Source of the DNA: Pseudogemmobacter humi
Lineage (GTDB): Bacteria; Pseudomonadota; Alphaproteobacteria; Rhodobacterales; Rhodobacteraceae
DNA length: 64,000 nucleotides
Assembly: GCF_900609055.1 (NCBI RefSeq)
Contig: NZ_UXAW01000051.1
Location: forward strand, 186,001 to 250,000
Direction: 5' to 3'
Part shown: positions 1 through 64,000 of the stretch, one piece after another
Layout of the letters: each line of letters opens with the position of its first letter
How positions within the stretch are numbered: position 1 is the stretch's first letter
Notes under the pieces: model-generated
Told to the model about the DNA's origin: nothing
What the model saw: the letters and a program-made list of their open reading frames with translations, nothing else
Database searches by the model: none
Translations under genes and position numbers: made by a program

Positions 1-287
1 TCCAGCCGCCGCCGCATCCGTCCGGCCACATAGCCGCCGGCGAGGTAGCTCGCGACCAGCGAGATCACGATCCAGATCGCGGTGACGATGAGCCAGAGGC
101 TGAACGACCCCTCGCCCGGTTCGGCAGAGATCGTGGTCAGGCCGAGCGCCGCGCCGAAGGCGGTGAACAGCCCGGCGATGGCGGCGGCAACGACTGCGCC
201 CCCCAGCACCGCCGGCCAGTCGATGTAAGAGCCCGGAAGCTCCCGGCGCGGCGCGCTGGCGGCGGTCATGGTTTCAGTGCGTTCCAT
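1..287 (-). CDS. Small membrane protein, C-terminus off-window (partial)
   Basis: Only the first 95 codons are inside the window; the gene continues past the left edge. The product starts MERTETMTAAS and has two hydrophobic stretches (about residues 27-50 and 66-90), rich in Ala, Gly, Val and Ile, followed by an Arg cluster (GRMRRR). It is therefore an inner-membrane protein with a short cytoplasmic N-terminus. I do not recognise a catalytic motif. The ATG at 287 has an AGGAGG ribosome site 8 nt upstream that overlaps the stop codon of the 24-codon gene before it (300-374), so the two are probably translationally coupled and share the stress-type promoter at 457-481. Function unknown. Confidence 0.75.
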   Translation of the reverse strand, partial: MERTETMTAASAPRRELPGSYIDWPAVLGGAVVAAAIAGLFTAFGAALGLTTISAEPGEGSFSLWLIVTAIWIVISLVASYLAGGYVAGRMRRRL

Positions 288-299
288 CACCGGCCCTCC

Positions 300-374
300 T
301 CAGCGCAGACCGAGAAACGACAGGATGGCGAGAACCACGACCACGAGGCCGACAAGATAGATGATGCTGTTCAT
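300..374 (-). CDS. 24-aa hydrophobic small protein
   Basis: A 24-codon reading frame, MNSIIYLVGLVV..., ending in SFLGLR. It is almost entirely one hydrophobic helix (residues 4-21) with a C-terminal Arg, the form of a single-pass small membrane protein. The ATG at 374 follows a GAGGGA ribosome site, and its TGA stop overlaps the AGGAGG of the next gene, which supports real translation. It is first in a transcript that would start near 450 from the GGAAC-N16-GGTT promoter. No function can be inferred; small hydrophobic proteins of this type are common in stress regulons. Confidence 0.6.
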   Translation of the reverse strand: MNSIIYLVGLVVVVLAILSFLGLR

Positions 375-837
375 TTGACTTCCCTCAGAAGGGGCCGGTT
401 ATGGCATTGTCGGAACGGCCGGGCAGCGGCCGCGGTGAAGGGGCGCCCGGGATCAGAACCCGGAAACCGTGACAAGGTTCCGCGCCGCTGCGCTCCGGCG
501 GGTGGACACCGGCAAGGCGCCCGCAGGACAGGCGGGCGTTGCCGCGCTTGTCCGCAGCGTCTGTGGGCGGAAACGGCCGGGCATGAGGCCGCATTTGTCG
601 GGCCGCGGCGAGAGCCCTGCGCCCAATGCGCCACCGGTGCCGTGGACCAGAGAGGCGGCGACGCCCGGGGCGCGGGCTGCTGGAAACGGGCGATGATCTC
701 TTGCCGCCGCGGCAAATTTCTCGCCGGTCCGGCCCCGCCTGCGGGAAGGCCTGGAGAGCGGCCTCCGATCCGGCCGGGCAGAGATGCGTGGAGAACGGGC
801 GGGGACCGGAGCCTCCTGCGGCCCCGGCGCGGGGCCC
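375..837. other. Intergenic region with one stress-type promoter
   Basis: 463 bp between the 24-codon gene and the zinc-ribbon gene. Open frames here are long only because stop codons are rare at this G+C; their translations are Arg/Pro/Gly-rich and low-complexity. The recognisable elements are the EcfG-type promoter at 457-481 and a short G+C hairpin (ggcccc/ggggcc, 820-836) directly after the stop of the zinc-ribbon gene. Confidence 0.6.
457..481 (-). promoter_or_regulatory. EcfG-type promoter for the small membrane genes
   Basis: On the minus strand GGAAC (481-477), 16 nt, then GGTT (460-457), followed by CTG. This fits the alphaproteobacterial general-stress consensus GGAAC-N16/17-CGTT with C replaced by G. 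Transcription would start about 75 nt before the ATG at 374. Confidence 0.6.
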
Positions 838-1074
838 TCAGTCCACCCGGTCCGTCATCCCGGGGACGCCTTCGCCTTCGGCGCAATGGGCGCAGCAGAA
901 CATCGTGCCGTTCTTCTCCATCCCGTGGCCGATGATGCGGCAGCCGCAATGCGCGCAGCGCGGCGCCAGTTTCTCGATGGCGCATTCAAAACTGTCGAAG
1001 ATATGAGTCTCGCCGCCGATCAGGATCCTGAAGGATTTGTCATAGTCGTTGCCGCACTGGCTGCATCGGGCCAT
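838..1074 (-). CDS. Cys-rich zinc-ribbon-like small protein (78 aa)
   Basis: The product is 78 aa with nine cysteines arranged as CSQC (4-7), C31, CAHCGC (40-45) and CCAHC (60-64), plus His residues between them. This is the pattern of two small treble-clef or zinc-ribbon knuckles, or a metal-buffering protein. Proteins of this kind are often labelled prokaryotic metallothionein-like, but I cannot assign a substrate. The ATG at 1074 is preferred over the upstream in-frame start because GGAGG sits 5 nt before it. A GGAAC-N16-GGTT promoter lies 35-60 nt upstream, so expression is likely part of the general stress response. The acidic tail (last 12 residues) lacks structure. Confidence 0.75.
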   Translation of the reverse strand: MARCSQCGNDYDKSFRILIGGETHIFDSFECAIEKLAPRCAHCGCRIIGHGMEKNGTMFCCAHCAEGEGVPGMTDRVD

Positions 1075-1108
1075 ATCCGCCTCCCATAGCTGGTGGTTTC
1101 CATCGGGC

Positions 1109-1133
1109 AACCTGTGGCGCGGCGGTTTGTTCC
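1109..1133 (-). promoter_or_regulatory. EcfG-type promoter for the zinc-ribbon gene
   Basis: Minus strand: GGAAC (1133-1129), 16 nt, GGTT (1112-1109), 35 nt before the ATG at 1074. Same spacing and bases as the elements at 457, 2550, 14008 and 17614. Confidence 0.6.
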
Positions 1134-1157
1134 AGGATCAGACCGGAGCAGACGGGA

Positions 1158-1424
1158 TCAGACCGGGTCCGGGCGGTCCTGCGACAGATCGGCGATCGCC
1201 GCGATCTCGTGCAGTTCGTCCGACAGCGCCAGTTCCAGCGCCAGCCCGTCCGCAGGCACCGCGCCGGGATCCTCCTGCCCGTCCGAGAGCATCTCGCGCC
1301 CGGTAAGCCAGGTGCCGATTTCCGCCCGCACCGCCTCGGGGCTGGCGGAAAGCAGCCGCGCAAGCAGTTTGCGGTGGGCGATCAGCCGCCCTTCCAGACT
1401 GGCGATCAGATTTTCCGTTTGCAT
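1158..1424 (-). CDS. Hypothetical protein, 88 aa
   Basis: An 88-residue, soluble, mostly helical and acidic protein beginning MQTENLIASLEGR. Leu/Ala/Glu-rich segments at about 2-38 and 58-84 suggest two helices around a Gly/Asp/Pro loop. No signal peptide or membrane segment is visible. The ATG at 1424 is 12 nt downstream of the GlgC-like gene's stop; a TTG at 1439 overlapping that stop is an alternative start. Same strand and close spacing imply one transcript with the GlgC-like gene. Family not recognised. Confidence 0.6.
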   Translation of the reverse strand: MQTENLIASLEGRLIAHRKLLARLLSASPEAVRAEIGTWLTGREMLSDGQEDPGAVPADGLALELALSDELHEIAAIADLSQDRPDPV

Positions 1425-1435
1425 GGGGTCCCCGT

Positions 1436-2455
1436 TCAAAATCCCGCCGCGGCGGCGGTGGCAAGCATTTCGGCGGTGACCAGCGTGGTCCCGCCGGGCG
1501 TCACGCGAAACAGCCGGGCATCCTGTTCGGGATCCTCGCCGATCACCATCCCGTCGGGCACATGCGCCCCCGGCGCGATGATCGCGCGCGAGACATGGGC
1601 GCGGGGGCTGACACTGGCCCCGGGCATGACCACGCTGTCACCCATCCCGCGCAGCACCCCGGCCCCGGCGCCGGTGTTGAATCTCTGCGCCATGGCGGGC
1701 GGCAGCGGCAGACTGCACGGCAGCCCGGGGCCGCTGATGAAATCGAGCCAGGCCAGCCGGAATGTGTCCAGACAATCCAGCCGCCGCCAGTAAAGCCCGG
1801 CCTCGCCCGCGTCGCGCATCTGCAATCCCGCCTCGCGCGAGGCCGCCATGATCACCTGCTGCGGCAGATCGGCCCCCGCTCCCGGCAGGCGCGCGAGACA
1901 GGCGCGGAACCATTTCCAGTTGAGCACCACCATGCCGATCCCCGCCCGCGCCCCGCCGTTCAGCGCCGCGATCCAGTCGGTGAACGGCCCGGCCCCGCCC
2001 GCCTGATGCGCGCCCAGCGTCACCAGGTTGCGCCCGGCCTGATGGAAGGCGATGAGCCCCGCGATGTCGGATTCGCAGATGTGATCGGCGGCGAGCAGCA
2101 GCAGATCGTCGGGGTCCACCCCCTCAATCAGCGCCAGAAAGCGGTGCAGCGCGCCGTAATCCTGCTGCCCGGCGCAGGCATGGCCGCCGAGGCAGGCAAT
2201 GCGCCGGAACGAGGGGCGCCAGACCCGGCGGATATGGTCGCGCAGGCTGGAGCGGGGCAGGCCGGGTTGCAGGACGATCACCTCGCGCAGTCCGGCGCGG
2301 GCGAGGTTCGCCAGCTGGAAATCCACCACCTTCACCCCATGCGCGAAGGGCAGCGCCGCGCTGCATTCGGTCTCGGTCAGTTCATGCAGCGCGTCGGGGT
2401 GCCAGGGCGCAATCAGCAGCGCCAGCTCCCGGCGCGCAGAGGTGGGGGCGATCAT
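1436..2455 (-). CDS. GlgC-like protein lacking the nucleotide-binding loop
   Basis: The 339-aa product matches ADP-glucose pyrophosphorylase (GlgC) over most of its length. Near residues 30-65 it has PFAHGVKVVDFQLANL and a DHIRRVW block. It also has the sugar-nucleotide AADHI segment, and a C-terminal left-handed beta-helix ending IGEDPEQDARLFR...GGTTLVTAEML, which is the GlgC C-terminus. The N-terminal GGRGxRL loop that binds the nucleotide and starts the GlgC fold is absent: that position reads LLIAPWHPDALHEL. About 60-80 residues are also missing compared with a normal GlgC of about 420. Catalysis is therefore doubtful; a regulatory or sugar-phosphate-binding role is possible. The start at 2455 is chosen because GGAGG lies 6 nt upstream; an ATG at 2467 is possible. 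A stress-type promoter lies about 100 nt upstream. Confidence 0.75.
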   Translation of the reverse strand: MIAPTSARRELALLIAPWHPDALHELTETECSAALPFAHGVKVVDFQLANLARAGLREVIVLQPGLPRSSLRDHIRRVWRPSFRRIACLGGHACAGQQDYGALHRFLALIEGVDPDDLLLLAADHICESDIAGLIAFHQAGRNLVTLGAHQAGGAGPFTDWIAALNGGARAGIGMVVLNWKWFRACLARLPGAGADLPQQVIMAASREAGLQMRDAGEAGLYWRRLDCLDTFRLAWLDFISGPGLPCSLPLPPAMAQRFNTGAGAGVLRGMGDSVVMPGASVSPRAHVSRAIIAPGAHVPDGMVIGEDPEQDARLFRVTPGGTTLVTAEMLATAAAAGF

Positions 2456-2549
2456 GGCAGCCTCCATCGGCAGGGAAACGGCGGAAAGTGCAATCCGGCG
2501 ACAGGGCCGGAAACCAGGGACAGGGTTCATCTGAGGGAACCGCCGGTAA

Positions 2550-2574
2550 AACCCGGGGCGCCGTAAAATGTTCC
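2550..2574 (-). promoter_or_regulatory. EcfG-type promoter for the GlgC-like gene
   Basis: Minus strand: GGAAC (2574-2570), 16 nt, GGTT (2553-2550). The start of transcription would fall near 2540, about 85 nt before the ATG at 2455. The rest of the 2468-2730 gap shows no gene. Confidence 0.55.
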
Positions 2575-2730
2575 CCGCCGCGCCGCGAAATCCGGGCGAC
2601 CTGGCCTGCGCGGAACCCGGGGCCCCGGACGCCCGCCTCCTGCCAGTCCGGTGAGCGGCCGCTCCTCCTGTTGCCGGGGCCGGAGCTGTTGCCCGCGTTT
2701 CCCTGCCGGGCAACGGCCTGCCGGCAGATT

Positions 2731-4116
2731 TCATCCCGATCCTGAATATGGGGCGAAGCGGGCCTCGGCGGGGGTGATGGTCAGCGGGCGGCCGAGCGTG
2801 GGGAAGGCGCGCTGCGGGCAGCCCTGGCGCTCGCAGAGCTTGCAGCCGGGGCCGATCTTCACCGCGCGGTCCGCGCCCTTCAGGTCGAGGTCGCGGGCAT
2901 AGACCAGCCGGTCGGCATGGCTCAGGTCGCAGCCCAGAGCGACGGCGAAGGTCTTTTCCGGCGCGCCGAACCCGCCCGAGCCGTGGCGGACCTGGCGCGC
3001 GATCCACAGATAGCTGCGGCCGTCGGGCATCTGGGCGATCTGGCGCAGGATCTCGGTCGGGCGCGCGAAAGCCTCGTAGACGTTCCAGAGCGGGCACGAG
3101 CCGCCGATCCGCGAGAAGTGGAAATCGGTCGCCGACTGGCGTTTCGAGATGTTCCCGGCGCGGTCCACCCGGATGAAGAAGAACGGCACGCCGCGGGCGC
3201 CGGGGCGTTGCAGGGTCGACAGCCGGTGGCTGGTGGTTTCAAACCCCACGCCGAAACGTCCGGCGATCAGGTCGATGTCGTAGGCCAGTTCCTCGGCCGC
3301 CGAAAGAAAGCGCCGGTAGGGCATGATCAGCGCGCCGGCGAAGTAATTCGCGAGCCCGATCTTCAGCAGGCTCTGGGCTTCGGGCACAAGGCCGGTTTCG
3401 GCGGCCAGCCGGGCGATGGCCTCGCCCTGTTCCAGAAAGGCGAGCTGGGTGGCGATCTGGAAGGCGCGCTGGCCGGGGCCGAGATGGGCGGCAAGGGAAA
3501 GGACGCGGCTGTCGGGATCGAAGCGGCGCAGCACCGTGCCGGGCTGATCCGAGATGCGGATGCCGTGGCGCCCGGCCAGCCGGTCGATCAGCCCGGGGAT
3601 CATCCGGCCGATGGCGAGGCTGTCGCCGATCGCCTCGGCGGCCTCGTCAAGGTCCGACACATAGTTGCGCCGCTCGCAGAACCAGTCGCGCACCGCCTCG
3701 AACGCGGCGGGGCTGGTCAGGCTGCCGCTTTCGGTCAGTCGCCCGGCCAGCAGGTCGGCGCGCTCCGAAGTCTCGCGCAGGCGGCGCTGCATGGCGGTGA
3801 TGCAGCGCGCCACTTCGGGCATGTTCGAGGCGATCTCGCGCACCTCGGCCAGGCTGACCGAGGCGCCCTGATCGGCAAGCGCCGCGCGCAGATCGGTGAT
3901 CAGCCGCGCCTCTTCGGCATCCGAGAACAGCTGCACATCGAGGCCGAAGGCCGCGTTCAGCCGCACCAGAACCGGCACCGTCAGCGGGCGGATGTTCTGC
4001 TCAAGCTGGTTGAGATAGCTGGGGCTGATGTCCAGCGCCCGCGCAAGCGCCGCCTGCGTGAGGCCGCGTTCCTCGCGCAACCGGCGCAGACGGACGCCCA
4101 TGAAAGTCTTGCTCAT
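2731..4116 (-). CDS. ScfR-family short-chain acyl-CoA regulator (methylcitrate operon)
   Basis: A 461-aa regulator. Residues about 5-60 form an XRE helix-turn-helix (RLRRLREERGLTQ, then SPSYLNQLEQ). The middle (about 230-330) is an ImmA/IrrE-like segment with YFAGALIMPYRRFL and a SHRLSTLQRPGARGVPFFF block. The C-terminus carries a C-x2-C-x4-C motif (CKLCERQGC). This is the ScfR architecture (RamB, PccR, MccR relatives), whose members sense short-chain acyl-CoAs and control propionate or acetate genes. It diverges from the thioesterase-prpDCB operon, so it most likely controls that operon. Direct repeats directly upstream of its own ATG suggest autoregulation. It shares its domain order and Cys motif with the second family member at 11877-13310. 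Confidence 0.85.
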   Translation of the reverse strand: MSKTFMGVRLRRLREERGLTQAALARALDISPSYLNQLEQNIRPLTVPVLVRLNAAFGLDVQLFSDAEEARLITDLRAALADQGASVSLAEVREIASNMPEVARCITAMQRRLRETSERADLLAGRLTESGSLTSPAAFEAVRDWFCERRNYVSDLDEAAEAIGDSLAIGRMIPGLIDRLAGRHGIRISDQPGTVLRRFDPDSRVLSLAAHLGPGQRAFQIATQLAFLEQGEAIARLAAETGLVPEAQSLLKIGLANYFAGALIMPYRRFLSAAEELAYDIDLIAGRFGVGFETTSHRLSTLQRPGARGVPFFFIRVDRAGNISKRQSATDFHFSRIGGSCPLWNVYEAFARPTEILRQIAQMPDGRSYLWIARQVRHGSGGFGAPEKTFAVALGCDLSHADRLVYARDLDLKGADRAVKIGPGCKLCERQGCPQRAFPTLGRPLTITPAEARFAPYSGSG

Positions 4117-4139
4117 CTTCGCAACCTTCGCAATTCGCA
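4117..4139. promoter_or_regulatory. Tandem TTGCGAAG repeats at the ScfR1 start
   Basis: Read on the minus strand, TTGCGAAGG is followed at once by TTGCGAAGA, a 9-bp tandem direct repeat ending at the regulator's ATG. ScfR-family operators are TTTGCAAA-like, so this is a likely autoregulatory site that would also block the ribosome site. Confidence 0.45.
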
Positions 4140-4205
4140 GGGCGTTTCTTCACAATGATACGCATTTTCAGTAGTTTAAATGCAATGTTGATCTGTGAAA
4201 AGGTG

Positions 4206-4226
4206 CCTTTGCCAATCTTGCAAAGG
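4206..4226. promoter_or_regulatory. CCTTTGC-N7-GCAAAGG operator upstream of the methylcitrate operon
   Basis: A perfect inverted repeat with 7-bp arms (4206-4212 and 4220-4226) and a 7-bp spacer, 9 nt before the thioesterase ATG. The half-site GCAAAG resembles the TTTGCAAA-type sites of the ScfR family. It is the best candidate operator for the divergent regulator. Confidence 0.55.
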
Positions 4227-4234
4227 TCCGACAG

Positions 4235-4615
4235 ATGCCCGCCGAGTCCGAGATCCGCACGATCGAACTGATCCTGCCCGAACAGGCCAACCATTACGGA
4301 ACGCTGTTCGGCGGCCATGCGCTGGCGCTGATGGCCAAAAGCGCCTTCGTCGCGGCGGTGCGTCATGCGGATTGCGCGGTGGTGATGGCGCGCTCGGACC
4401 GGGTGGATTTCGCCACGCCGATCCGGGTGGGCGAGATGCTGGAACTCGTGGCCCGCGTGGCCCGCACCGGGCGCTCGTCGATGACGGTCGAGGTCGAGGC
4501 CACCGCCCGCTCCATCGGCGGCGCGGGCGCCCGAACCGCGCTTTCGGGGCGGTTCGAGATGGTGGCGGTGGATGGCCAGGGCCGCCCGCGCGCTGTCGGC
4601 ACAGAAGTTTCTTGA
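4235..4615 (+). CDS. Hotdog-fold acyl-CoA thioesterase (YciA/BACH type)
   Basis: A 126-aa single-hotdog protein with the family signature N-x-x-G-x-x-FGG (NHYGTLFGG, residues 20-28) leading into the long hotdog helix. It is expected to hydrolyse short acyl-CoAs to free acid and CoA in the cytoplasm. It is the first gene of the methylcitrate operon, 13 nt before prpD, which suggests it relieves build-up of propionyl-CoA or methylcitryl-CoA-type intermediates. One oddity: aligned by eye to YciA, where the helix contains a catalytic Asp (...MSQMD...), this protein has Ala at that position ([10 protein letters not shown]). Either another acid serves or activity is altered. Confidence 0.75.
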
Positions 4616-4628
4616 GAAGGAAAAGACC

Positions 4629-6140
4629 ATGATTACCCACGAGCTGCGCACGTATAAATCGGCCGAGCATCTGCCGCGCGAGGCGCAACTGGCCTGGAAG
4701 ATCGCCGAAGTGGCCGCCGATCCGGTTGCGGTGGAGCCGGGGGTCACCGCGATGATCATCAACCGGATCATCGACAACGCCGCCGTGGCCGCGGCCTCGG
4801 TCGCGCGCCGTCCGGTCGCCTCGGCCCGGGCGCAGGCGCTTTGCCATCCGATGCGCCCCGGCGCGACGGTGTTCGGCCTGACGCCCGAAACCCGCGTCAG
4901 CCCGGAATGGGCGGCCTGGGCGAACGGCACCGCGGTGCGCGAGCTCGATTTCCACGACACGTTTCTGGCCGCCGACTACTCGCACCCCGGTGACAATATC
5001 CCGCCGATCCTCGCGGTGGCGCAGCACACCGGGCGCTCGGGCGCCGATCTGATCCGCGGTCTGGCGACGGGCTACGAGATCCAGGTCAACCTCGTGCGCG
5101 CCATCTGCCTGCACGAGCACAAGATCGACCATATCGCCCATCTCGGGCCGTCGGCCGCCGCCGGGATCGGCACGCTGCTGAACCTGCCGGTGGAAGTGAT
5201 CTGCCAGGCGGTGCAGCAGGCTTTGCATGTCACCACCACCACCCGCCAAAGCCGCAAGGGCGAAATCTCGTCCTGGAAAGCCTTTGCCCCCGCCTTCGCC
5301 GGCAAGATGGCCATTGAAGCGGTCGACCGCGTGCTCCGCGGCGAAGGCGCCCCCAGCCCGGCCTGGGAGGGCGAGGACGGCTTCATCGCCTGGCTTCTGT
5401 CCGGCCCGAATGCCCGCTATCAGGTGCCGCTGCCCGGCCCCGGCGAGGCGAAACGCGCGATCCTCGACACCTATACCAAGGAGCATTCGGCGGAATACCA
5501 GAGCCAGGCGCTGATCGACCTCGCGCGCCGGATGGGGCCGCAGATCGGTGATCTGTCGCAGGTGGAAAGCATCGTGATCCACACCAGCCATCACACCCAT
5601 TACGTGATCGGCACCGGCGCGAACGATCCGCAGAAGATGGACCCGAAGGCCTCGCGCGAGACGCTCGACCATTCGATCATGTATATCTTCGCGGTGGCGC
5701 TGGAAGACGGCGGCTGGCACCACGAGAAGAGCTATGCCCCCGAACGCGCAAACCGGCCCGAGACCGTCGCGCTCTGGCATAAGATCTCGACCACCGAAGA
5801 CCCGGAATGGACGCGGCGCTACCATGCGCGCGACCCGAAAGAGAAAGCCTTCGGCGGCCGCGTTGTGGTGAAGCTGAAGGACGGCCGCGTGATCGAAGAC
5901 AGCCTCGCGCTGGCCGATGCGCACCCGGACGGCGCCCGCCCCTTCGGACGCGAGAATTACGTGAAGAAGTTCCTCACCCTGTCGGACGGCGTGATCGCAA
6001 GTGCGGAACAGCAGCGCTTCCTCGATGCGGTCGAGAATCTCGCCGCGCTGAAGGCGGGGGACCTCGCGGCACTGAACTTCACCGTGGGTGCCGACCGGCT
6101 TGGCCCGGCCCGGCCCGCCGGCATCTTCGACTGGAAATAA
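4629..6140 (+). CDS. prpD: 2-methylcitrate dehydratase (MmgE/PrpD family)
   Basis: The 503-aa product matches the MmgE/PrpD family along its length. It has the N-terminal helical domain with the [17 protein letters not shown] signature near residues 115-131, and a C-terminal domain with [13 protein letters not shown]. It dehydrates 2-methylcitrate to 2-methylaconitate in propionate oxidation. The ATG at 4629 follows the thioesterase stop by 13 nt and has an AGAAGGAAAAG ribosome site. The gene lies between the thioesterase and prpC in the same transcript. It is slightly longer than E. coli PrpD (483 aa). No acnD/prpF pair is present here. Confidence 0.9.
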
Positions 6141-6151
6141 GGGGAAAAGAG

Positions 6152-7321
6152 ATGAGCGGTTCCGCTTTGAGACCGAAGAAATCCGTCGCCCTGTCGGGGG
6201 TGGTGGCCGGGAACACCGCGCTTTGCTCGGTCGGGCAAAGCGGGAACGACCTGCATTATCGCGGCTTCGACATTCTCGACATTGCCGAGGCCTGCGAATT
6301 TGAAGAGGTGGCGCATCTTCTGATCCACGGCACTTTGCCGACCGCATCGGAACTGGCCGCCTACAAGGCGAAGCTGAAGGCGTTGCGCGGGCTTCCCCTC
6401 GCCGTGCGGCAGACGCTGGAGGCCATTCCGGCCGCGGCGCATCCGATGGATGTGCTGCGGTCGGGCGTGTCGGCGCTTGGCTGCGTGCTGCCCGAGGCGC
6501 ATGACCACAACATCCCAGGCGCGCGCGACACCGCCGACCGGCTGGTGGCGGTGCAGGCGTCGATGCTGCTCTACTGGCATCATTACGCACAGAACGGGCG
6601 GCGGATCGAGGTCGAGACCGGCGACGACAGCGTGGCGGGGCATTTCCTGCATCTTCTGCACGGACACCCGGCCGACGAGGCCGGGGTGCGCGCGATGCAC
6701 ACCACGCTGAACCTTTACGCCGAGCATGAGTTCAACGCCTCGACCTTCACCGCGCGCACCATCGCCGGGACCGGCTCGGACGTTTACTCCTGCATCGCCG
6801 GGGCCATCGGCGCGCTGCGCGGCCCGAAACACGGCGGCGCGAACGAGGTCGCCTTCGAGATCCAGAAGCGTTACGCCTCGCCCGATGAGGCCGAAGAAGA
6901 CATCCGCCGCCGGGTCGCGGCGAAAGAGGTGATCATCGGCTTCGGCCATCCGGTCTATACCATCGCCGATCCGCGCAATGTGGTCATCAGGCGCGTGGCG
7001 CGGCGGCTGGCCGAGGCCAAAGGGTCGGTGAAGATGTTCGACATCGCCGGGCGGATCGAGGCGGTGATGGCGGAAACGAAGCAGATGTTCCCCAATCTCG
7101 ACTGGTTTTCGGCGGTGTCCTATCATCTGCTGGGTGTGCCGACGGCGATGTTCACCCCGATTTTCGTCATCGCCCGCACCGCGGGCTGGGGCGCCCATGT
7201 GATCGAGCAGCGGCTCGACAACAAGATCATCCGCCCTTCGGCCAATTACACCGGGCCGGAGAACCGCGCCTTCCTGCCGCTGGCCAGCCGCGGCGGGTTG
7301 CTGACCGGGCCGGAGGCGTGA
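6152..7321 (+). CDS. prpC: 2-methylcitrate synthase
   Basis: A 389-aa citrate-synthase-fold enzyme. Active-site blocks are visible: [13 protein letters not shown] with the catalytic His and [13 protein letters not shown] with the second His, plus the ENRAFLP C-terminal region. It condenses propionyl-CoA with oxaloacetate. The start at 6152 lies 11 nt after prpD with ribosome site GGGGAAAAGAG. Its length and its place between prpD and prpB separate it from housekeeping citrate synthase (about 430 aa). The stop is immediately followed by prpB. Confidence 0.92.
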
Positions 7322-7322
7322 C

Positions 7323-8237
7323 ATGCCCTATCTGATCGCTGACGAGCAACCCGAGGCCCCCGCCGGCGCGCGGTTCCGCGCCGCGCTGGCCCGGCCGGAC
7401 ATCCTGAAACTGCCCGGAGCGCACAACGGCCAGGCCGCGCTTCAGGCCAAAGCCGCCGGGTTCGGGGCGCTGTATCTTTCCGGCGCGGCGATGACGGCCA
7501 GCATGGGCCTGCCCGATCTGGGCATCATCACCGTGGACGAAGTGGCCTTCTTCATCCGCCAGATCGCGCGCGCCTCGGGTCTGCCGCTCTTGGTGGATGG
7601 CGATACCGGCTATGGCGAGGCGCTGAACGTCATGCACATGGTCCGCGTCTTCGAAGAGGCGGGCGCGGGCGCCGTGCATCTGGAGGACCAGCTTCTTCCC
7701 AAAAAATGCGGCCATCTGAACGACAAGAAGCTGGCCTCTGCCTCCGACATGGCGGCCAAGGTGGCGGCGGCGGCGCGGGCGGCGCGGCATCTGGTGGTGA
7801 TCGCGCGCACCGATGCGGCGGCGAGCGAGGGGATCGAGGGCGCGGTTGCGCGGGCGAAGCTTTATGTCGAGGCCGGGGCCGATGCGATCTTCCCCGAGGC
7901 GCTGACCAGCGTCGGGATGTTCAAAGAGGTCCGCGCCCGGCTGCCGGGGGTGAAGCTGCTGGCCAATATGACCGAGTTCGGCCGCACCCCCGCCCTGACC
8001 GCGCAGGAGTTCCAGGAACTCGGCTATGACATGGTGATCTGGCCGGTCTCGTCGCTGCGGGTCGCCAACAAAGCGCAGGCGAAACTTTATGCGACGCTGG
8101 CGCGCGACGGGGCGACCACGGCGATGATCCCCGAGATGCAGACCCGGGCCGAGCTTTACGACATGATCGGCCTGAATGCCTTCGAGGCGCTGGACCGTTC
8201 GATCGCGCGTTCGGTGGTGCCGGACTGGCAGGGCTGA
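7323..8237 (+). CDS. prpB: 2-methylisocitrate lyase
   Basis: The 304-aa product belongs to the isocitrate lyase/PEP mutase superfamily. It shows the KKCGH active-site motif (LLPKKCGHLNDKK, near residue 123), VDGDTGYGE for metal binding, and NMTEFGRTP. It splits 2-methylisocitrate into pyruvate and succinate, the last step of the methylcitrate cycle. The ATG starts 1 nt after the prpC stop, so the two are tightly coupled. A Rho-independent terminator follows at 8261-8294. Succinate from this enzyme would link to the glyoxylate-cycle genes next door. Confidence 0.92.
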   Translation: MPYLIADEQPEAPAGARFRAALARPDILKLPGAHNGQAALQAKAAGFGALYLSGAAMTASMGLPDLGIITVDEVAFFIRQIARASGLPLLVDGDTGYGEALNVMHMVRVFEEAGAGAVHLEDQLLPKKCGHLNDKKLASASDMAAKVAAAARAARHLVVIARTDAAASEGIEGAVARAKLYVEAGADAIFPEALTSVGMFKEVRARLPGVKLLANMTEFGRTPALTAQEFQELGYDMVIWPVSSLRVANKAQAKLYATLARDGATTAMIPEMQTRAELYDMIGLNAFEALDRSIARSVVPDWQG

Positions 8238-8260
8238 GGCCCGGCCTCTGACAGGAAGAT

Positions 8261-8294
8261 GCGGCGGGGCCTTCCGGTCCCGCCGCTTTCTTTT
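8261..8294 (+). terminator. Rho-independent terminator of the methylcitrate operon
   Basis: Arms GCGGCGGG (8261-8268) and CCCGCCGC (8279-8286), followed by TTTCTTTT. Confidence 0.85.
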
Positions 8295-8300
8295 ACACCA

Positions 8301-8332
8301 GAAGAAACGCCGCGCCCGAAGGCGCGGCGTTT
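8301..8332 (-). terminator. Terminator of the aceB-aceA operon
   Basis: A 12-bp perfect stem (AAACGCCGCGCC, 8305-8316; partner 8321-8332) with a 4-nt loop. On the minus strand it is followed by TTTCTTC. It sits back to back with the prpB terminator between the two convergent operons. Confidence 0.8.
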
Positions 8333-8408
8333 CCCGGTGGACGGGGGAGGGTGGCGATCCCGGCCCGAAAGGCGGCCCGCCCCCGACACACCAGCCCGGC
8401 CCCGTCCG

Positions 8409-10016
8409 CTACTCGGCAGCGAACTGGTTCATGGTGTTGGCATGGCCCCCCGCTTTCAGCGCCCGCTCGCCCGAGACCATCTCTTTGAACGTGTCGCCCA
8501 GATCCGAGCCGACCTCGTGCTGGTGCTTCACCGCCGAGACGCCACGGCGGATTTCCTCGCGCTGCACGGTTTTCACATAGGCCAGCATCTTCTCTTCGCC
8601 GAAATAGCCGCGGCTCAGCTCATCGACCGATTTCGCGGTCAGGTGGAAGGTTGGCAGCGTGATCAGGTTGTGGAAAACGCCGGCGCGGGCCGAGATGTCG
8701 GTCTGGAACCGCTGCAACCGGGCGTCGGCCTCGCGGCCCAGATCGGTCGCGTCGTAATCGGCCTTCATCAGCTCGTTGCCTTCGGGGTAGTCGGTGGCTT
8801 TGATCCGGCCCTCGGCCAGCCATTGCTCGCGGACCTGACGGCGCAGATTCAGCGTCCAGTTGAAGCTGGGCGAGTTGTTGTAGGTCAGTTTCGCATTCGG
8901 CACCGCCTCGCGGATCTCGGCCACCATGCCGGCGATCTCGTCCACGTTCGGGGTGTCGGTCTCGATCCACAGAAGATCGGCGCCGCCTTCGGTCAGGTTG
9001 GCGATGCAATCCTCGATCACCCGCGCGCGGCCGGTGCCCTCTTTGAACGGGAACAACCCGTTCGGCAGGCGGGCGGGTTTCACGAACTCGCCGTCCCGGA
9101 AGATCGCCAGCTCGCCGTCGCGGATCGGGTTTTCCGCGGTGATGGCCTCGGTTTTCAGCCATTTGATATATTCGGCCGCCAGATCGCCCGGGCGCTGGCT
9201 GACCGGCACCTTCTGCGTCAGACCCGCGCCGAGGCTGTCGGTGCGCGCGACGATCACGCCCTCATCCACGCCAAGCTCCTCGAAGGCGAGGCGGCAGGCG
9301 CGCAGCTTCTCGATGAAATCCTCGCGCGGAACGGTGACCTTGCCGTCCTGGTGGCCGCATTGCTTGGCGTCAGAGACCTGGTTCTCGATCTGAAGGCAGC
9401 AGGCGCCGGCCTTGATCAGTTCCTTCGCCAGCAGATAGGTGGCGTGCTCGTTGCCGAAGCCCGCGTCGATATCGGCGATGATCGGCACGACATGGGTCTC
9501 GAACCCGTCGATGGCGGCGATGGCGGCCTGGCGCTCTTCCCCGGTCTTCGCGGCTTTCAGCGCCCGGAACAGGTCGTTGATCGCCACTTCGTCGGCCTGG
9601 CGCAACGAGGTGTAGATCTCGGCGATCAGATCGGCGACGGCGGTTTTCTCGTGCATCGACTGATCGGGCAGATGGCCCCAGCGGTTGCGCAGCCCGGCGA
9701 CCATCCAGCCGGAAAGATAGACATAGGTGCCCTTCGCGGTGCCGCGCATCCGCCTGACCGCCTTGATCATCTGCTGGGCATGAAAGCCCGACCAGCAGCC
9801 AAGGCTCTGGGTGAATTTCGAGGCGTCGGCGTCATAACCGGCCATATCGGCGCGCATGACCTTCGCCATGTCGCGGGCGATGTCGAGATGGCTGTCCCAG
9901 GAGTTTTGCAGCCTGAGCTGCACGATGTCGTCGACCGAGACGCCGCCCGGGGTCTGGCCGGTGGGATAGCGGCGCGACACCTCGCGGTGGAGATCGGCAA
10001 AACTTTTGCGGGCCAT
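8409..10016 (-). CDS. aceA: Isocitrate lyase, large type
   Basis: A 535-aa enzyme that cleaves isocitrate to succinate and glyoxylate. The active-site Cys lies in AKQCGHQDGKVTVP, the form found in the long gammaproteobacterial-type enzymes (about 530 aa) rather than the 430-aa E. coli type. Other family blocks are IADIDAGFGNE and NNSPSFNW. The ATG at 10016 (MARKSFADLHRE) is chosen because AAGGA lies just upstream. It follows aceB by 80 nt on the same strand with a hairpin between them. The large-type enzyme matches the form described in Paracoccus, where a RamB regulator controls it. Confidence 0.93.
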   Translation of the reverse strand: MARKSFADLHREVSRRYPTGQTPGGVSVDDIVQLRLQNSWDSHLDIARDMAKVMRADMAGYDADASKFTQSLGCWSGFHAQQMIKAVRRMRGTAKGTYVYLSGWMVAGLRNRWGHLPDQSMHEKTAVADLIAEIYTSLRQADEVAINDLFRALKAAKTGEERQAAIAAIDGFETHVVPIIADIDAGFGNEHATYLLAKELIKAGACCLQIENQVSDAKQCGHQDGKVTVPREDFIEKLRACRLAFEELGVDEGVIVARTDSLGAGLTQKVPVSQRPGDLAAEYIKWLKTEAITAENPIRDGELAIFRDGEFVKPARLPNGLFPFKEGTGRARVIEDCIANLTEGGADLLWIETDTPNVDEIAGMVAEIREAVPNAKLTYNNSPSFNWTLNLRRQVREQWLAEGRIKATDYPEGNELMKADYDATDLGREADARLQRFQTDISARAGVFHNLITLPTFHLTAKSVDELSRGYFGEEKMLAYVKTVQREEIRRGVSAVKHQHEVGSDLGDTFKEMVSGERALKAGGHANTMNQFAAE

Positions 10017-10048
10017 GGGTTTTCCTTTTCTGACAATGGGATGGGGGA

Positions 10049-10068
10049 TGGCGGGCAGTGGCCCGCCA
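10049..10068 (-). other. aceB-aceA intercistronic hairpin
   Basis: TGGCGGGC (10049-10056), loop agtg, GCCCGCCA (10061-10068), with no T-run. Probably an RNA-stability or partial-attenuation element between aceB and aceA. Confidence 0.45.
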
Positions 10069-10096
10069 AAGGGGGAAAGCGTGCGGACAGGATCCA

Positions 10097-11719
10097 TCAG
10101 TCCAGCGCGTTCAGAAGGTCATAGGCCTGGTCGGTGATGAAATCGGGCAGCACCTCGGCGGTGGCGGCCTCCAGGACCAGGCGCGCGGCGCTGGCGTAGT
10201 GGCCTTTGTGGAAGCCGCCCGGCCCGACGCGGTTCAGGATCGCGACGATCTCTTCCTGGACCAGCGCCGCCAGCCATTCGGCCGAGAGCCGCGCGCTGTC
10301 GCCGTCGGCCAGTTCGACCGTCGTGCCGTGGCGCAGCCATTGCCAGAGCTGCGCGCGGGCGATCTCGGCGGTGGCCATGTCCTCCATCAGCCCCCGGATC
10401 GGTACCGCGCCGCGACCCGAGAGCCATTGCGCAACATATTCGATGGCCACGGCGATGTTGCCGCGCAGCCCGGCCCCGGTCACCTTGCCTTCGTGCGGCT
10501 TCAGCAGCATGGCGGGTTCGATCCGCCAGTCCTGGCGCGGGCGGCGGATCTGGTTCGGCCCCGGCATGGCGGCGTCGAACACCTCCATCGCCACCGGCAC
10601 CAGATCGGGATGGGCGACCCAGGTGCCGTCGTGACCAAGCTCCGCCTCGCGGTTCTTGTCGGCGCGGACCTTCGCGAAAGCCTCCTCCGTCGCCTTCGCA
10701 TCGCCCCGGACCGGGATCGCCGCCGACATGCCGCCCATGGCGTGGATGCCGCGGCGGTGGCAGACCTTGACCAGCCGCGCCGCATAGGTGGCGAGGAAGG
10801 CGCGGTCCATCGTCAGCTGCGCCCGGTCAGGCAGGACATAGGCGGCGTGATTGCGCAGGGTCTTGATATAGCTGAAGATATAATCCCACCGGCCGCAGTT
10901 CAGCCCGGCGATATGGTCGCGCAGCTCCCAGATGATCTCGTCCATCTGGAAGGCGGCGGGCAGGGTTTCGATCAGCACGGTGGCCTTGATCGTGCCCGGC
11001 TCCAGCCCGGTCTCTCCTTGCGCGAACAGGAAGACATCGTTCCAGAACCGCGCCTCGTCGTGGCTCTCGATCTTGGGCAGGTAGAAGAACGGCCCGCGCC
11101 CGGTGGCGGCCAGCGCCCGGCCGCAATGGAAGATCAGCAGCCCGAAGTCGAACAGCGCCGCCGAGACCGGCTGGCCGCCGGTCAGCACATTGGCCTCGGT
11201 CATATGCAGCCCGCGCGGGCGGGGGATCAGCAGCGCCGGGTTACGACCGACGAGATAGCATTTGCCGGTTTTCGGATCGTCGTATTCCAGCGTGCCGTCG
11301 CGATAATCCAGCATATTGGCGTGGCCGGCGATGATATTGGTGAAGCCGGGGGCGGTGGCGTCCTCGAAATCGGCCATGAACACCTTCGCGCCCGAGTTCA
11401 GCGCGTTGATGATCGTCTTGCGCCCGACCGGGCCGGTGATCTCGACCCGGCGGTCGCGCAGGGCCTCCGGCACCGGGGGCGCCTCCCAGATGCCCTGACG
11501 GATGTCTTTGGTTTCGGGTAGGTAGTCGGGCAGCTCGCCACGGTCGATGCGCTCCTGGCGGCGGGCGCGGGCGATCATCAGCGCATGCAGCCGCAGCCCG
11601 AAACGCGATTGCAGCGCGGCGACGAAGTCCAGCGCGGCAGGGGTCAGAACCTGGGCCACGCCCGGAACCTCGCGCAGGATCACGGCGGAAAGCGGGGTGG
11701 GCGGGCGGTCGAGCGGCAT
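10097..11719 (-). CDS. aceB: Malate synthase A
   Basis: The 540-aa length and blocks such as KVFMADFEDATAP, RPRGLHMTE, IETLPAAFQMDEI and GLNCGRWDYIFSYIK identify malate synthase A rather than the 720-aa G form. It condenses glyoxylate with acetyl-CoA to give malate. The ATG at 11719 has GGAGG 6 nt upstream. It is the promoter-proximal gene of aceB-aceA and diverges from the RamB-like regulator across a 157-bp, unusually AT-rich spacer. Growth on acetate or fatty acids would need both enzymes. Confidence 0.93.
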   Translation of the reverse strand: MPLDRPPTPLSAVILREVPGVAQVLTPAALDFVAALQSRFGLRLHALMIARARRQERIDRGELPDYLPETKDIRQGIWEAPPVPEALRDRRVEITGPVGRKTIINALNSGAKVFMADFEDATAPGFTNIIAGHANMLDYRDGTLEYDDPKTGKCYLVGRNPALLIPRPRGLHMTEANVLTGGQPVSAALFDFGLLIFHCGRALAATGRGPFFYLPKIESHDEARFWNDVFLFAQGETGLEPGTIKATVLIETLPAAFQMDEIIWELRDHIAGLNCGRWDYIFSYIKTLRNHAAYVLPDRAQLTMDRAFLATYAARLVKVCHRRGIHAMGGMSAAIPVRGDAKATEEAFAKVRADKNREAELGHDGTWVAHPDLVPVAMEVFDAAMPGPNQIRRPRQDWRIEPAMLLKPHEGKVTGAGLRGNIAVAIEYVAQWLSGRGAVPIRGLMEDMATAEIARAQLWQWLRHGTTVELADGDSARLSAEWLAALVQEEIVAILNRVGPGGFHKGHYASAARLVLEAATAEVLPDFITDQAYDLLNALD

Positions 11720-11876
11720 GGCATCCTCCGGGGTGACTCGGGTGTAAGGTCACTATGGTAATGTCATGCTGCATGTGCATTATATATTTGTAATCAATGG
11801 GTAATACTGTAAAATCTGTCATGCGCTTACGGCAGTTTTTGTAACTTTTGTCACCAGCGGCAGACAAGGATGGAAG
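11720..11876. promoter_or_regulatory. Divergent aceB/ramB-like promoter region
   Basis: This 157-bp spacer is AT-rich against the GC-rich background. It holds tandem 9-mers TTTTGTAAC and TTTTGTCAC (11837-11854), another TTTGTAA at 11787-11793, and a catgctgcatg palindrome near 11765. The 9-bp tandem layout echoes the repeats at 4117-4139 in front of the other ScfR gene. Confidence 0.5.
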
Positions 11877-13310
11877 ATGGCGCGCGGCGAAAAGCTGATC
11901 ATCGGGCAAAGGCTGCGGGTGCTGCGCCAGTCACTCGGGCTGACCCAGGGCCAGATGGCGGCCGAGCTTGGCGTCTCGGCCAGCTATATCACCCTGATCG
12001 AGGCCGATCAGCGCCCGGCCTCGGCGCGGCTTCTGCTGAAACTGGCCGAGGTCTATGATCTGAACATCGCGGAACTGGCGCCCTCGGCCGATGCGCAGCT
12101 TGCGGCGGATTTCGCGGCGGCGCTGAAGGATCCGGTGCTGGAGGCGGGCGCGTTGTCCAGGGCCGAGACCGAAGCGGTGCTGCAAGCCTCGCCCCGGATC
12201 GCGGCGGCGTTTCTGCGGCTGCACGACCGTTACCGCGAGGCGGTGCTGCGCCCGCTGGCCGAGGACAATCCGATGACCGACCGCGACAAGGTCGAGGCCC
12301 TCAGCGAGGGTTCGCGCCCGGTCGGGGCGGTGCGGGCCTGGTTCTACCGCCACCGCAACCATGTGGACGCGCTGGACCGCGCCGCCGAGGCGCTGGCGGC
12401 GGAACTGGCGCTGCACCGCAACGAGCCGCATGTGGCGCTGTCGGCGCGGCTGTCGGCCCATGGCATCCGCACCCGCATCCTGCCCGCCGACGTGATGGGC
12501 GACCAGCTGCGCCGCTTCGATCTGCACCGCAAAGAGCTGATGCTGTCGGAGCTTTTGCGCCAGTCGAGCCGGCGGTTCCAGATCGGTGTGCTGCTGGCGC
12601 GGCTGGAGCAGGAGGGGCTGATCGCGCGGCTGGTGGAGGATTCGGGCCTGGCCGATCCTGCGGCGGTCAGTCTGCTGCGGGTCAGCCTGGCGAATTATTT
12701 CGCCGCGGCGCTGGTGATGCCCTACGGCCGCTTCCTCGCCGCCTGCGAGGCGACGCGCTATGACGTGGAACTGCTTTCCCACCGTTTCGGCACCAGTTTC
12801 GAGCAGGTCGCGCATCGCATGTCCACGCTGCAACGCGACGGCGCGCGCGGCATTCCCTTCTTCTTCGTGCGGGTGGACCGGGCGGGGAACATCTCGAAAC
12901 GCTTCTCGGCGGGGCGGTTTCCGTTCTCGCGTTTCGGCGGCACCTGTCCGCTGTGGAACATCCACGCCGCTTTCGAGATGCCCGATCAGGTGCAGACCCA
13001 GGTGATCCGCATGCCCGAGGGCGCCAGCTATTTCTCGGTGGCGCGCACGGTGACGCGGGCCGGAGGGATGCAGGGCCAGCCGGCGCAGCGCCTGGCGATC
13101 GGCCTGGGCTGCGACGTGGCCTATGCGCCGCGGCTGATCTACGCCGACGGGATCGACCTGACGCGCATCCGCCCGGTCGAGATCGGGCTGAACTGCTATC
13201 TGTGCGAGCGCCGCGACTGTAGCGCCCGCGCCCATGCCCCGATCAACCGCCCCCTTGCGGTCAACGAGCGCGAACGCAGCCTCGCCATCTTCCGCTTCGG
13301 AGAGGCGTGA
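11877..13310 (+). CDS. ramB: ScfR-family regulator of the glyoxylate bypass (RamB-like)
   Basis: A 477-aa paralogue of the regulator at 2731-4116. It has an XRE helix-turn-helix at residues about 8-65 (RLRVLRQSLGLTQ, SASYITLIEADQ), the middle segment NYFAAALVMPYGRFL with RMSTLQRDGARGIPFFF, and a C-terminal CYLCERRDC motif. It diverges from aceB-aceA, which matches the RamB role in acetate metabolism. The ATG at 11877 is used; an ATG 7 nt upstream is in another frame. The gene symbol follows this context and the family, not a demonstrated orthology. Confidence 0.85.
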   Translation: MARGEKLIIGQRLRVLRQSLGLTQGQMAAELGVSASYITLIEADQRPASARLLLKLAEVYDLNIAELAPSADAQLAADFAAALKDPVLEAGALSRAETEAVLQASPRIAAAFLRLHDRYREAVLRPLAEDNPMTDRDKVEALSEGSRPVGAVRAWFYRHRNHVDALDRAAEALAAELALHRNEPHVALSARLSAHGIRTRILPADVMGDQLRRFDLHRKELMLSELLRQSSRRFQIGVLLARLEQEGLIARLVEDSGLADPAAVSLLRVSLANYFAAALVMPYGRFLAACEATRYDVELLSHRFGTSFEQVAHRMSTLQRDGARGIPFFFVRVDRAGNISKRFSAGRFPFSRFGGTCPLWNIHAAFEMPDQVQTQVIRMPEGASYFSVARTVTRAGGMQGQPAQRLAIGLGCDVAYAPRLIYADGIDLTRIRPVEIGLNCYLCERRDCSARAHAPINRPLAVNERERSLAIFRFGEA

Positions 13311-13386
13311 CGCGACGGCCGGTTCAGGGGCTGGCCGGAACTCTCCGTCCCCGCGCTGCGCCGCTTCCCGCGGCTGCCACCCGAAC

Positions 13387-13414
13387 GGACGGCTCTGTCC
13401 GGGCAGAGCCGTCC
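13387..13414. terminator. Stem-loop downstream of the RamB-like gene
   Basis: An 11-bp perfect stem (GGACGGCTCTG / CAGAGCCGTCC) with a 6-nt loop, lying between convergent genes. There is no T-run on either side, so it is probably a bidirectional 3'-end structure rather than a classical terminator. Confidence 0.45.
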
Positions 13415-13467
13415 GGGGCGGCGGCGCGTGGCCCGCAGGGAGGGGGCGGGCGCGCGCCGCCGTCCGA

Positions 13468-13965
13468 TCAGGCGGCTTCGAGCGCCGCCTGATTGACCGA
13501 GGCATTGGCCAGATCGGTCAGCGCCGTATCCGTCGCCTCTTCTTCGGACAGGGTTTCCTGAAGGATTTTCGCGATCTGCTTCTGGCCGAGCAGCTCGGCC
13601 CAGTTGCGCAGCGTGCCGTAGCGCGAGATTTCGTAATGCTCGACCGCCTGGGCAGAGGCGACGAGGCCCGCGTCCAGCGCCGGGGCGCCTGCGAAGGATT
13701 CCAGCACCTCTTCGCCCTCTTCGATGATGCCCTCGATCGCCGGGCAGGTCTTGCCGCGCGCGGGCTTGCCGAGGATGTCGAACACCTGTTGCAGGCGCTC
13801 GACATGGGTCTGGGTCTCGTCGTGATGCTTCTCGAAAGCCGCGCGCAACTCCGGCGCCCGGGCGCCGCGCGCCATCTTCGGCAGGGCCTTCAGGATCTTG
13901 CGCTCGGCGTAATACACGTCCTTCAGCAGATCGAGGAAAAGATCGTCGAGGGTGCGGGTCTTCAT
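13468..13965 (-). CDS. DUF892 ferritin-like stress protein (YciE/YciF family)
   Basis: The 165-aa product matches the DUF892 family: it starts LDDLFLDLLKDVYYAERKILKALPKM and continues with the HHDETQTHVERLQQVF helix and VEHYEISRYGTL. Glu/His residues on four helices form a ferritin-like fold. These proteins are induced by osmotic and general stress in many bacteria; their biochemical role is unclear. The ATG at 13965 has AGGAG 7 nt upstream. The promoter at 14008-14032 has the EcfG signature, which agrees with the family's stress role. Confidence 0.88.
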   Translation of the reverse strand: MKTRTLDDLFLDLLKDVYYAERKILKALPKMARGARAPELRAAFEKHHDETQTHVERLQQVFDILGKPARGKTCPAIEGIIEEGEEVLESFAGAPALDAGLVASAQAVEHYEISRYGTLRNWAELLGQKQIAKILQETLSEEEATDTALTDLANASVNQAALEAA

Positions 13966-14325
13966 GACATCACTCCTGTGTCTGAGGGGATAGGATCGTG
14001 CGGCAAGAACCCCTGCCGTCGGGGATTGTTCCGCTTATCCGGCGTGGCCGCGGGATGAGCGATTCCCCGCCGGTGCGGCGCATTCCCCGGGCCGGAACCG
14101 CCCCGCCCCCGGATCGCCAGGGAACAATGTCGCCCGGCGCGGCTTTTTAAAGCGTGGCCCGGTCAGGCGAGCACCGCCGGGAATGGCCGGGGGAAAGGCC
14201 GGGAGGCAAGCCGCGCAGCTGTCCGCGGCCAAATGTCGGCGGCGGAGGCCCGCCTTCGTCCGTCTTTCGCGCCGCAGAGCAATGCCCGCATCAACGGCGC
14301 CTTCAGGGCGTCAGGGAGATTACGC
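13966..14325. other. Intergenic region between DUF892 and the sigma factor
   Basis: 360 bp with the leftward EcfG-type promoter at 14008-14032. A rightward GGAAC at 14121-14125 has CTTT 17 nt downstream, a poor match that I do not call. I see no reading frame with believable codon use. Confidence 0.55.
14008..14032 (-). promoter_or_regulatory. EcfG-type promoter for the DUF892 gene
   Basis: Minus strand: GGAAC (14032-14028), 16 nt, GGTT (14011-14008), about 45 nt before the ATG at 13965. Confidence 0.65.
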
Positions 14326-14958
14326 ATGAGCGACCGCATGACCGGCGCCGGGACGAGAGGACCGTCCCCGCCGAACGGCCTGCCGGGAAGGGCCTGGCAG
14401 GGGAAATCCCCGCGGCCGGTGGCGGCGAACGGCAGGCCCCGGGACCGGGGTTTCGCCCGCCGCGAAGACACCGGCTGCAATGAGGAAATCGTCGGTCATA
14501 TCCCGGCCCTGCGCATCTTCGCGCGGTCGCTGTGCCGCAATCCGGTCGAGGCGGATGATCTGGTCCAGGAGACCCTGGTGCGCGCGATCGGGAACATCCG
14601 CCTGTTCCGCACCGGCACCAATCTGCGCGCCTGGCTCTTCACCATCATGCGCAACCGCTTCTATTCCAACTGGGCCAAACGCGCGCGCGAGCGGACCGGC
14701 GACGGTGATTGCGTGTCGTCGATCCCGGTGGCGTCCGGGGACCGGCAGTTCTGGCATATCCGGTTGCAGGAGATGGAGCGCGCGCTGGCCGCCCTGCCGG
14801 TGCATTACCGCGAGACGATCATCCTCGTGGCGGTGCTGGGCGAAAGCTATCTCCAGGCGGCGGAAATCCTCGGCTGCGACATCGGCACGATCAAAAGCCG
14901 GGTGAACCGCGCCCGCGTCGCCCTGCGCGACAGGCTGGGCGATGTGACGCCCGACTGA
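14326..14958 (+). CDS. ECF sigma factor, EcfG-like
   Basis: A 210-aa sigma-70-family protein. A disordered basic N-terminus (about 50 aa) precedes region 2 (IPALRIFARSLCRN...EADDLVQETLVRAIGN) and region 4 (ALPVHYRETIILVAVLGESYLQAAEILGCDIGTIKSRVNRAR). The region 2 and 4 wording resembles EcfG-type general-stress sigma factors. The start at 14326 is chosen for GGGAG 8 nt upstream; longer in-frame starts lack this. No PhyR and no adjacent anti-sigma gene are present, though a NepR-like protein lies 1.6 kb away. Genes on both sides carry EcfG-type promoters, so this sigma factor may be the one that reads them. Confidence 0.82.
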   Translation: MSDRMTGAGTRGPSPPNGLPGRAWQGKSPRPVAANGRPRDRGFARREDTGCNEEIVGHIPALRIFARSLCRNPVEADDLVQETLVRAIGNIRLFRTGTNLRAWLFTIMRNRFYSNWAKRARERTGDGDCVSSIPVASGDRQFWHIRLQEMERALAALPVHYRETIILVAVLGESYLQAAEILGCDIGTIKSRVNRARVALRDRLGDVTPD

Positions 14959-14980
14959 GGGGCGCCCTGCTGAGGTCGCT

Positions 14981-15006
14981 GGAACAAAGCGCCGGCGCCG
15001 CGGGTT
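14981..15006 (+). promoter_or_regulatory. EcfG-type promoter for the SDR gene
   Basis: GGAAC (14981-14985), 17 nt, GGTT (15003-15006), 33 nt before the ATG at 15040. Confidence 0.6.
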
Positions 15007-15039
15007 CCCGGATCAGATCCGAGATCGAGGAGAGACCCG

Positions 15040-16095
15040 ATGCCCGAGCAGCAGCTTCCCCCCGTCACCCCTAATGCCAGCCTGCGCGAACCCGCGCCGG
15101 GCGTGATCGACCAGCGTCAGGGCCAGGTCGATCCGGCCGGACGTCACCGCGAAGACCCCGACGCGCGGCCCGACAGTAATACCAGACAGCCCGGCGGAGG
15201 CGCGGCTCTGGTCGCGGCCCACGGCCACGGCCCGGTGCATCCGCATTATCCGAAGCCGCCGTTCCCCGAGCAGACCCAGGAACTGCCCGGCAGCTTCCGC
15301 CGGATGGAGCCGCGCCCCGATCATGGCGAGGAAAGCTGGCGCGGCGCCGGGCGGCTCGATGGTATGGTGGCGCTGATCACCGGCGGCGACAGCGGCATCG
15401 GCCGCGCCGTCGCCATCGCCTATGCCCGCGAGGGGGCCGATGTGGCGATCTCGTTCCTCGAAGAGACCGAAGACGCCCGCGACACCGCCCGGCTGGTGGA
15501 GGAGGCGGGCCGCCGCGTGCTGTTGCTGCCCGGCGATATCGCCGATCCCGACCATTGCCGAGATATCGTCGCGCAAGTGGTGCGCGGGTTCGGACGGATC
15601 GACATCCTCGTGAACAATGCCGCGCATCAGGAGACCTTCGAGGATCTGGAAAGCATCCCCGACGAGGAATGGCAGCGCACCTTCGCCACCAATATCCATG
15701 CGATGTTCTACCTTGCCAAAGCGGCGGTGCCGCATATGGCGCCGGGCAGCGCGATCATCAACACCGCCTCGATCAACGCCGACAAGCCGAACCCGACGCT
15801 GCTGGCCTATGCCACCACCAAGGGCGCGATCCAGAACTTCACCGGCGGGCTGGCGCAGATGCTGGCCGAACAGGGTATCCGGGTGAACTGCGTCGCGCCC
15901 GGCCCGGTCTGGACGCCGCTGATCCCTGCCAGCATGCCGGGCGGGAAGGTTGCGAAATTCGGCGCGAACTATCCGATGAAGCGCCCGGCGCAGCCGGTGG
16001 AGCTGGCCTCGGCCTATGTGATGCTGGCCGAGCCGATGTCGAGCTATGTCTCGGGCGCGACGCTGGCGGTGACCGGCGGCAAGCCGCTGATCTGA
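15040..16095 (+). CDS. Short-chain dehydrogenase with extended N-terminus
   Basis: A 351-aa SDR. Residues 1-105 are a Pro/Gly/His-rich extension. The Rossmann domain then starts VALITGGDSGIGRAVA (NAD(P) loop), with NNAAHQ, a catalytic Ser in TASIN and the YATTK catalytic Tyr/Lys pair. This layout matches stress-induced glucose/ribitol dehydrogenase-like SDRs (YghA, B. subtilis general stress protein 39). The substrate is unknown. The ribosome site is GAGGAGAG 10 nt before the ATG. An EcfG-type promoter lies directly upstream, so it is likely stress-induced. Confidence 0.85.
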   Translation: MPEQQLPPVTPNASLREPAPGVIDQRQGQVDPAGRHREDPDARPDSNTRQPGGGAALVAAHGHGPVHPHYPKPPFPEQTQELPGSFRRMEPRPDHGEESWRGAGRLDGMVALITGGDSGIGRAVAIAYAREGADVAISFLEETEDARDTARLVEEAGRRVLLLPGDIADPDHCRDIVAQVVRGFGRIDILVNNAAHQETFEDLESIPDEEWQRTFATNIHAMFYLAKAAVPHMAPGSAIINTASINADKPNPTLLAYATTKGAIQNFTGGLAQMLAEQGIRVNCVAPGPVWTPLIPASMPGGKVAKFGANYPMKRPAQPVELASAYVMLAEPMSSYVSGATLAVTGGKPLI

Positions 16096-16113
16096 CGGCA
16101 CGGGTTCCTGCGG

Positions 16114-16139
16114 GGAACAAACCGGGCGGCGGGGGCGTT
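16114..16139 (+). promoter_or_regulatory. EcfG consensus promoter for the small membrane protein
   Basis: GGAAC (16114-16118), 17 nt, CGTT (16136-16139): an exact match to the general-stress consensus, 32 nt before the ATG at 16172. It is the best of the eight in this window. Confidence 0.75.
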
Positions 16140-16171
16140 GGGTCACAGTCCCCGCCGTAAAGGAGTAACCG

Positions 16172-16498
16172 ATGTCCGCCCCCCAGACCAATCTCGACCG
16201 GCAGCGCAAAAGGCATCGCGGGCCGCTGATCGGCATCGCGCTGGTGACGCTGTTCGCGCTGGCGGTGATCGTCTACTGGCTGTTTGAAGAGGTGGCCGGG
16301 TCCGATCCCTCCGCCCCGGCCGGAACCGGGGCAGGCACCGTGAACGAGCCCGCGCAATCCGGGATCCCGGCCGATGCGCTCGGCCCCGAGACGCAGACCG
16401 GCATTCCCGGCACCACGACCGCACCGCCCGCCCCCGCGCCGGAGCCGCAGGAAAGCGCCCCGATGCCGAACACGCCGCAGGAACTGACGCCGGACTGA
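16172..16498 (+). CDS. Single-pass membrane protein with Pro-rich tail
   Basis: 108 aa: a basic N-terminus (NLDRQRKRHRG), one membrane helix at about residues 18-38 (LIGIALVTLFALAVIVYWLF), and a low-complexity Pro/Ala/Gly/Thr tail expected in the periplasm. The ATG has AAGGAG 7 nt upstream. No family recognised. The exact-consensus EcfG promoter upstream makes it a probable member of the general stress response, like the small membrane genes at the left end of the window. Confidence 0.7.
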   Translation: MSAPQTNLDRQRKRHRGPLIGIALVTLFALAVIVYWLFEEVAGSDPSAPAGTGAGTVNEPAQSGIPADALGPETQTGIPGTTTAPPAPAPEPQESAPMPNTPQELTPD

Positions 16499-16525
16499 CG
16501 CTCTGAGGCCGTGGCAGGCGTCAGG

Positions 16526-16852
16526 TCATGCGCGGCCCATTGAGCGCCTGTTCAACAGCCCGAGCCTGGTGTCCGCCGGGCAGATTTTCAGCGCCGGGAT
16601 CCGGGCCTGCCGGCTCCTCAGAAGGTCTTCCGCGCGCTGACGTTCCAGCGCCCCGCCGAGGGCGATGGCCAGCGCGCGGAGCCTGTCTGGAACGGGTTCG
16701 GCCGCGATGGCTGCGATCAGGCAGCGCGTCTCTTCCCGCAACGCATCGGCCCCTTCAGGTCCCGCGGCATCGGCCGGGGGATTTTCCGATGCCCCGATCC
16801 CCTCCCCGATCCCCTCGCGGGCGGGTGATGCGCAGTTTTCGTTCCTGAACAT
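16526..16852 (-). CDS. NepR-like small protein (candidate anti-sigma factor)
   Basis: A 108-aa protein from the ATG at 16852 (MFRNENCASP; GGGA 8 nt upstream). Its core, about residues 38-72, reads LREETRCLIAAIAAEPVPDRLRAL then ALGGALERQR. The EPVPDRL block between two helices is the hallmark of NepR, the anti-sigma factor that holds EcfG until PhyR releases it. The Tyr usually found in the first helix is absent, and the C-terminal 25 residues (ALKICPADTR...) match nothing I know. Its place within 2 kb of an EcfG-like sigma gene and among stress-type promoters supports the reading. It could be a divergent paralogue without sigma-binding activity. Confidence 0.5.
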   Translation of the reverse strand: MFRNENCASPAREGIGEGIGASENPPADAAGPEGADALREETRCLIAAIAAEPVPDRLRALAIALGGALERQRAEDLLRSRQARIPALKICPADTRLGLLNRRSMGRA

Positions 16853-17020
16853 GCCGCATTCCCGGCGGGCTGAAGCCTGCCGGCCCCTGACGGTTTTTTC
16901 CTGGCGGATAATCCGTCCGGGCCGATCATGAATGCTCAAACACGCGGAATGGGGGGTGCCGTCGCCATATGGCGGCCCCGGAAAGTGAGGGGCCACCATG
17001 TCCATCGGCTGTTTCACGGT

Positions 17021-17042
17021 CCCGGGCGGGCACCCGCCCGGG
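17021..17042. terminator. Inverted repeat downstream of sodC
   Basis: CCCGGGCGGG (17021-17030) and CCCGCCCGGG (17033-17042), a nearly continuous 22-bp palindrome 45 nt past the sodC stop, without a T-run. A likely 3'-end structure. The rest of 16853-17086 shows no gene. Confidence 0.45.
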
Positions 17043-17086
17043 AAGGTCTGTCCTGAACCGGGGCGCCGCCGGTTTGTTGCCGCCGC

Positions 17087-17584
17087 CTATTCGATCACGG
17101 CGCAGGCCAGCCGGTCTCCGGCGCCGCCGGTCGGCTGGCTGTGGTAATCGTCGGCGCCCGCATGGATCATCAGTGCCCGGCCGCGGATCGAACTCTCGCC
17201 TTCGGCCAGGGTGACCCAGGGGTTGAACACTTCGGCACGGGCGAAACCATCGGCATCGGTGCGGATATTCGGCATGTCGCCCGCATGGGGGCCGTTTTCG
17301 GCCAGAACACCGTGATCGGCGCCGGCCGGGTTGAAATGGCCACCGGCGGATTCGTGTCCGGTCTCATGATCGCAGGTGCCGGTCTCATGGATGTGAAAGC
17401 CCAGCCACTGGCTGGCGGGCAGCGCCTCCACCTCGATACGGATCAGCACGCCCCCGGGCGCCGCGGTCAGCGTCGCGGTGCCGGTGGCGGTGCCTTCGGT
17501 ATTGATAAAGCTGGCGGTGCCGTCCTGAGCGAGGGCGGGCAGCGCCAGCGCGCAGAGGCCAAGGGTGCAGATCAGGTGTTTCAT
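17087..17584 (-). CDS. sodC: Periplasmic Cu,Zn superoxide dismutase
   Basis: 165 aa with a Sec signal peptide (MKHLICTLGLCALALPALA-Q). It has the full metal set: GFHIHETGTCDH (Cu/Zn His ligands and one disulfide Cys), GGHFNPAGADHG and HAGDMPNI (Zn site), and MIHAGADDYHSQPTGGAGDRLACAVIE near the C-terminus with the last Cu His, the catalytic Arg and the second Cys. It removes superoxide in the periplasm. Transcribed leftwards from a GGAAC-N16-GGTT promoter 30-54 nt upstream, which fits the stress cluster. Confidence 0.95.
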   Translation of the reverse strand: MKHLICTLGLCALALPALAQDGTASFINTEGTATGTATLTAAPGGVLIRIEVEALPASQWLGFHIHETGTCDHETGHESAGGHFNPAGADHGVLAENGPHAGDMPNIRTDADGFARAEVFNPWVTLAEGESSIRGRALMIHAGADDYHSQPTGGAGDRLACAVIE

Positions 17585-17613
17585 CGTCTTTCCTCCGTCT
17601 GATGCGATGAGGG

Positions 17614-17638
17614 AACCGGCGCGGGCGGGGGTTGTTCC
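17614..17638 (-). promoter_or_regulatory. EcfG-type promoter for sodC
   Basis: Minus strand: GGAAC (17638-17634), 16 nt, GGTT (17617-17614), 30 nt before the ATG at 17584. It overlaps the spacer after the cytochrome c gene stop at 17644. Confidence 0.6.
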
Positions 17639-17643
17639 CGGGC

Positions 17644-19008
17644 TCAGCGGGTCTGGGGCCGGTCCTCGCGGCGGATGCGCGCCACCTCATCCGCGCTGAC
17701 CGGGGCGGCGTCATTGCCCCAGGCCCGGCGCAGGAAGCTGGCGAGTTCGGCGATCTCGGCATCATCCAGCCGCCCGGCGTAGCCCTGCATCACCAGGGGC
17801 ATCGGCCGCGCTGCGGTGCCCGGCACTTCGGCCCCGTCGAGGATGATCGAGATGAGCGGCGTGATCTCGTCCGAGACCACCAGCGAATTGCCCTGCAACG
17901 CCGGGAAGATCTCCGGCGAGCCGCGCCCGGTCGAGAAATGGCAGGCGGCGCAGTTGTCGACATAAAGCCGCGCGCCGAGCGGCATGTCGGGGCTGACCGC
18001 GCTGAGAAGCGCCTCGGTCGCGGCGCCCGCCGCATCGGCCTCGGGCGGCATCAGCGCGGCGGGGCCCATGGGTGCCACGGCCTCGGGCGGGTCGTGCGGC
18101 TGGCCGTCCAGCGCCTTGAGGAACCGCGACAGCGCGATGATGTCGTCCTGGCTCAGATATTGCAGCGAATGTTCCACCACGAGGCGCATCTCGCCATTCG
18201 CCGTGGTGCGGAAGTTGCGCCCGGTGGCGAGGAGGGCGGCAAGCTCCGACACCGGCCATTCGCGAAGCACGCTCTGCGGCCCGCGCAGGGGGGGTGCCTC
18301 CCAGCTCTCGATATGGCCGCCGGTCAGAAAGGCGGGGTCGTCGGCGGTGATCCCGTCCTGGCCCATGTAAACCGTGCGCGGGCTGTGGCAGGCGGCGCAA
18401 TGGCCCGGCCCCTCGGCCAGATACTGGCCGCGGTCCAGCGCCGGATCGCCCATGGTGCCGGTGAAGCCGCTGTCGTGGTTCAGGGTCAGCCAGTTCAGCA
18501 CCCGGATGCCCCATCTCTGGTTGAAGGGGAAAGGCAGCTCGGGCTCGGGAACCGGGTTCCGGACCGGCGCCACCTCCTCCATGAAATAGCCGTAGAGCGC
18601 GCGGATGTCGCGCTCGGTCAGCATGCGGAAATTCTCGTAGGGCATGGCGGGGTAGAGATGCGCCCCGTCGGCGCGGAGCCCGTCGATCAGCGCGGCGCGG
18701 AACTGATCGAGGCTCCAGTTGCCGATGCCGGTTTCCGGGTCGGGGGTGATGTTGGCGGTCCAGATCCGGCCCATCGGGCTCTCGATGGCCCGCCCGCCGG
18801 CGAAATCCGCGCCGCCGTCTGCGGTGTGGCAGGCGAGGCAATCGCCCGCGCGCATGGCGTATTCCCCGGCGCCGGGCGCGGGCGTCCAGCCGGCGGCCAA
18901 AGCCTCGGAGGGCGGCGTGCGCTGCACCGGGATCAGGATGATCCCCGCGACCGCCAGCGCGGCAAGAAGGACGAGAGCGGCGAGGATGCGGAACAGAGTT
19001 TTCATCAT
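17644..19008 (-). CDS. Triheme cytochrome c subunit of a GMC-type dehydrogenase
   Basis: A 454-aa protein with an N-terminal membrane anchor (residues about 5-27) and three CxxCH heme sites: CLACH near 57, CAACH near 207 and CAACH near 356. This three-domain layout is that of the cytochrome c subunit of membrane gluconate, sorbitol, alcohol or FAD-glucose dehydrogenases, which passes electrons from the flavoprotein to quinone or a c-type cytochrome. It follows the flavoprotein gene by 9 nt and the small subunit gene precedes both. The start MM at 19008/19005 follows a G-rich ribosome site. Confidence 0.9.
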   Translation of the reverse strand: MMKTLFRILAALVLLAALAVAGIILIPVQRTPPSEALAAGWTPAPGAGEYAMRAGDCLACHTADGGADFAGGRAIESPMGRIWTANITPDPETGIGNWSLDQFRAALIDGLRADGAHLYPAMPYENFRMLTERDIRALYGYFMEEVAPVRNPVPEPELPFPFNQRWGIRVLNWLTLNHDSGFTGTMGDPALDRGQYLAEGPGHCAACHSPRTVYMGQDGITADDPAFLTGGHIESWEAPPLRGPQSVLREWPVSELAALLATGRNFRTTANGEMRLVVEHSLQYLSQDDIIALSRFLKALDGQPHDPPEAVAPMGPAALMPPEADAAGAATEALLSAVSPDMPLGARLYVDNCAACHFSTGRGSPEIFPALQGNSLVVSDEITPLISIILDGAEVPGTAARPMPLVMQGYAGRLDDAEIAELASFLRRAWGNDAAPVSADEVARIRREDRPQTR

Positions 19009-19017
19009 CCGCCCCCC

Positions 19018-20787
19018 TCAGACCAGAGGGCCGGGGTTCGGCAGATACTGCCGCCGGATCGCATCGGCCGCCCAATAGGCCAGCCCGCCCACCAGCCCGG
19101 TCGGGTTGTATTGCGTGTTCTGCACGAAGGCCCCGGCGCCCATGGCGAAGACATTGTGCTTGTCCCAGGCCTGGAGGTAGCGGTTCAGCGGCCCGCCCTC
19201 GGGCGTCGCCGCCATGATCGTGCCGCCGGTGTTATGCGTGGTCTGATAGGGCCGCACGTCGTATTGCGCGCCCTCTTCCTTGTAGCTGTGGCTGACCAGA
19301 TCGGGCTGCATGGCGGCGGCGAGGGTCTCGATCTTTCCGCGCAGGAAATCGTTCAGCCGCAGCTCATTGGGGTGCCAGTTGAAGGTGATCCGCATCAGCG
19401 GACGGCCGTGGCGGTCGCGGTAGGTCGGATCCAGATCGCAGTAATGCCCGCGGTAGGACATGACCGAGCCGTGATGCGAGATGCTCATCTCATGGCCATA
19501 CCATTCGGCGATGGCGCTTTTCCAGCCGGCGCCCCATTGCGGTGTGTCGTCGGGCAGGGGCATCGAGCGGATCGGCTGGCCGTTCGTTTGCGCCGAAGAG
19601 ATATAGGCGCCGCCGATGAAACCCTCGGCCCCGAAGTCGATGGCGTTCATGCCGAAATCGTCGATACAGGCGCCATTCACCCCCGAGCCGACGAAGGGGT
19701 TGAAATGCTCGTCCCTGAAGAACAGCGAGGTCGAGCCGGTGATCTGATAGGCGTAGTTCTTCCCCGTGGTGCCGGTGCCGCTGACCGGATCGTAGGGTTC
19801 TCCGATCCCCGAAAGCAGCATCAGCCGCGTGTTCTCGATCTGATAGGCGGCGAGGATCACGATGTCGGCGGGCTGGAACACCTCTTCGCCGGCTTCCTCG
19901 TCGAACCAGGTCACGCCGGTCGCGCTGCGCCTGTCGGGGGCCATCTCGACGCGCAGGACCTCGGCCCCGCTGCGGTGGCTGAAATTCGGCTTGCGAAAGA
20001 GCGCCGCGAGGATCGTGGTCTGCGGCGAGGATTTGGAATACTGGTAGCAGCCGTAACGCTCGCAAAAGCCGCAGAAATTGCAGGCGCCCATCTGCATCCC
20101 GTATTCGTTGACGTAGGATGTCGAGGCATTGCCCCCGGGGCGGGGGAACGGGTGGTAGCCCATGGCCCGCGCCGCTTCCGAGAATTTCACCCCGTTCCAG
20201 GTCAGGGGCAGCGGCGGCATCGGGTAATCGCGCGAGCGCCGGCCCTCGAACGGATTGCCGCCTTCGCGGATCTCGCCGTTGATATTGCCGGCGATGCCGG
20301 AAATCCCGGCCACCCGCTCGAAACGGTCGAAACAGGGCTCCAGCTCGTCATAGGTGACGGGGTAGTCACCGATGGTCATGTCTTCGGGGATGATCTCTTC
20401 GCCCCAGTTCTCGCGGATATGGCTGCGCAGCTGCATCTCGACGGGCTGCGGCCGCCAGGTCTGGCCGTTCCAGTGCACGCCCGAGCCGCCCACGCCGTTC
20501 CCCAGCAGGAACGAGCCCCATTTGCGCATCGGCCGCGCGGTTTCCTGAAGGTTGCGCCGGATCGTCACCGTCGACTGGCGCGGGCTGAGCATCAGCTTGT
20601 GGCGCTCGCCGTAGCTCAGTTCGTCGATCATCTCGGGGTAGCGCAGTTCGGGCACCGTCTCGCGCCCCGGGCCGCGTTCCAGCGCCAGGATCTCCAGCCC
20701 CTCTTCGGCCAGTTCCATCCCGAGGATCGCCCCGGTCCAGCCGAGGCCCACGATCACCACGTCTTTCTTCGGATCCTGCCGGGCCAT
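19018..20787 (-). CDS. GMC-family flavoprotein dehydrogenase, large subunit
   Basis: A 589-aa FAD enzyme. The N-terminal dinucleotide loop is VVIVGLGWTGAILGMELAEEGL, and the C-terminal GMC signature includes THNTGGTIM and NPTGLVGGLAYWAAD. A Cys cluster CNFCGFCERYGC (near residues 225-236) matches the 3Fe-4S site of FAD-dependent glucose/gluconate dehydrogenases. It would oxidise a sugar, sugar acid or other polyol in the periplasm after Tat export with subunit 3; this chain has no signal peptide of its own. The gene lies 3 nt after the subunit-3 stop. Substrate not determinable from sequence alone. Confidence 0.9.
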   Translation of the reverse strand: MARQDPKKDVVIVGLGWTGAILGMELAEEGLEILALERGPGRETVPELRYPEMIDELSYGERHKLMLSPRQSTVTIRRNLQETARPMRKWGSFLLGNGVGGSGVHWNGQTWRPQPVEMQLRSHIRENWGEEIIPEDMTIGDYPVTYDELEPCFDRFERVAGISGIAGNINGEIREGGNPFEGRRSRDYPMPPLPLTWNGVKFSEAARAMGYHPFPRPGGNASTSYVNEYGMQMGACNFCGFCERYGCYQYSKSSPQTTILAALFRKPNFSHRSGAEVLRVEMAPDRRSATGVTWFDEEAGEEVFQPADIVILAAYQIENTRLMLLSGIGEPYDPVSGTGTTGKNYAYQITGSTSLFFRDEHFNPFVGSGVNGACIDDFGMNAIDFGAEGFIGGAYISSAQTNGQPIRSMPLPDDTPQWGAGWKSAIAEWYGHEMSISHHGSVMSYRGHYCDLDPTYRDRHGRPLMRITFNWHPNELRLNDFLRGKIETLAAAMQPDLVSHSYKEEGAQYDVRPYQTTHNTGGTIMAATPEGGPLNRYLQAWDKHNVFAMGAGAFVQNTQYNPTGLVGGLAYWAADAIRRQYLPNPGPLV

Positions 20788-20790
20788 GCG

Positions 20791-21498
20791 TCAAGCCCTC
20801 TCGCCGCTGATCGAGACCGGGCCGAGCGGGTAGGGCACGTTGTGCCGCCCGATCCAGTCGCGATATTGCGCGCGCGCGCCCGGAAAGCCGATATGGACCC
20901 AGGCCCGCATGCCGTGATTGCCGCCATGGATCGGGTCCGACAGGTAGCCCTCTTTGGTATTCGCGAGCATCACCTCGAAGAAATCTCGCAACTCGGGCGG
21001 CAGCGGCACCTCTGCGTCTTCCAGCGCGGTCAGCGCCTGATCCTGGATCGCCGGGACGAGATCGGCGAAGGCGGAGCCATGTTCCGCGCGGCACCAGTCG
21101 TCGAACGCCGCGATGCCCTGGCGCCAGAGCCGGGCCGGGGAAAGCGGCGACTGCCAGCCGAGTTCCGGCGGCGCCCCGGCGTCATGCGGGCCTTCCATAT
21201 ACCAGTTGGCCGCCGTGCCGAAATCGCCCGCCAGTTCGCGGTCGATGAACACCGGCACGCGGGCCTCGATCGCGCCGGGGCCGTCGCCTCCGGTCGGGAT
21301 CAGCCGCGCCACCGCGGCCAGCACGAAGGCCCATTCGCCCTCGGTGAAGAATTCGCGGGGATGTTCCGTCAGCGGCGGCAGGGTCTGTCCCTCGGGCGAG
21401 CCGGGCCAAAGACCCGCGAAGGCAAGGCTGGCGGCAGAGACCTGAAGGAAGCGGCGGCGGGCCGGGCGCAGGGCCTGATGTGGCGGCGGGGCTGACAT
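20791..21498 (-). CDS. Gluconate 2-dehydrogenase subunit 3-like protein (Tat substrate)
   Basis: 235 aa. The N-terminus holds a twin-arginine signal (RPARRRFLQVSAASLAFAGL), and the rest matches the subunit-3 family (FFTEGEWAFVLAAVARLIP, then NTKEGYLSDPIHGGN and MRAWVHIGFPGA). It acts as the small chaperone-like subunit that carries the flavoprotein through the Tat system. The ATG at 21498 has GAGGAAA upstream; an earlier in-frame start is less likely. First gene of the three-gene operon (subunit 3, flavoprotein, cytochrome c), with an EcfG-type promoter 90-112 nt upstream. Confidence 0.88.
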   Translation of the reverse strand: MSAPPPHQALRPARRRFLQVSAASLAFAGLWPGSPEGQTLPPLTEHPREFFTEGEWAFVLAAVARLIPTGGDGPGAIEARVPVFIDRELAGDFGTAANWYMEGPHDAGAPPELGWQSPLSPARLWRQGIAAFDDWCRAEHGSAFADLVPAIQDQALTALEDAEVPLPPELRDFFEVMLANTKEGYLSDPIHGGNHGMRAWVHIGFPGARAQYRDWIGRHNVPYPLGPVSISGERA

Positions 21499-22088
21499 AG
21501 GGTTTCCTCGCTTACGAGTGGCTGGGACCGGCATCCCCGGACCGGCCTTCTGCGACCGGCATCGGGGGATGCGTCTGTTTCCCGAACCATGCGAAGGCGG
21601 AAAATGTTCCCTTCCGCGTGCGGGCCAGCAGGTTTAAGGGGCGAAAGCTTCCAGAGCCTGCGCAGGCCCGTTCCGCCCGGGGAAGCTGCGCGCGGTGCCC
21701 CCGGGCTGGTCGCGGCTTTGCTCCTGGCCGCCGTTTTGGCCCCTCTGCCCGCCCTGCTGGCGGCGGGACTGGTCCTGCTGTGCCATTTCCCTTGTCCGGG
21801 GGAACCGGCGGCCGCCTCTTTGATTGCGTGCGGGCCCATCTGAGGGGCAAATGCGGGGCTTTGGTTTTGCCCTGCGAGGTGTGGCCGGAAATAGTTTCCT
21901 TTTGAATCAATGGATAACGCGGTATTTGTGCGAATCCTCGGCGATTTCCTCGTAAAACATGCCGCGATGTGCTATATGAGACGGGCATCTCTTGTTTTCG
22001 GACCTGTTCCTTACGGCTCAGCTTTCGATCTTCAGCTTTGCCGGGCCGCTGCAATCGTGTGAGCGGCATTCATATAAGGAATATCACG
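21499..22088. other. Intergenic region with divergent stress promoter and csp leader
   Basis: 590 bp. On the left is the leftward EcfG-type promoter (21585-21610). The right third (from about 21860) is AT-rich and probably holds the csp promoter and a long 5' leader, typical of cold-shock genes. An 85-codon frame at 21589-21843 on the plus strand lacks a ribosome site and family resemblance, so it is not called. Confidence 0.5.
21585..21610 (-). promoter_or_regulatory. EcfG-type promoter for the GMC dehydrogenase operon
   Basis: Minus strand: GGAAC (21610-21606), 17 nt, GGTT (21588-21585). Confidence 0.55.
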
Positions 22089-22295
22089 ATGGCCAATGGC
22101 ACCGTGAAATGGTTCAACTCCACCAAAGGCTTCGGCTTCATCGCCCCGGAAGGCGGCTCGAAGGACGTTTTCGTCCATATCTCGGCGCTGGAACGCGCTG
22201 GCATCCGCGGGCTGAATGACGGCCAGGCCGTCAGCTTCGACGTCGAGCGCGACCGCAATGGCCGCGAATCGGCGACCAACCTGACGCTCGCCTGA
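22089..22295 (+). CDS. CspA-family cold-shock protein
   Basis: A 68-aa single cold-shock domain. Both RNA-binding motifs are present: RNP1 KGFGFIAPE (residues 13-21) and RNP2 VFVHIS (26-31). It binds single-stranded RNA/DNA and helps remove RNA secondary structure. The ATG at 22089 is preferred over upstream in-frame starts because homology begins exactly at MANGTVKWFN and AAGGAA lies upstream. A strong terminator follows at 22318. Whether it is cold-induced cannot be told, but the preceding AT-rich region could be a long structured leader. Confidence 0.93.
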   Translation: MANGTVKWFNSTKGFGFIAPEGGSKDVFVHISALERAGIRGLNDGQAVSFDVERDRNGRESATNLTLA

Positions 22296-22317
22296 GACAT
22301 ATCTCCGACAGATCAGA

Positions 22318-22356
22318 AAGGCGGGGCCGGCGTCGCGCTGGCCCCGCCTTGCTTTT
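22318..22356 (+). terminator. Rho-independent terminator of the csp gene
   Basis: An 11-bp perfect stem (AAGGCGGGGCC, 22318-22328; partner 22340-22350) followed by gcTTTT. Confidence 0.85.
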
Positions 22357-22404
22357 GGGCGGCCCCTCCCCGGGCTGCCCGGCCTATCCGTAAAGAAACA
22401 GGAC

Positions 22405-22683
22405 ATGATTGAAATCCAATGGGGGGAACCCCTTTCCTTTGTCGTCTCGCCCGAGGGCGAGGTGCAGAAATTCACCACCATCGAACAGGCCCGCTACTGG
22501 CTGCGCCGGAAATGGCCGGTCACCGATGCGCCGCGGCAGCGCGCCCTCGACCGGCTGGAATCCGCGATGGAATGCATGACCACGGTAGGTTCGGCCCGCC
22601 GGGCCTTCATCAGTGCCGCAAGAAGCGCCGGTTTCGTATCTGAGAACCTGATGGCGCAATCCGGTCGCCCGCTGGCGGTCTGA
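22405..22683 (+). CDS. DUF982 family protein
   Basis: 92 aa. The pattern fits DUF982, a small alphaproteobacterial family often present in several copies: an N-terminal beta region (IQWGEPLSFVV), FTTIEQARYWLRRKWPVTDA, a helix with a conserved Cys (ESAMECMTTVGSARRAFISAARSAGF) and a disordered end. Function unknown. It stands alone between the csp terminator and the pxpA end. No signal peptide. The start at 22405 gives the typical family length. Confidence 0.8.
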   Translation: MIEIQWGEPLSFVVSPEGEVQKFTTIEQARYWLRRKWPVTDAPRQRALDRLESAMECMTTVGSARRAFISAARSAGFVSENLMAQSGRPLAV

Positions 22684-22938
22684 GCCTTCCGCCGCTCCCC
22701 GGTGCCGTTGGCTGCGGGAGGGGCTCTTTTTCCTGTCAGCGCCGGTTTTGCGCTGCATTCTCCTGCGGATCGTCCGAAAAAGTCTGGCCATCTGCGGATC
22801 TGCCTCTCAGGGGCGCCAGATCGCCGTCGGAGCAGACCGGGATCTCATGCAGACGCCCCGGCGCGATCCGGTCGCCGGGCTCCACCGGCCGCGAATGTTC
22901 GGCGATGGCGCGCAGGGGCGGAAAGCCGCCCCCCCGGC
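22684..22938. other. Gap between DUF982 and pxpA ends
   Basis: 255 bp between convergent genes. On the minus strand, an open frame without ATG (about 22740-22930, reading RAIAEHSRPVEPGDRIAPG in part) has coding-like codon use and runs past the pxpA stop in another frame. It could be a decayed downstream gene, but I cannot support it. Confidence 0.3.
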
Positions 22939-23703
22939 TCAGGCCGGAAGGAAGGGGGAGAGGGTCACCCCCGCCGCCGCCAGCCGCGCGCGCAATGCCC
23001 GCGCCATGGCGACCGCGCCCGGCGTATCGCCGTGGATGCAGATCGACTCCGCCGCAAGCGGGATCGGATCGCCGCCCTGAACCGGCATCCGCCCGCTGTC
23101 GAGGAAACCGATCAGCCGTTCGGCCACCTCATCGGCATCATGCAGCACCGCTCCGGGCTGGGTGCGCGGCACAAGCTGGCCATTCGGCAGATAGGCGCGG
23201 TCCGCGAAGATCTCGGAGAACACCCGCAGCCCCGCGGCCCGCGCCGCGCGTTCCAGCGCGGTGCCGGAAATCGCCAGCACGGCAAGTCCGCCCGGCAGCG
23301 CCGCCACCGCCCCGGCCACCGCGCGGGCGACATCCTCATCCGCCGCCGCCAGATTGGACAGCGCCCCATGGGGCTTGACGAAGCCGACCCGCGCCCCCGC
23401 CAGCGCCGCCACGCCCAACAGCGCGCCGGTCTGGGCCGCCACCATCCGGGCGATCTCAGAGGGTTCCATCGGGATCACCCGGCGGCCAAAGCCCTCGCGG
23501 TCGGCATAGCCCGGATGGGCACCGATGCTGACCCCGCGCTCTGCGGCGAGGCGCAGGGCCTGGAACATGGTCCCGGGATCGCCGGCATGGCCGCCGCAGG
23601 CGAGGCTGGCCGAAGTGACGATCTCCAGCATCGCCGCATCGTCGCCCATCCGCCAGGGGCCGAAGCCCTCGCCCAGATCGGCATTCAGATCTATCGTCGC
23701 CAT
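22939..23703 (-). CDS. pxpA: 5-oxoprolinase subunit A (LamB/YcsF family)
   Basis: A 254-aa protein with the family start MATIDLNADLGEGFGPW, then ASLACGGHAGDP, GAHPGYADREGFGRR and FVKPHGALSN, and ESICIHGDTPGAV near the end. With PxpB and PxpC it forms an ATP-dependent 5-oxoprolinase that opens pyroglutamate to glutamate. Normally pxpB and pxpC are adjacent; neither is here. Instead pxpA lies 13 nt downstream of a FixJ-type response regulator and in its operon. It may work with PxpBC encoded elsewhere. Confidence 0.88.
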   Translation of the reverse strand: MATIDLNADLGEGFGPWRMGDDAAMLEIVTSASLACGGHAGDPGTMFQALRLAAERGVSIGAHPGYADREGFGRRVIPMEPSEIARMVAAQTGALLGVAALAGARVGFVKPHGALSNLAAADEDVARAVAGAVAALPGGLAVLAISGTALERAARAAGLRVFSEIFADRAYLPNGQLVPRTQPGAVLHDADEVAERLIGFLDSGRMPVQGGDPIPLAAESICIHGDTPGAVAMARALRARLAAAGVTLSPFLPA

Positions 23704-23716
23704 GGCTTCCCCCCTC

Positions 23717-24334
23717 TCAGCCCTGGCCGCCCGGCCGCCCCGCCAGCGCGATCAGTTCGGCCACCGAGCGGATCCCGAGCTTTTCCATGATGCGGGCGCG
23801 GTGATGATCCACGGTGCGCGGGCTGATGCCAAGCCTGGCGCCGACCTCTTTGCTGGAGGTGCCCGAGGGATTCTCGACCATATGGTCCACGATCTCTGCC
23901 TCGCGCGCGGTCAGCCGGTCGAAGCGGGCGCGGGTCTTCTGACAGCCCTCGCGCGCGGCCAGCCGCTCGGATGCGATGCCGAGCGCGGTCTCGATCCGTT
24001 CGACCAGCACCGCCTGGCGGAAGGGCTTTTCCAGGAAATCCACCGCCCCCGCCTTGATCGCCTGCACCGATTCCGGCACCCCGCCATGGCCGGTGATGAA
24101 GATGATCGGCAGCAGGTAATCCTGCCCGGCAAGCCGCTTTTGCAGCTCCAGCCCTGACATGCCGGGCATGCCGTGATCGAGGATCAGACATCCGCCCGAC
24201 TGCCCGTTCCAGGCGCCAAGGAAGGCCTCGGCCGAGGCGAAGGCCTCGACCTCATAGCCCCTTTTGCGCAGCGCGCGCGACAGCGAACTGCGGATGGCGT
24301 CGTCGTCGTCGACCACAAAGACCGTCAGATTCAC
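23717..24334 (-). CDS. FixJ/NarL-type response regulator
   Basis: 205 aa: a receiver domain (VFVVDDDDAIR at the start, phospho-acceptor Asp in LILDHGMPG, and Lys in FLEKPFR) and a C-terminal LuxR helix-turn-helix (LTAREAEIVDHMV, SSKEVGARLGISPRTVDHHRARIMEKLG). The start is the GTG at 24334, preceded by GGGGGCTGAG; no suitable ATG exists nearby. It follows its histidine kinase by 16 nt. Targets are unknown; pxpA downstream and the 16-bp palindrome at 26895 are candidates. Confidence 0.88.
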   Translation of the reverse strand: MNLTVFVVDDDDAIRSSLSRALRKRGYEVEAFASAEAFLGAWNGQSGGCLILDHGMPGMSGLELQKRLAGQDYLLPIIFITGHGGVPESVQAIKAGAVDFLEKPFRQAVLVERIETALGIASERLAAREGCQKTRARFDRLTAREAEIVDHMVENPSGTSSKEVGARLGISPRTVDHHRARIMEKLGIRSVAELIALAGRPGGQG

Positions 24335-24350
24335 CTCAGCCCCCCTGCTT

Positions 24351-26669
24351 TCACGCCGCCGCTGCCGCCGCCGCGACCGGCAGGGTGAAACAGAACCGCG
24401 CCCCGCGCCCTGCGGGCTTCTCGTGCCACAGTTGGCCGCCATTGGCCTCGACCAGCGCGCGGCAGATCGACAGGCCCAGCCCCATCCCGTCCGGCTTCGA
24501 GGTCTCAAACTGTGTGAAGAGGTTGATTCCGTCGCGAATGCCGGGGCCGCTGTCCTGAACGCAGACCCTGACCAGATCGCCCTCGCGGGTGGCGTGGATG
24601 GTGATGAGGCGCTCGTTCTCCGGTTCGGGCGCGATGGCCTCGATCGCGTTGCGCAGGAGATTGACGATCACCTGGGCGACATGGATGTGGTTGCCCGTCA
24701 CCTGCGGCAGGCCGACAGTAAGGGTGACGATGCGTACACCGGCCTCGGTCGCCTCGGGATGGACCAGCCTCTGGGCCTGGTCGAGCAGGTCGGCGAAATC
24801 GAACGGGTGGCGGGTGCCCTCGTCCTTGCGGATGAAGCTGCGCAAGGCGCGGATGATGTCGCCCGCGCGCAGGGATTGCCTCTCGATCTCGTCCAGCAGT
24901 TCGCGCAACTCGGGATCGGCGCCCTCGCCCAGCGTCAGGAGCGCGGTGTCGGCGTTCTGCGCGATGGCGGCCAGCGGCTGGTTCAGTTCATGCGCCAGCC
25001 CGGCGGCCATCTGGCCCATGGTATTGCCGCGCGCCAGATGCGACAGGTCGCGGTTGAGCTGGGCAATCTGCCCCTCGCGCGCCTTGTCGCGGGTGATGTC
25101 GTCCACCATCAGCACGCCATGCAGCGGTCTGCCCTGGTCGTCTCGGATCACGATGGAATTCAGGCTGACATGGATCATCGCGCCGTCGCGGCGATACCAG
25201 CGCATCTCGCAACTGGTCTCGGCGCCGCCGGGGCCGCTGTCGGCGCAGGCGGATTGCGCCAGATCGCCGGGATGGGCGATATCGGCGATCCGGCAGCCCA
25301 CCACATCGGCGGGCGAGGCCGCGCCGATGAGTTCGGCGAATTTGGCATTGGCGCGGATCACCGCGCCGTCTTTGGGCGAGATCTGCGCCATCGCGCGCGA
25401 CGACAGATCGAAGGTCTGGCCGTATTCGCGTTCGGCATCGCGGCGGGCGAGGATCTGCTGCATCAGCGTCGCATTGGCGCGCTCCAGTTCCTTGTAGGTG
25501 CGCGGCGCGGGTCCGGTGGGGTCCAGCTCGCCCTGCGAGATCAGCGTCGAGCGCACCGCGAAGGCGCGCACCGGACGGTGGATGTAATCCGCCAGCGCCA
25601 GACCGATCACGCCGGAAATCGCCGCCACCAGCGCGGCGATCCAGATATTTGCGGTGCGGTTTTGCTTGATGACGGCGGTGAAATCGTCCTCGGGCGCATA
25701 GACGCCGATGGTCCAGGGCAGCTTGTCGCTGATCGGCGGCATCACGGTCGAGACATAGACCTCGCCGTCCCAGGTGAATTGCGAGGCGGTGACCTGATCG
25801 ACCAGCACCGGCCCCCGGCCCGCATGGCCGGCAAAGGCGGCGCGCGCGATCGGATCCTCGAATTCGGCGATATTGGCGAAACGCAGGGTGCCGTCTTCCC
25901 TGGTGATCTTGATCAGATCCAGATCGGGATGTGCGATGACATCGCCGTTCCGGTGGATGATCAGCGCCTTGCCCTGGACCCCGATCTTCAGCCGCGACAG
26001 GAAATCCGAGATTTTGCTGATCTCGATATCGACGCCCACCACGCCTTTGACGCCGCTTTCGGCATCGACCACCGGCGCGGCGAGGGTGATCCCGGGCTGC
26101 TGCGAGGTGAAGAAGATATAGGGATCGGTCCAGATCGTGGTCAGATCGGATTTCGCCCGCAAATACCAGGGCCGGTTGCGCGGATCATAGGGATCCTCGG
26201 GGGTTTGCTCGCGCGCGACGACCGAGAAATCGTCGTTGCGCCAGATCAGCTCGATGCTGCGCGCGCCGCCTTCGTTGCGGATGATCTTGCTGCGGAACGG
26301 CGCCTGGGCGTCCTCGGTCCGCATCACCATCACGAAATTGCCTTCCTCGCTGCCGTAATAGACCCCGGCGAATTGCGGCGTGATCTGAAGCTGCTGGAAC
26401 AGAAGCTGCTCAAGCTGGACGTGATCCTCGCTGGCGACCACCCGGTTCTGCGCCAGCCGCGCCGCCAGTTCCGCCGCGCCCTGGGCCGGGTTCAGGAAGC
26501 CCTTGGAATGTTCGATCGCATTGGTGCCCACATCACGCAGCAGATCGCGCGCATGGGCGATCAGCGCCCGCTCCGAGGTGAAATAAGACGAAAACACCAC
26601 CGTCAGCACCGCAAGGAACTGAAGCCCGGCAAGGCAGCAGGCCAGAAGGATACGCAGCGAAAAACGCAT
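24351..26669 (-). CDS. dCache/PAS sensor histidine kinase
   Basis: A 772-aa membrane kinase. TM1 is at about 7-29, then a periplasmic double-Cache sensor (about 30-335; note RNRPWYLRAK and VVGVDIEIS), TM2 at about 345-367 and a PAS domain (about 420-540). Next come the dimerisation helix with phospho-His in GLAHELNQPLAAI (near 558) and an ATPase domain with NLLRNAIEA, DSGPGI and GMGLGLSI. The HELNQPL form pairs with FixJ-type regulators, as found next door. dCache domains typically bind small amino- or carboxylic acids; with pxpA in the operon, an amino acid or pyroglutamate signal is possible but unproven. Confidence 0.9.
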   Translation of the reverse strand: MRFSLRILLACCLAGLQFLAVLTVVFSSYFTSERALIAHARDLLRDVGTNAIEHSKGFLNPAQGAAELAARLAQNRVVASEDHVQLEQLLFQQLQITPQFAGVYYGSEEGNFVMVMRTEDAQAPFRSKIIRNEGGARSIELIWRNDDFSVVAREQTPEDPYDPRNRPWYLRAKSDLTTIWTDPYIFFTSQQPGITLAAPVVDAESGVKGVVGVDIEISKISDFLSRLKIGVQGKALIIHRNGDVIAHPDLDLIKITREDGTLRFANIAEFEDPIARAAFAGHAGRGPVLVDQVTASQFTWDGEVYVSTVMPPISDKLPWTIGVYAPEDDFTAVIKQNRTANIWIAALVAAISGVIGLALADYIHRPVRAFAVRSTLISQGELDPTGPAPRTYKELERANATLMQQILARRDAEREYGQTFDLSSRAMAQISPKDGAVIRANAKFAELIGAASPADVVGCRIADIAHPGDLAQSACADSGPGGAETSCEMRWYRRDGAMIHVSLNSIVIRDDQGRPLHGVLMVDDITRDKAREGQIAQLNRDLSHLARGNTMGQMAAGLAHELNQPLAAIAQNADTALLTLGEGADPELRELLDEIERQSLRAGDIIRALRSFIRKDEGTRHPFDFADLLDQAQRLVHPEATEAGVRIVTLTVGLPQVTGNHIHVAQVIVNLLRNAIEAIAPEPENERLITIHATREGDLVRVCVQDSGPGIRDGINLFTQFETSKPDGMGLGLSICRALVEANGGQLWHEKPAGRGARFCFTLPVAAAAAAA

Positions 26670-26894
26670 CAGCCGCCCGTGCCCCCGTGCACCGGAGAGC
26701 GGGCCGGGCGTGGGGGTCCGGCGGTCGGGCGGTTCGGGAAGGCAGGTGGCATGCGCTGATCCGGTGGTGGCTGTTCGGGCGGCAGGCTGGAAACGGGCGC
26801 ATCAAGGCCCGCAACGCATTGCGAATCCGCCCGAAATCCGCCCGCTATTCTACGGCTTTTTAATGGATTCCACCAGAGCGGCCCCGCCCCGCCA

Positions 26895-26910
26895 TAGGCA
26901 GATCTGCCTA
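26895..26910. promoter_or_regulatory. Perfect 16-bp palindrome TAGGCAGATCTGCCTA
   Basis: A perfect palindrome in AT-richer DNA, 225 bp upstream of the sensor kinase ATG. The size suits a dimeric activator such as the FixJ-type regulator of the same operon. Confidence 0.4.
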
Positions 26911-27070
26911 GGCAACCACGCGGATTTACCGATTCCCAGGGTTATGCGATGAAGATCGGGCCGATGTGAGTATGAGTTCGGAAAGCTGCGGCGGCTTGCG
27001 GTGTGGCGATCGTCGTTCACGAACTAAGCCGTTCCGCGATTGGCGAGTATCCTGTTACGAGTATACTGTG

Positions 27071-27110
27071 AAAGGCTGCCGGTCTCCGCTTTCGGCGCGG
27101 ACCGGCAGCC
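27071..27110 (-). terminator. Terminator after the first ProW-like gene
   Basis: An 11-bp perfect stem (GGCTGCCGGTC, 27074-27084; partner 27100-27110). On the minus strand it is followed by TTTCA. It lies 30 nt past the permease stop. Confidence 0.7.
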
Positions 27111-27140
27111 CTTTGTGCCCCTCGCCGGGCGCCCCCCTCG

Positions 27141-28643
27141 TCAGCGGTGCTCGTTCTTTGAGCCCTGGCCCTGGACGATACGGTCGATCACCATGGCGCA
27201 GGCCAGGATCGCCAGCCCCGCGAGAATGCCCTTGCCCACGGCGGCATATTGCAGCGCCGAGAGCACATCCTCGCCCAGGCCCCGCGCGCCGATCAGCGAG
27301 GCGATCACCACCATCGACAGGCACATCAGGAGCGTCTGGTTGATCCCGGCCATGATCGAGGGTTTGGCCATCGGCAGATCGACCCGGAACAACAGGAACC
27401 TGCGCGTGGCGCCGAAGGCGGTGGCGGCCTCGCGGATGTTCTCCGGCACCGAAGCGATGCCGAGCGCGGTCAGACGGATCACCGGCGGCATGCCGAAGAT
27501 GATGGTGGCGATGATGCCGGGGGGCTTGCCGATGCCGAAAAAGGCGATCACCGGAATCAGATAGACGAAGGCCGGCATGGTCTGCATCAGATCCAGCACC
27601 GGGCGCATCGCGTTCAGCACCCGGCTGTCGCGCCCGGCCCAGATGCCGAGAGGCAGGCCCGCCACCACGCAAAGGAAGGCCGCCGTGCCCAGAAGCGCGA
27701 CGGTGGCCATGCTTTTCTCCCAGAAGCCGAAGAAGGCCAGATAGGCCAGCGCCGCCGCCGAGAACACCGCCACCCGCCGCCCGGCGCATTGCCAGGCGAT
27801 GGTGAGGACCGCAGCCATGACGATGGGCCAGGGCGTCGCCACCAGCGCGATCTCCAGCAGGCCGAGGATCGTGTTGATCCCGGCGGAGATGCCGTTGAAC
27901 AGCCCGCCGAGGCCCTGGGCCGTGGCCCGGAACGCGCCGTCCAGCCAGCGCGCGCTTTCGTTGTAGATCGTGGCCGAGGCAGGGAAACTCGTCAGCCAGG
28001 CCGGCGGTGCGGGTGTTGCGAAGCGCAACCCCGACACGACATAGCCACCAAGGACAAGGACGGTGGCGAAGATGATCCGCGCGGGCGGCAGGCCATGGGC
28101 GATGCGGTGGTCGCCGCGCCAGCGCCGGAAGCGGCGGTTCAGAAGCGGCGTGGCGCTGAACCCTACTGCCAGATGCACCAGCGCCAGCCCCGTGGCGCCC
28201 GCGAGCCCGAGGCCGAGCGTGCGGGACTGCGCCGCCTCGGCCGCAGCGCGGGCATTGTCGGCGGCCTGGGCCAGCCCCTCGGCCGAGCGTTTCATCCCCT
28301 CGCCCAACGGGTCTCCGGCGGCGATGGCGGCTTCAGCGGCGGTCAGGCGCTCGGCGGATTGCATCTCCAGCCGGTCGGCGCGGGCGCGATCGTCGCGGCC
28401 CGGATCGCCGAACACGGCGATCGCCAGCAGGACCACCGAGGCCAGCGCCACGAGGAACGCAGGCCAGAACGCCCCCCACAGCGCGCGGGCGCCCAGCCAG
28501 ACCGGCCCGGTCAGCGCGGCCATCGGGTTGAAGCTGAAGGACGGGCCGCTTTTCGCGGAAAGCCGATCAAATTCCGCGCTGTAATAACGCGCGCCGCGCT
28601 GCGTGAATTCGGCGACAAGCGGGTCTGTGTCTGTGTGGTTCAT
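27141..28643 (-). CDS. ProW-type ABC permease with long N-terminal extension
   Basis: A 500-aa inner-membrane permease for a glycine-betaine/proline-type importer. The C-terminal 230 residues are the BPD transport domain with the coupling motif region ENIREAATAFGATRRFLLFRVDLPMAKPS and the SMVVIASLIGARGLG block. The N-terminal 200 residues are an extension with two membrane helices around an Ala/Glu-rich, probably coiled-coil segment (about 85-140); ordinary ProW is about 350 aa. Its ATG overlaps the ATPase stop by 4 nt (ATGA). Last gene of the long minus-strand series; a terminator follows. Confidence 0.88.
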   Translation of the reverse strand: MNHTDTDPLVAEFTQRGARYYSAEFDRLSAKSGPSFSFNPMAALTGPVWLGARALWGAFWPAFLVALASVVLLAIAVFGDPGRDDRARADRLEMQSAERLTAAEAAIAAGDPLGEGMKRSAEGLAQAADNARAAAEAAQSRTLGLGLAGATGLALVHLAVGFSATPLLNRRFRRWRGDHRIAHGLPPARIIFATVLVLGGYVVSGLRFATPAPPAWLTSFPASATIYNESARWLDGAFRATAQGLGGLFNGISAGINTILGLLEIALVATPWPIVMAAVLTIAWQCAGRRVAVFSAAALAYLAFFGFWEKSMATVALLGTAAFLCVVAGLPLGIWAGRDSRVLNAMRPVLDLMQTMPAFVYLIPVIAFFGIGKPPGIIATIIFGMPPVIRLTALGIASVPENIREAATAFGATRRFLLFRVDLPMAKPSIMAGINQTLLMCLSMVVIASLIGARGLGEDVLSALQYAAVGKGILAGLAILACAMVIDRIVQGQGSKNEHR

Positions 28644-29686
28644 CGTCCGGGCCGTTCTGCGAGCGCCTGCATCAGATCCTGCGGCCGGGCATAGCCGCAG
28701 GGGTTGCCGTCGCGCGTCACCAGCGCGCCGCGCGCGTCCTTCGCAAAGATCGTCGCCAGCCGGGCCAGTGGCGCCTGCGCATCGACGCGGGGCAGATCGG
28801 GCGGCAGATTTTCCGGCAGGCCGCCCCCGTCGGGCAGGGGCGTCATGATCGTCGCGGTGCGGATCACCTCCAGCGGCGAGACGTGACGCACGAATTCGGC
28901 GATGAAATCGTTCGCCGGGCGGGTGACGATATCTTCCGGCGCTCCGGTTTGCAGGATGGCGCCGTCCTTCATGATCGCGATGCGCGAGCCGATGGCGATG
29001 GCCTCGTCCAGGTCATGGGTGATGAACACCACCGTCTTGCCCATCTCGCGCGAGAGCTGGCTGAACTGGCTTTGCAACTGCCGCCGGATCAGCGGGTCGA
29101 GCGCCGAGAACGGCTCGTCCATCAGCAAAACCGGCGGGTCGGCGGCCAGCGCGCGCGCCAGCCCCACCCGCTGCTGCATGCCGCCCGACAGGTTCGCGGG
29201 CAGCCGGTCGCCCCAGCCCGCCAGCCCCACCCTGGCCAGCGCCACCTCGGCCTGGTCGAAGCGCTGACGCGGTGTCGCGCCCTGGATCTCCAGCGGCAGG
29301 GCGACGTTTTCGCGCACGCTGCGGTGGGGCAACAGGCCGAAGCTCTGGAACACCATGCCGATCCGGCGCGAGCGCAGATCGCGCAGCCGGGCGGGTCCGG
29401 CCTTCACGATATCCTCGCCGCCGATCAGCACCTCGCCGGCGCTTGGTTCGATCAGCCGGTTGATCAGCCGGATCAGGGTGGATTTTCCGGATCCCGACAG
29501 GCCCATGACGCAGAAGATCTCGCCCTTCGCCACGCTGAAAGACGCGTCCGAAACCCCGAGCACCGCGCCCCACCTGGCCATCAGCTCGGCCTTGCCGGTG
29601 CCGGATTTCGCGGCGGTCAGCGCCTCGGCCTCCATGCGGCCGAAGATCTTCCAGACCGAACGGAATTCTATTTCTGGCTCGTTCAC
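28640..29686 (-). CDS. ProV-type ABC ATPase
   Basis: About 348 aa. It has Walker A GLSGSGKST, the signature NLSGGMQQRVGLARAL, Walker B VLLMDEPFSALD and the switch His in VFITHDLDEA. The C-terminal segment holds CBS-like material (LATIFAKDARGALVTRDGNP). The family N-terminus (IEFRSVWKIFG) supports a start at GTG 29686, which has GGGAC 8 nt upstream; a TTG 6 nt earlier is possible. It powers the betaine-type importer with the ProX- and ProW-like proteins on either side. Confidence 0.88.
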   Translation of the reverse strand: MNEPEIEFRSVWKIFGRMEAEALTAAKSGTGKAELMARWGAVLGVSDASFSVAKGEIFCVMGLSGSGKSTLIRLINRLIEPSAGEVLIGGEDIVKAGPARLRDLRSRRIGMVFQSFGLLPHRSVRENVALPLEIQGATPRQRFDQAEVALARVGLAGWGDRLPANLSGGMQQRVGLARALAADPPVLLMDEPFSALDPLIRRQLQSQFSQLSREMGKTVVFITHDLDEAIAIGSRIAIMKDGAILQTGAPEDIVTRPANDFIAEFVRHVSPLEVIRTATIMTPLPDGGGLPENLPPDLPRVDAQAPLARLATIFAKDARGALVTRDGNPCGYARPQDLMQALAERPGR

Positions 29687-29777
29687 GGGCAATGTCCCAT
29701 CCAGCTGGAATGGCCCCTGTCAGCCTGCCACGGGCGGCGGACCAGGGCAAATGCGCAAGGGTCGCATGTAATCTGAT

Positions 29778-29806
29778 GGCCGGAGATGCGGGGGGCATCT
29801 CCGGCC
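29778..29806 (-). other. Stem-loop between the first ProX-like and ProV-like genes
   Basis: A 12-bp perfect stem (GGCCGGAGATGC, 29778-29789; partner 29795-29806) with a 5-nt loop and no T-run. Hairpins here commonly protect the binding-protein mRNA and lower expression of downstream transporter genes. Confidence 0.6.
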
Positions 29807-29825
29807 GGGTCGGGTCTGTCCGCGG

Positions 29826-30797
29826 TTATTGCGCGGCCCAGGCGGCGATCTGCGCGGAATTGGCCTCGATCCAGGGCCTCACCACTTCGGCGGGATCCTT
29901 GCCATTGATGATCTCGAGCGACCAGGCATTCACGTCATCCGCGCTGAGCTGGATGTTCTGCAAAAGCGTCACCAGCGCGGGGTTGCGCTCGGAGAGGCTG
30001 GCCGACCAGCTGATATAGACCCTGGTGTCGGGATAGGCCGAGGCGACCTTCGACCTGGCCTGCCAGTCCGGATCCTCGTCGGGCTGGACCATCACGAAGG
30101 CATCGGGGTTATGGGCGGGCTCTTCCAGCAGCACCAGATCGTAGAGCACGAAATTCTGGTGCGGGCCGTAGCAATAGCCCAGCCAGGGCCGGTCGGCCTT
30201 GACCGCGGCGTCAAGGCCCGCCGTCGCGATGGCCTCGTCGGTCGATTGCAGTTCGAAGAATTCGGCGAAACCGTAATCCCGGGCGCGGATCGTCTCGATA
30301 TTGGTCGAGAGCCAGCCCTGCGGGCCGATCCAGACCTCGCCCTTGCCGTCGCCGTTGGAATCGAACAGCGCCGCCACTTCGGGGTTGGCGAGATCGAAGA
30401 CCGAACGGATGTTGTGCTTCTCCTGCACGGATTTCGGGATGCAGTAGCCCTGGACCGCGGGGAAGGATTTCTCCGACAGGGTGACGGTCTTTTCCTCGTC
30501 AACATATTTGGTCTTGGGGGCGTTCTGGTTCGGCAGCCAGGTCTCGGTCCAGATGTCGATCTCGCCTTTGCCGCGCGACATCGCCTCCCACACGACCGGC
30601 ACCGAGGGCAGCGGCACGGTTTCCACTTCGAGGCCGAGCGCCTCTTCGATGATCCCGCTGACCGCGAAGGCGGTGGCGCGGCCCGAGGCGTAATTCGGAT
30701 CCGGAATCACCAGCTTTTCGGCGGCGGCGATGCCGGGGGCGGCAAGACCGGGGGCTGCGATCAGCAGGGCGGCAAGCAATCTGGGCAGGGGCGACAT
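29826..30797 (-). CDS. ProX/OpuAC-type substrate-binding protein 1
   Basis: 323 aa with a signal peptide (cleavage near AAPGIAAA-EK). The binding-protein fold starts KLVIPDPNYASGRATAFAVSGIIEEALG, with WEAMSRGKGEIDIWTETWLPNQ and WLGYCYGPHQNF. Aromatic residues in these blocks (Trp, Tyr) could form the cation-pi cage that holds trimethylammonium groups in this family. It lies 113 nt after the AraC-type regulator, so it may have its own promoter. Ligand: a quaternary or methylated amine by family; exact compound unknown. Confidence 0.88.
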   Translation of the reverse strand: MSPLPRLLAALLIAAPGLAAPGIAAAEKLVIPDPNYASGRATAFAVSGIIEEALGLEVETVPLPSVPVVWEAMSRGKGEIDIWTETWLPNQNAPKTKYVDEEKTVTLSEKSFPAVQGYCIPKSVQEKHNIRSVFDLANPEVAALFDSNGDGKGEVWIGPQGWLSTNIETIRARDYGFAEFFELQSTDEAIATAGLDAAVKADRPWLGYCYGPHQNFVLYDLVLLEEPAHNPDAFVMVQPDEDPDWQARSKVASAYPDTRVYISWSASLSERNPALVTLLQNIQLSADDVNAWSLEIINGKDPAEVVRPWIEANSAQIAAWAAQ

Positions 30798-30910
30798 TTT
30801 GTTTTCCTGTCTGTTTCAGAGATCAACGGCGTTTCCATTCAATCCCTTCGGCGGTTTATGGCACCGGAGGGCGCTTTCCGACATTCCAAACCCTGGCGGG
30901 TGACAGGGGG

Positions 30911-31987
30911 TTAATTCCATCCGCTCCCCCTTTCGCGAAGGTTTTCATCCCCGGGCTCCGCGGCGGGCGCCCCGGTCCGAAGCCGGTGCGGCGAGACCCC
31001 GAAAGCGGCCCGGAACAGGCGCGAGAAATGGCTGACCGAGGCGAAGCCGCAGGCCATGGCGGTTTCGGTCACCGCCAGATCGGAAAAGCACAGCAGGCGG
31101 TGCGCGCGCTCCAGCCGGATGCGGGTGTAATAGCGCTTGGGGGTGTCGCCCAGATGGCGGCGGAACAGCCGCTCGATCTGGCGCGTCGAAAGGCCGAGGC
31201 CGCCGGCGATGCGGTTGACCTCAAGCGGTTCTTCGGCATGGGCCTCCATCATGGCGACGGCATCGGCGACCATGCGGTGACGGATGCCGCGCCGCTGCAC
31301 GAGGCCGGCGGGGCGCGTCTCGTGAAAGGTGCGGATCGGCTGCCAGCTGAAATGCTCGGCCACCCGCTGCGAGATGCCCGCCCCGAAATCGGTTTCCGCC
31401 AGCCGCAGGAACAGGTCGATCGCCGAGGTGCCGCCCGAAGAGGTCATCACATCGTCATGCACCACGCAGGCGGTGTGGTGCAGTTCCACATCGGGATGGC
31501 TTTCGGCCAGCGTTTCCATATAGCGCCAGTGCACGGTCGCGCTGCGGTTCGAGAGCAGCCCCGCCCGCGCCAGCGTCAGGCTGCCGGAATGCAGCGCCGC
31601 CACCCTGGCGCCGCGACGCGCGCAGCGGCGGATCCAGTGTTCGAGAGGCGTGCTCTGCACCGGGGTCGTCCGCGGCGGCGGGCTCTCGCCGCCGACGATG
31701 ACGATGGTGCTGCCGCGCCCGGCCTCGGGCAGCTCGCCCTCCACCGGCAGCACGATCCCGGCCGAAGAGCGCATCGGCCCGCCCCCCGCCGCGCAAAGCG
31801 TCCAGCGCACCGCCTGGCCGGACAGCGCCTCGTTCAGCACCCGCAGCGTCTCAAGCGCGGCCGTCAGCGACAACAGGCAGAACTCGGGCAAGAGCGCGAA
31901 GCAATAGCTGTGGCGCGCGCCGCCCCGGCCGCCTGCTCTGGCAGCCGTATCTTCGGCCGGTGGCCCGAGGCTGCGCCCGATCAGCAT
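30911..31987 (-). CDS. GATase1-like AraC-family regulator (GbdR/CdhR type)
   Basis: 358 aa: an N-terminal DJ-1/PfpI-like domain (about 40-215, with LLPEFCLLSLTAALETLR and VAALHSGSLTLARAGLL) and a C-terminal AraC DNA-binding domain with two helix-turn-helices (IAGGLGLSTRQIERLFRRHLG and ACGFASVSHFSRLFRAAFG). This architecture includes GbdR and CdhR, which control glycine betaine and carnitine use, so it fits its operon. The ATG at 31987 overlaps the aminotransferase stop by one base (TGATG), so the two are coupled. Confidence 0.88.
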   Translation of the reverse strand: MLIGRSLGPPAEDTAARAGGRGGARHSYCFALLPEFCLLSLTAALETLRVLNEALSGQAVRWTLCAAGGGPMRSSAGIVLPVEGELPEAGRGSTIVIVGGESPPPRTTPVQSTPLEHWIRRCARRGARVAALHSGSLTLARAGLLSNRSATVHWRYMETLAESHPDVELHHTACVVHDDVMTSSGGTSAIDLFLRLAETDFGAGISQRVAEHFSWQPIRTFHETRPAGLVQRRGIRHRMVADAVAMMEAHAEEPLEVNRIAGGLGLSTRQIERLFRRHLGDTPKRYYTRIRLERAHRLLCFSDLAVTETAMACGFASVSHFSRLFRAAFGVSPHRLRTGAPAAEPGDENLRERGSGWN

Positions 31988-33318
31988 CACCCCTGGCCTT
32001 TCCGCGCCTTGTCGAAGGCCCGGTCCAGCCCCTCGGCCACCTGATCCACATCCGCCAGCGACAGGCACAGCGGCGGAACCATCCGCAGGCAGGAGCGGTG
32101 CGGCCCGGATTTCGACAGGATCAGCCCGGCTTCGCGGCAGGCCTCGAACACGACACCGGTGGTGTCGGCGTCGGGCGTCATCCTGCCACGGTCCGAGACC
32201 ATCTCGATCGCCAGCATCAGCCCGCGCCCGCGCACGTCGCCGATGGCAGGATATTTCTGCGCCAGTTCCTGCAACCGCTTCAAAAGCGCGCCGCCCACCT
32301 GTTTTGCGTTCTCTTGCAGCCGGTCGCGTTTCAGCACCTGCAACACCGCCCGCCCCGCCGCGCAGGAGGTCGGGTTCGAGCCATAGGTGTGGAACATGAA
32401 CTTCTCGGCCATGGGTTCCGCGATCTCGCGCCGCGCCACCACCGCGCCGAGCGGAAAGCCGTTCGAGATGCCCTTGGCCATGACCACGATATCGGGGATC
32501 ACCCCGTCGGATTCAAAGCCCCACATATGCTCGCCGGTGCGGCCGAAGCCCGACTGCACCTCGTCGGCGATGTAAAGCCCGCCCGCGGCGCGGATCCGCT
32601 CGGCGGCGCCCGACATATAGCCGGGGGGCATCTCGATGATGCCGCCGTAGCCCTGGACGCTTTCGACCAGAATCCCGGCGACGCGGCCGGTGGTCGAGGT
32701 CTGGATCACCCGCTCGATCTCGTCGAGGTAAGGCGCGGCGCCCGCGTTACGCCCGAAGATGCCGCGATACTGGTTCGGTTCGGCCACGAAGGCGACATTG
32801 CCGGGCATGCCGGGATGGCGCCAGCCGGCGATTCCGGTCACCGATTGCGCCGCCGAGGTCGGGCCGTGATAGGCGGTGCGGAGCGCCAGCAGGTCCAGAT
32901 TGCCGGTGTAGCCGCGCGCCATCGCCATGGCGAGGTCGATGGCTTCCGAGCCCGAATTGGTGAAATGCACCACCCATTCGATATCGCCATTGGGCCCCTT
33001 CGGCATGGTCGCCGTCAGTTCCTCGGCGAAATGGGCGGGGACGGGATGGTAGAACATCGTCGTGCAATGGGTCAGCTCCTGCGCCTGATCCATCGCGGCC
33101 TTCACCACATCGGGATGCGAATGGCCGACCGAGATGCAGACGTTCATCCCCAGGAGGTCGGTGTATCTGCGGCCCTTTTCGTCCCAGAGATATTGCATCT
33201 CGCCCCGGCGGAACACCATCGGGTCGCGGAAGGGCACGAATTTGCGCTGGCTGGCCGAGTAATAGCGGTCGCGCCGCGCGGCGGTTTCCTCAAGGTTCCA
33301 GCTGGTGTGCAGGGTCAT
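31987..33318 (-). CDS. Class III PLP-dependent aminotransferase (AGXT2-like)
   Basis: 443 aa with the class III pattern: GSEAIDLAMAMAR, IADEVQSGFGRTG, PLP Lys in VVMAKGISNGFPLGAVV, and TYGSNPTSCAAG. The order of blocks recalls alanine-glyoxylate aminotransferase 2 and omega-amino acid transaminases. Its start ATGA overlaps the stop of the MttB-like gene and its own stop overlaps the AraC-type gene. In this operon it would remove the amino group left after N-demethylation. Substrate unknown; AGXT2 enzymes accept beta-amino acids and methylated arginines. Confidence 0.88.
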   Translation of the reverse strand: MTLHTSWNLEETAARRDRYYSASQRKFVPFRDPMVFRRGEMQYLWDEKGRRYTDLLGMNVCISVGHSHPDVVKAAMDQAQELTHCTTMFYHPVPAHFAEELTATMPKGPNGDIEWVVHFTNSGSEAIDLAMAMARGYTGNLDLLALRTAYHGPTSAAQSVTGIAGWRHPGMPGNVAFVAEPNQYRGIFGRNAGAAPYLDEIERVIQTSTTGRVAGILVESVQGYGGIIEMPPGYMSGAAERIRAAGGLYIADEVQSGFGRTGEHMWGFESDGVIPDIVVMAKGISNGFPLGAVVARREIAEPMAEKFMFHTYGSNPTSCAAGRAVLQVLKRDRLQENAKQVGGALLKRLQELAQKYPAIGDVRGRGLMLAIEMVSDRGRMTPDADTTGVVFEACREAGLILSKSGPHRSCLRMVPPLCLSLADVDQVAEGLDRAFDKARKGQG

Positions 33319-34835
33319 GCTTTCTCTCCGGTGATCTCGAATGTGCGTCGCGCGACGAAATCGTCCAGCGCATCGCGGATGGATATGTCCATCTCCGGCG
33401 CCTCGTAGTCGCGCAGGATCTGTTTGACGCGGGCGGTGGCGCGGTCGTGCTGCCAGAGCCCGCCCTCGGCCGTCCATTGCTCGTAAGTGCCGTTGTCCGA
33501 CATTTCGCCCAGCCAGAAGGCGGATTCAAAGTTCTCGCGGGTATGGGCGGCGCCGAGGAAATGGCCGCCGGGGCCGATCTCCTTGAATGCCTCCATCGCC
33601 TGGGCGGCTTCGGAAAAGTCGATCCCTTCCGCGAACCGCGCCAGCGCCGCGCAGCGGTCGGCGTCCATCACGATCTTCTCGTAGCCGGTGGTCAGCAGCC
33701 CCTCCAGACAGCCGGTGGCGTGGATGATGAAATTCACCCCCGCCATCACCGCGCCCATAAGCTGCGACTGGCTTTCATAGCCGGCCTGGGCGTCGGGCAC
33801 TTTCGAGGCGGTCAGCGCGCCGACCGAATGGAACGGCAGGCCAAGCCGGTCGGCCAGCGTCTTCGCGCACATCTGGAACTGGGTGCCCTCGGGGGTGCCG
33901 AAAGTGGGCGCCCCGGTGCGCAAGGACAGGGGCGAGAAGAACGTCCCGAACACCGAAGGCGCGCCGGGCCGGATCAGCTGGATCAGCGAGACGCAGGCCA
34001 TGACCTCGGCCAGCACCTGCGCCAGCGTCGCCGCAACCGTGACCGGCGACATCGCGCCGCCGAGGACGAAGGGCGAGACCACCGTGCATTGCCCGGCTTT
34101 GGCATATTCCTTCAGCGCCCAGAGCATGGTCTCGTCCATCACCAAAGGCGCGTTGGTGTTGACCACCGAATAGAGGACGCAGTTCTCGTTCACGAAATCC
34201 TCGCCCATGGCGAGTTTCGCCATGGCAATCGTGTCGCGGGCGCGTTCGGGGGCGGTGACGGCGCCCATGAAGGGCTTGTCGGACAGCGTCAGATGGGTAT
34301 GCGCCATATGCAGATGGCGCACCGGCACCGGCAGATCGACGGGCTCGACCACCACGCCGCCGGAATGGTTCACGGCGTTAAGGCTGTAGTGCAGCTTCGT
34401 GATCTCGCGGAAGTCGTGGATCGTGGCGTAGCGGCGCCCGTTCTCCATGTCATGGACGAAGGGCGGGCCGAAACTGGGCGCGAAAAGTTGCGCATTGCCG
34501 CCGATCTGGACCGAACGGGCAGAGTTGCGCGCATGCTGGGTGAAGACCCGCGGCGCGGTCTTTATCTTCTCGCGGCACCAGCCTGGATCGAAGCGCACCC
34601 GCTCGCCGTCGACGCGGGCGCCGGCGGCGCGGAAGATCTCCAGCGTCTCGGGATCGCCGCGGAAATCCATGCCGATCTCGTCGAGGATGCGGTCGGCGTT
34701 CCTTTCGATGACAGCGACGGCTTCGTCGCTGATCAGGCTGACATTGCCGATACGGCGCAGCACATAGGGGGCCGAGACCTTGTTCCTGTCGCTGCGCTCC
34801 TGCATCCGGGCGCTGCGGCCCCGTCTCTCGCCCAT
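33315..34835 (-). CDS. MttB-superfamily methyltransferase, non-pyrrolysine type
   Basis: A 506-aa protein matching the trimethylamine methyltransferase (MttB) superfamily, for instance GPPFVHDMENGRRYATIHDF, GAVTAPERARDTIAMAK, and SQLMGAVMAGVNFIIHATGCLEGLLTTGYEKIVMD. There is no in-frame amber codon, so it belongs to the widespread non-Pyl group, which includes MtgB (glycine betaine), MtpB and MtcB. Characterised members pass a methyl group to a corrinoid protein; no corrinoid-binding protein or reactivase gene is near. It is first in the minus-strand series, next to LysR operator-like repeats. Confidence 0.88.
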   Translation of the reverse strand: MGERRGRSARMQERSDRNKVSAPYVLRRIGNVSLISDEAVAVIERNADRILDEIGMDFRGDPETLEIFRAAGARVDGERVRFDPGWCREKIKTAPRVFTQHARNSARSVQIGGNAQLFAPSFGPPFVHDMENGRRYATIHDFREITKLHYSLNAVNHSGGVVVEPVDLPVPVRHLHMAHTHLTLSDKPFMGAVTAPERARDTIAMAKLAMGEDFVNENCVLYSVVNTNAPLVMDETMLWALKEYAKAGQCTVVSPFVLGGAMSPVTVAATLAQVLAEVMACVSLIQLIRPGAPSVFGTFFSPLSLRTGAPTFGTPEGTQFQMCAKTLADRLGLPFHSVGALTASKVPDAQAGYESQSQLMGAVMAGVNFIIHATGCLEGLLTTGYEKIVMDADRCAALARFAEGIDFSEAAQAMEAFKEIGPGGHFLGAAHTRENFESAFWLGEMSDNGTYEQWTAEGGLWQHDRATARVKQILRDYEAPEMDISIRDALDDFVARRTFEITGEKA

Positions 34836-34940
34836 GGCTTCGGCCTTCCCGTCAGACTGCTATCGGGGAGTGCCCCCGGATGCGGACGATAGAGGCGGCT
34901 TTGGCGGCCTGCACAGGCCAAACTTATACTATCGGAAATC

Positions 34941-34957
34941 CTAATGAGACGAATTAG
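34941..34957. promoter_or_regulatory. CTAAT-N7-ATTAG operator upstream of the MttB-like gene
   Basis: Inverted repeat at the 3' end of the lysR gene, 105 bp before the MttB-like ATG. The context AATCCTAATGA is nearly repeated at 35966-35975 on the other side of lysR. Confidence 0.45.
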
Positions 34958-35927
34958 CGATCTCGTGGTAGACCACCTGCCCGGCGATGGCGGGAAACAG
35001 GGTCTCGAAGGCGCGGCGCAGGATGATCTGGCATTCGCGCGCGATGCGGTGGGGGATGTCGCCCAGATCCTCGCGCCGGCACACCAGCCGGATGGTGCGT
35101 TTCAGCGGCGCGAAGGGCAGGGGCTCGATCCGCAGCCGCATGCCCTCAGCCACGCCGTCGATCAGCAGCGTCGGCGACAGGATCGCGAAACATTTGCCGG
35201 TGATCACCCCGGCCATGACCATGGAGGTGCGGTCGGCCTCGATGGCGCGCGGCAGGTCCAGGCGGCAGCGTTGCAGATGCTGATCGGTGCGCCGCCCGAC
35301 CGGGGTGGAAGTGCCGAACCGCGCCAGCGACAGGTGCCGGGCGATCTTGTGGATGTCATCGACAGGGCCATCGTAACCCGATGGCAGAACAAGGAAAAAC
35401 GGCTCTTCCAGAATCGAGGTGAAATTGTATCCCAGCCCTTCCTGCAATTTCTCGGAGGTTACCGCCATCTCGATCCGCCGGTCGTTCAGCGCGGCGAAAT
35501 GATCGGTCGCAAGCCCCGCCGACAGGATCAGCTCCGGCACTTTCATCTGCTTGCCGACCAGCTCATAAAGCCCCGGCGTCAGCGTGGTGGCGATGGACGC
35601 AAGCAGCCCCACCCGCAGCGCGGGCAGCGACGAGGCCCCCAGATGCTGCATGTCGCGTTTCAGATCGTCGATCAGATTGAGCAGCCGGAAACCGTGGCGT
35701 TGCAGCATTTCCCCGGCATAGGTCAGCGTGATCGGACGGGTCGCGCGGTCGAACAAAGGCATTCCGAAGATCACCTCCAGGTTCTTCAGATGCTGCGAGG
35801 CGGCGGATTGCGTGATGCGCAACGCGCTGGCGGCGGCGGTGACCTGCCGCATCTCGGCCACGGCCATGAAAACCTCGATGGCGCGGAACAGGTTGATATC
35901 CGGTTCGTGTTTGTCGCGCGTGTTCAT
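34941..35927 (-). CDS. LysR-family regulator of the methylamine locus
   Basis: 328 aa with the N-terminal winged helix-turn-helix (FRAIEVFMAVAEMRQVTAAASALRITQSAASQHLKNLE, residues about 13-50) and a periplasmic-binding-like effector domain. The ATG at 35927 is used; longer in-frame starts would run into the promoter. It sits between the leftward MttB-like series and the rightward flavoprotein series. ATTAG/CTAAT inverted repeats lie on both sides of the gene, so it likely controls both. The inducer would be the transported substrate or a breakdown product. Confidence 0.87.
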   Translation of the reverse strand: MNTRDKHEPDINLFRAIEVFMAVAEMRQVTAAASALRITQSAASQHLKNLEVIFGMPLFDRATRPITLTYAGEMLQRHGFRLLNLIDDLKRDMQHLGASSLPALRVGLLASIATTLTPGLYELVGKQMKVPELILSAGLATDHFAALNDRRIEMAVTSEKLQEGLGYNFTSILEEPFFLVLPSGYDGPVDDIHKIARHLSLARFGTSTPVGRRTDQHLQRCRLDLPRAIEADRTSMVMAGVITGKCFAILSPTLLIDGVAEGMRLRIEPLPFAPLKRTIRLVCRREDLGDIPHRIARECQIILRRAFETLFPAIAGQVVYHEIANSSH

Positions 35928-35958
35928 CCTGAAGATCCGGGCTGCCGTTCTGCTAAGA

Positions 35959-35973
35959 ATTAGTATCCCTAAT
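35959..35973. promoter_or_regulatory. ATTAG-N5-CTAAT LysR-type operator
   Basis: Perfect inverted repeat between lysR (start 35927) and the divergent flavoprotein gene (start 36049). The size and position fit a LysR recognition site. Confidence 0.5.
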
Positions 35974-36048
35974 GATGTTTGTCCATTCTTGCGCGAGCGG
36001 CGGGCATTCTGTCTGATTTCCGGGAAGATAGAACGGACGTAAGGCCAG

Positions 36049-38442
36049 ATGCGTAAGATCGTGATCATCGGTGGCGGCGCAATCGGGCTGAGCCTCGCCT
36101 GTCACCTGACGAAAACCGGCGCGGCATCGGTCGAGCTTCTGGAGCGCAATACGCTGACCTCAGGCACCAGCTGGCATGCGGCGGGGATCGTCGGGCCGCT
36201 GCGCGCCACACCGAACATGACGCGGCTGGCGATGTATGCCGGCGAGATGTTTCCCCGGCTTGAGGCGGAAACCGGCATGTCCACCGGCTACCGGCGGACG
36301 GGGGGATACTGGCTGGCGCGCGATCCGGCGCGGATGGACGAGCTGCACCGCATCGCGGCACTTGGCCGCCACTTCGGGCTGCATCCGACGATCACCGGGC
36401 CTGAGGGCGTGACTGTGCCGGGGCTCGACCTGTCCGGCGTGGTCGGTGCGATGGCGGTCGAGGAAGACGCGAACGTCAATCCGGTCGATCTCTGCATGGC
36501 CTATGCCCGCGCGGCGAAGGCGCAGGGCGCGGTGATCCGCGAGAATGCCCGGGTCGAAAGGCTGCTGACCGAGGGGCACCGCGTCACCGGCGTGGTGATG
36601 GCGGATGGCGCGGTGATCCGCGCCGATCAGGTCGCGCTCTGTGCCGGGGCCTGGTCGAAGCGGCTGGCCGATCAGGCGGGCGTCACGCTGCCCTTGCAGG
36701 CGGTCGAACATATGTATGTGGTGACCGAGCCGATGCCCGGGATGCCGCATCCTTTCCCGGTACTGCGCGATCTGGACCGCGGCATCTATGTCAAGGGCGA
36801 CGCGGGCAAGCTGGTGATCGGCGGCTTCGAGCCGCGCGCCAAATGCTGGGACGCTTACGGCCCCGAGGGCGACCGGCCCTTCCTGGAAATGCCCGAGGAC
36901 TGGGACCAGTTCACCCCGTTCATGGAGGCCGCGCTGGCGCTGATCCCCGGTCTTGCGCAGGCGGGCATCCAGCATTTCATGAACGGGCCGGAAAGTTTCA
37001 CCGTGGATACCCGCCCGCTGATCGGCGAGACGCCGGAGGTGGACGGGCTGTTCGTCGCCGCCGGGATGAATTCGGTGGGGGTGATGTCCTCGGCGGGCGT
37101 CGGCCGGGTGCTGGCCGACTGGATGCTGGCGGGCCATGCGCCGATGGATCTGTGGGAGGTGGACGTGGCCCGCGCCGATCCGCTGGCCGCGGCCGCGGCC
37201 CATGTCGAGGCGCGGATGGAAGAGGCGGTCGCCGATGCTTTCGCGCTGCACTGGCCGTTCAGACAGCCCGGGGCCGGGCGGGGCCTGCGCAAATCGGCGC
37301 TGCATGATCTCTGGGGCGATCAGGGCGCGGTCTTCGGCCTGACCGCGGGGTGGGAGCGCGGGCTGTGGTATGCCCGCGATGCGTCCGAGCGCGATCTGCC
37401 GTATTCGGTCGGCGCGCAGCCGTGGTTTCCCATCGCGCAGCGCGAGGCGGCGGTGATGGCGCAGGGCACCGCGCTGCTGGACCTTTCCCCCTTCGGCAAG
37501 TTCGACATCTCCGGCCCCGATGCGCTGCGGCTGATGCAGCATATCGCCACCGCGAACATGGATGTTGCGCCGGGCCGCGCGGTCTACACGCTGCTTCTGA
37601 ACGAGAGCGGCGGGATCGAGGGCGATGTGACCATCCTGCGCCGCGCCGCAGACCGTTTCCGGCTGGTCTCGGGCGCCGCCACCCGCTGGCGCGATGCGGC
37701 CTGGCTGCGGCGGCGGTCCGCGGGTTTCGATGTGACCATCGCCGATGTGACCGAGGCCGAAGCGGTCATCGGCGTCATGGGGGCGGGATCGCGCGAGACC
37801 CTCGCGGGGCTGTCGTCCGACGACTGGCAGGATTTTCCGTTCTCGACCGCGCGGCAGGTGACCGTCGCCGGCCAGCCCTGCACCGCGCAGCGCGTCAGCT
37901 TCGTCGGCGAACTGGGGTGGGAGCTCTACGTCCCCGTGGCTCATGCCACCGCCGTTTTCCGCGCCCTCACCGGAGCGGGCGCCCGGCCGATGGGCCATTA
38001 CGCGCTGGACGCCTGCCGGATCGAGAAGGCGTTCCGCCATATGGGCCACGACATCGGCCCCGAGGTCTCGCCGCTGGAGGCGGGCCTCGGCTTCGCGGTG
38101 GACTGGTCGAAGGATTTCCTCGGCAAGCCCGCCCTGGCGGCGCAGCGCGCCGACGGCATCACCCGCAGGCTGGTGCTGTTCGATCTGCCGGGCCACCCGC
38201 TGGTGCTGCATGACGAACCGATATGGGAGGCGGGCCGGGTGGTCGGCCTGACCACCTCGGGCGCGCGCGGCGCGCGGACGGGCCGGACACTCGCGCTCGG
38301 GCTGGTCGGGATCGCCAGGGGCGAGACCATGGCGCAGACCTGCGGGCGGATCTTCACCGTGGAGATCGCCGGAAAACACCATGAGGCGCAGGCGCTGGCC
38401 CGCCCGCCCTTCGACCCTGCGGGCGAAAGGATGAAGGCATGA
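36049..38442 (+). CDS. FAD-dependent N-demethylase-like protein 1 (DMGDH/sarcosine dehydrogenase family)
   Basis: A 797-aa two-part enzyme. Residues 1-400 are an FAD oxidoreductase (loop IVIIGGGAIGLSLACHL). Its TSWHAAG motif near residue 44 contains the His that carries covalent FAD in dimethylglycine and sarcosine dehydrogenases. Residues about 420-790 are FAO_M and GcvT-like aminomethyltransferase domains (YTLLLNESGGIEGDVTI, FVGELGWELYVP, ACRIEKAFRHMGHDIGPEVSPLEAGLGF) that pass the released C1 unit to tetrahydrofolate. First gene of the rightward operon; it overlaps the next paralogue by ATGA. Confidence 0.9.
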   Translation: MRKIVIIGGGAIGLSLACHLTKTGAASVELLERNTLTSGTSWHAAGIVGPLRATPNMTRLAMYAGEMFPRLEAETGMSTGYRRTGGYWLARDPARMDELHRIAALGRHFGLHPTITGPEGVTVPGLDLSGVVGAMAVEEDANVNPVDLCMAYARAAKAQGAVIRENARVERLLTEGHRVTGVVMADGAVIRADQVALCAGAWSKRLADQAGVTLPLQAVEHMYVVTEPMPGMPHPFPVLRDLDRGIYVKGDAGKLVIGGFEPRAKCWDAYGPEGDRPFLEMPEDWDQFTPFMEAALALIPGLAQAGIQHFMNGPESFTVDTRPLIGETPEVDGLFVAAGMNSVGVMSSAGVGRVLADWMLAGHAPMDLWEVDVARADPLAAAAAHVEARMEEAVADAFALHWPFRQPGAGRGLRKSALHDLWGDQGAVFGLTAGWERGLWYARDASERDLPYSVGAQPWFPIAQREAAVMAQGTALLDLSPFGKFDISGPDALRLMQHIATANMDVAPGRAVYTLLLNESGGIEGDVTILRRAADRFRLVSGAATRWRDAAWLRRRSAGFDVTIADVTEAEAVIGVMGAGSRETLAGLSSDDWQDFPFSTARQVTVAGQPCTAQRVSFVGELGWELYVPVAHATAVFRALTGAGARPMGHYALDACRIEKAFRHMGHDIGPEVSPLEAGLGFAVDWSKDFLGKPALAAQRADGITRRLVLFDLPGHPLVLHDEPIWEAGRVVGLTTSGARGARTGRTLALGLVGIARGETMAQTCGRIFTVEIAGKHHEAQALARPPFDPAGERMKA

Positions 38443-40859
38443 CGGAAGCGCAGGTTCTGATCATCGGGGGCGGCGCCATGGGCGTCTCGCTGATGTATCA
38501 TCTGGTCAAGGCGGGATGGACCGATGTCGTTCTGACCGAGAAGAACGACCTCACCCATGGCTCGACCTGGCACGCCGCCGGGCTTTGCACCCATTTCGCC
38601 CATAACCCGACGATCCAGGAATTGCGCGCCACTTCGGTGCGGCTTTACCGCGATATCCTGCCGGCCGAGACCGGCGAGAGCTGCGGCTTCCACGCCTCGG
38701 GCGCGATGCGGATCACCTCGAACCCGGAGCGGATGGACGAATTCGCCCATGTCGCGGGCCTGTCGAAATTCACCGGCTATGAGTTGCGGCTGTTGCACTC
38801 GCCCGAAGAAGTGGCGGCGCTGCATCCGCTGGCCCGCACCGAGGGGATCCTCGGCGGCATCTATGAGCCCGACGACGGCCATGTCGATCCGACTTTGGCG
38901 ACCAATGCCATGGCCAGGGTGGCCCGCGAAGGGGGGGCGGTGATCCTGCGCCGCAACCCGGTCCATGCGATCCGGCGCGAGAACGGCGCCTGGCTGGTCG
39001 AGACGAAACAGGGCCCGATCCGCGCGAAGCACATCGTCAACGCCGCCGGAACCTGGGGGTGGGAGATCGGCCGGATGATGGGGGCCAACGTGCCCTCGGT
39101 CCCGGTGCTGCACCAGTATCTGGTGACCGATACCGTGCCCGCGGTGGCCGAACGCATCGCGCAGGGCCTGCCGGAACTGCCGATGATCCGCGACCCCGAG
39201 GAAAGCTGGTATGTCCGCCAGGAACGCGACGCGCTGATCCTTGGCCCCTATGAGAAGGACGCGCAGGTCTGGTCGGTCGACGGTGTGCCGCCCGAGTTCG
39301 GCGCCGAGCTGATGGCGCCCGATCTCGACCGGGTGGAGCATATCCTGCTGGCCGCCATGGCGCGGATTCCGGCGCTGGAAACCGGCGGGGTGAAATCGGT
39401 GGTCAATGGCCCGATCACCTTCACCCCCGACGCAAACCCGCTGATCGGCCCGGCCTGGGGGCTGGAAAACGCCTGGCTGCTGACGGGATCCTCGATGGGG
39501 GTGATGGAGGGCGGCGGCTCGGGCTGGTTCCTCGCGCATTGGATGACCCATGGCGCGCCGCCGATGGATGCCCTTGCGGTGGACAGCCGCCGCTTCGGGC
39601 CATGGGCCGACCGCAACTACCGGGTGCAGAAGGCGGTGGAATGCTTCGGCCTGCAATTCGGCGTGCATTATCCGTATGAGGAACGCCCCGCCGCGCGCGG
39701 GAAGCGGCTGACGCCGCTTTACGATCTGATGCAGGCGCGCGGCGCGCAGATGGGCGCGGCTTACGGCTGGGAGCGGCCGAACTGGTTCGGCGCCCCCGCG
39801 GCCCTGACCTTCCGCCGCCCCGGCTGGTCCGACGCGGTGGCGCGCGAGTGCCGGCTGGTGACCACCGCGGCAGGCCTTGCCGACATGTCGGTCTTTTCCA
39901 AGTTCGAGGTGAGGGGGCCAGAGGCGCGGGCCTTCGTGGATGCTCTGGGCTGCAATCTGGCGCCGAAGCCGGGGCGGGTCGGGCTGACCTATGCGCTGTC
40001 GCCCGCCGGAGGGACGGAAGCGGAATTCACCGTCGCCTGCCTCGCCGGGGATCACTTCTATCTGACCTCGGCGGCGGCGGCCGAGATGCGCGACGACGAT
40101 CTGTTGCGCGCGCGGGCGCAGGGGTTCGATGTGACCGTCTCTCGGGTGAGCGACGATCTGGCGGTGATCGGGCTGATGGGTCCGGCCTCGCAGACGATCC
40201 TGGAGCGGCTGACGGAAGATCCGTTCGGCCCCTGGATGTCGGTCAGGACGATGATCATCGCAGGCATTCCCGTCCGGGCGATGCGGCTGTCTTACGTGGG
40301 CGAATCCGGCTGGGAGTTGCATGTCGCCGCCCCCCGCGCGGCGGAACTGTTCCTCGCGCTGGAAGCGGCGGGCAAACCCGAGGGGATCGGCTGTTTCGGC
40401 GCCTATGCGATGAATGCGATGCGGCTGGAGAAGGGCTATCCGGCCTGGGGCGCCGACTTCACCACCGAGCGCACCCCCGCCGAGACCGGCATGGGCTTTC
40501 TTGTGAAGCCCGACCATGATTTCATCGGCCGTGAGGCGCTGCTCAGGCGGATGGCAGAGGAGAACCGCTGGGAGATGGTGCTCCTGGAACTCGACCCCGG
40601 CGAGGCCGATCCCTACTACTCTCACGGTGTCTGGCAGGGCGACCGTTGCGTGGGCATGGTGACCTCTGCGGCTTACGGTCATCGCACCGGCAAGGTGCTG
40701 GCGCTGGCTTACCTGCGCGACCGCCATGCGCGCGACGGGCTGGAGGTCGAGGTTCTGGGCAGGCGCCGGGGCGCGAGGATCCTGACCGAGCCGCCCTTCG
40801 ATCCGCAGAACACGAGGCTGCTGGCCAGCCCCGCCCGCCAGCCGCTTCCGGCGGGATAG
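38439..40859 (+). CDS. FAD-dependent N-demethylase-like protein 2 (DMGDH/sarcosine dehydrogenase family)
   Basis: 806 aa with the same layout as its upstream neighbour: FAD loop VLIIGGGAMGVSLMYHL, covalent-FAD motif STWHAAGLCTHF, and the GcvT-like half with SYVGESGWELHVAAPRAAEL, MRLEKGYPAWGADFTTERTPAETGMGF and VGMVTSAAYGHRTGK. The two are clearly diverged, suggesting successive demethylations of di- and monomethylated intermediates or two substrates. Coupled to gene 1 by ATGA; the SDR gene starts 6 nt downstream. Confidence 0.9.
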   Translation: MTEAQVLIIGGGAMGVSLMYHLVKAGWTDVVLTEKNDLTHGSTWHAAGLCTHFAHNPTIQELRATSVRLYRDILPAETGESCGFHASGAMRITSNPERMDEFAHVAGLSKFTGYELRLLHSPEEVAALHPLARTEGILGGIYEPDDGHVDPTLATNAMARVAREGGAVILRRNPVHAIRRENGAWLVETKQGPIRAKHIVNAAGTWGWEIGRMMGANVPSVPVLHQYLVTDTVPAVAERIAQGLPELPMIRDPEESWYVRQERDALILGPYEKDAQVWSVDGVPPEFGAELMAPDLDRVEHILLAAMARIPALETGGVKSVVNGPITFTPDANPLIGPAWGLENAWLLTGSSMGVMEGGGSGWFLAHWMTHGAPPMDALAVDSRRFGPWADRNYRVQKAVECFGLQFGVHYPYEERPAARGKRLTPLYDLMQARGAQMGAAYGWERPNWFGAPAALTFRRPGWSDAVARECRLVTTAAGLADMSVFSKFEVRGPEARAFVDALGCNLAPKPGRVGLTYALSPAGGTEAEFTVACLAGDHFYLTSAAAAEMRDDDLLRARAQGFDVTVSRVSDDLAVIGLMGPASQTILERLTEDPFGPWMSVRTMIIAGIPVRAMRLSYVGESGWELHVAAPRAAELFLALEAAGKPEGIGCFGAYAMNAMRLEKGYPAWGADFTTERTPAETGMGFLVKPDHDFIGREALLRRMAEENRWEMVLLELDPGEADPYYSHGVWQGDRCVGMVTSAAYGHRTGKVLALAYLRDRHARDGLEVEVLGRRRGARILTEPPFDPQNTRLLASPARQPLPAG

Positions 40860-40865
40860 CGGGCC

Positions 40866-41669
40866 ATGACCCGGAGCGCAGCGCACAGGGTGGCGATCGT
40901 GACCGGAGGGCTTTCCGGCATCGGCCATGCGGTGGCGCTGTCGCTGGCCGGGGCGGGCTACCGGGTGGCGGTGGGCGCGCGCGATCTGGAAAGCCGCGAC
41001 CGCCTCGCGGCTTTCGGTGCTTTGACCGAGGCCGCGCTTGAGGGCGGCGGCGAGGTGCGCGCCGATGTGCTGGATCTGCGCGATCCGGCCTTGGTCGCGG
41101 CCTTCTGCGACCGCGCGGCGCAAAGGTTCGGCCCGGCGGATATTCTGGTCAATGCCGCGGGGATCACTGCGGAGCAGCCGGTCACGGGCCATTCCGACCG
41201 GCTTTGGGCCGATATCATCGACACCAATCTGACCGGCGCCTTCCGCATGATCCGCGCCTCTCTGCCCGGCATGATGTCGCGGGGCTGGGGGCGGATCGTC
41301 AATATCGGCTCGACAGCGGCCGGCACGGGCTGGAAGGATAACCCGGCCTATTGCGCGTCGAAGGCGGGCCTGCTGGGGCTGACGCGCTGCGTCGCGCTGG
41401 AAGGGGCCGCGCGGGGCGTGACCTGCGTCATGGTCAGCCCGACCTGGGTCGACACCCCGCTGATGGAAGCCGATCTGCGCCAGATCGTCGAGCGCGAGGG
41501 CAAGGGCCGCAGCACGGCCGAGGCCCGCGCCGCCATAGCGGCGGAAAACCCGCAGGGCCGCATCATCGCGCCCCAGGAGGTGGCGGCGCTGGTGGGTTTC
41601 CTTGTCGGCGAACAGGCGGCGGGGATCACGATGGAGGAAATCAGGATCACCGGCGGCGCCCTCTGGTAA
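40866..41669 (+). CDS. Short-chain dehydrogenase of the methylamine locus
   Basis: 267 aa classical SDR: VAIVTGGLSGIGHAVAL at the N-terminus (NAD(P) loop), NAAGIT, catalytic Ser in NIGSTAAG and the YCASK Tyr/Lys pair. The C-terminal wording (ASKAGLLGLTRCVALEGA, WVDTPLMEADL) recalls 3-hydroxybutyrate dehydrogenases. In this operon it may oxidise a hydroxy-acid intermediate. It starts 6 nt after the second flavoprotein. Confidence 0.85.
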   Translation: MTRSAAHRVAIVTGGLSGIGHAVALSLAGAGYRVAVGARDLESRDRLAAFGALTEAALEGGGEVRADVLDLRDPALVAAFCDRAAQRFGPADILVNAAGITAEQPVTGHSDRLWADIIDTNLTGAFRMIRASLPGMMSRGWGRIVNIGSTAAGTGWKDNPAYCASKAGLLGLTRCVALEGAARGVTCVMVSPTWVDTPLMEADLRQIVEREGKGRSTAEARAAIAAENPQGRIIAPQEVAALVGFLVGEQAAGITMEEIRITGGALW

Positions 41670-41690
41670 GGGCGGCCCGGCAACAGGAAG

Positions 41691-41718
41691 AACCATAAAA
41701 CAATAAAAACCATAAAAC
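41691..41718. repeat. AT-rich direct repeat AACCATAAAAC
   Basis: Two exact 11-bp copies (41691-41701 and 41708-41718) in the only AT-rich patch between the SDR and the second binding-protein gene. A candidate internal promoter or operator. Confidence 0.4.
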
Positions 41719-41741
41719 GAACCGACAGGGAGAAGACGCCG

Positions 41742-42668
41742 ATGAAACATCTCACCACGACGGTTTGCGCCGTTGTTCTTGGCGCGCTGGCCGGGCCGGG
41801 TATCGCCGCCGAACCCGGCGCCACCGATCAGCCGATCCGCATCGCCATGCTGGAATGGACCGGGGCGCAGATCACCTCGCAGATCGCGGGGCGGGTGCTG
41901 GAGAAGGCCGGCTACAAGGTGGAATATGTCACCGCCGGAAATTACCCGCATTTCCAGGGGCTGGCCGATGGCGAGATCGCGGTCTCGCCCGAGATCTGGC
42001 TGAACAATGTCGGCGATATCTATCCAAAGGTGCTGGCCGAGGGGAAGGTCGAGGATCTGGGCAGCCTTGGCCTTGAGACCAACGAGGGCTGGATCTATCC
42101 GAAATTCATGGAAGAGCTCTGCCCCGCGCTGCCGTCCTGGGAGGCGCTGAACGATCCCGCCTGCGTCGCGCTGCTGGCCACGCCCGACACCATGCCGAAC
42201 GGCCGTTTCCTCGACTATCCGGCCGACTGGGGCTCGCGCGCGGCGACGATCATCGCCGACAACAGCCTGGCGCTGACGGCGGTGCCTTCGGGTTCCGAGG
42301 GCGCGATGCTGGCGGAACTGCGCGCCGCCGGGGCGGCGAAGACGCCGCTCGTCATGATGTTCTGGGCGCCGCATTTCATCCTGGCCGAGGTGGAGGTCGG
42401 CTGGATCGACATGCCGCCCTGCGTGCAGGACACCAACGAGCACTGCATCAGGGCCCCGGATGTGAACAAGGCGGTCTGGTCGGGCTTCAAAGACAAATGG
42501 CCCGCCGGATACGAGGTGCTGAAAGCGTTCAGCGTCTCGACCGAAGACCAGCAGCAGATGATGCTGGCGATCGACCAGAACGGGGAATCGCTGGAATCGG
42601 TGGCCGATGGCTGGATCGCCGCGAACGAGGCCCTCTGGCGGCCCTGGGTGGATGGTGCGCTGAACTGA
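41742..42668 (+). CDS. ProX/OpuAC-type substrate-binding protein 2
   Basis: 308 aa with a signal peptide (cleavage near GPGIAA-EPG). The family start is RIAMLEWTGAQITSQIAGRVLEKAGY, with SPEIWLNNVG and MMFWAPHFILAEVEVGWIDMP. Several Trp/Tyr residues could build a trimethylammonium cage. It differs strongly from binding protein 1, so the two importers probably take up different compounds or different states. Two Cys pairs (PCVQDTNEHC and others) may form disulfides. The ribosome site is AGGGAGAAG. Confidence 0.87.
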   Translation: MKHLTTTVCAVVLGALAGPGIAAEPGATDQPIRIAMLEWTGAQITSQIAGRVLEKAGYKVEYVTAGNYPHFQGLADGEIAVSPEIWLNNVGDIYPKVLAEGKVEDLGSLGLETNEGWIYPKFMEELCPALPSWEALNDPACVALLATPDTMPNGRFLDYPADWGSRAATIIADNSLALTAVPSGSEGAMLAELRAAGAAKTPLVMMFWAPHFILAEVEVGWIDMPPCVQDTNEHCIRAPDVNKAVWSGFKDKWPAGYEVLKAFSVSTEDQQQMMLAIDQNGESLESVADGWIAANEALWRPWVDGALN

Positions 42669-42684
42669 GCCCGGAGGCCCCGTG

Positions 42685-43764
42685 ATGACGGAAACGCCCG
42701 CCGGCGCGCTGCTCAGTTGCCGCAATCTGTGGAAGGTGTTCGGGCCGCGCCCGGGCTGGTATTTCGATACCGCAGGCTACCGGATCGACCCGGAGGCGCT
42801 GGCCGAAAGGCTGCGCCGCGAGGGGCATATCCCGGCGGTGGCCGATGCCAGCTTCGACGTGCAGGCGGGCGAGATCTTCGTCATCATGGGGCTTTCCGGC
42901 TCGGGGAAGTCCACCCTGGTGCGCTGTCTGTCGCGGCTGCTGGATGTCGAGCACGGCAGTATGAGTTTCGAGGGGGTCGATCTGCGCGCCGTCAGCGGGC
43001 GCGAACTGACGGAAATCCGCCGCCGCAAGATGGGCATGGTGTTCCAGAGCTTCGGCCTCTTGCCGCATCTGACCGCGCTTGAGAACGTGGCCTTTCCGCT
43101 GAAGCTCCGGGGCATGGCGCGGGCCGCGCGTGAGGCGCGGGCGCAGGAGATGCTGGAACTGGTCGAACTGGGCGGGCGCGCCGGGGCGCTGCCATCGGAG
43201 CTGTCGGGCGGGCAGCAGCAGCGGATCGGCATCGCCCGCAGCCTCGCCCCAGACCCGGATCTGTGGTTCCTGGACGAGCCGTTCTCGGCGCTCGATCCGC
43301 TGATCCGGCGGCAGATGCAGGACGAATTTCTGCGCCTGCAACGCCAGTTGAAAAAGACCATCGTCTTCATCACCCATGACATCATGGAGGCCTGCCGCCT
43401 GGCCGACCGTATCGCGCTGATGCGCGGCGGAAGGATCATCCAGATCGGCACCCCGGCCGAGATCCTGCTCTCGCCCGCCGACAGCTATGTCGCCGAATTC
43501 ACCGCCGATGTGGCGCTCAGCCGGGCGATCCGGCTGGGCGACCTCGCGGTGACCGCCGTGCCGGGCGAGGCCCCCGCCGGTCCGGCGCTGAACCCCCGCG
43601 CGCCGATCGAGACCCTGCTGCCTGAGATCGCCGCCGGGCAGAAGCGGTTCGCGGTTGAGGCCGCGCCCGGACAGCCCGCGCTGGTGCTGGAGGCCGAAGC
43701 GGTGCTCGCCGTTCTGCGCCGCGATGCCGGGCCGGACGCTGGCTGCGAAAGCGGGCCGCGATGA
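42685..43764 (+). CDS. ProV-type ABC ATPase 2
   Basis: 359 aa. Walker A GLSGSGKST, signature ELSGGQQQRIGIARSL, Walker B LWFLDEPFSALD and switch VFITHDIMEA are all present. Residues 18-45 hold an insert (PGWYFDTAGYRIDPEALAER) not seen in importer 1. The ATG at 42685 is preferred over the GTG one codon upstream by GGAGG spacing. It overlaps the permease start by ATGA. Confidence 0.9.
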   Translation: MTETPAGALLSCRNLWKVFGPRPGWYFDTAGYRIDPEALAERLRREGHIPAVADASFDVQAGEIFVIMGLSGSGKSTLVRCLSRLLDVEHGSMSFEGVDLRAVSGRELTEIRRRKMGMVFQSFGLLPHLTALENVAFPLKLRGMARAAREARAQEMLELVELGGRAGALPSELSGGQQQRIGIARSLAPDPDLWFLDEPFSALDPLIRRQMQDEFLRLQRQLKKTIVFITHDIMEACRLADRIALMRGGRIIQIGTPAEILLSPADSYVAEFTADVALSRAIRLGDLAVTAVPGEAPAGPALNPRAPIETLLPEIAAGQKRFAVEAAPGQPALVLEAEAVLAVLRRDAGPDAGCESGPR

Positions 43765-45797
43765 CGGGGCCGCATCCTGTGAGCGCGCAGAACCGGATCT
43801 GGGCCGGGTTGCTGGCGCTTTGCCTGATCCTGACGGTGCTGGCGCATTTCTGTCCCTGGCTGCGCAATTTCCCGGCCGGTCTTACCCTGCCGCTGGCCGA
43901 GGGGCTGAACCTGGCCGTCACGCCGCTGTTCGAGGCGGCGCGGCCCCTGGGCAGGATCGTTGCCGTGCTGGTCGAGACGCCGCTCGGCCTGATCCGCGCG
44001 GGGCTGGCATGGGCGCCCTGGCCCGCCATGGTGCTGGCGGCGATGCTGATCGCTTTGCGCGCCGTGGGCCGGGGTTTTGCGCTCTTCACCGGCGCGGGGC
44101 TGCTGGCGGTGGTGGGGATGGGCTACTGGCCCAAAGCGATGAACACGCTGGCGCTGATCCTGATCTCGGTGCCGCTGGCGGTGGTGCTGGGCTTTGCGCT
44201 CGGGGTGCTGGCCTTTTATCGGCCGCGGCTGCGCCCCGCGGTGATCGCGGCGCTGGATGTGATGCAGACCTGGCCCGCCTTCGGCTATCTGATCCCGCTG
44301 CTGCTGCTGTTCGGCTTCGGCCCTACGGCGGGGCTGGCGGCGAGCGTGGTGTTTTCCATCCCGCCGATGGTGCGCAACACGCTGGTGGGCCTCGGCGACG
44401 TGCCGCCGGCGGTCGTCGAAAGCGCGCTGATGGCGGGGGCGCGGCCGGGACAGCTGTTCTGGCAGGCGCGGGTTCCCACCGCTTTGCCGCAGCTTCTGGT
44501 GGGTGTGAACCAGACCACCATGGCCTCGCTTTCCATGGTGATCATCATCGCCATCATCGGCGGGTTCAACGATATCGGCTGGGAGGTGCTCTCTGCCATG
44601 CGCGCGGCCGAGATGGGCCGCTCGCTCGGGGCCGGGCTGGTGATCGTGCTGCTGGCGATCCTCCTGGACCGGATCACCCGTGGCCTGGCGGAACGCCGCG
44701 ATCCCCGTCTGCCGCGCAGCCTGTCGGGCCGGGGGCTTGCGTTCGGGTTTGGCGCGGCGCTGCTGCTGGCGCTGGCGCTTTCCGGCCAGGATCTGCTGCC
44801 GGGCGACGCGGGCCAGCGGGCTTTGCGCCGTCTGGACGGCTGGCTGCTGGAGTTCGTGACCTGGAGCGCGCCCTTCTTCGCGGTTTTGCGCAATGTCATC
44901 ACCTGGGGGGTGATGCTGCCGCTGCGGCTTGGCTTCTCGGGCTCGGCCAGCCCGATGGTCTGGGGCTTTGCGCTGACCCCCGGCGTGACGCTGGCCTATG
45001 CGGGGGCCTCGGCCGCGCTGGCGCTTGGCCTCGGCTGGCGCCGTCCCGGCGCCGGGATCGCGCTCGGCTTCGCCTCGCTTCTGTTCTGGACCGGGCTGCC
45101 GAATTTCCCCTGGATCGGGGTGTTCGCCGTGATCGCCACCGCCACCTGGCGCGCGGGCGGGGCGGGGCTTTGCCTGCTGGCGCTGTCGGGTCTGGGGATC
45201 GCCGGGGTCTCGGGTCTGTGGGGCGCGATGATGCAGTCGATCTGTCTTTGTGCGGTGGCGGTGCTGATCTGCTTTGCCGCGGGCGGTGCGCTCGGTGTGG
45301 CGGCGGCGCAGAGCGACCGGTTCTCGGCCGTTCTGCGCCCGGTCAGCGACACGCTTCAGACCATGCCGCAATTCGTCTTTCTGATCCCGGCGCTGATGCT
45401 GTTCAGGGTGGGCGAGTTCACCGCCCTGATTGCCATTGTGCTTTACGCCATCGTGCCGCCGATCCGTTATGTGGAACACGGGCTTCGCAATGTCCGCGCC
45501 GATCTGGTCGAGGCCGGGCGCCAGATGGGCACCACCCCCTGGCAGCTTTTGTGGCAGGTGAAGCTGCCGCTGGCGCGCAGCTCGGTCCGGCTGGGGCTGA
45601 ATCAGACCATCATGGCGGCGCTGTCGATGCTGGTGATCGCGGCGCTGGTGGGCACGCGTGAACTGGGCCAGCAGGTCTATGTCGCGCTGTCGAAGGCCGA
45701 TGCCGGGGCGGGGCTGGTCGCGGGCTGGATCATCGCCTGTATCGCGCTGGTGGCCGACCGCATGCTGCGCGCCCCCGCCGGGGTTCAATCCGAATAA
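43761..45797 (+). CDS. Tandem-fused ProW-type permease (two BPD domains)
   Basis: 678 aa, about twice the usual ProW length. Two complete permease units lie in tandem: the first carries VMQTWPAFGYLIPLLLLFGFGP and AGARPGQLFWQARVPTALPQLL (about 150-250), the second TLQTMPQFVFLIPALMLFRVGE and AGRQMGTTPWQLLWQVKLPLARSS (about 525-620). Each ends with SM(V/L)(I/V)IAA(L/I)-type helices. One polypeptide can thus form the whole membrane pore that normally needs a homodimer. The halves have diverged, which allows an asymmetric translocation path. Confidence 0.88.
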   Translation: MTGPHPVSAQNRIWAGLLALCLILTVLAHFCPWLRNFPAGLTLPLAEGLNLAVTPLFEAARPLGRIVAVLVETPLGLIRAGLAWAPWPAMVLAAMLIALRAVGRGFALFTGAGLLAVVGMGYWPKAMNTLALILISVPLAVVLGFALGVLAFYRPRLRPAVIAALDVMQTWPAFGYLIPLLLLFGFGPTAGLAASVVFSIPPMVRNTLVGLGDVPPAVVESALMAGARPGQLFWQARVPTALPQLLVGVNQTTMASLSMVIIIAIIGGFNDIGWEVLSAMRAAEMGRSLGAGLVIVLLAILLDRITRGLAERRDPRLPRSLSGRGLAFGFGAALLLALALSGQDLLPGDAGQRALRRLDGWLLEFVTWSAPFFAVLRNVITWGVMLPLRLGFSGSASPMVWGFALTPGVTLAYAGASAALALGLGWRRPGAGIALGFASLLFWTGLPNFPWIGVFAVIATATWRAGGAGLCLLALSGLGIAGVSGLWGAMMQSICLCAVAVLICFAAGGALGVAAAQSDRFSAVLRPVSDTLQTMPQFVFLIPALMLFRVGEFTALIAIVLYAIVPPIRYVEHGLRNVRADLVEAGRQMGTTPWQLLWQVKLPLARSSVRLGLNQTIMAALSMLVIAALVGTRELGQQVYVALSKADAGAGLVAGWIIACIALVADRMLRAPAGVQSE

Positions 45798-45811
45798 TTA
45801 GGGAGGTTTCC

Positions 45812-46564
45812 ATGTATCCGATCTATGCGCTCTGGTCGCATCCGCGCTCGATGTCGACCGCGATGGAGCGGGTGATGCGCGAGCGCGGCGATCTCGACTG
45901 CGCGCATGAGCCTTTCATGTATGATTATTACGTGCATCGCGCGGTGCGGGAGATGCCGCATTTCGACATGCGCCCCGATCATCCGGTCAGTTATCCGGCG
46001 ATCCGCGACCATCTGCTGGCGCGGGCCGAAAAGGGCCCGGTGTTCTTCAAGGACATGAGCTATTATGTCATGCCGCATCTGCTGGAGGACGCGGCCTTCG
46101 CGCCTCGTCTGGTCAATGCCTTCCTGATCCGCGACCCGGTGGCCTCGATCGCCTCTTACTTCAAACTCGATCCCGAAGTGACGCCGGACGAGATCGGGCT
46201 GGAGGCGCAGTGGAACCATTACTCGGCGCTGAAAGCGGCGGGCGGGAAGCCGGTGGTGATCCGCGCCGAAGACGTGCGCCAGGACACACGCGGCATGATG
46301 GCGCGGTTCTGGGAAGCGGTCGGCCTGCCGTATACCGAACGGGCGTTCGACTGGCAGGGGGAACGCCCGAAGGACTGGGATCAGGTCGGCGGCTGGCACG
46401 GCGATGTCAGCTCTTCGCGCATGATCCGGCCGCTGAGCGAAGACGAGATCCGCGCGCAGCGCGAGGGTTTCGCGGCGCTGGCGAAACAGCATCCGGTGAT
46501 GAACGATCACCTCGCCCATCACCTGCCGTTTTACGAGAAACTGGCGGCGGAGGCTCTGGGCTGA
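45812..46564 (+). CDS. Sulfotransferase-fold P-loop protein
   Basis: 250 aa. It begins YALWSHPRSMSTAMERVMRERG, the 5'-phosphosulfate loop form seen in bacterial sulfotransferase-like proteins, and has LIRDPVASIASYFKL, the 3'-phosphate-binding segment. A sulfuryl-transfer role with PAPS is possible but unusual in a catabolic operon; many relatives are of unknown function. GGGAGG lies upstream of the ATG, 14 nt after the permease stop. It is in the same transcript as the ureohydrolase. Confidence 0.75.
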   Translation: MYPIYALWSHPRSMSTAMERVMRERGDLDCAHEPFMYDYYVHRAVREMPHFDMRPDHPVSYPAIRDHLLARAEKGPVFFKDMSYYVMPHLLEDAAFAPRLVNAFLIRDPVASIASYFKLDPEVTPDEIGLEAQWNHYSALKAAGGKPVVIRAEDVRQDTRGMMARFWEAVGLPYTERAFDWQGERPKDWDQVGGWHGDVSSSRMIRPLSEDEIRAQREGFAALAKQHPVMNDHLAHHLPFYEKLAAEALG

Positions 46565-46634
46565 GCGGCGGCCCTTGACCCGCCCGCGCGCTGCGGTCAG
46601 TCATAAGCCGACCCCGATCCCCGATGGAGGCGCC

Positions 46635-47102
46635 ATGACCACCGGCCTGACCCTGACCGAGGAAAGCCCGCTCGGCCCCGATCTTGCGCTGCTGTTCCAG
46701 CGGCACACGGCGGATATGCACGCCCAGACCCCGCCCGAGAGCATCTATATGCTCGGCGCTTCCGATCTGGCGGCGCCGGGGGTGCGGTTCTTCGTGCTGC
46801 GCGACGGCGGGCGGCCGGTGGCGATGGGCGCGCTGAAAAAGATCGGCGCGGGCCATGCCGAGATCAAGAGCATGCATGTCCTGGCCGAGGAGCGCGGGCG
46901 CGGTCTGTCGGACCGGATGGTCAACCATCTGATCGCCGCTGCCCGCGCCGACGGCTTCCAGCGGCTGTCGCTGGAGACCGGGCATGAAGAGATCTTCATC
47001 CCCGCCCGCCGCCTTTACGAAAAGGCCGGGTTTGAACGCTGCGGCCCTATCGAGGGCTATCCCGACGATCCTAACTCATATTTCATGACCCGCGCGCTGT
47101 AA
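46635..47102 (+). CDS. GNAT-family N-acetyltransferase
   Basis: 155 aa. Acetyl-CoA-binding motif A is visible as SMHVLAEERGRGLSDRMVNHLIAAA (about 78-102) and motif B in ARRLYEKAGFERCGPIEGY. The substrate is unknown. The ATG at 46635 has GGAGG 6 nt upstream; a longer in-frame frame reading back to 46575 lacks one. It lies between the sulfotransferase-like and ureohydrolase genes. Confidence 0.85.
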   Translation: MTTGLTLTEESPLGPDLALLFQRHTADMHAQTPPESIYMLGASDLAAPGVRFFVLRDGGRPVAMGALKKIGAGHAEIKSMHVLAEERGRGLSDRMVNHLIAAARADGFQRLSLETGHEEIFIPARRLYEKAGFERCGPIEGYPDDPNSYFMTRAL

Positions 47103-47113
47103 GGACGAAACCG

Positions 47114-48082
47114 ATGAACCGCATCCTGCATGAACCCGTCGATGCCTCGCGCGTGCCGCGTTTCGCGGGGCGGTCCACCTTCATGCGGCTGCCGGCGGTC
47201 GACAGCGCGGCCGGGCTGGACGTGGCGCTGGCGGGGATTCCCTGGGACGGCGGCACCACCAACCGCGCCGGCGCCCGCCATGGCCCGCGCGAGGTCAGGA
47301 ACCAGTCCAGCCTGATGCGGCGCGGCCATCACGTCACCGGCACCATCCCCTACGAGCTGATTTCGGTCGCCGATCTGGGCGATATCGAGGTGCAGCCCAT
47401 CGACCTGCTGGCTGCCCTTGCACAGATCGAGGCCGGGATCGCCGCGATCTGCGCCGAAGGCGCGCTGCCGCTCTCGGTCGGGGGCGATCATCTGACGACG
47501 CTGCCGGTCCTGCGCGCGATCCACAAGGCGGATCCGTCGCGCGGGCCCTTGGGTCTGGTGCAGTTCGACGCCCATTCCGACACCAACGACACTTATTTCG
47601 GCAACAACCCCTATACCCACGGCACGCCGTTCCGCCGCGCCATCGAGGAAGGCATTCTCGACCCGAAGCGCATCGTGCAGATCGGCATCCGCGGCTCGGT
47701 CTATGCCGCCGACGAGCACGGCTGGGCCCATGATCAGGGCATCCGCATCATCTATATCGAGGAATTCGACCGGCTCGGCCCGGCGGGCGTGATGGCCGAG
47801 GTGCACCGCATCATGGGCGACACGCCGTGCTACGTCACCTTCGACATCGACGGGATCGACCCGTCGATGGCCCCCGGCACCGGCACGCCCGAGATCGGCG
47901 GCTTCACCACCCGCGAGGCCCAGGCCATGCTGCGCGGCCTTGCCGGGCTGAACATCGTCGGGGCCGATGTGGTCGAGGTCTCACCCCCCTTCGATGCGGG
48001 CGGGATCACCGCGCTGACCGGGGCGACGGTGCTGTTCGAGCTCTTGTGCGTGATCGCCGCCGGGATCGCCGCGCGGGGCTGA
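47114..48082 (+). CDS. Agmatinase-family ureohydrolase (SpeB/GbuA-like)
   Basis: 322 aa with all binuclear Mn ligands: GGDH (SVGGDHLTTLP), DAHSD (QFDAHSDTNDTYFG) and the DxDxxD block (FDIDGIDPSMAPGTGTPE). It splits a guanidino group to urea and an amine. The DTNDTYFG...HGTPFRRA wording is nearer to guanidinobutyrase/guanidinopropionase than to classical agmatinase, so the substrate may be a guanidino acid. Last gene of the rightward operon; a palindromic 3' structure follows within 6 nt. Confidence 0.9.
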   Translation: MNRILHEPVDASRVPRFAGRSTFMRLPAVDSAAGLDVALAGIPWDGGTTNRAGARHGPREVRNQSSLMRRGHHVTGTIPYELISVADLGDIEVQPIDLLAALAQIEAGIAAICAEGALPLSVGGDHLTTLPVLRAIHKADPSRGPLGLVQFDAHSDTNDTYFGNNPYTHGTPFRRAIEEGILDPKRIVQIGIRGSVYAADEHGWAHDQGIRIIYIEEFDRLGPAGVMAEVHRIMGDTPCYVTFDIDGIDPSMAPGTGTPEIGGFTTREAQAMLRGLAGLNIVGADVVEVSPPFDAGGITALTGATVLFELLCVIAAGIAARG

Positions 48083-48087
48083 TCGGG

Positions 48088-48117
48088 CGGCGGAAATGCT
48101 GCGCAGCATTTCCGCCG
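48088..48117 (+). terminator. 30-bp perfect palindrome after the ureohydrolase
   Basis: CGGCGGAAATGCTGC mirrored by GCAGCATTTCCGCCG, followed by GTTTGTC. A strong 3' hairpin for the rightward operon; its core TGCTGCGCAGCA recurs at 48231. Confidence 0.65.
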
Positions 48118-48302
48118 GTTTGTCATGATTATATATTATATATCAATAATATAAATGTGATCCGTCGGCCCCTGTGCCGGAGCGGTCGATTTCGGATTTT
48201 CCCGGTGGATCACAGGAAATCCGCCGTGAATGCTGCGCAGCAAAGCCTGCACCGCGACGCGTCCCGGCCGGCGCTGAACCACCCCTGGCATCAGCCTGCA
48301 CC

Positions 48303-48364
48303 GCCTTTCCCCCTGGCGAGCCGATCCGGCGCGTGATCCGCATCGAACCGCCAGGGGGAAAGGC
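48303..48364. repeat. 16-bp inverted repeat with 30-nt loop
   Basis: GCCTTTCCCCCTGGCG (48303-48318) and its exact complement (48349-48364), about 180 bp before the hybrid kinase. It could be a leader-RNA stem or a small RNA element. Confidence 0.55.
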
Positions 48365-48541
48365 CGACCGGCGGGCGAACAACCCGCTCCCCGGGTCCGG
48401 CAGCGATCCGGGCGATGCTTTGCACATTCCGGAGACAATCCTCTGAATGTCGTCCGATTGTTCCCGCCTCTTCCCTTATCTGCCCGGATCGTATCATAAA
48501 TCTACCGGGGGATGTGCCGACCCCGGCAGCGAGTGGTAGCC

Positions 48542-51500
48542 ATGGTGAATTTGTTACCCGAACGGATCAGGCGGCCGACGTTGCGGACGGCGCTGATCGC
48601 AATCCTTATCGTGGCGCTTCTGCCCACGCTCGGCGTGGTGGCCATGGCGCTGATCAATGCGGGCAAATCCTTCCGCGAACTTTCCGAGCAGCGGTTGCTG
48701 GAGACCGCCAGCATCCTCGCGCAATCCACCGCCAGCGAGATCGAGGTCACCGGCAGGCTTCTGCACGGGCTTCAGGCCGGCCTTGGCCAGCCCGGGGCGC
48801 CGCTCACCGGCCCGCATGCCACCGACGCCAGCCGCCATGACCTGTTCAGCCTGGTGCGCAACGAGGCCGGCGCCTTCGCCCCGCCGCCGGGGGTCGAGCC
48901 CGCGCTGGCCGGGCTGGTGGTGCAGGCCGCCGGGACCGGCCGGATGCAGGTGTCGAACTTCCTGCCCGAGCGCTATCCGGGCGACACGCCGCGCATCGCC
49001 ATCGCCCATCCTGCCGCCGAGGGCGGGGGGGCGGTGACGGTCGCGGTGGTGGTGGGCCATCCCGGCAACCTGATCCGCTCGCTTGCGCGGCAGACCAAAA
49101 GCAGCGGCGCGGCGGTTCTTGCCATCACCGATGGCGAGGGCCGGATCATCGCGCGTTCGGTCGGGGGCGAACGGCTGACCGGCCAGCCGGTCCCCGACTG
49201 GCCGGTGCTGGCCGCGCTTGGCACCGGAAGCGGCAGTTTCCGCGCGCGCACCATCGAGGGCCGCGCCATCGTCTTTTCCTTCCAGAGGATCGCGGGCACG
49301 CCGGGCTGGGTCGCGCTGGTGGGCGAGCCGGTGGTCAGTTTCGATCTGCGCTGGCAAAACCCGATCCGCAGCATGATCATCGCCTCGTCGGCCACCATCG
49401 CGGTGGCGCTTTTGTTCGCGCTGCTGCTGGCGCGGCGGGTGCTGGCGCCGATCCGCGGGCTGGTCGAGCGTTCGCGCCAGATCGCCGCGCTTCAGGGGCG
49501 GGGCGGGGTCCATGACGCGGTGGCGGTTCCCCCGGCGATGATCGCCGAGTTCGAGACGCTGCGCCGCAGCCTCGACCAGGCAGAGCGGGAACTGCGTGCC
49601 CGCCTGACCGAAAGCCGCGCCGCCGAGGAAACGGCCCGCGAAAGTCTGCGCGCGCTGGAATGGGCCGAACGGCTGGCCCGGATCGGATCCTGGACCTACG
49701 ACCCGGCCCGGAGCAGCTTGTCGGCTTCGGCGATGATGAGCGAGATGAACGGCGCCGATCCGGGGCGCGAGATCACGCTTGAGGATCTGCGCCGCATGAT
49801 GCCGCCCGAAGATTTCGCCCGGGTGGGCGAGGCGAACCGTCGCTGCCTTGAAACCGGCGAGCCCTATACGGTCGATATTGCGCATTACCGCCCGTCGGGC
49901 GGCAGTTTCTCGGCCGAGGTGCGCGGCCAGGCGATCCGCGGCGCGGATGGCCGGATCGCCGCCATTTCCGGCACCGTCCAGGATGTCAGCGAGCGCGAGG
50001 AGGCCCGCGCGCAGCTTGGCGCCATCGTCGACAGCCTGCCCAATGGCGCGATCTACCGCATCGACTATCTCGCCCCGGGGATCGGGCTGGACGGGAACGA
50101 GATCACCACCGAGGAGATGCGGGTCTCCTACGTCAGCGCGGGGGTCGAGCGGCTGGTGGGGTATCCGGCCGAGGCGATCATGGAGAACCCTGGCCTGCTG
50201 ATGCGCGCCGTCCACCCGGACGACCGGGAACGCTATCTGGCCGCCTCGCGCCAGGCCACGCTGGACCAGACCAATTTCGAATGCGATTTCCGGGTGGTCC
50301 GGCCCGACGGCAGCCTGCGCTGGCTTCAGATCCGCTCGGCGCCGCGCGCCCTTGGCTGCGGCCGGGTCTGGGACGGGATCATCCTCGATGTCACCCAAGC
50401 CTATGAGACCGCCGAGGCCCTGCGCATTGCCAAGGAAAACGCCGAGGCCGCCGAGCGCGCCAAGGCCGATTTCCTGGCGACGATGAGCCATGAGATCCGC
50501 ACGCCGATGAATTCGGTGATCGGGATGACGCGCCTCGCGCTACAGACCGAACCGGATCCCCGGCAGCGCAACTATCTGGAGAAGATCAACGATTCCGCCA
50601 ATGTCCTGTTGGGGATCATCACCGATATCCTGGATTATTCCCGGATCGAGGCGGGCGGGATGACGCTTGAGAGCGCCGTGTTCCGGCTGGAGAGCGTGCT
50701 GGAGACGGTCTCTTCGGTCACTGCGCTGCGGGCCGAGGAAAAGGGGCTGGAGCTGACGTTCGACATCGCCTCCGGCGTGTGCGGGCTCTGGCGCGGCGAT
50801 TCGCTCAGGCTGGCGCAGGTGCTGACCAATCTGGTGGGCAATGCGGTCAAGTTCACCGAAAAAGGCGATGTGGTCGTCTCGGTCTCGGTGCAGCCGGGTG
50901 GCGCGGGCGAGGGGGAGCGGCTGTTGTTCGCGGTGCGCGATACCGGCATCGGCATGACCGGCGCCCAGATCGCCGGGCTGTTCCGCCCCTTCTCGCAGGC
51001 CGGGGCCGATACCGCGCGCAAATATGGCGGCACCGGCCTTGGCCTTGCGATCAGCCGCCGCATCGTCGAACTGATGGGCGGCCGGATCTGGGTGGAAAGC
51101 ACGCCGGGCCTCGGCAGCACCTTCTTCTTCACCGCAGAGCTGGACCGGGCCGGGCCCGAGCCTGCCAGCCGGATCTCTGAGGGGCTGAAGGATCGCCGCG
51201 TGCTGATCGTCGACGACAACGAAGCCGCGCGGAAGATGCTGGCAGACATGGTGACGGGCTTCGGCATGCGGGCGCTGACCGCCTCCGGCGGCGAAGAGGC
51301 GCTGTATCTGCTGCACGGAGCCGAAGCGGGCGGCCAGCCCTTCGATATCGTGCTGTCCGACTGGCGGATGCCGGGGATGGACGGGCTGGAACTGGCCCGC
51401 CGCATCCGCGAGGACGCGCGGCTGCTGAACCTGCCCGCCGTGCTGATGGTCACCGCTTACGGCCAACAACTGGTGCTGTCCGAGGCCGGGGATATCCGGC

Positions 51501-52411
51501 TTCAGGGGGTTGTGCTCAAGCCGGTCACCCGCTCGATGGTGTTCAGCACCCTGTCGGGCGTGCTGGCTGTCGCGCCGGGCGCCGGTGCCCGCATGCCTTT
51601 GCGGCGGATCGGCGGGGATGGCGATCTGATCCGGGCGCTGGCCGGGCGCCGGGTGCTGGTGGTCGACGACAATGCGCTCAACCGCGAGGTGGCGCGCGAG
51701 TTTCTCGAACTGGCGGGGATGCTGGTCGTCACCGCCTCCGACGGCCGCGAGGCGATCCTGCGGATGGAGGAGGCGGCCTTCGGGGTGGTGCTGATGGATG
51801 TGCACATGCCAGGCATGAACGGGCTGGAGGCGATCCGCGAGATCCGCCGCCGCCCGGAATGGGCCAGCCTGCCGGTGATCGCGCTGACCGCCCGGGCCCG
51901 GGTCGAGGATCAGCGCGAAAGCCTGGCGGCGGGCATGACGGCGCATCTGACCAAGCCGCTTGACGAACAGGCGCTTTACCGGCTGCTCGCGGAGCTGGTG
52001 GGGCAGGGCGCGGCCCCCCCGGCCTATACCCCCGACCTGCCGCAGCTTCTGCGCCGCTTCGGCGGCTCGCGTGAGCGGCTTTTGCGCTTCGTGGACGGTT
52101 TCCTGCGCGATTTCGGCGATATGGAGGCGCGTTTTGCCGCGCTGATGGCCGGGGGCGATCTGGCGAAGATCGCAGATTTCGCGCATCGGGTGCGCGGCGT
52201 GGTCGGCTATCTCGAAGCGGATGCGATGTTCGCGCTGTCGGGCCATGTGGAAGAGGCCGCGCGCCGGGGTGACGGCGCCCGGGTCGAGGCGCTGGCGCCG
52301 GGTCTTCGCCGGCTGATGGCGGAATGCCTGGCGCATCTGCATCGCTTCCGCGCCGATATGGCGCCGCCGGAAGGCGGGGGGCCGGAAGGGGAAGCGGCGG
52401 GGCGGATATGA
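48542..52411 (+). CDS. Hybrid sensor histidine kinase with two receivers and Hpt
   Basis: 1289 aa. TM1 at about 17-37, a periplasmic sensor, TM2 at about 277-298, a HAMP-like stretch and two PAS domains (about 380-490 and 500-625). HisKA has FLATMSHEIRTPMN (near 643). The ATPase domain has NLVGNAVKFTEKG, RDTGIGM and GTGLGLAI. Two receivers follow, VLIVDDNEAARKM with LSDWRMPGMDG (about 886-1005) and VLVVDDNALNREV with LMDVHMPGMNG (about 1037-1155). The Hpt domain has its phospho-His in FAHRVRGVVGYL (near 1215), where many Hpt domains have AHxLKG. No separate output regulator is adjacent, so it probably feeds a distant one. Start ATG 48542; weak ribosome site. Confidence 0.92.
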   Translation: MVNLLPERIRRPTLRTALIAILIVALLPTLGVVAMALINAGKSFRELSEQRLLETASILAQSTASEIEVTGRLLHGLQAGLGQPGAPLTGPHATDASRHDLFSLVRNEAGAFAPPPGVEPALAGLVVQAAGTGRMQVSNFLPERYPGDTPRIAIAHPAAEGGGAVTVAVVVGHPGNLIRSLARQTKSSGAAVLAITDGEGRIIARSVGGERLTGQPVPDWPVLAALGTGSGSFRARTIEGRAIVFSFQRIAGTPGWVALVGEPVVSFDLRWQNPIRSMIIASSATIAVALLFALLLARRVLAPIRGLVERSRQIAALQGRGGVHDAVAVPPAMIAEFETLRRSLDQAERELRARLTESRAAEETARESLRALEWAERLARIGSWTYDPARSSLSASAMMSEMNGADPGREITLEDLRRMMPPEDFARVGEANRRCLETGEPYTVDIAHYRPSGGSFSAEVRGQAIRGADGRIAAISGTVQDVSEREEARAQLGAIVDSLPNGAIYRIDYLAPGIGLDGNEITTEEMRVSYVSAGVERLVGYPAEAIMENPGLLMRAVHPDDRERYLAASRQATLDQTNFECDFRVVRPDGSLRWLQIRSAPRALGCGRVWDGIILDVTQAYETAEALRIAKENAEAAERAKADFLATMSHEIRTPMNSVIGMTRLALQTEPDPRQRNYLEKINDSANVLLGIITDILDYSRIEAGGMTLESAVFRLESVLETVSSVTALRAEEKGLELTFDIASGVCGLWRGDSLRLAQVLTNLVGNAVKFTEKGDVVVSVSVQPGGAGEGERLLFAVRDTGIGMTGAQIAGLFRPFSQAGADTARKYGGTGLGLAISRRIVELMGGRIWVESTPGLGSTFFFTAELDRAGPEPASRISEGLKDRRVLIVDDNEAARKMLADMVTGFGMRALTASGGEEALYLLHGAEAGGQPFDIVLSDWRMPGMDGLELARRIREDARLLNLPAVLMVTAYGQQLVLSEAGDIRLQGVVLKPVTRSMVFSTLSGVLAVAPGAGARMPLRRIGGDGDLIRALAGRRVLVVDDNALNREVAREFLELAGMLVVTASDGREAILRMEEAAFGVVLMDVHMPGMNGLEAIREIRRRPEWASLPVIALTARARVEDQRESLAAGMTAHLTKPLDEQALYRLLAELVGQGAAPPAYTPDLPQLLRRFGGSRERLLRFVDGFLRDFGDMEARFAALMAGGDLAKIADFAHRVRGVVGYLEADAMFALSGHVEEAARRGDGARVEALAPGLRRLMAECLAHLHRFRADMAPPEGGGPEGEAAGRI

Positions 52412-52467
52412 ACGCGGCACCGCAATACCCTTGCGGATGAGGGCGGCGGCGCAAGAGAGGGAAGGGT

Positions 52468-52561
52468 GAGAGACTGGACAGCGACCCAGGCGGGGCTCGT
52501 TACGGCTGCTTCCTTCCGGACCTGACCGGGTTGGCGAGGCGCCTGCCCGCGCCAGCCTCTC
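52468..52561 (-). ncRNA. ffs: SRP RNA (4.5S type)
   Basis: The minus strand carries GGTCAGGTCCGGAAGGAAGC followed by AGCC, the conserved domain IV hairpin (GGAA loop) that binds Ffh. The ends GAGAGGCTGG and CCAGTCTCTC pair to close a rod about 94 nt long. It recruits ribosome-nascent chains to the membrane. The ends are estimated from the closing helix. Confidence 0.93.
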
Positions 52562-52656
52562 AAGCCGGGATATATGCCGGCCCGGACTGCGGCGCAAGTG
52601 GCGCTCGCATGGGCGGCGTGCCGGAGCCATGATGTCGCGCGCTCAGCACGCCGGAG

Positions 52657-54588
52657 TCATTCCGGGTGCAGGCGAAAGCGGGAAAATCCCTCTTCGGTCA
52701 GGCCCACCGGCTCGGGGCGCAACGCGGCCAGCTCGCCCAGATGACCGGCGCAGCCGCTGCCGGTGTCGAACAAGAGGCTGGTGCCGGGCATCGGCACGAA
52801 GGACCAGCCGCCGCCCCGGTGCGGCCCGATCCGCCCCGCTTCGCGGATGTAGCCGGCGATCGCATCGGTGCAAAGCCGGTTATCGTCCAGCACCAGCCGG
52901 TCCGAGGCCAGCGCATGGGCCGAGGCGAGATAGCTGTTCGTCACCACCACGACACGCTCGTCGGGGGCGAGGGGGCGGCCGCCGATACCGAGATCGCGGA
53001 TCCGGCCCTCTCCCGGCGTGGCCGCGCGGTCGCGCAGGCAGGGCTGGCTCAGGTCGATGCGGTAATCCGCCCCCACCGCCACCTCATAGCTGAAGCCGGG
53101 GACCCGCGGGTCGATCAGCATCTGGTCGGGCCGGCCCGGGGTGATGCGGTTGAAGATCGCGCTGGTGCGGTCGAGCCGCGCGGCAAGCCCGGCGCCGGTC
53201 ATGATCTCGGCGGTCACGGTATTGGGGAAAGGATAGAGGTCGAACACATGGCGCAGGGACAGCGGCCCGGGCGGGATGTCGCTGTAATGCTGCGGCCCGC
53301 CGTGCCCGCCGCAGCGATAGGCGGTGACCAGCGCCACCATCGGCAGGCCGGCCCAGGGGGTGGCGGCCAGCGCGCGCCGCGTGTGGTGCATCTTGGCGGC
53401 GCCGATCAGCCGCAGCGCCTGGCAATCCGCCACCTGGGCGAACCAGGTCGACAGCGGGATCGTGGTGGTGCCCAGCCTGCGGCGCATCTTCGACAGCGCG
53501 GCGCGGTGATCGGGCGCAAGCGAATCCCGCAGGGGCGCGGCGGCGGCGCGGATCGTCCGGGCAGACAGACCGGCGATGGATTCCGAGCCGTGGATCAGCC
53601 GCGTCTCGCTTTGCGCCACCTGCCAGCCCTGGCGCGCGGGCCGCAGCCACAGGTCGATGATCCCCAGATGCGAGCCCTCATGCCCCGGCTGCACCACGGG
53701 TTTGCCCACGATCCGGCCGCGCAGGGAATCGATCCGCGGATCGGGATGGCCGCCGCCGTCGGGAAAGGTCAGATGGCTGTGGCCCGCGATCACCGCATCC
53801 ACGCCGGGGATGGCGGCGATCGCGGCGGCCTGCGCGTCCGAGCCATTGGTCCGGCGACTGGCCGAAACCCCGGTATGCGCCAGACAGACCACCAGATCCG
53901 CGCCGCGCCGCCGCAGTTCCGGCACCCAGGCCCGGGCGGCTTCGGCCATCGGGCGCACGAGGATATGGCCCTCAAGATGGCGGCGGTCCCATTGCAGGAT
54001 CTCGGGCGGGGTCAGACCGAGGAGACCGATGGTGATCGCGCGCGGGCCGTCCGGCATCCCGGGCAGGCGGCGGCTGACCAGCGCGAAAGGCGTGCAGAGA
54101 AAGCGGTCCTGCAACGGATCCGACCCGGCTGCGGTCAGCACATTGGCGGACAGCACCGGAAATCCCGCCCCCGCCACGGCCTGGCGCAGAAAGCCGAGGC
54201 CATAGTTGAACTCGTGATTGCCGAGCGCCGCCGCATCGTAGCCGAGCGTGTTGAAGGCGGCGATGGCGGGATGCACCCTTCCGCGCCGCCCGGCGATATC
54301 GGGATCGGCCAGCGCGCTGCCTTGCAGGAAATCGCCGTTGTCGAGCAGGAGCGAGGCCGGGGCGTCGCGCCGCGCCTCGTCGATCAGGCAGGCGATCCGG
54401 GCAAGGCCGCTGCCGAACAGCGGCCGGTTGGAATAATAATCGTAGGACAGGATCTGTGCATGCAGGTCGCTGGTGGCGATCAGCCGCAGATGGCCGCAGC
54501 CGGCGGGTGTCGCGGTGGCGGCGATGGCCGGGGGCGAGGCAACCTCGTCCGGCCAGCCGACCTCTCCGACCTCTCCGGGGCCGGTCAT
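52657..54588 (-). CDS. cpdB: CpdB-like 2',3'-cyclic-nucleotide phosphodiesterase/3'-nucleotidase, no signal peptide
   Basis: 643 aa. The N-terminal metallophosphatase has LRLIATSDLHAQ, LLLDNGDFLQGS, ALGNHEFNYG and VIAGHSHLTFP (dimetal ligands). The C-terminal 5'-nucleotidase domain includes FPNTVTAEIMTG and the NSYLASAHALASD block. Such enzymes usually act in the periplasm, but this N-terminus (MTGPGEVGEVGWPDEV...) has no signal peptide or Tat motif, so it may be cytoplasmic or start-shifted. Its ATG overlaps the stop of a 23-codon ORF (ATGA). The usual role is recycling of nucleotides from RNA breakdown. Confidence 0.85.
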   Translation of the reverse strand: MTGPGEVGEVGWPDEVASPPAIAATATPAGCGHLRLIATSDLHAQILSYDYYSNRPLFGSGLARIACLIDEARRDAPASLLLDNGDFLQGSALADPDIAGRRGRVHPAIAAFNTLGYDAAALGNHEFNYGLGFLRQAVAGAGFPVLSANVLTAAGSDPLQDRFLCTPFALVSRRLPGMPDGPRAITIGLLGLTPPEILQWDRRHLEGHILVRPMAEAARAWVPELRRRGADLVVCLAHTGVSASRRTNGSDAQAAAIAAIPGVDAVIAGHSHLTFPDGGGHPDPRIDSLRGRIVGKPVVQPGHEGSHLGIIDLWLRPARQGWQVAQSETRLIHGSESIAGLSARTIRAAAAPLRDSLAPDHRAALSKMRRRLGTTTIPLSTWFAQVADCQALRLIGAAKMHHTRRALAATPWAGLPMVALVTAYRCGGHGGPQHYSDIPPGPLSLRHVFDLYPFPNTVTAEIMTGAGLAARLDRTSAIFNRITPGRPDQMLIDPRVPGFSYEVAVGADYRIDLSQPCLRDRAATPGEGRIRDLGIGGRPLAPDERVVVVTNSYLASAHALASDRLVLDDNRLCTDAIAGYIREAGRIGPHRGGGWSFVPMPGTSLLFDTGSGCAGHLGELAALRPEPVGLTEEGFSRFRLHPE

Positions 54589-54656
54589 GCCGGTTTCGCC
54601 TCATTGTCGAAGAACTTTGCGGAAAAAGGCACCGGCCAATCCGATTGATCTGTCAT
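54585..54656 (-). CDS. 23-aa ORF coupled to the cpdB-like gene
   Basis: MTDQSDWPVPFSAKFFDNEA then KPA and stop. AAGGAG lies 5 nt before the ATG, a better ribosome site than that of the cpdB-like gene, and its TGA overlaps the next ATG (ATGA). This is the layout of a translated leader peptide or small protein that drives coupled translation. It is soluble, aromatic-rich and mixed in charge. No family recognised. Confidence 0.5.
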   Translation of the reverse strand: MTDQSDWPVPFSAKFFDNEAKPA

Positions 54657-54792
54657 GTTCTCCTTAAGGTTGTCATGCGCCGGGGTTGGCGGCAAGCGTC
54701 GGTTGCATATCCGCTGCCGCAGGCCGCGCGGGCGGGCTTTTCCTGACACACTCCGCATGCGATGAAACCGCAGCCAGAGCAGGAGAGCGGAC

Positions 54793-55737
54793 ATGCGCAT
54801 CGCGGAACAGGTGACTTTCGGCGGAACCGGACGCGACCGCGGCCATGAGTTGCGCCGCGACCCCGACGCGCTGGCCGCGCTGCTGGCGGAGGGGCGGGTG
54901 CTGCCCTTATGGCGCTGCATGGTGCTGGCGGGCGAGGATGCGCTCGGCTGGCTGCAAGTGGGCGATCCGATGCTGGAAGACGCGCCGCAGCCGGTGTTTC
55001 TGGGCCTCTGGCAGGGCAAAGGCGTGTTCGCCGCCGATATCTCGCACTGGAGCCCGGAGCAGGGCGTGCCCGATCAGGGCGGCTTCGACGCAGGGATGCA
55101 GCCCCATCCGCTGGCGCCCGAAGGCCACGCGCTGACCGAGCTGCGCCGGATCATGGCCGCGCTGTCGCCGGACGAGGCCGAGATGGCCGCCACCGCCCGC
55201 GCGCTTCTGGAATGGCACCGGACGCATGGCTTCTGCGCCGCCTGCGGCGCAGCGTCGCAGGCGGGCGGCGGCGGCTGGCACCGCAAATGCCCCGCCTGCC
55301 ATGCGATGCATTTCCCGCGCACCGATCCGGTGGTGATCATGCTGGTCACCAGGGCCAACCGCCTGCTTCTGGGCCGCAGCCCCGGCTGGCCCGAGGGGAT
55401 GTATTCCACCCTGGCCGGTTTCGTCGAGCCGGGCGAGACGGTCGAGGCCGCCGTGCGCCGCGAGGTGCATGAGGAAACCGGCATAAGCTGCGGCGCGGTG
55501 CGCTATCTGGCCAGTCAGCCCTGGCCCTTCCCGGCCTCGCTGATGCTGGGCTGCCATGCCGAGGCGATGAGCGAGTCGATCACGCTGGATCCGGCCGAAC
55601 TGGAGGATGCGCTCTGGCTGACGCGCGAAGAGATGGTGGCGGTGCTGTCAGACGATCACCCTGCGGTCCGGCCGCCGCGTCAGGGCTCGATCGCGCGGTT
55701 CCTGATCACGAACTGGCTTGCCGACCGGCTGGATTGA
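54793..55737 (+). CDS. nudC: NADH pyrophosphatase NudC
   Basis: 314 aa. A zinc ribbon (CAAC near 150, CPAC near 170) precedes a full Nudix box, GFVEPGETVEAAVRREVHEE then TGI, and the NudC-specific SQPWPFPASLM array. It hydrolyses NADH to NMNH and AMP and removes NAD caps from RNA. The ATG at 54793 gives the normal family length. It diverges from the cpdB-like gene across 136 bp. Confidence 0.93.
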   Translation: MRIAEQVTFGGTGRDRGHELRRDPDALAALLAEGRVLPLWRCMVLAGEDALGWLQVGDPMLEDAPQPVFLGLWQGKGVFAADISHWSPEQGVPDQGGFDAGMQPHPLAPEGHALTELRRIMAALSPDEAEMAATARALLEWHRTHGFCAACGAASQAGGGGWHRKCPACHAMHFPRTDPVVIMLVTRANRLLLGRSPGWPEGMYSTLAGFVEPGETVEAAVRREVHEETGISCGAVRYLASQPWPFPASLMLGCHAEAMSESITLDPAELEDALWLTREEMVAVLSDDHPAVRPPRQGSIARFLITNWLADRLD

Positions 55738-55791
55738 GGCGACACTCCGGCGCGGAAAACGCTATATAAACGGTACAGGCAGGTCAGGCGC

Positions 55792-56259
55792 ATGAAACTC
55801 GGGACGCGGCAGGACATCGAGGCCCCGCTGGATTTCGTCTGGCAGCAACTGACCGATTTTGAGCAGTTCGAGCGTATGGCCCTGCGGCGCGGCGCCGAGG
55901 TCGAGCGGGTCGACCAGCTGAAGCGCCCCGGTCCGGGCATGGGCTGGCGTCTGCGTTTCGCATATCGCGGCAAGCCGCGCCGGATGCTGGTGCGGATCGC
56001 GGAACTGACCGAAAACAGCGTGATCGACTGCGGGCTGGACAGTGCCTCGGTCGAGGGGGCCGCGCGGATCGAGCTGATGGCGCTGGCGCCGCGCCGGACC
56101 CGGATCTCGCTGGTGGCGGATCTGCGGCCCAAAACCCTGGCGGCGCGGCTGGTGATCCAGTCGCTGCGCCTTGCCAAAGGCCGCACGCAGCGCAAACTCG
56201 ATACGGCGCTTGGCCGGCTGGTCGCGCTGGTCGAGGAACGCTGGCGCGCGGGAAGCTGA
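55792..56259 (+). CDS. SRPBCC-family protein
   Basis: 155 aa with the helix-grip (START/Bet v1-like) pattern: MKLGTRQDIEAPLDFVWQQLTDFEQFERM, a central beta-sheet with RMLVRIAELTENSVIDCGLD, and a long C-terminal helix. Such proteins bind hydrophobic ligands; the role here is unknown. It follows nudC by 54 bp and may be cotranscribed. Confidence 0.82.
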   Translation: MKLGTRQDIEAPLDFVWQQLTDFEQFERMALRRGAEVERVDQLKRPGPGMGWRLRFAYRGKPRRMLVRIAELTENSVIDCGLDSASVEGAARIELMALAPRRTRISLVADLRPKTLAARLVIQSLRLAKGRTQRKLDTALGRLVALVEERWRAGS

Positions 56260-56262
56260 GGG

Positions 56263-57093
56263 TCAGCGCCGCTCGGTCGATGCGGGATAGACGCCGAGGA
56301 TGTTCAGCTCGGTGGTGAAGAAGCCCAGCTCTTCCAGCGCGCGCGCCAGCGGCGGGTCCTCGGGATGGCCTTCCACATCGGCATAGAAGGCGGTTGCGGT
56401 GAAATGGCCGCCGATCATGTAGCTTTCCAGCTTGGTCATGTTCACCCCGTTGGTGGCGAAACCGCCAAGCGCCTTGTAAAGCGCCGCAGGAATGTTCCTG
56501 ACCTGGAAGGTGAAGGTGGTGACCATCTTCTCTGCCCGGCGCGTATGGTCGGGGGTGCGGCTCATCACCAGAAAGCGGGTGGTGTTGTTGGCGTGATCCT
56601 CGATATGGCGGGCCAGCACGTCCAGCCCGTAGATCTCGGCCGCCAGTTCGCTGGCCAGCGCGGCGCGGGCCGGATCACCCGCCTCGGCCGCCTCGCGCGC
56701 GGCTTTCGCATTGTCGGAACTGACCACGCCGCGGATGCCGTGTTTCTTCAGGAACCCCGCGCATTGCGGCAGGATCACCACATGGCCATGCGCCTCGCGC
56801 ACGTCTTCGACCCGGCCGCCCTTCACCCCCAGCAGGTTGACATGGACCCGCACGAAGTCCTCGTCGATGATGTGCAGGCCCGAATCCGGCAAGAGGCTGT
56901 GAACATCGGCCACCCGGCCGTAGGTCGAGTTCTCGACCGCCAGCATCCCCAGTTCGGCGTCGCCCCGGCGCACGGAATCGACCACCTCCTCGAAGGTGGG
57001 GCAGGGCAGCACCTCCATCCCCGGGCGCGCCTGGCGGCAGGCCTGGTGCGAATAGGCGCCGGGTTCCCCCTGGAAGGCGATCGGGCCAGCCAT
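56263..57093 (-). CDS. pheA: Prephenate dehydratase
   Basis: 276 aa. FQGEPGAYSHQA at the N-terminus, then AVENSTYGRVADVHSLL, and the catalytic TTRF motif (ANNTTRFLVMSR) mark the dehydratase. The C-terminal ACT domain (TFTFQVRNIPAALYKALGGFATNGVNMTKLES) is the phenylalanine feedback site. No chorismate mutase domain is fused. The ATG at 57093 has AGGAGAG just upstream. Divergent to the cytochrome gene, an arrangement known from Paracoccus. Confidence 0.94.
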   Translation of the reverse strand: MAGPIAFQGEPGAYSHQACRQARPGMEVLPCPTFEEVVDSVRRGDAELGMLAVENSTYGRVADVHSLLPDSGLHIIDEDFVRVHVNLLGVKGGRVEDVREAHGHVVILPQCAGFLKKHGIRGVVSSDNAKAAREAAEAGDPARAALASELAAEIYGLDVLARHIEDHANNTTRFLVMSRTPDHTRRAEKMVTTFTFQVRNIPAALYKALGGFATNGVNMTKLESYMIGGHFTATAFYADVEGHPEDPPLARALEELGFFTTELNILGVYPASTERR

Positions 57094-57215
57094 GATTCTC
57101 TCCTGAAAATTCACGTTTCCGGTGCCGCAGAGGCGATTGGTCGCGCTCCTACACCTTGCAAGAGACCGGGGGAAGCGGCTAATACCCCGTCAGACGACCA
57201 AGGGATGCGCGCGAC

Positions 57216-57743
57216 ATGTTCGACACGATGACGATGACCAAGGCGACCGGCGCAGTCTGCGGGGCACTTCTCGTGCTGCTGCTTGGCAACTGGGCCGCAT
57301 CTGCGCTTTACAGCACCAGCCCGGCCGGCGGCCACCATGGCGAAGAAGTCGCCCAGGCCTATACGATCGACACCGGCGCGACCGGCGGCGATGAGGGCGG
57401 CGCGGCCGAAGTGGTGGATTTCGCCACCATCTACGCCAATGCCGATGCAGCGGCGGGCGAAAAGATCTTCAACAAATGCAAGGCCTGCCACAAGCTTGAT
57501 GGCGCCGACATCACCGGCCCGCATCTGAACGGCGTGGTCGACCGCGAGATCGCCAGCATCGCCGGCTTCGCCTATTCGTCCTCGATGGCCGATCACAAGG
57601 GCGCCCACTGGACGCCCGAGACGCTGGACACTTTCCTGACCTCGCCCAAGGCTTTTGCGGCCAATACGAAAATGTCCTTCGCCGGCCTGCCCAAACCCGA
57701 GGAGCGCGCGAATCTGATCGCCTTCCTCGCGACCCAGAACTGA
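57216..57743 (+). CDS. cycM: Membrane-anchored cytochrome c552
   Basis: 175 aa. An uncleaved signal anchor (about 10-31, [20 protein letters not shown]) is followed by a flexible Gly/Glu/His linker (about 35-70). One heme c domain follows with CKACH (near 88), the GPHLNGVV block and a Met ligand in NTKMSFAGL. The type is the Paracoccus CycM, which carries electrons from the bc1 complex to aa3 oxidase. A Rho-independent terminator follows. Confidence 0.92.
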
Positions 57744-57771
57744 GGCAGGGCAACCGCCCGACCGGAACCAC

Positions 57772-57800
57772 AGGCCGCGCCCCCCGGGTGCGGCCTTTTT
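57772..57800 (+). terminator. Terminator of cycM
   Basis: Stem AGGCCGCGCCC with GGGTGCGGCCT (one G-U pair) and a TTTTT run ending at 57800. Confidence 0.85.
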
Positions 57801-57896
57801 CGCAGCGCGGCCCAAAGTCACGCAATCGCGCCTTTTCCTTGAACTGCCGGGCCTTTAGCATCAATGATCCTGAGGGACAGAATGCCGGAGGATCGG

Positions 57897-59846
57897 ATGG
57901 GTGCGGCGCAGGGGGCGAAAGGCGGCAGGGCAGGGGCCCGGGCGGTTCGCAGCGGTGGTGACGCAGGGCCCGCGGGCTGGCTTGCGGGGGCGGCGCTGGC
58001 GCTGGCGGCGCTGATCGCCCCGGCGGGGATGCTCAGGGCCGAAGAGGTGATCGTCTCGCATGGCATCACCACCTTCAACGGCGACGAACTGAAGCTGCCC
58101 GCCGATTTCCCGCATCTGCCCTATGTCAACCCCGAGGCCCCGAAGGGCGGCGAGATCAGCCTTGCCGCGGTGCAGGCCGGGTTCGATTCGATGAATCCGT
58201 TTTCGGTGAAGGGCCGCGCGGCGCAAGGCTCGCCGATGATGCTGGAAAGCATCCTGACCGGCACCGCCGACGAGATCGGAGCCTCTTACTGCTTCATGTG
58301 CATCACGATGGAATACCCGCCCGACCGGAGCTGGGTGGTGTTCAACCTGCGCGAGGATGTGAAATTCTCGGACGGCAGCGCGCTGACCTCGGAAGATGTG
58401 ATATTCTCTTACCAGACCTTGCTGACCAAGGGCCTGTCGGATTTCCGCACCGTTCTGGCGCAGCAGGTCGAGGGCGCCGAGGCGCTTGGGCCCCACAAGG
58501 TGAAATTCACCTTCCTCGAAGGCGTGCCGACCCGCGATCTGCCCGCCACGGTGGGCAGCCTGCCGATCCTCTCGAAGGCGCATTACGAGGCGAACGGGCT
58601 CGACCTTGAGGAAAGCTCGATGGTGCCCTTCCTCGGCTCGGGTCCCTATGTGCCGCAGCCGGTGAAAAGCGGCACCTCGGTCAGCTACCGGCGCAACCCG
58701 GATTACTGGGCGCAGGATCTGCCCCTCGGCATCGGCCAGAACAATTACGACGTGATCCGCTACGAATATTTCGCCGAGCCGAGCAGCGCGCTTGAGGCGT
58801 TCAAGGGCGGGGCCTATACCTTCCGCGAGGAATCCGTCGCCAAGCAATGGGCCGAGCAATACAACTTCCCGGCGGTGCTGAACGGCACGGTGAAGAAAGC
58901 CGCGCTGCCTCTGGGCACCAAGGCCAACGGCCAGTCTTGGGTGTTCAACCTGCGCCGCGAAGCCTGGGCCGATCGCCGGGTGCGCGAGGCGATCGCGCTG
59001 ATGTTCAATTTCGAATGGTCGAACCAGGTCCTGTTCTACGGCGCCTATGAGCGGATCGATTCCTTCTGGGAAAATTCCTGGCTGGAAGCCGAAGGCCCGC
59101 CCGCGCCCGAAGAAGCGGCGATCCTGAAGCCGCTGGTCGATGAGGGGCTGCTGCCAGCCGCGATCCTGACCGATCCGCCGGTGTCGCCCGCGGTCTCGCG
59201 CGCCGAGCGCCAGCTTGACCGCGGCAATCTGCGCAAGGCCTCGGCGCTGCTGGACGAGGCCGGATGGGAGCCGGGCGCCGACGGCATCCGCCGCAACGCC
59301 GGCGGCCAGGTGCTGAGGATCGAGTTCCTGGAGGACAATCCGAATTTCGAGCGCGTGATCGCGCCTTTCGTCGAGAACCTGCGCGCCATCGGCATCGACG
59401 CCAGCCTGAACCTGATCGATTCCGCGCAATACGAGGTGCGCACCCGCAACCCGGCCTATGATTTCGACATCATCGGCTCTTTCACCCAGACCGGCTATTT
59501 CTCGGGCGCCGAACTGCGGCAGTATTACGGGTCGGAAACCGCCGATATTTCGGTGTTCAACGCGGCGGGGCTGAAAAGCCCGGCGGTGGACCGGCTGATC
59601 GGCGTGGTGATGGCGGCGGATTCGATGGAGAGCCTGACCACCGCCACCCATACTCTGGATCGGGTGCTGCGCTACGAACAGTTCCGCATCCCGATGTGGC
59701 ACAAGGCCGAAAGCTGGTATGCCTATTACGATATGTATGAACATCCGGCGGAACTGCCGCCCTATTCCACCGGCTATCTGTCCTGGTGGTGGGTGAACCC
59801 CGACAAGGCGGCCGCGCTGAAGGCCAGCGGCGCTCTGCGCCAGTAA
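57897..59846 (+). CDS. yejA: Peptide-binding protein of the YejABEF importer
   Basis: 649 aa. After a basic start comes a signal peptide (WLAGAALALAALIAPAGMLRA-EE), then the SBP_bac_5 fold with GITTFNGDELKLPADFPHLPYVNPEAPKGGE, typical of YejA, and IGQNNYDVIRYEYFAEPSSALEAFKGG. It binds oligopeptides and microcin C-type compounds in the periplasm. The ATG at 57897 is chosen for GGAGG 6 nt upstream; in-frame ATGs at 57864 and 57882 are possible. First gene of the operon. Confidence 0.9.
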   Translation: MGAAQGAKGGRAGARAVRSGGDAGPAGWLAGAALALAALIAPAGMLRAEEVIVSHGITTFNGDELKLPADFPHLPYVNPEAPKGGEISLAAVQAGFDSMNPFSVKGRAAQGSPMMLESILTGTADEIGASYCFMCITMEYPPDRSWVVFNLREDVKFSDGSALTSEDVIFSYQTLLTKGLSDFRTVLAQQVEGAEALGPHKVKFTFLEGVPTRDLPATVGSLPILSKAHYEANGLDLEESSMVPFLGSGPYVPQPVKSGTSVSYRRNPDYWAQDLPLGIGQNNYDVIRYEYFAEPSSALEAFKGGAYTFREESVAKQWAEQYNFPAVLNGTVKKAALPLGTKANGQSWVFNLRREAWADRRVREAIALMFNFEWSNQVLFYGAYERIDSFWENSWLEAEGPPAPEEAAILKPLVDEGLLPAAILTDPPVSPAVSRAERQLDRGNLRKASALLDEAGWEPGADGIRRNAGGQVLRIEFLEDNPNFERVIAPFVENLRAIGIDASLNLIDSAQYEVRTRNPAYDFDIIGSFTQTGYFSGAELRQYYGSETADISVFNAAGLKSPAVDRLIGVVMAADSMESLTTATHTLDRVLRYEQFRIPMWHKAESWYAYYDMYEHPAELPPYSTGYLSWWWVNPDKAAALKASGALRQ

Positions 59847-59867
59847 CCTTTTGAACAGGCTAAGATT

Positions 59868-61019
59868 TTGGGCGCCTATATCCTCAGACGGCTTCTTCTG
59901 GTGATCCCGACCCTGTTCGGGATCATGCTGATAAATTTCGCGCTGACCAATGTGGTCCCCGGCGGGCCGCTGGAACAGATCGAGGCCCGGCTGGAAGGCT
60001 CGGGCGATTCCATCGCCGCGCTTGGCGGGGCCGGGGGCGACGCCGGCAGCGGGGCCGAGCGCGAAAGCGGCTATACCGGCGCGCGCGGCCTGTCGCCCGA
60101 GTTCCGCGCGAAGCTGGAGGTGCAGTTCGGCTTTGCCCGCATCACCTGCGCCGAGGGTTTCACCGGCACCCCCGACATCCGCCGCGAGGAATGCGAGAAG
60201 GAGATGATCCCGTTCTGGGAGCGTTTCGGCATCATGATGTGGAACTATGCCCGTTTCGACCTGGGCGAGAGCTATTTCCGCAAGATCTCGGTGGTTGACC
60301 TCGTGATCGAGAAGATGCCGGTCTCGATCACCCTCGGGCTGTGGTCGACGCTGATCGCCTATCTGATCTCGATCCCGCTTGGCATCCGCAAGGCGGTGAA
60401 GGACGGAAGTTCCTTCGACACCTGGTCCTCGGGGGTGATCATCGCCGCCTATGCGATCCCGGGTTTCCTGTTCGCGATCATGCTGATGGTGCTGTTCGCG
60501 GGCGGATCCTACTGGCAGATCTTCCCGCTCAGGGGGCTGACCTCCGACAACTGGGACCAGCTTTCCTGGTTCGGCAAGGTCAAGGATTACCTCTGGCACA
60601 TCACTTTGCCGGTGACGGCGCAGCTGATCGCCTCTTTCGCCACCCTGACGCTGCTGACGAAGAACAGTTTCCTCGATGAGATCCGCAAGCAATATGTGAT
60701 GACCGCCCGCGCCAAGGGCCTGTCGGAGCGGCGGGTGCTTTACGGCCATGTCTTCCGCAATGCGATGCTGATCATCATCGCGGGCTTCCCTGCGCTGTTC
60801 CTCGGGGTGTTCTTCGGTTCCTCGCTGATCATCGAGATGATCTTCACCCTCGACGGGCTGGGCCTGCTGGGCTACCGCGCCGCGATCGAGCGCGATTATG
60901 CGGTGATGTTCGGCACGCTTTTCGCCTTCGGGCTGATCGGGCTGGTGGTCGGGATCCTCTCGGATATCATGTATGTTCTGGTCGATCCCCGGATCGACTT
61001 TGAAAAGAGGGCGGGCTGA
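59868..61019 (+). CDS. yejB: YejB-type ABC permease
   Basis: 383 aa starting at TTG 59868. The typical N-terminus ([25 protein letters not shown]) has TM1, then comes a large periplasmic loop (about 35-130) with Gly/Glu-rich sequence and two Cys, then the BPD domain with [22 protein letters not shown] (ATPase contact). It is 21 nt after yejA and its stop overlaps the yejE start by one base (TGATG). Confidence 0.9.
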
Positions 61020-62124
61020 TGGCGCTTTCCCCGCTCAACCAGCGCCGCTGGCGCAATTTCAGGGCCAATCGCCGGGCGTTCTGGTCGCTGATCCTGTTCG
61101 CGGTGCTGTATCTGCTGACGCTCGGCGCCGAGCTGATCGCCAACGACCGCCCGCTGCTGGTGCGCTATCAGGGCAGCTATTACATGCCGTTTCTGAAATT
61201 CTATTCGGAACAGACCTTCGGCGGCGATCTCAGGACCGAGGCGAACTACCCCCAGACCGAGGTGGAATGTCTGATCGTCACCGGCGGGCATGAGGAGTGC
61301 TTCTACGAGACCGACGAGGTGCTGGCCGAGGCGCGCGCGAAGGGCACCGTTCTGGGCGAGCCGGTTCAGACCGGCTGGATGCTCTGGCCGCCGATCCCCT
61401 ATAAATACAACACCATCGTGAACACCGGCGGCGTGGCGCCGGGCAAGCCTTCGGCGCAGAACTGGCTGGGCACCGACGAGGCCAGCCGCGACGTGCTGGC
61501 GCGGGTGATCTATGGCTTCCGGCTTTCCGTGACCTTCGCGCTGATCGTGACGGTGCTGAACGCGGTTTTCGGCGTGGCGGCGGGCGCGGTCCAGGGCTAT
61601 TTCGGCGGCAAGACCGATCTGATCTTCCAGCGGGTGATCGAGCTGTGGTCCTCGGTTCCGTCGATCTATGTCATCATCATCCTGACCGCGATCTGGGCGA
61701 AGAGCTTCTGGCTGATGGTGTTCCTGATGGTGCTGTTCGGCTGGACCTCGCTGGTCGGCGTGGTCCGGGCCGAGTTTCTGCGGGCGCGCAACTTCGAATA
61801 TGTCCGGGCTGCCCGCGCGCTCGGGGTGCCCGATCTGCAAATCATGTTCCGCCATATGCTGCCGAACGCGATGGTGGCCACGCTGACCATGCTGCCCTTC
61901 ATCGTCACCGGCACCATCGGCTCGCTGGCGATGCTGGATTACCTCGGCTTCGGCCTGCCCGCCTCGGCGCCGTCGCTCGGCCAGTTGTCGCGCCAGGCGC
62001 AGCAGAACCTCCAGGCGCCGCATCTGGCGTTTGTCTCGTTCTTCACCTTCGCCATCATGCTGACGCTCTTGATCTTCATCTTTGAAGGCATCCGTGACGC
62101 GTTCGACCCCAGAAAGACCTTCCG

Positions 62125-62128
<4 letters not shown>
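61019..62128 (+). CDS. yejE: YejE-type ABC permease
   Basis: 369 aa. N-terminal RRWRNFRANRRAFWSLILF, a periplasmic loop with PPIPYKYNT and NWLGTDEASRDVLARVIYG, then the transport domain with VRAARALGVPDLQIMFRHMLPNAM. Second half of the permease pair; it overlaps yejF by ATGA. Confidence 0.92.
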
Positions 62129-63731
<1,603 letters not shown>

Positions 63732-63735
<4 letters not shown>

Positions 63736-64000
63736 ACATCCTCTTCGTGCATCAGAATTTTCCCGGCCAGTTCCCGCATCTGGCGCCGGAACTGGTGCGG
63801 CGCGGCCATCGCTGCCATGCGCTGACCGATGCGAAGAACGACCGCGCCTCGCCGATCCCCACCTGGCGCTACCGTTTCGCCCCCGAGCCGGTGGATCCCC
63901 GCGCGACCCGGCTGGGGCGCAACTATACCACCATGTCCGATCGCGGCGTGGCGGCGGCGCGGGCGGCGCAGGCGATCCGCGACCGCGAGGGCTTCAGCCC
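63732..64000 (+). CDS. Glycosyltransferase, family 4-like (partial)
   Basis: The first 89 codons are in the window. TTG start 63732 overlaps the yejF stop (TTGA). The N-terminus NILFVHQNFPGQFPHLAPEL then VRRGH is the donor-independent first beta-alpha unit of GT-B glycosyltransferases of the WcaI/GT4 type. The rest, and so the substrate, is off-window. Confidence 0.75.

Follow-up and report, generated by a model that had tools for sequence, protein, structure and literature searches.

An orphan EcfG-type sigma gene within a cluster of EcfG-type promoters in Pseudogemmobacter humi

Genes and promoter sites of the locus

The window (the whole stretch of 64 kb analysed here, from contig NZ_UXAW01000051.1) was annotated over positions 1–24 kb. 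The pattern GGAACN{16,17}SGTT matches eight times in the entire window, and these matches are the eight sites listed in an earlier note on this DNA; a ninth matching site lies 3.6 kb to the left of the window. All eight have a −35 GGAAC, a spacer of 16 or 17 nt and a −10 C/GGTT, as in EcfG-type promoters, and all are correctly oriented in promoter position, with 29–94 nt between the −10 end and the hand-chosen start codon rather than the 30–112 nt given earlier.

Four sites with a spacer of 16 (N16) lie on the reverse strand in the left part of the cluster. The first, GGAACC...GGTT (457–481), is 82 nt 5′ of the gene for a 24-residue membrane peptide (pep24; 300–374, reverse), which is followed on its 3′ side by a membrane-protein gene (1–269, reverse) continuing beyond the window to about −810; a paralogue of the peptide at 63.7 kb of contig C101, which carries 14 sites, likewise has a site. 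The other three read GGAACA...GGTT. That at 1109–1133 is 34 nt 5′ of the gene for a cysteine-rich, zinc-ribbon-like protein (838–1074, reverse) with a weak Metallothio_Pro match below cut-off. The site at 2550–2574 is 94 nt 5′ of a GlgC-like gene (1436–2455, reverse) whose product scores far under the equivalog cut-offs; the gene of an 88-residue protein, beginning 11 nt downstream (1158–1424, reverse), is a possible operon partner. The fourth (14008–14032) is 42 nt 5′ of a DUF892 (PF05974) gene (13468–13965, reverse).

To the right, two N17 sites are on the forward strand: GGAACA...GGTT (14981–15006), 33 nt 5′ of a gene for an SDR oxidoreductase (15040–16095, forward), and GGAACA...CGTT (16114–16139), the sole C-type site among the eight, 32 nt 5′ of the gene for a 108-residue membrane protein (mem108; 16172–16498, forward). 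The last two, both GGAACA...GGTT, are again on the reverse strand: an N16 site (17614–17638) is 29 nt 5′ of sodC, encoding a Cu/Zn superoxide dismutase (PF00080; 17087–17584, reverse), and an N17 site (21585–21610) is 86 nt 5′ of a gluconate 2-dehydrogenase subunit 3-like gene (Gluconate_2-dh3; 20791–21498, reverse). The latter is the first gene of a presumed GMC dehydrogenase operon that continues with a GMC oxidoreductase (19018–20787, reverse) and ends with what we take, from its CxxCH motifs, to be a cytochrome c-type protein (17644–19008, reverse).

The centre of the cluster is occupied by an EcfG-type sigma gene (14326–14958, forward), absent from the earlier note, whose product has an N-terminal extension. 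It matches Sigma70_r2 (1.4e-16), Sigma70_r4_2 (2.8e-13) and PhyR_sigma2 (5.8e-15), has the sigma2 plus sigma4 architecture of ECF factors and is kin to NepR-linked EcfG; the NCBIfam equivalogs score under their cut-offs. Two paralogues are encoded in the same genome, on contigs C133 (50%) and C49 (37%), the latter beside NepR. The canonical nepR–ecfG–phyR locus is on C49 and a second set is on C133, where the phyR′ site is GGTT. A profile search of the genome with the NepR model gave a match only on C49 and none beside the window sigma, which is therefore called orphan, or non-canonical; a weak NepR-like match was found on C133. On reading the translations of 1–24 kb, no PhyR was noticed. In a tree restricted to the sequences found with the window sigma as query, orphans of the window type form their own clade, separate from the main NepR-linked clade.

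Upstream of the sigma gene, 179 nt from its start, is a candidate promoter with a variant −10 element, GGAAC-N17-CTTT (14121–14146, forward); the orthologue in a congener (G180) has GGAAC-N16-CATT. Boxes resembling CGTT or CATT precede many of the sigma relatives, with none in 20 of 81 upstream regions. An exact site was seen at only six of 78 sigma genes (one at an impossible distance) when the N-terminal extension misplaced the start.

Dinucleotide shuffles of the window (n = 100) gave a mean of 1.04 matches (s.d. 1.10, maximum 4) and none of the 100 reached eight. Over 330 kb of the same contig, crude gene calls based on codon-position GC placed eight of 14 N16/17 matches in promoter position versus eight of 121 off-spacing matches, counts that are rough because such calls put true upstream sites (182361 and 34167) inside genes; with starts judged by hand, ten of the 14 were in promoter position and the other four within genes. 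Fourteen off-spacing pairs gave at most five matches per 21.2 kb, compared with eight for the true spacing. Spacing controls replaced a reversed-pattern control (157 versus 85; GGTT 75 versus 16), which was dropped as unfair: among 149 genomes of the order, this one included, the reversed count differs greatly from genome to genome and is in many cases higher than the forward one.

Sites around relatives of the sigma factor

Over 80 loci of sigma relatives, GGAAC-N-GTT peaks only at spacers of 16 and 17. By first −10 base, the counts are A 53, C 120, G 219 and T 81 for N16 and A 18, C 64, G 56 and T 32 for N17, with 1–22 for each of the other spacings; these counts are not independent, since resemblance to the orphan sigma was the basis for picking the loci, many of which are related to one another. 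The T and A boxes are in part shadows of opposite-strand GGTTCC sites and are not main evidence, and the crude gene calls placed 139 of the 275 GGTT sites inside predicted frames. Some loci are not islands: no S-GTT site was found in two of the 80 genome loci (L051 and L064) or in three of 17 plasmid loci. In 30 genomes, site density was 3.55 per 10 kb across the 20 kb that surround the sigma gene versus 0.085 in the rest, an enrichment of about 42-fold, and all 30 showed the excess.

The sites are also conserved at particular genes. Homologues with less than 45% identity (for most families), or lacking an alignment near the N-terminus, were left out of the counts. A site precedes 39 of 42 usable EcfG-linked DUF892 homologues, where 0.44 would be expected. 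The corresponding counts are 3/3 for mem108, 3/3 for the pep24 homologues found in EcfG loci, 1/1 for the zinc ribbon, 2/3 for Gluconate_2-dh3, 2/4 for SodC, 3/9 for the SDR and, in EcfG loci, 5/13 for the 88-residue protein. None was found at usable homologues of the inner operon genes (0/4 for the cytochrome, 0/3 for the GMC oxidoreductase). In congener G180, where the gene order is different, sites are nevertheless present at all four of the SDR, DUF892, mem108 and GlgC-like genes.

In sequence, spacing, position and conservation between species, the eight sites are like EcfG promoters, and in many genomes the sigma gene is accompanied by such promoters. The clustered general-stress regulon proposed in the earlier note is borne out by the spacing peak, the conservation at homologues and the local enrichment, and a general-stress island around the sigma gene is well supported. 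The genome-wide test of enrichment, by contrast, is positive inside the islands only: across the genome 75 exact GGTT matches were counted versus 54.6 expected (20 other spacings, 546 matches), so that at this scale an exact match predicts little, the matches outside the islands being mostly due to chance.

Two proposed kinds of promoter

In seven of the eight window sites the first −10 base is G, as had been noted. The contrast then drawn with a published consensus in C is not supported as worded: C/GGTT is in print (PMC4814048; PMC12148442, in the parts cited here). The suggested lineage-specific preference for G proved too simple and was dropped in favour of classes by gene role. Within the same islands, sigma genes mostly have GGAACC...C(G/A)TT and effector genes mostly GGAACA...GGTT. 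Among 37 deduplicated sites upstream of sigma genes, 36 have C and one has G, whereas 78 of 104 at non-sigma genes in orphan-clade loci have G; permutation reproduced the class split in 0 of 5000 trials. The split, which follows gene family across two orders, recurred as predicted beforehand in a hold-out set of 17 plasmid loci (C:G 12:1 for sigma genes versus 3:17 for effectors, p = 1.4e-5).

The two classes are not clean. In Hyphomicrobiales some families are C-type (fam3 13/13, glycogen synthase 5/5, DUF2934 seven C of ten), mem108 and two further families are near even (G3 C2), Ku is C-type in its sole hold-out case, and C and G are mixed in the G180 island. Further exceptions are the C-type site among the eight of the window, the CTTT variant at the window sigma gene itself and the GGTT site of phyR′ on C133. 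Such mixing is what would be expected of an ordinary EcfG regulon, in which every EcfG copy reads C and G alike, the −10 base tunes strength gene by gene and clustering reflects gene gain beside the sigma gene, without division of labour. This explanation has a real chance of being right, although we would not bet on it. It accords with the printing of C/GGTT as a single consensus and with Sphingopyxis granuli, where both EcfGs transcribe CGTT, TGTT, CATT and GGTT promoters in vitro and a change of CGTT to CATT or TGTT reduces output (PMC7083833, in the part cited). It also fits that, away from EcfG loci, G sites are equally scarce whether a genome has one EcfG or three. Three single-EcfG genomes gave no noncoding GGTT over 1.2 Mb, where 3.7 would be expected, which lends weak support to a separate role for the orphan; but a three-EcfG congener gave only one in 400 kb outside its EcfG loci, and two samples so nearly free of GGTT hardly discriminate. 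DUF892 could not be used to relate the −10 base to EcfG copy number, because its EcfG-linked subfamily did not turn up in any single-EcfG genome tested. Against a regulon of this kind, two separate elements, the base after GGAAC and the first −10 base, shift jointly (A..G 106 and C..C 62 versus A..C 39 and C..G 41; Fisher 2.3e-7), and the split tracks gene family in both orders and in the hold-out set.

A possible two-tier module

We lean, by a modest degree, towards a general-stress island built on an orphan EcfG (ECF15-type) sigma with two-tier control. Stress would act through the canonical PhyR–NepR–EcfG switch on C49 (with the second set on C133) to free EcfG, which would transcribe the orphan sigma gene from its candidate C-type promoter. 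The orphan sigma, with no adjoining NepR, may then transcribe the neighbouring effectors (DUF892, SDR, SodC, the GMC dehydrogenase operon, the GlgC-like protein, the zinc ribbon and the small membrane proteins) from mainly G-type GGAACA-N15/16-GGTT promoters. From sequence, we infer such a division of labour between canonical and orphan EcfG; sigma and targets probably travel jointly, so the package could be a portable two-tier stress module. A more general proposal, which we advance tentatively and with more doubt than belief, is that orphan EcfGs form a distinct class with its own code, GGAACA-N15/16-GGTT as opposed to the canonical GGAACC-N15/16-C(G/A)TT, and pass, regulons included, from one alphaproteobacterial order to another as self-contained two-tier modules, with plasmids as frequent carriers.

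The locus resembles the PhyR–NepR–EcfG (ECF15) response in promoter sequence and spacing, in the canonical locus elsewhere in the genome and in its stress-type effectors, and differs in that the sigma is an orphan amid putative targets and that promoter subclass tends to track gene role. Rubellimicrobium thermophilum belongs to the Rhodobacterales. For R. thermophilum, GGAAC-N16-17-C/GGTT is used as the consensus, and its two loci in one genome, GSR and GSR′, parallel C49 and C133; the EcfG of the window comes in addition to these two, as an orphan without NepR beside it (PMC12148442, in part). In Methylobacterium extorquens the motif is GAAC-N16,17-C/GGTT, which the EcfG paralogues seem to have in common (PMC4814048, in part). 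The plasmid-borne EcfG2 of Rhizobium etli is likewise a second EcfG without adjoining nepR or phyR, and relatives are often on plasmids; the two R. etli EcfGs act largely in parallel and, in the portion of that paper cited here, no motif emerges from the EcfG2 targets (PMC3892343), unlike the candidate motif and surrounding target cluster found here. That one EcfG drives another's gene has been demonstrated experimentally in S. granuli (PMC7083833) and in Sinorhizobium meliloti (RpoE2 on rpoE5; PMC6180224), and other papers tell the same of Caulobacter crescentus. In the sections cited, however, the second sigma of S. granuli shares its promoters and RpoE5 has one putative target, almost none of its own, in contrast to the separate classes proposed here.

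It is improbable that the sites serve some ECF sigma other than EcfG that also uses a GGAA −35, for example one akin to ECF26: ECF26 has a consensus, GGAATA/GT, similar to the ECF15 one (PMC6180224, in part) and further, weaker ECF-like matches occur in this genome, but the sites gather on EcfG relatives, at nepR/phyR and at the ecfG genes themselves, with GGAAC. Chance in a GC-rich genome that often yields GGAAC and GTT, with near-gene matches selected, finds some comfort in the weak genome-wide excess of GGTT but is scarcely credible in view of the shuffles, the sharp spacing peak, the DUF892 sites and the density and constancy of the excess in the 30 genomes, and is refuted by the spacing control.

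Extra EcfG copies occur in about half of completed alphaproteobacterial genomes, without a satisfactory explanation (PMC3892343, in part), and a 2021 review, in the part cited, calls the promoter pattern of non-canonical EcfG undetermined. The islands provide a concrete candidate promoter pattern and a candidate target list for such copies. Many related bacteria, and plasmids too, show this layout of sigma with targets, a hint at the way in which additional copies of the switch might come to have jobs of their own, and a regulon physically gathered at its sigma gene, and probably moving with it, should aid the prediction of stress genes among unknown small proteins.

The SDR tree branched without resolution. 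Both the sigma gene and the DUF892 gene fall with Devosia, which belongs to a different order, and a past move of the island is therefore probable. A match was found in 212 plasmid records.

EcfG-type sites and their conservation

The eight GGAAC-N16/17-(C/G)GTT sites that the earlier note placed between 457 and 21610 and read as EcfG-type promoters are all present and are the sole matches in the 64 kb; shuffled versions of the window gave a mean of 1.04 matches and a maximum of 4. Their -10 boxes lie 29–94 nt from start codons of our choosing. Across 330 kb of the same contig (C101) there are 14 matches, 10 upstream of genes and 4 within genes. In the whole genome the exact GGTT motif matched 75 times where other spacings predict 54.6; genome-wide, exact-motif matches are mostly chance. 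No EcfG-type site was found in the stretch 2731–13310, which lies inside the stress cluster and which we take to be a propionate/glyoxylate-type block (two ScfR-like regulators, PrpBCD-like proteins, isocitrate lyase and malate synthase); its genes are treated as neighbours and not as members.

The ninth upstream site (C101:182361-182386) lies 29 nt ahead of a gene start, at a distance of 3.6 kb from the window's left edge. It belongs to a small DUF883-like gene in locus L031 (C101:182.0-185.1 kb, window -3986 to -894), where the neighbouring genes presumably encode a radical-SAM protein and a uracil-DNA glycosylase fusion of the UdgX type. The tenth (C101:63717) precedes a paralogue, at C101:63.7 kb, of the gene for a 24-aa single-helix membrane peptide (MNSIIYLVG..., window 300–374). 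This peptide, its paralogue and its homologues in other EcfG loci each have an EcfG site ahead, and they may form a small stress protein family.

Relatives of the window sigma factor were collected by scanning named genomes, using the best 80 of 561 matches. In these 80 loci the only spacers at which GGAAC-N-(A/C/G/T)GTT stands out are 16 and 17 (N16: A 53, C 120, G 219, T 81; N17: A 18, C 64, G 56, T 32; other spacings 1–22), and two loci (L051 and L064) have no (C/G)GTT site. Of the 275 GGTT sites, crude gene calls assign 107 to promoter positions and 139 to the interior of predicted frames; hand-checked cases indicate that part of the 139 stems from faulty calls. In Rhodobacterales the density of sites falls from ∼11 per 10 kb less than 1 kb from the sigma gene to ∼2.4 at a distance of 9 kb, compared with ∼0.5 per 10 kb for off-spacing matches. 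Whole-genome counts for a hand-picked 30 of these loci gave 4689 matches against 3264 expected, with an excess in 30/30; 217 of the 1425 excess sites fall in the 0.43% of bases surrounding the sigma gene (3.55 per 10 kb, compared with 0.085 per 10 kb elsewhere).

Among usable homologues of window genes located near the relatives' sigma genes, a site was found at 39/42 DUF892 genes (0.44 expected), at mem108 (3/3), the 24-aa peptide (3/3), the zinc ribbon (1/1), Glc2dh3 (2/3), SodC (2/4), the 88-aa protein (5/13) and SDR (3/9). None was found upstream of the CytC (0/4) and GMC (0/3) homologues, where none is expected because these are inner operon genes. Gene order differs in the congener G180, yet its SDR, DUF892, mem108 and GlgC-like genes all carry one.

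Two promoter classes by gene role

Proteins downstream of the sites were clustered into families, and in deduplicated site counts the first base of the -10 box goes with the gene family. G prevails over C at SDR (G:C 19:1), DUF892 (23:7), fam4 (12:0), Ku (12:2), PRC-barrel (10:2) and the UdgX genes of other islands (4:0, G-type in 4/4), and C over G at sigma genes (3:25), the kinase/PhyR group (1:5), fam3 (0:13), glycogen synthase (0:5), DUF2934 (3:7) and fam9 (1:5), with 3:2 at mem108 and two further families; Pfam confirmed the Ku, PRC, DUF2934 and starch synthase families. Shuffling labels within order, which retains within-order kinship, never reached the homogeneity of 0.770 observed over 192 sites (maximum 0.636, 0/5000). 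In 22 of the 27 loci having both kinds of gene, the sigma gene carries C, and DUF892, SDR, fam4 or Ku mostly G; the remainder have G at both (three), C at both (one) or C with a mixture (one), and none is reversed. Once CATT and GATT are allowed, 36/37 deduplicated sigma promoters begin with C.

Over 322 deduplicated sites, the base after GGAAC tends to be A where the -10 is a G-box and C where it is a C-box (Fisher 2.3e-7). The base preceding the -10 box often makes C-GGTT at effector genes (42/67) and mostly G-CGTT at sigma genes (19/27), which would also allow the G class to be seen as CGGTT boxes that begin one base further upstream. In the canonical nepR/phyR intergenic region an overlapping divergent promoter pair occurs in 12/19 loci, with C in 19/24 -10 boxes. 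These promoters stand head to head (C49:4752-4783, L150–L167), each -35 being followed almost immediately by the opposite -10 (GGAACCAAACG...CGTT).

A prediction was written before the DNA of a hold-out set was read, the gene tables of two loci having already been seen. The set comprised 17 plasmid loci, hand-picked from 40 listed of 212 records; 7/17 are from Paracoccus and so not distant from the first set. The spacing recurred (N16: G 46, C 12, T 19, A 7; N17: G 10, C 6, T 6, A 4; other spacings 0–6), and three of the 17 loci (L287, L293 and L296) have no (C/G)GTT site. The 17 sigma genes carry CATT (7), CGTT (4), CTTT (1), TGTT (2), GGTT (1) or none (2). The effectors, 31 genes from 10/17 loci picked by annotated name with 'ferritin-like' counted as DUF892, carry GGTT (17), CGTT (3), TGTT (5), AGTT (2) or none (4); with the four SodC and Glc2dh3 genes, unnamed in the prediction, set aside, the remaining 27 give 16, 3, 4, 1 and 3, respectively. 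The resulting C:G ratios are 12:1 at sigma genes and 3:17 at effectors (p=1.4e-5), the 12 including CTTT where the prediction named CGTT and CATT only, and the search having permitted CATT, CTTT and CCTT but not the corresponding G forms; G(A/C/T)TT occurs in 81 sigma upstream regions once at N16 and in six at N17. Ku ran contrary to the prediction in its sole hold-out case.

The orphan sigma factor and a possible regulatory chain

The open frame 14233–14958 (+) encodes an ECF sigma factor, probably starting at 14326, where the alignment with a Devosia homologue begins. Pfam detects sigma regions 2 and 4_2 and a PhyR sigma-like domain in the protein, and no NepR beside the gene. Two nearer EcfG relatives are present in the genome, on contigs C49 and C133. 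The C49 copy adjoins NepR (Pfam), and from their translations we take its further neighbours to be PhyR and an HWE kinase. C133:33258-37600 holds a second, divergent general stress response set (EcfG, a 61% match to the C49 PhyR, a kinase match and a weak NepR-like match), which has a small site cluster of its own and resembles the GSR/GSR' pair found in Rubellimicrobium. The phyR' gene of this second set has a GGTT site, whereas most regulator promoters do not.

The anatomy, conservation and clustering of the sites, the sigma gene and the class split are direct observations; we infer a chain in which the canonical EcfG would drive the orphan sigma gene and the orphan sigma factor would in turn read the G-class promoters. 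A chain from EcfG to a second ecfG is known from experiments in S. granuli and S. meliloti. Other published work counts against a clean division: EcfG paralogues of M. extorquens appear to have C/GGTT in common, those of S. granuli transcribe in vitro from each of the four box types, and the two of R. etli are largely parallel in action. EcfG promoters, paralogues, their plasmid location and C or G at -10 are already known; a search of openly licensed PMC papers turned up neither EcfG islands nor a -10 base that divides by gene role, and a 2021 review calls the pattern for non-canonical EcfG undetermined (PMC8103513).

Distribution and mobility

Noncoding sequence in three 400 kb samples from single-detected-EcfG genomes contained GGTT 0 times (3.7 expected) and CGTT six times (3.6 expected), and 400 kb from a three-EcfG congener contained GGTT once (0.3 expected). 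The samples contain no detected EcfG gene, so these Rhodobacterales stretches show that the regulon is sparse away from EcfG loci, and the single- versus multi-EcfG comparison says little on G boxes as such. The sparseness is consistent with a report in which PhyR plays no major part in the general stress response of Rhodobacter sphaeroides (PMC5830050). In 40 of the 60 searched relatives' genomes, DUF892 was present in 11/11 with multiple EcfGs, 4/16 with a single EcfG (Fisher 1.8e-4, multi- versus single-EcfG) and 0/13 without a detected EcfG.

The tree built from 112 sigma sequences has a 20-row clade (100/99) with 15/18 rows having a nearby NepR-like match, including the C49 and C133 copies; the other three (L068, L070 and L100) fall elsewhere. 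Window-type orphans form a separate clade of 26 rows (100/100), where NepR-like matches are absent and the Hyphomicrobiales are Devosia and Pleomorphomonas; the Devosia sigma factor groups with those of the window and G180 (100/93). Among the 12 other congeners that were searched, G180 alone has a clear sigma orthologue (70%), and 212 plasmid records carry a sigma relative at E<=1e-30. Together, the sigma and DUF892 trees, the single clear orthologue among these congeners and the plasmid records point to horizontal transfer. The SDR tree gave no resolved grouping. In the DUF892 tree the window copy groups with those of three congeners and Devosia (100/94) but the G180 copy falls among Rhizobiaceae, so pieces of the island did not always move jointly.
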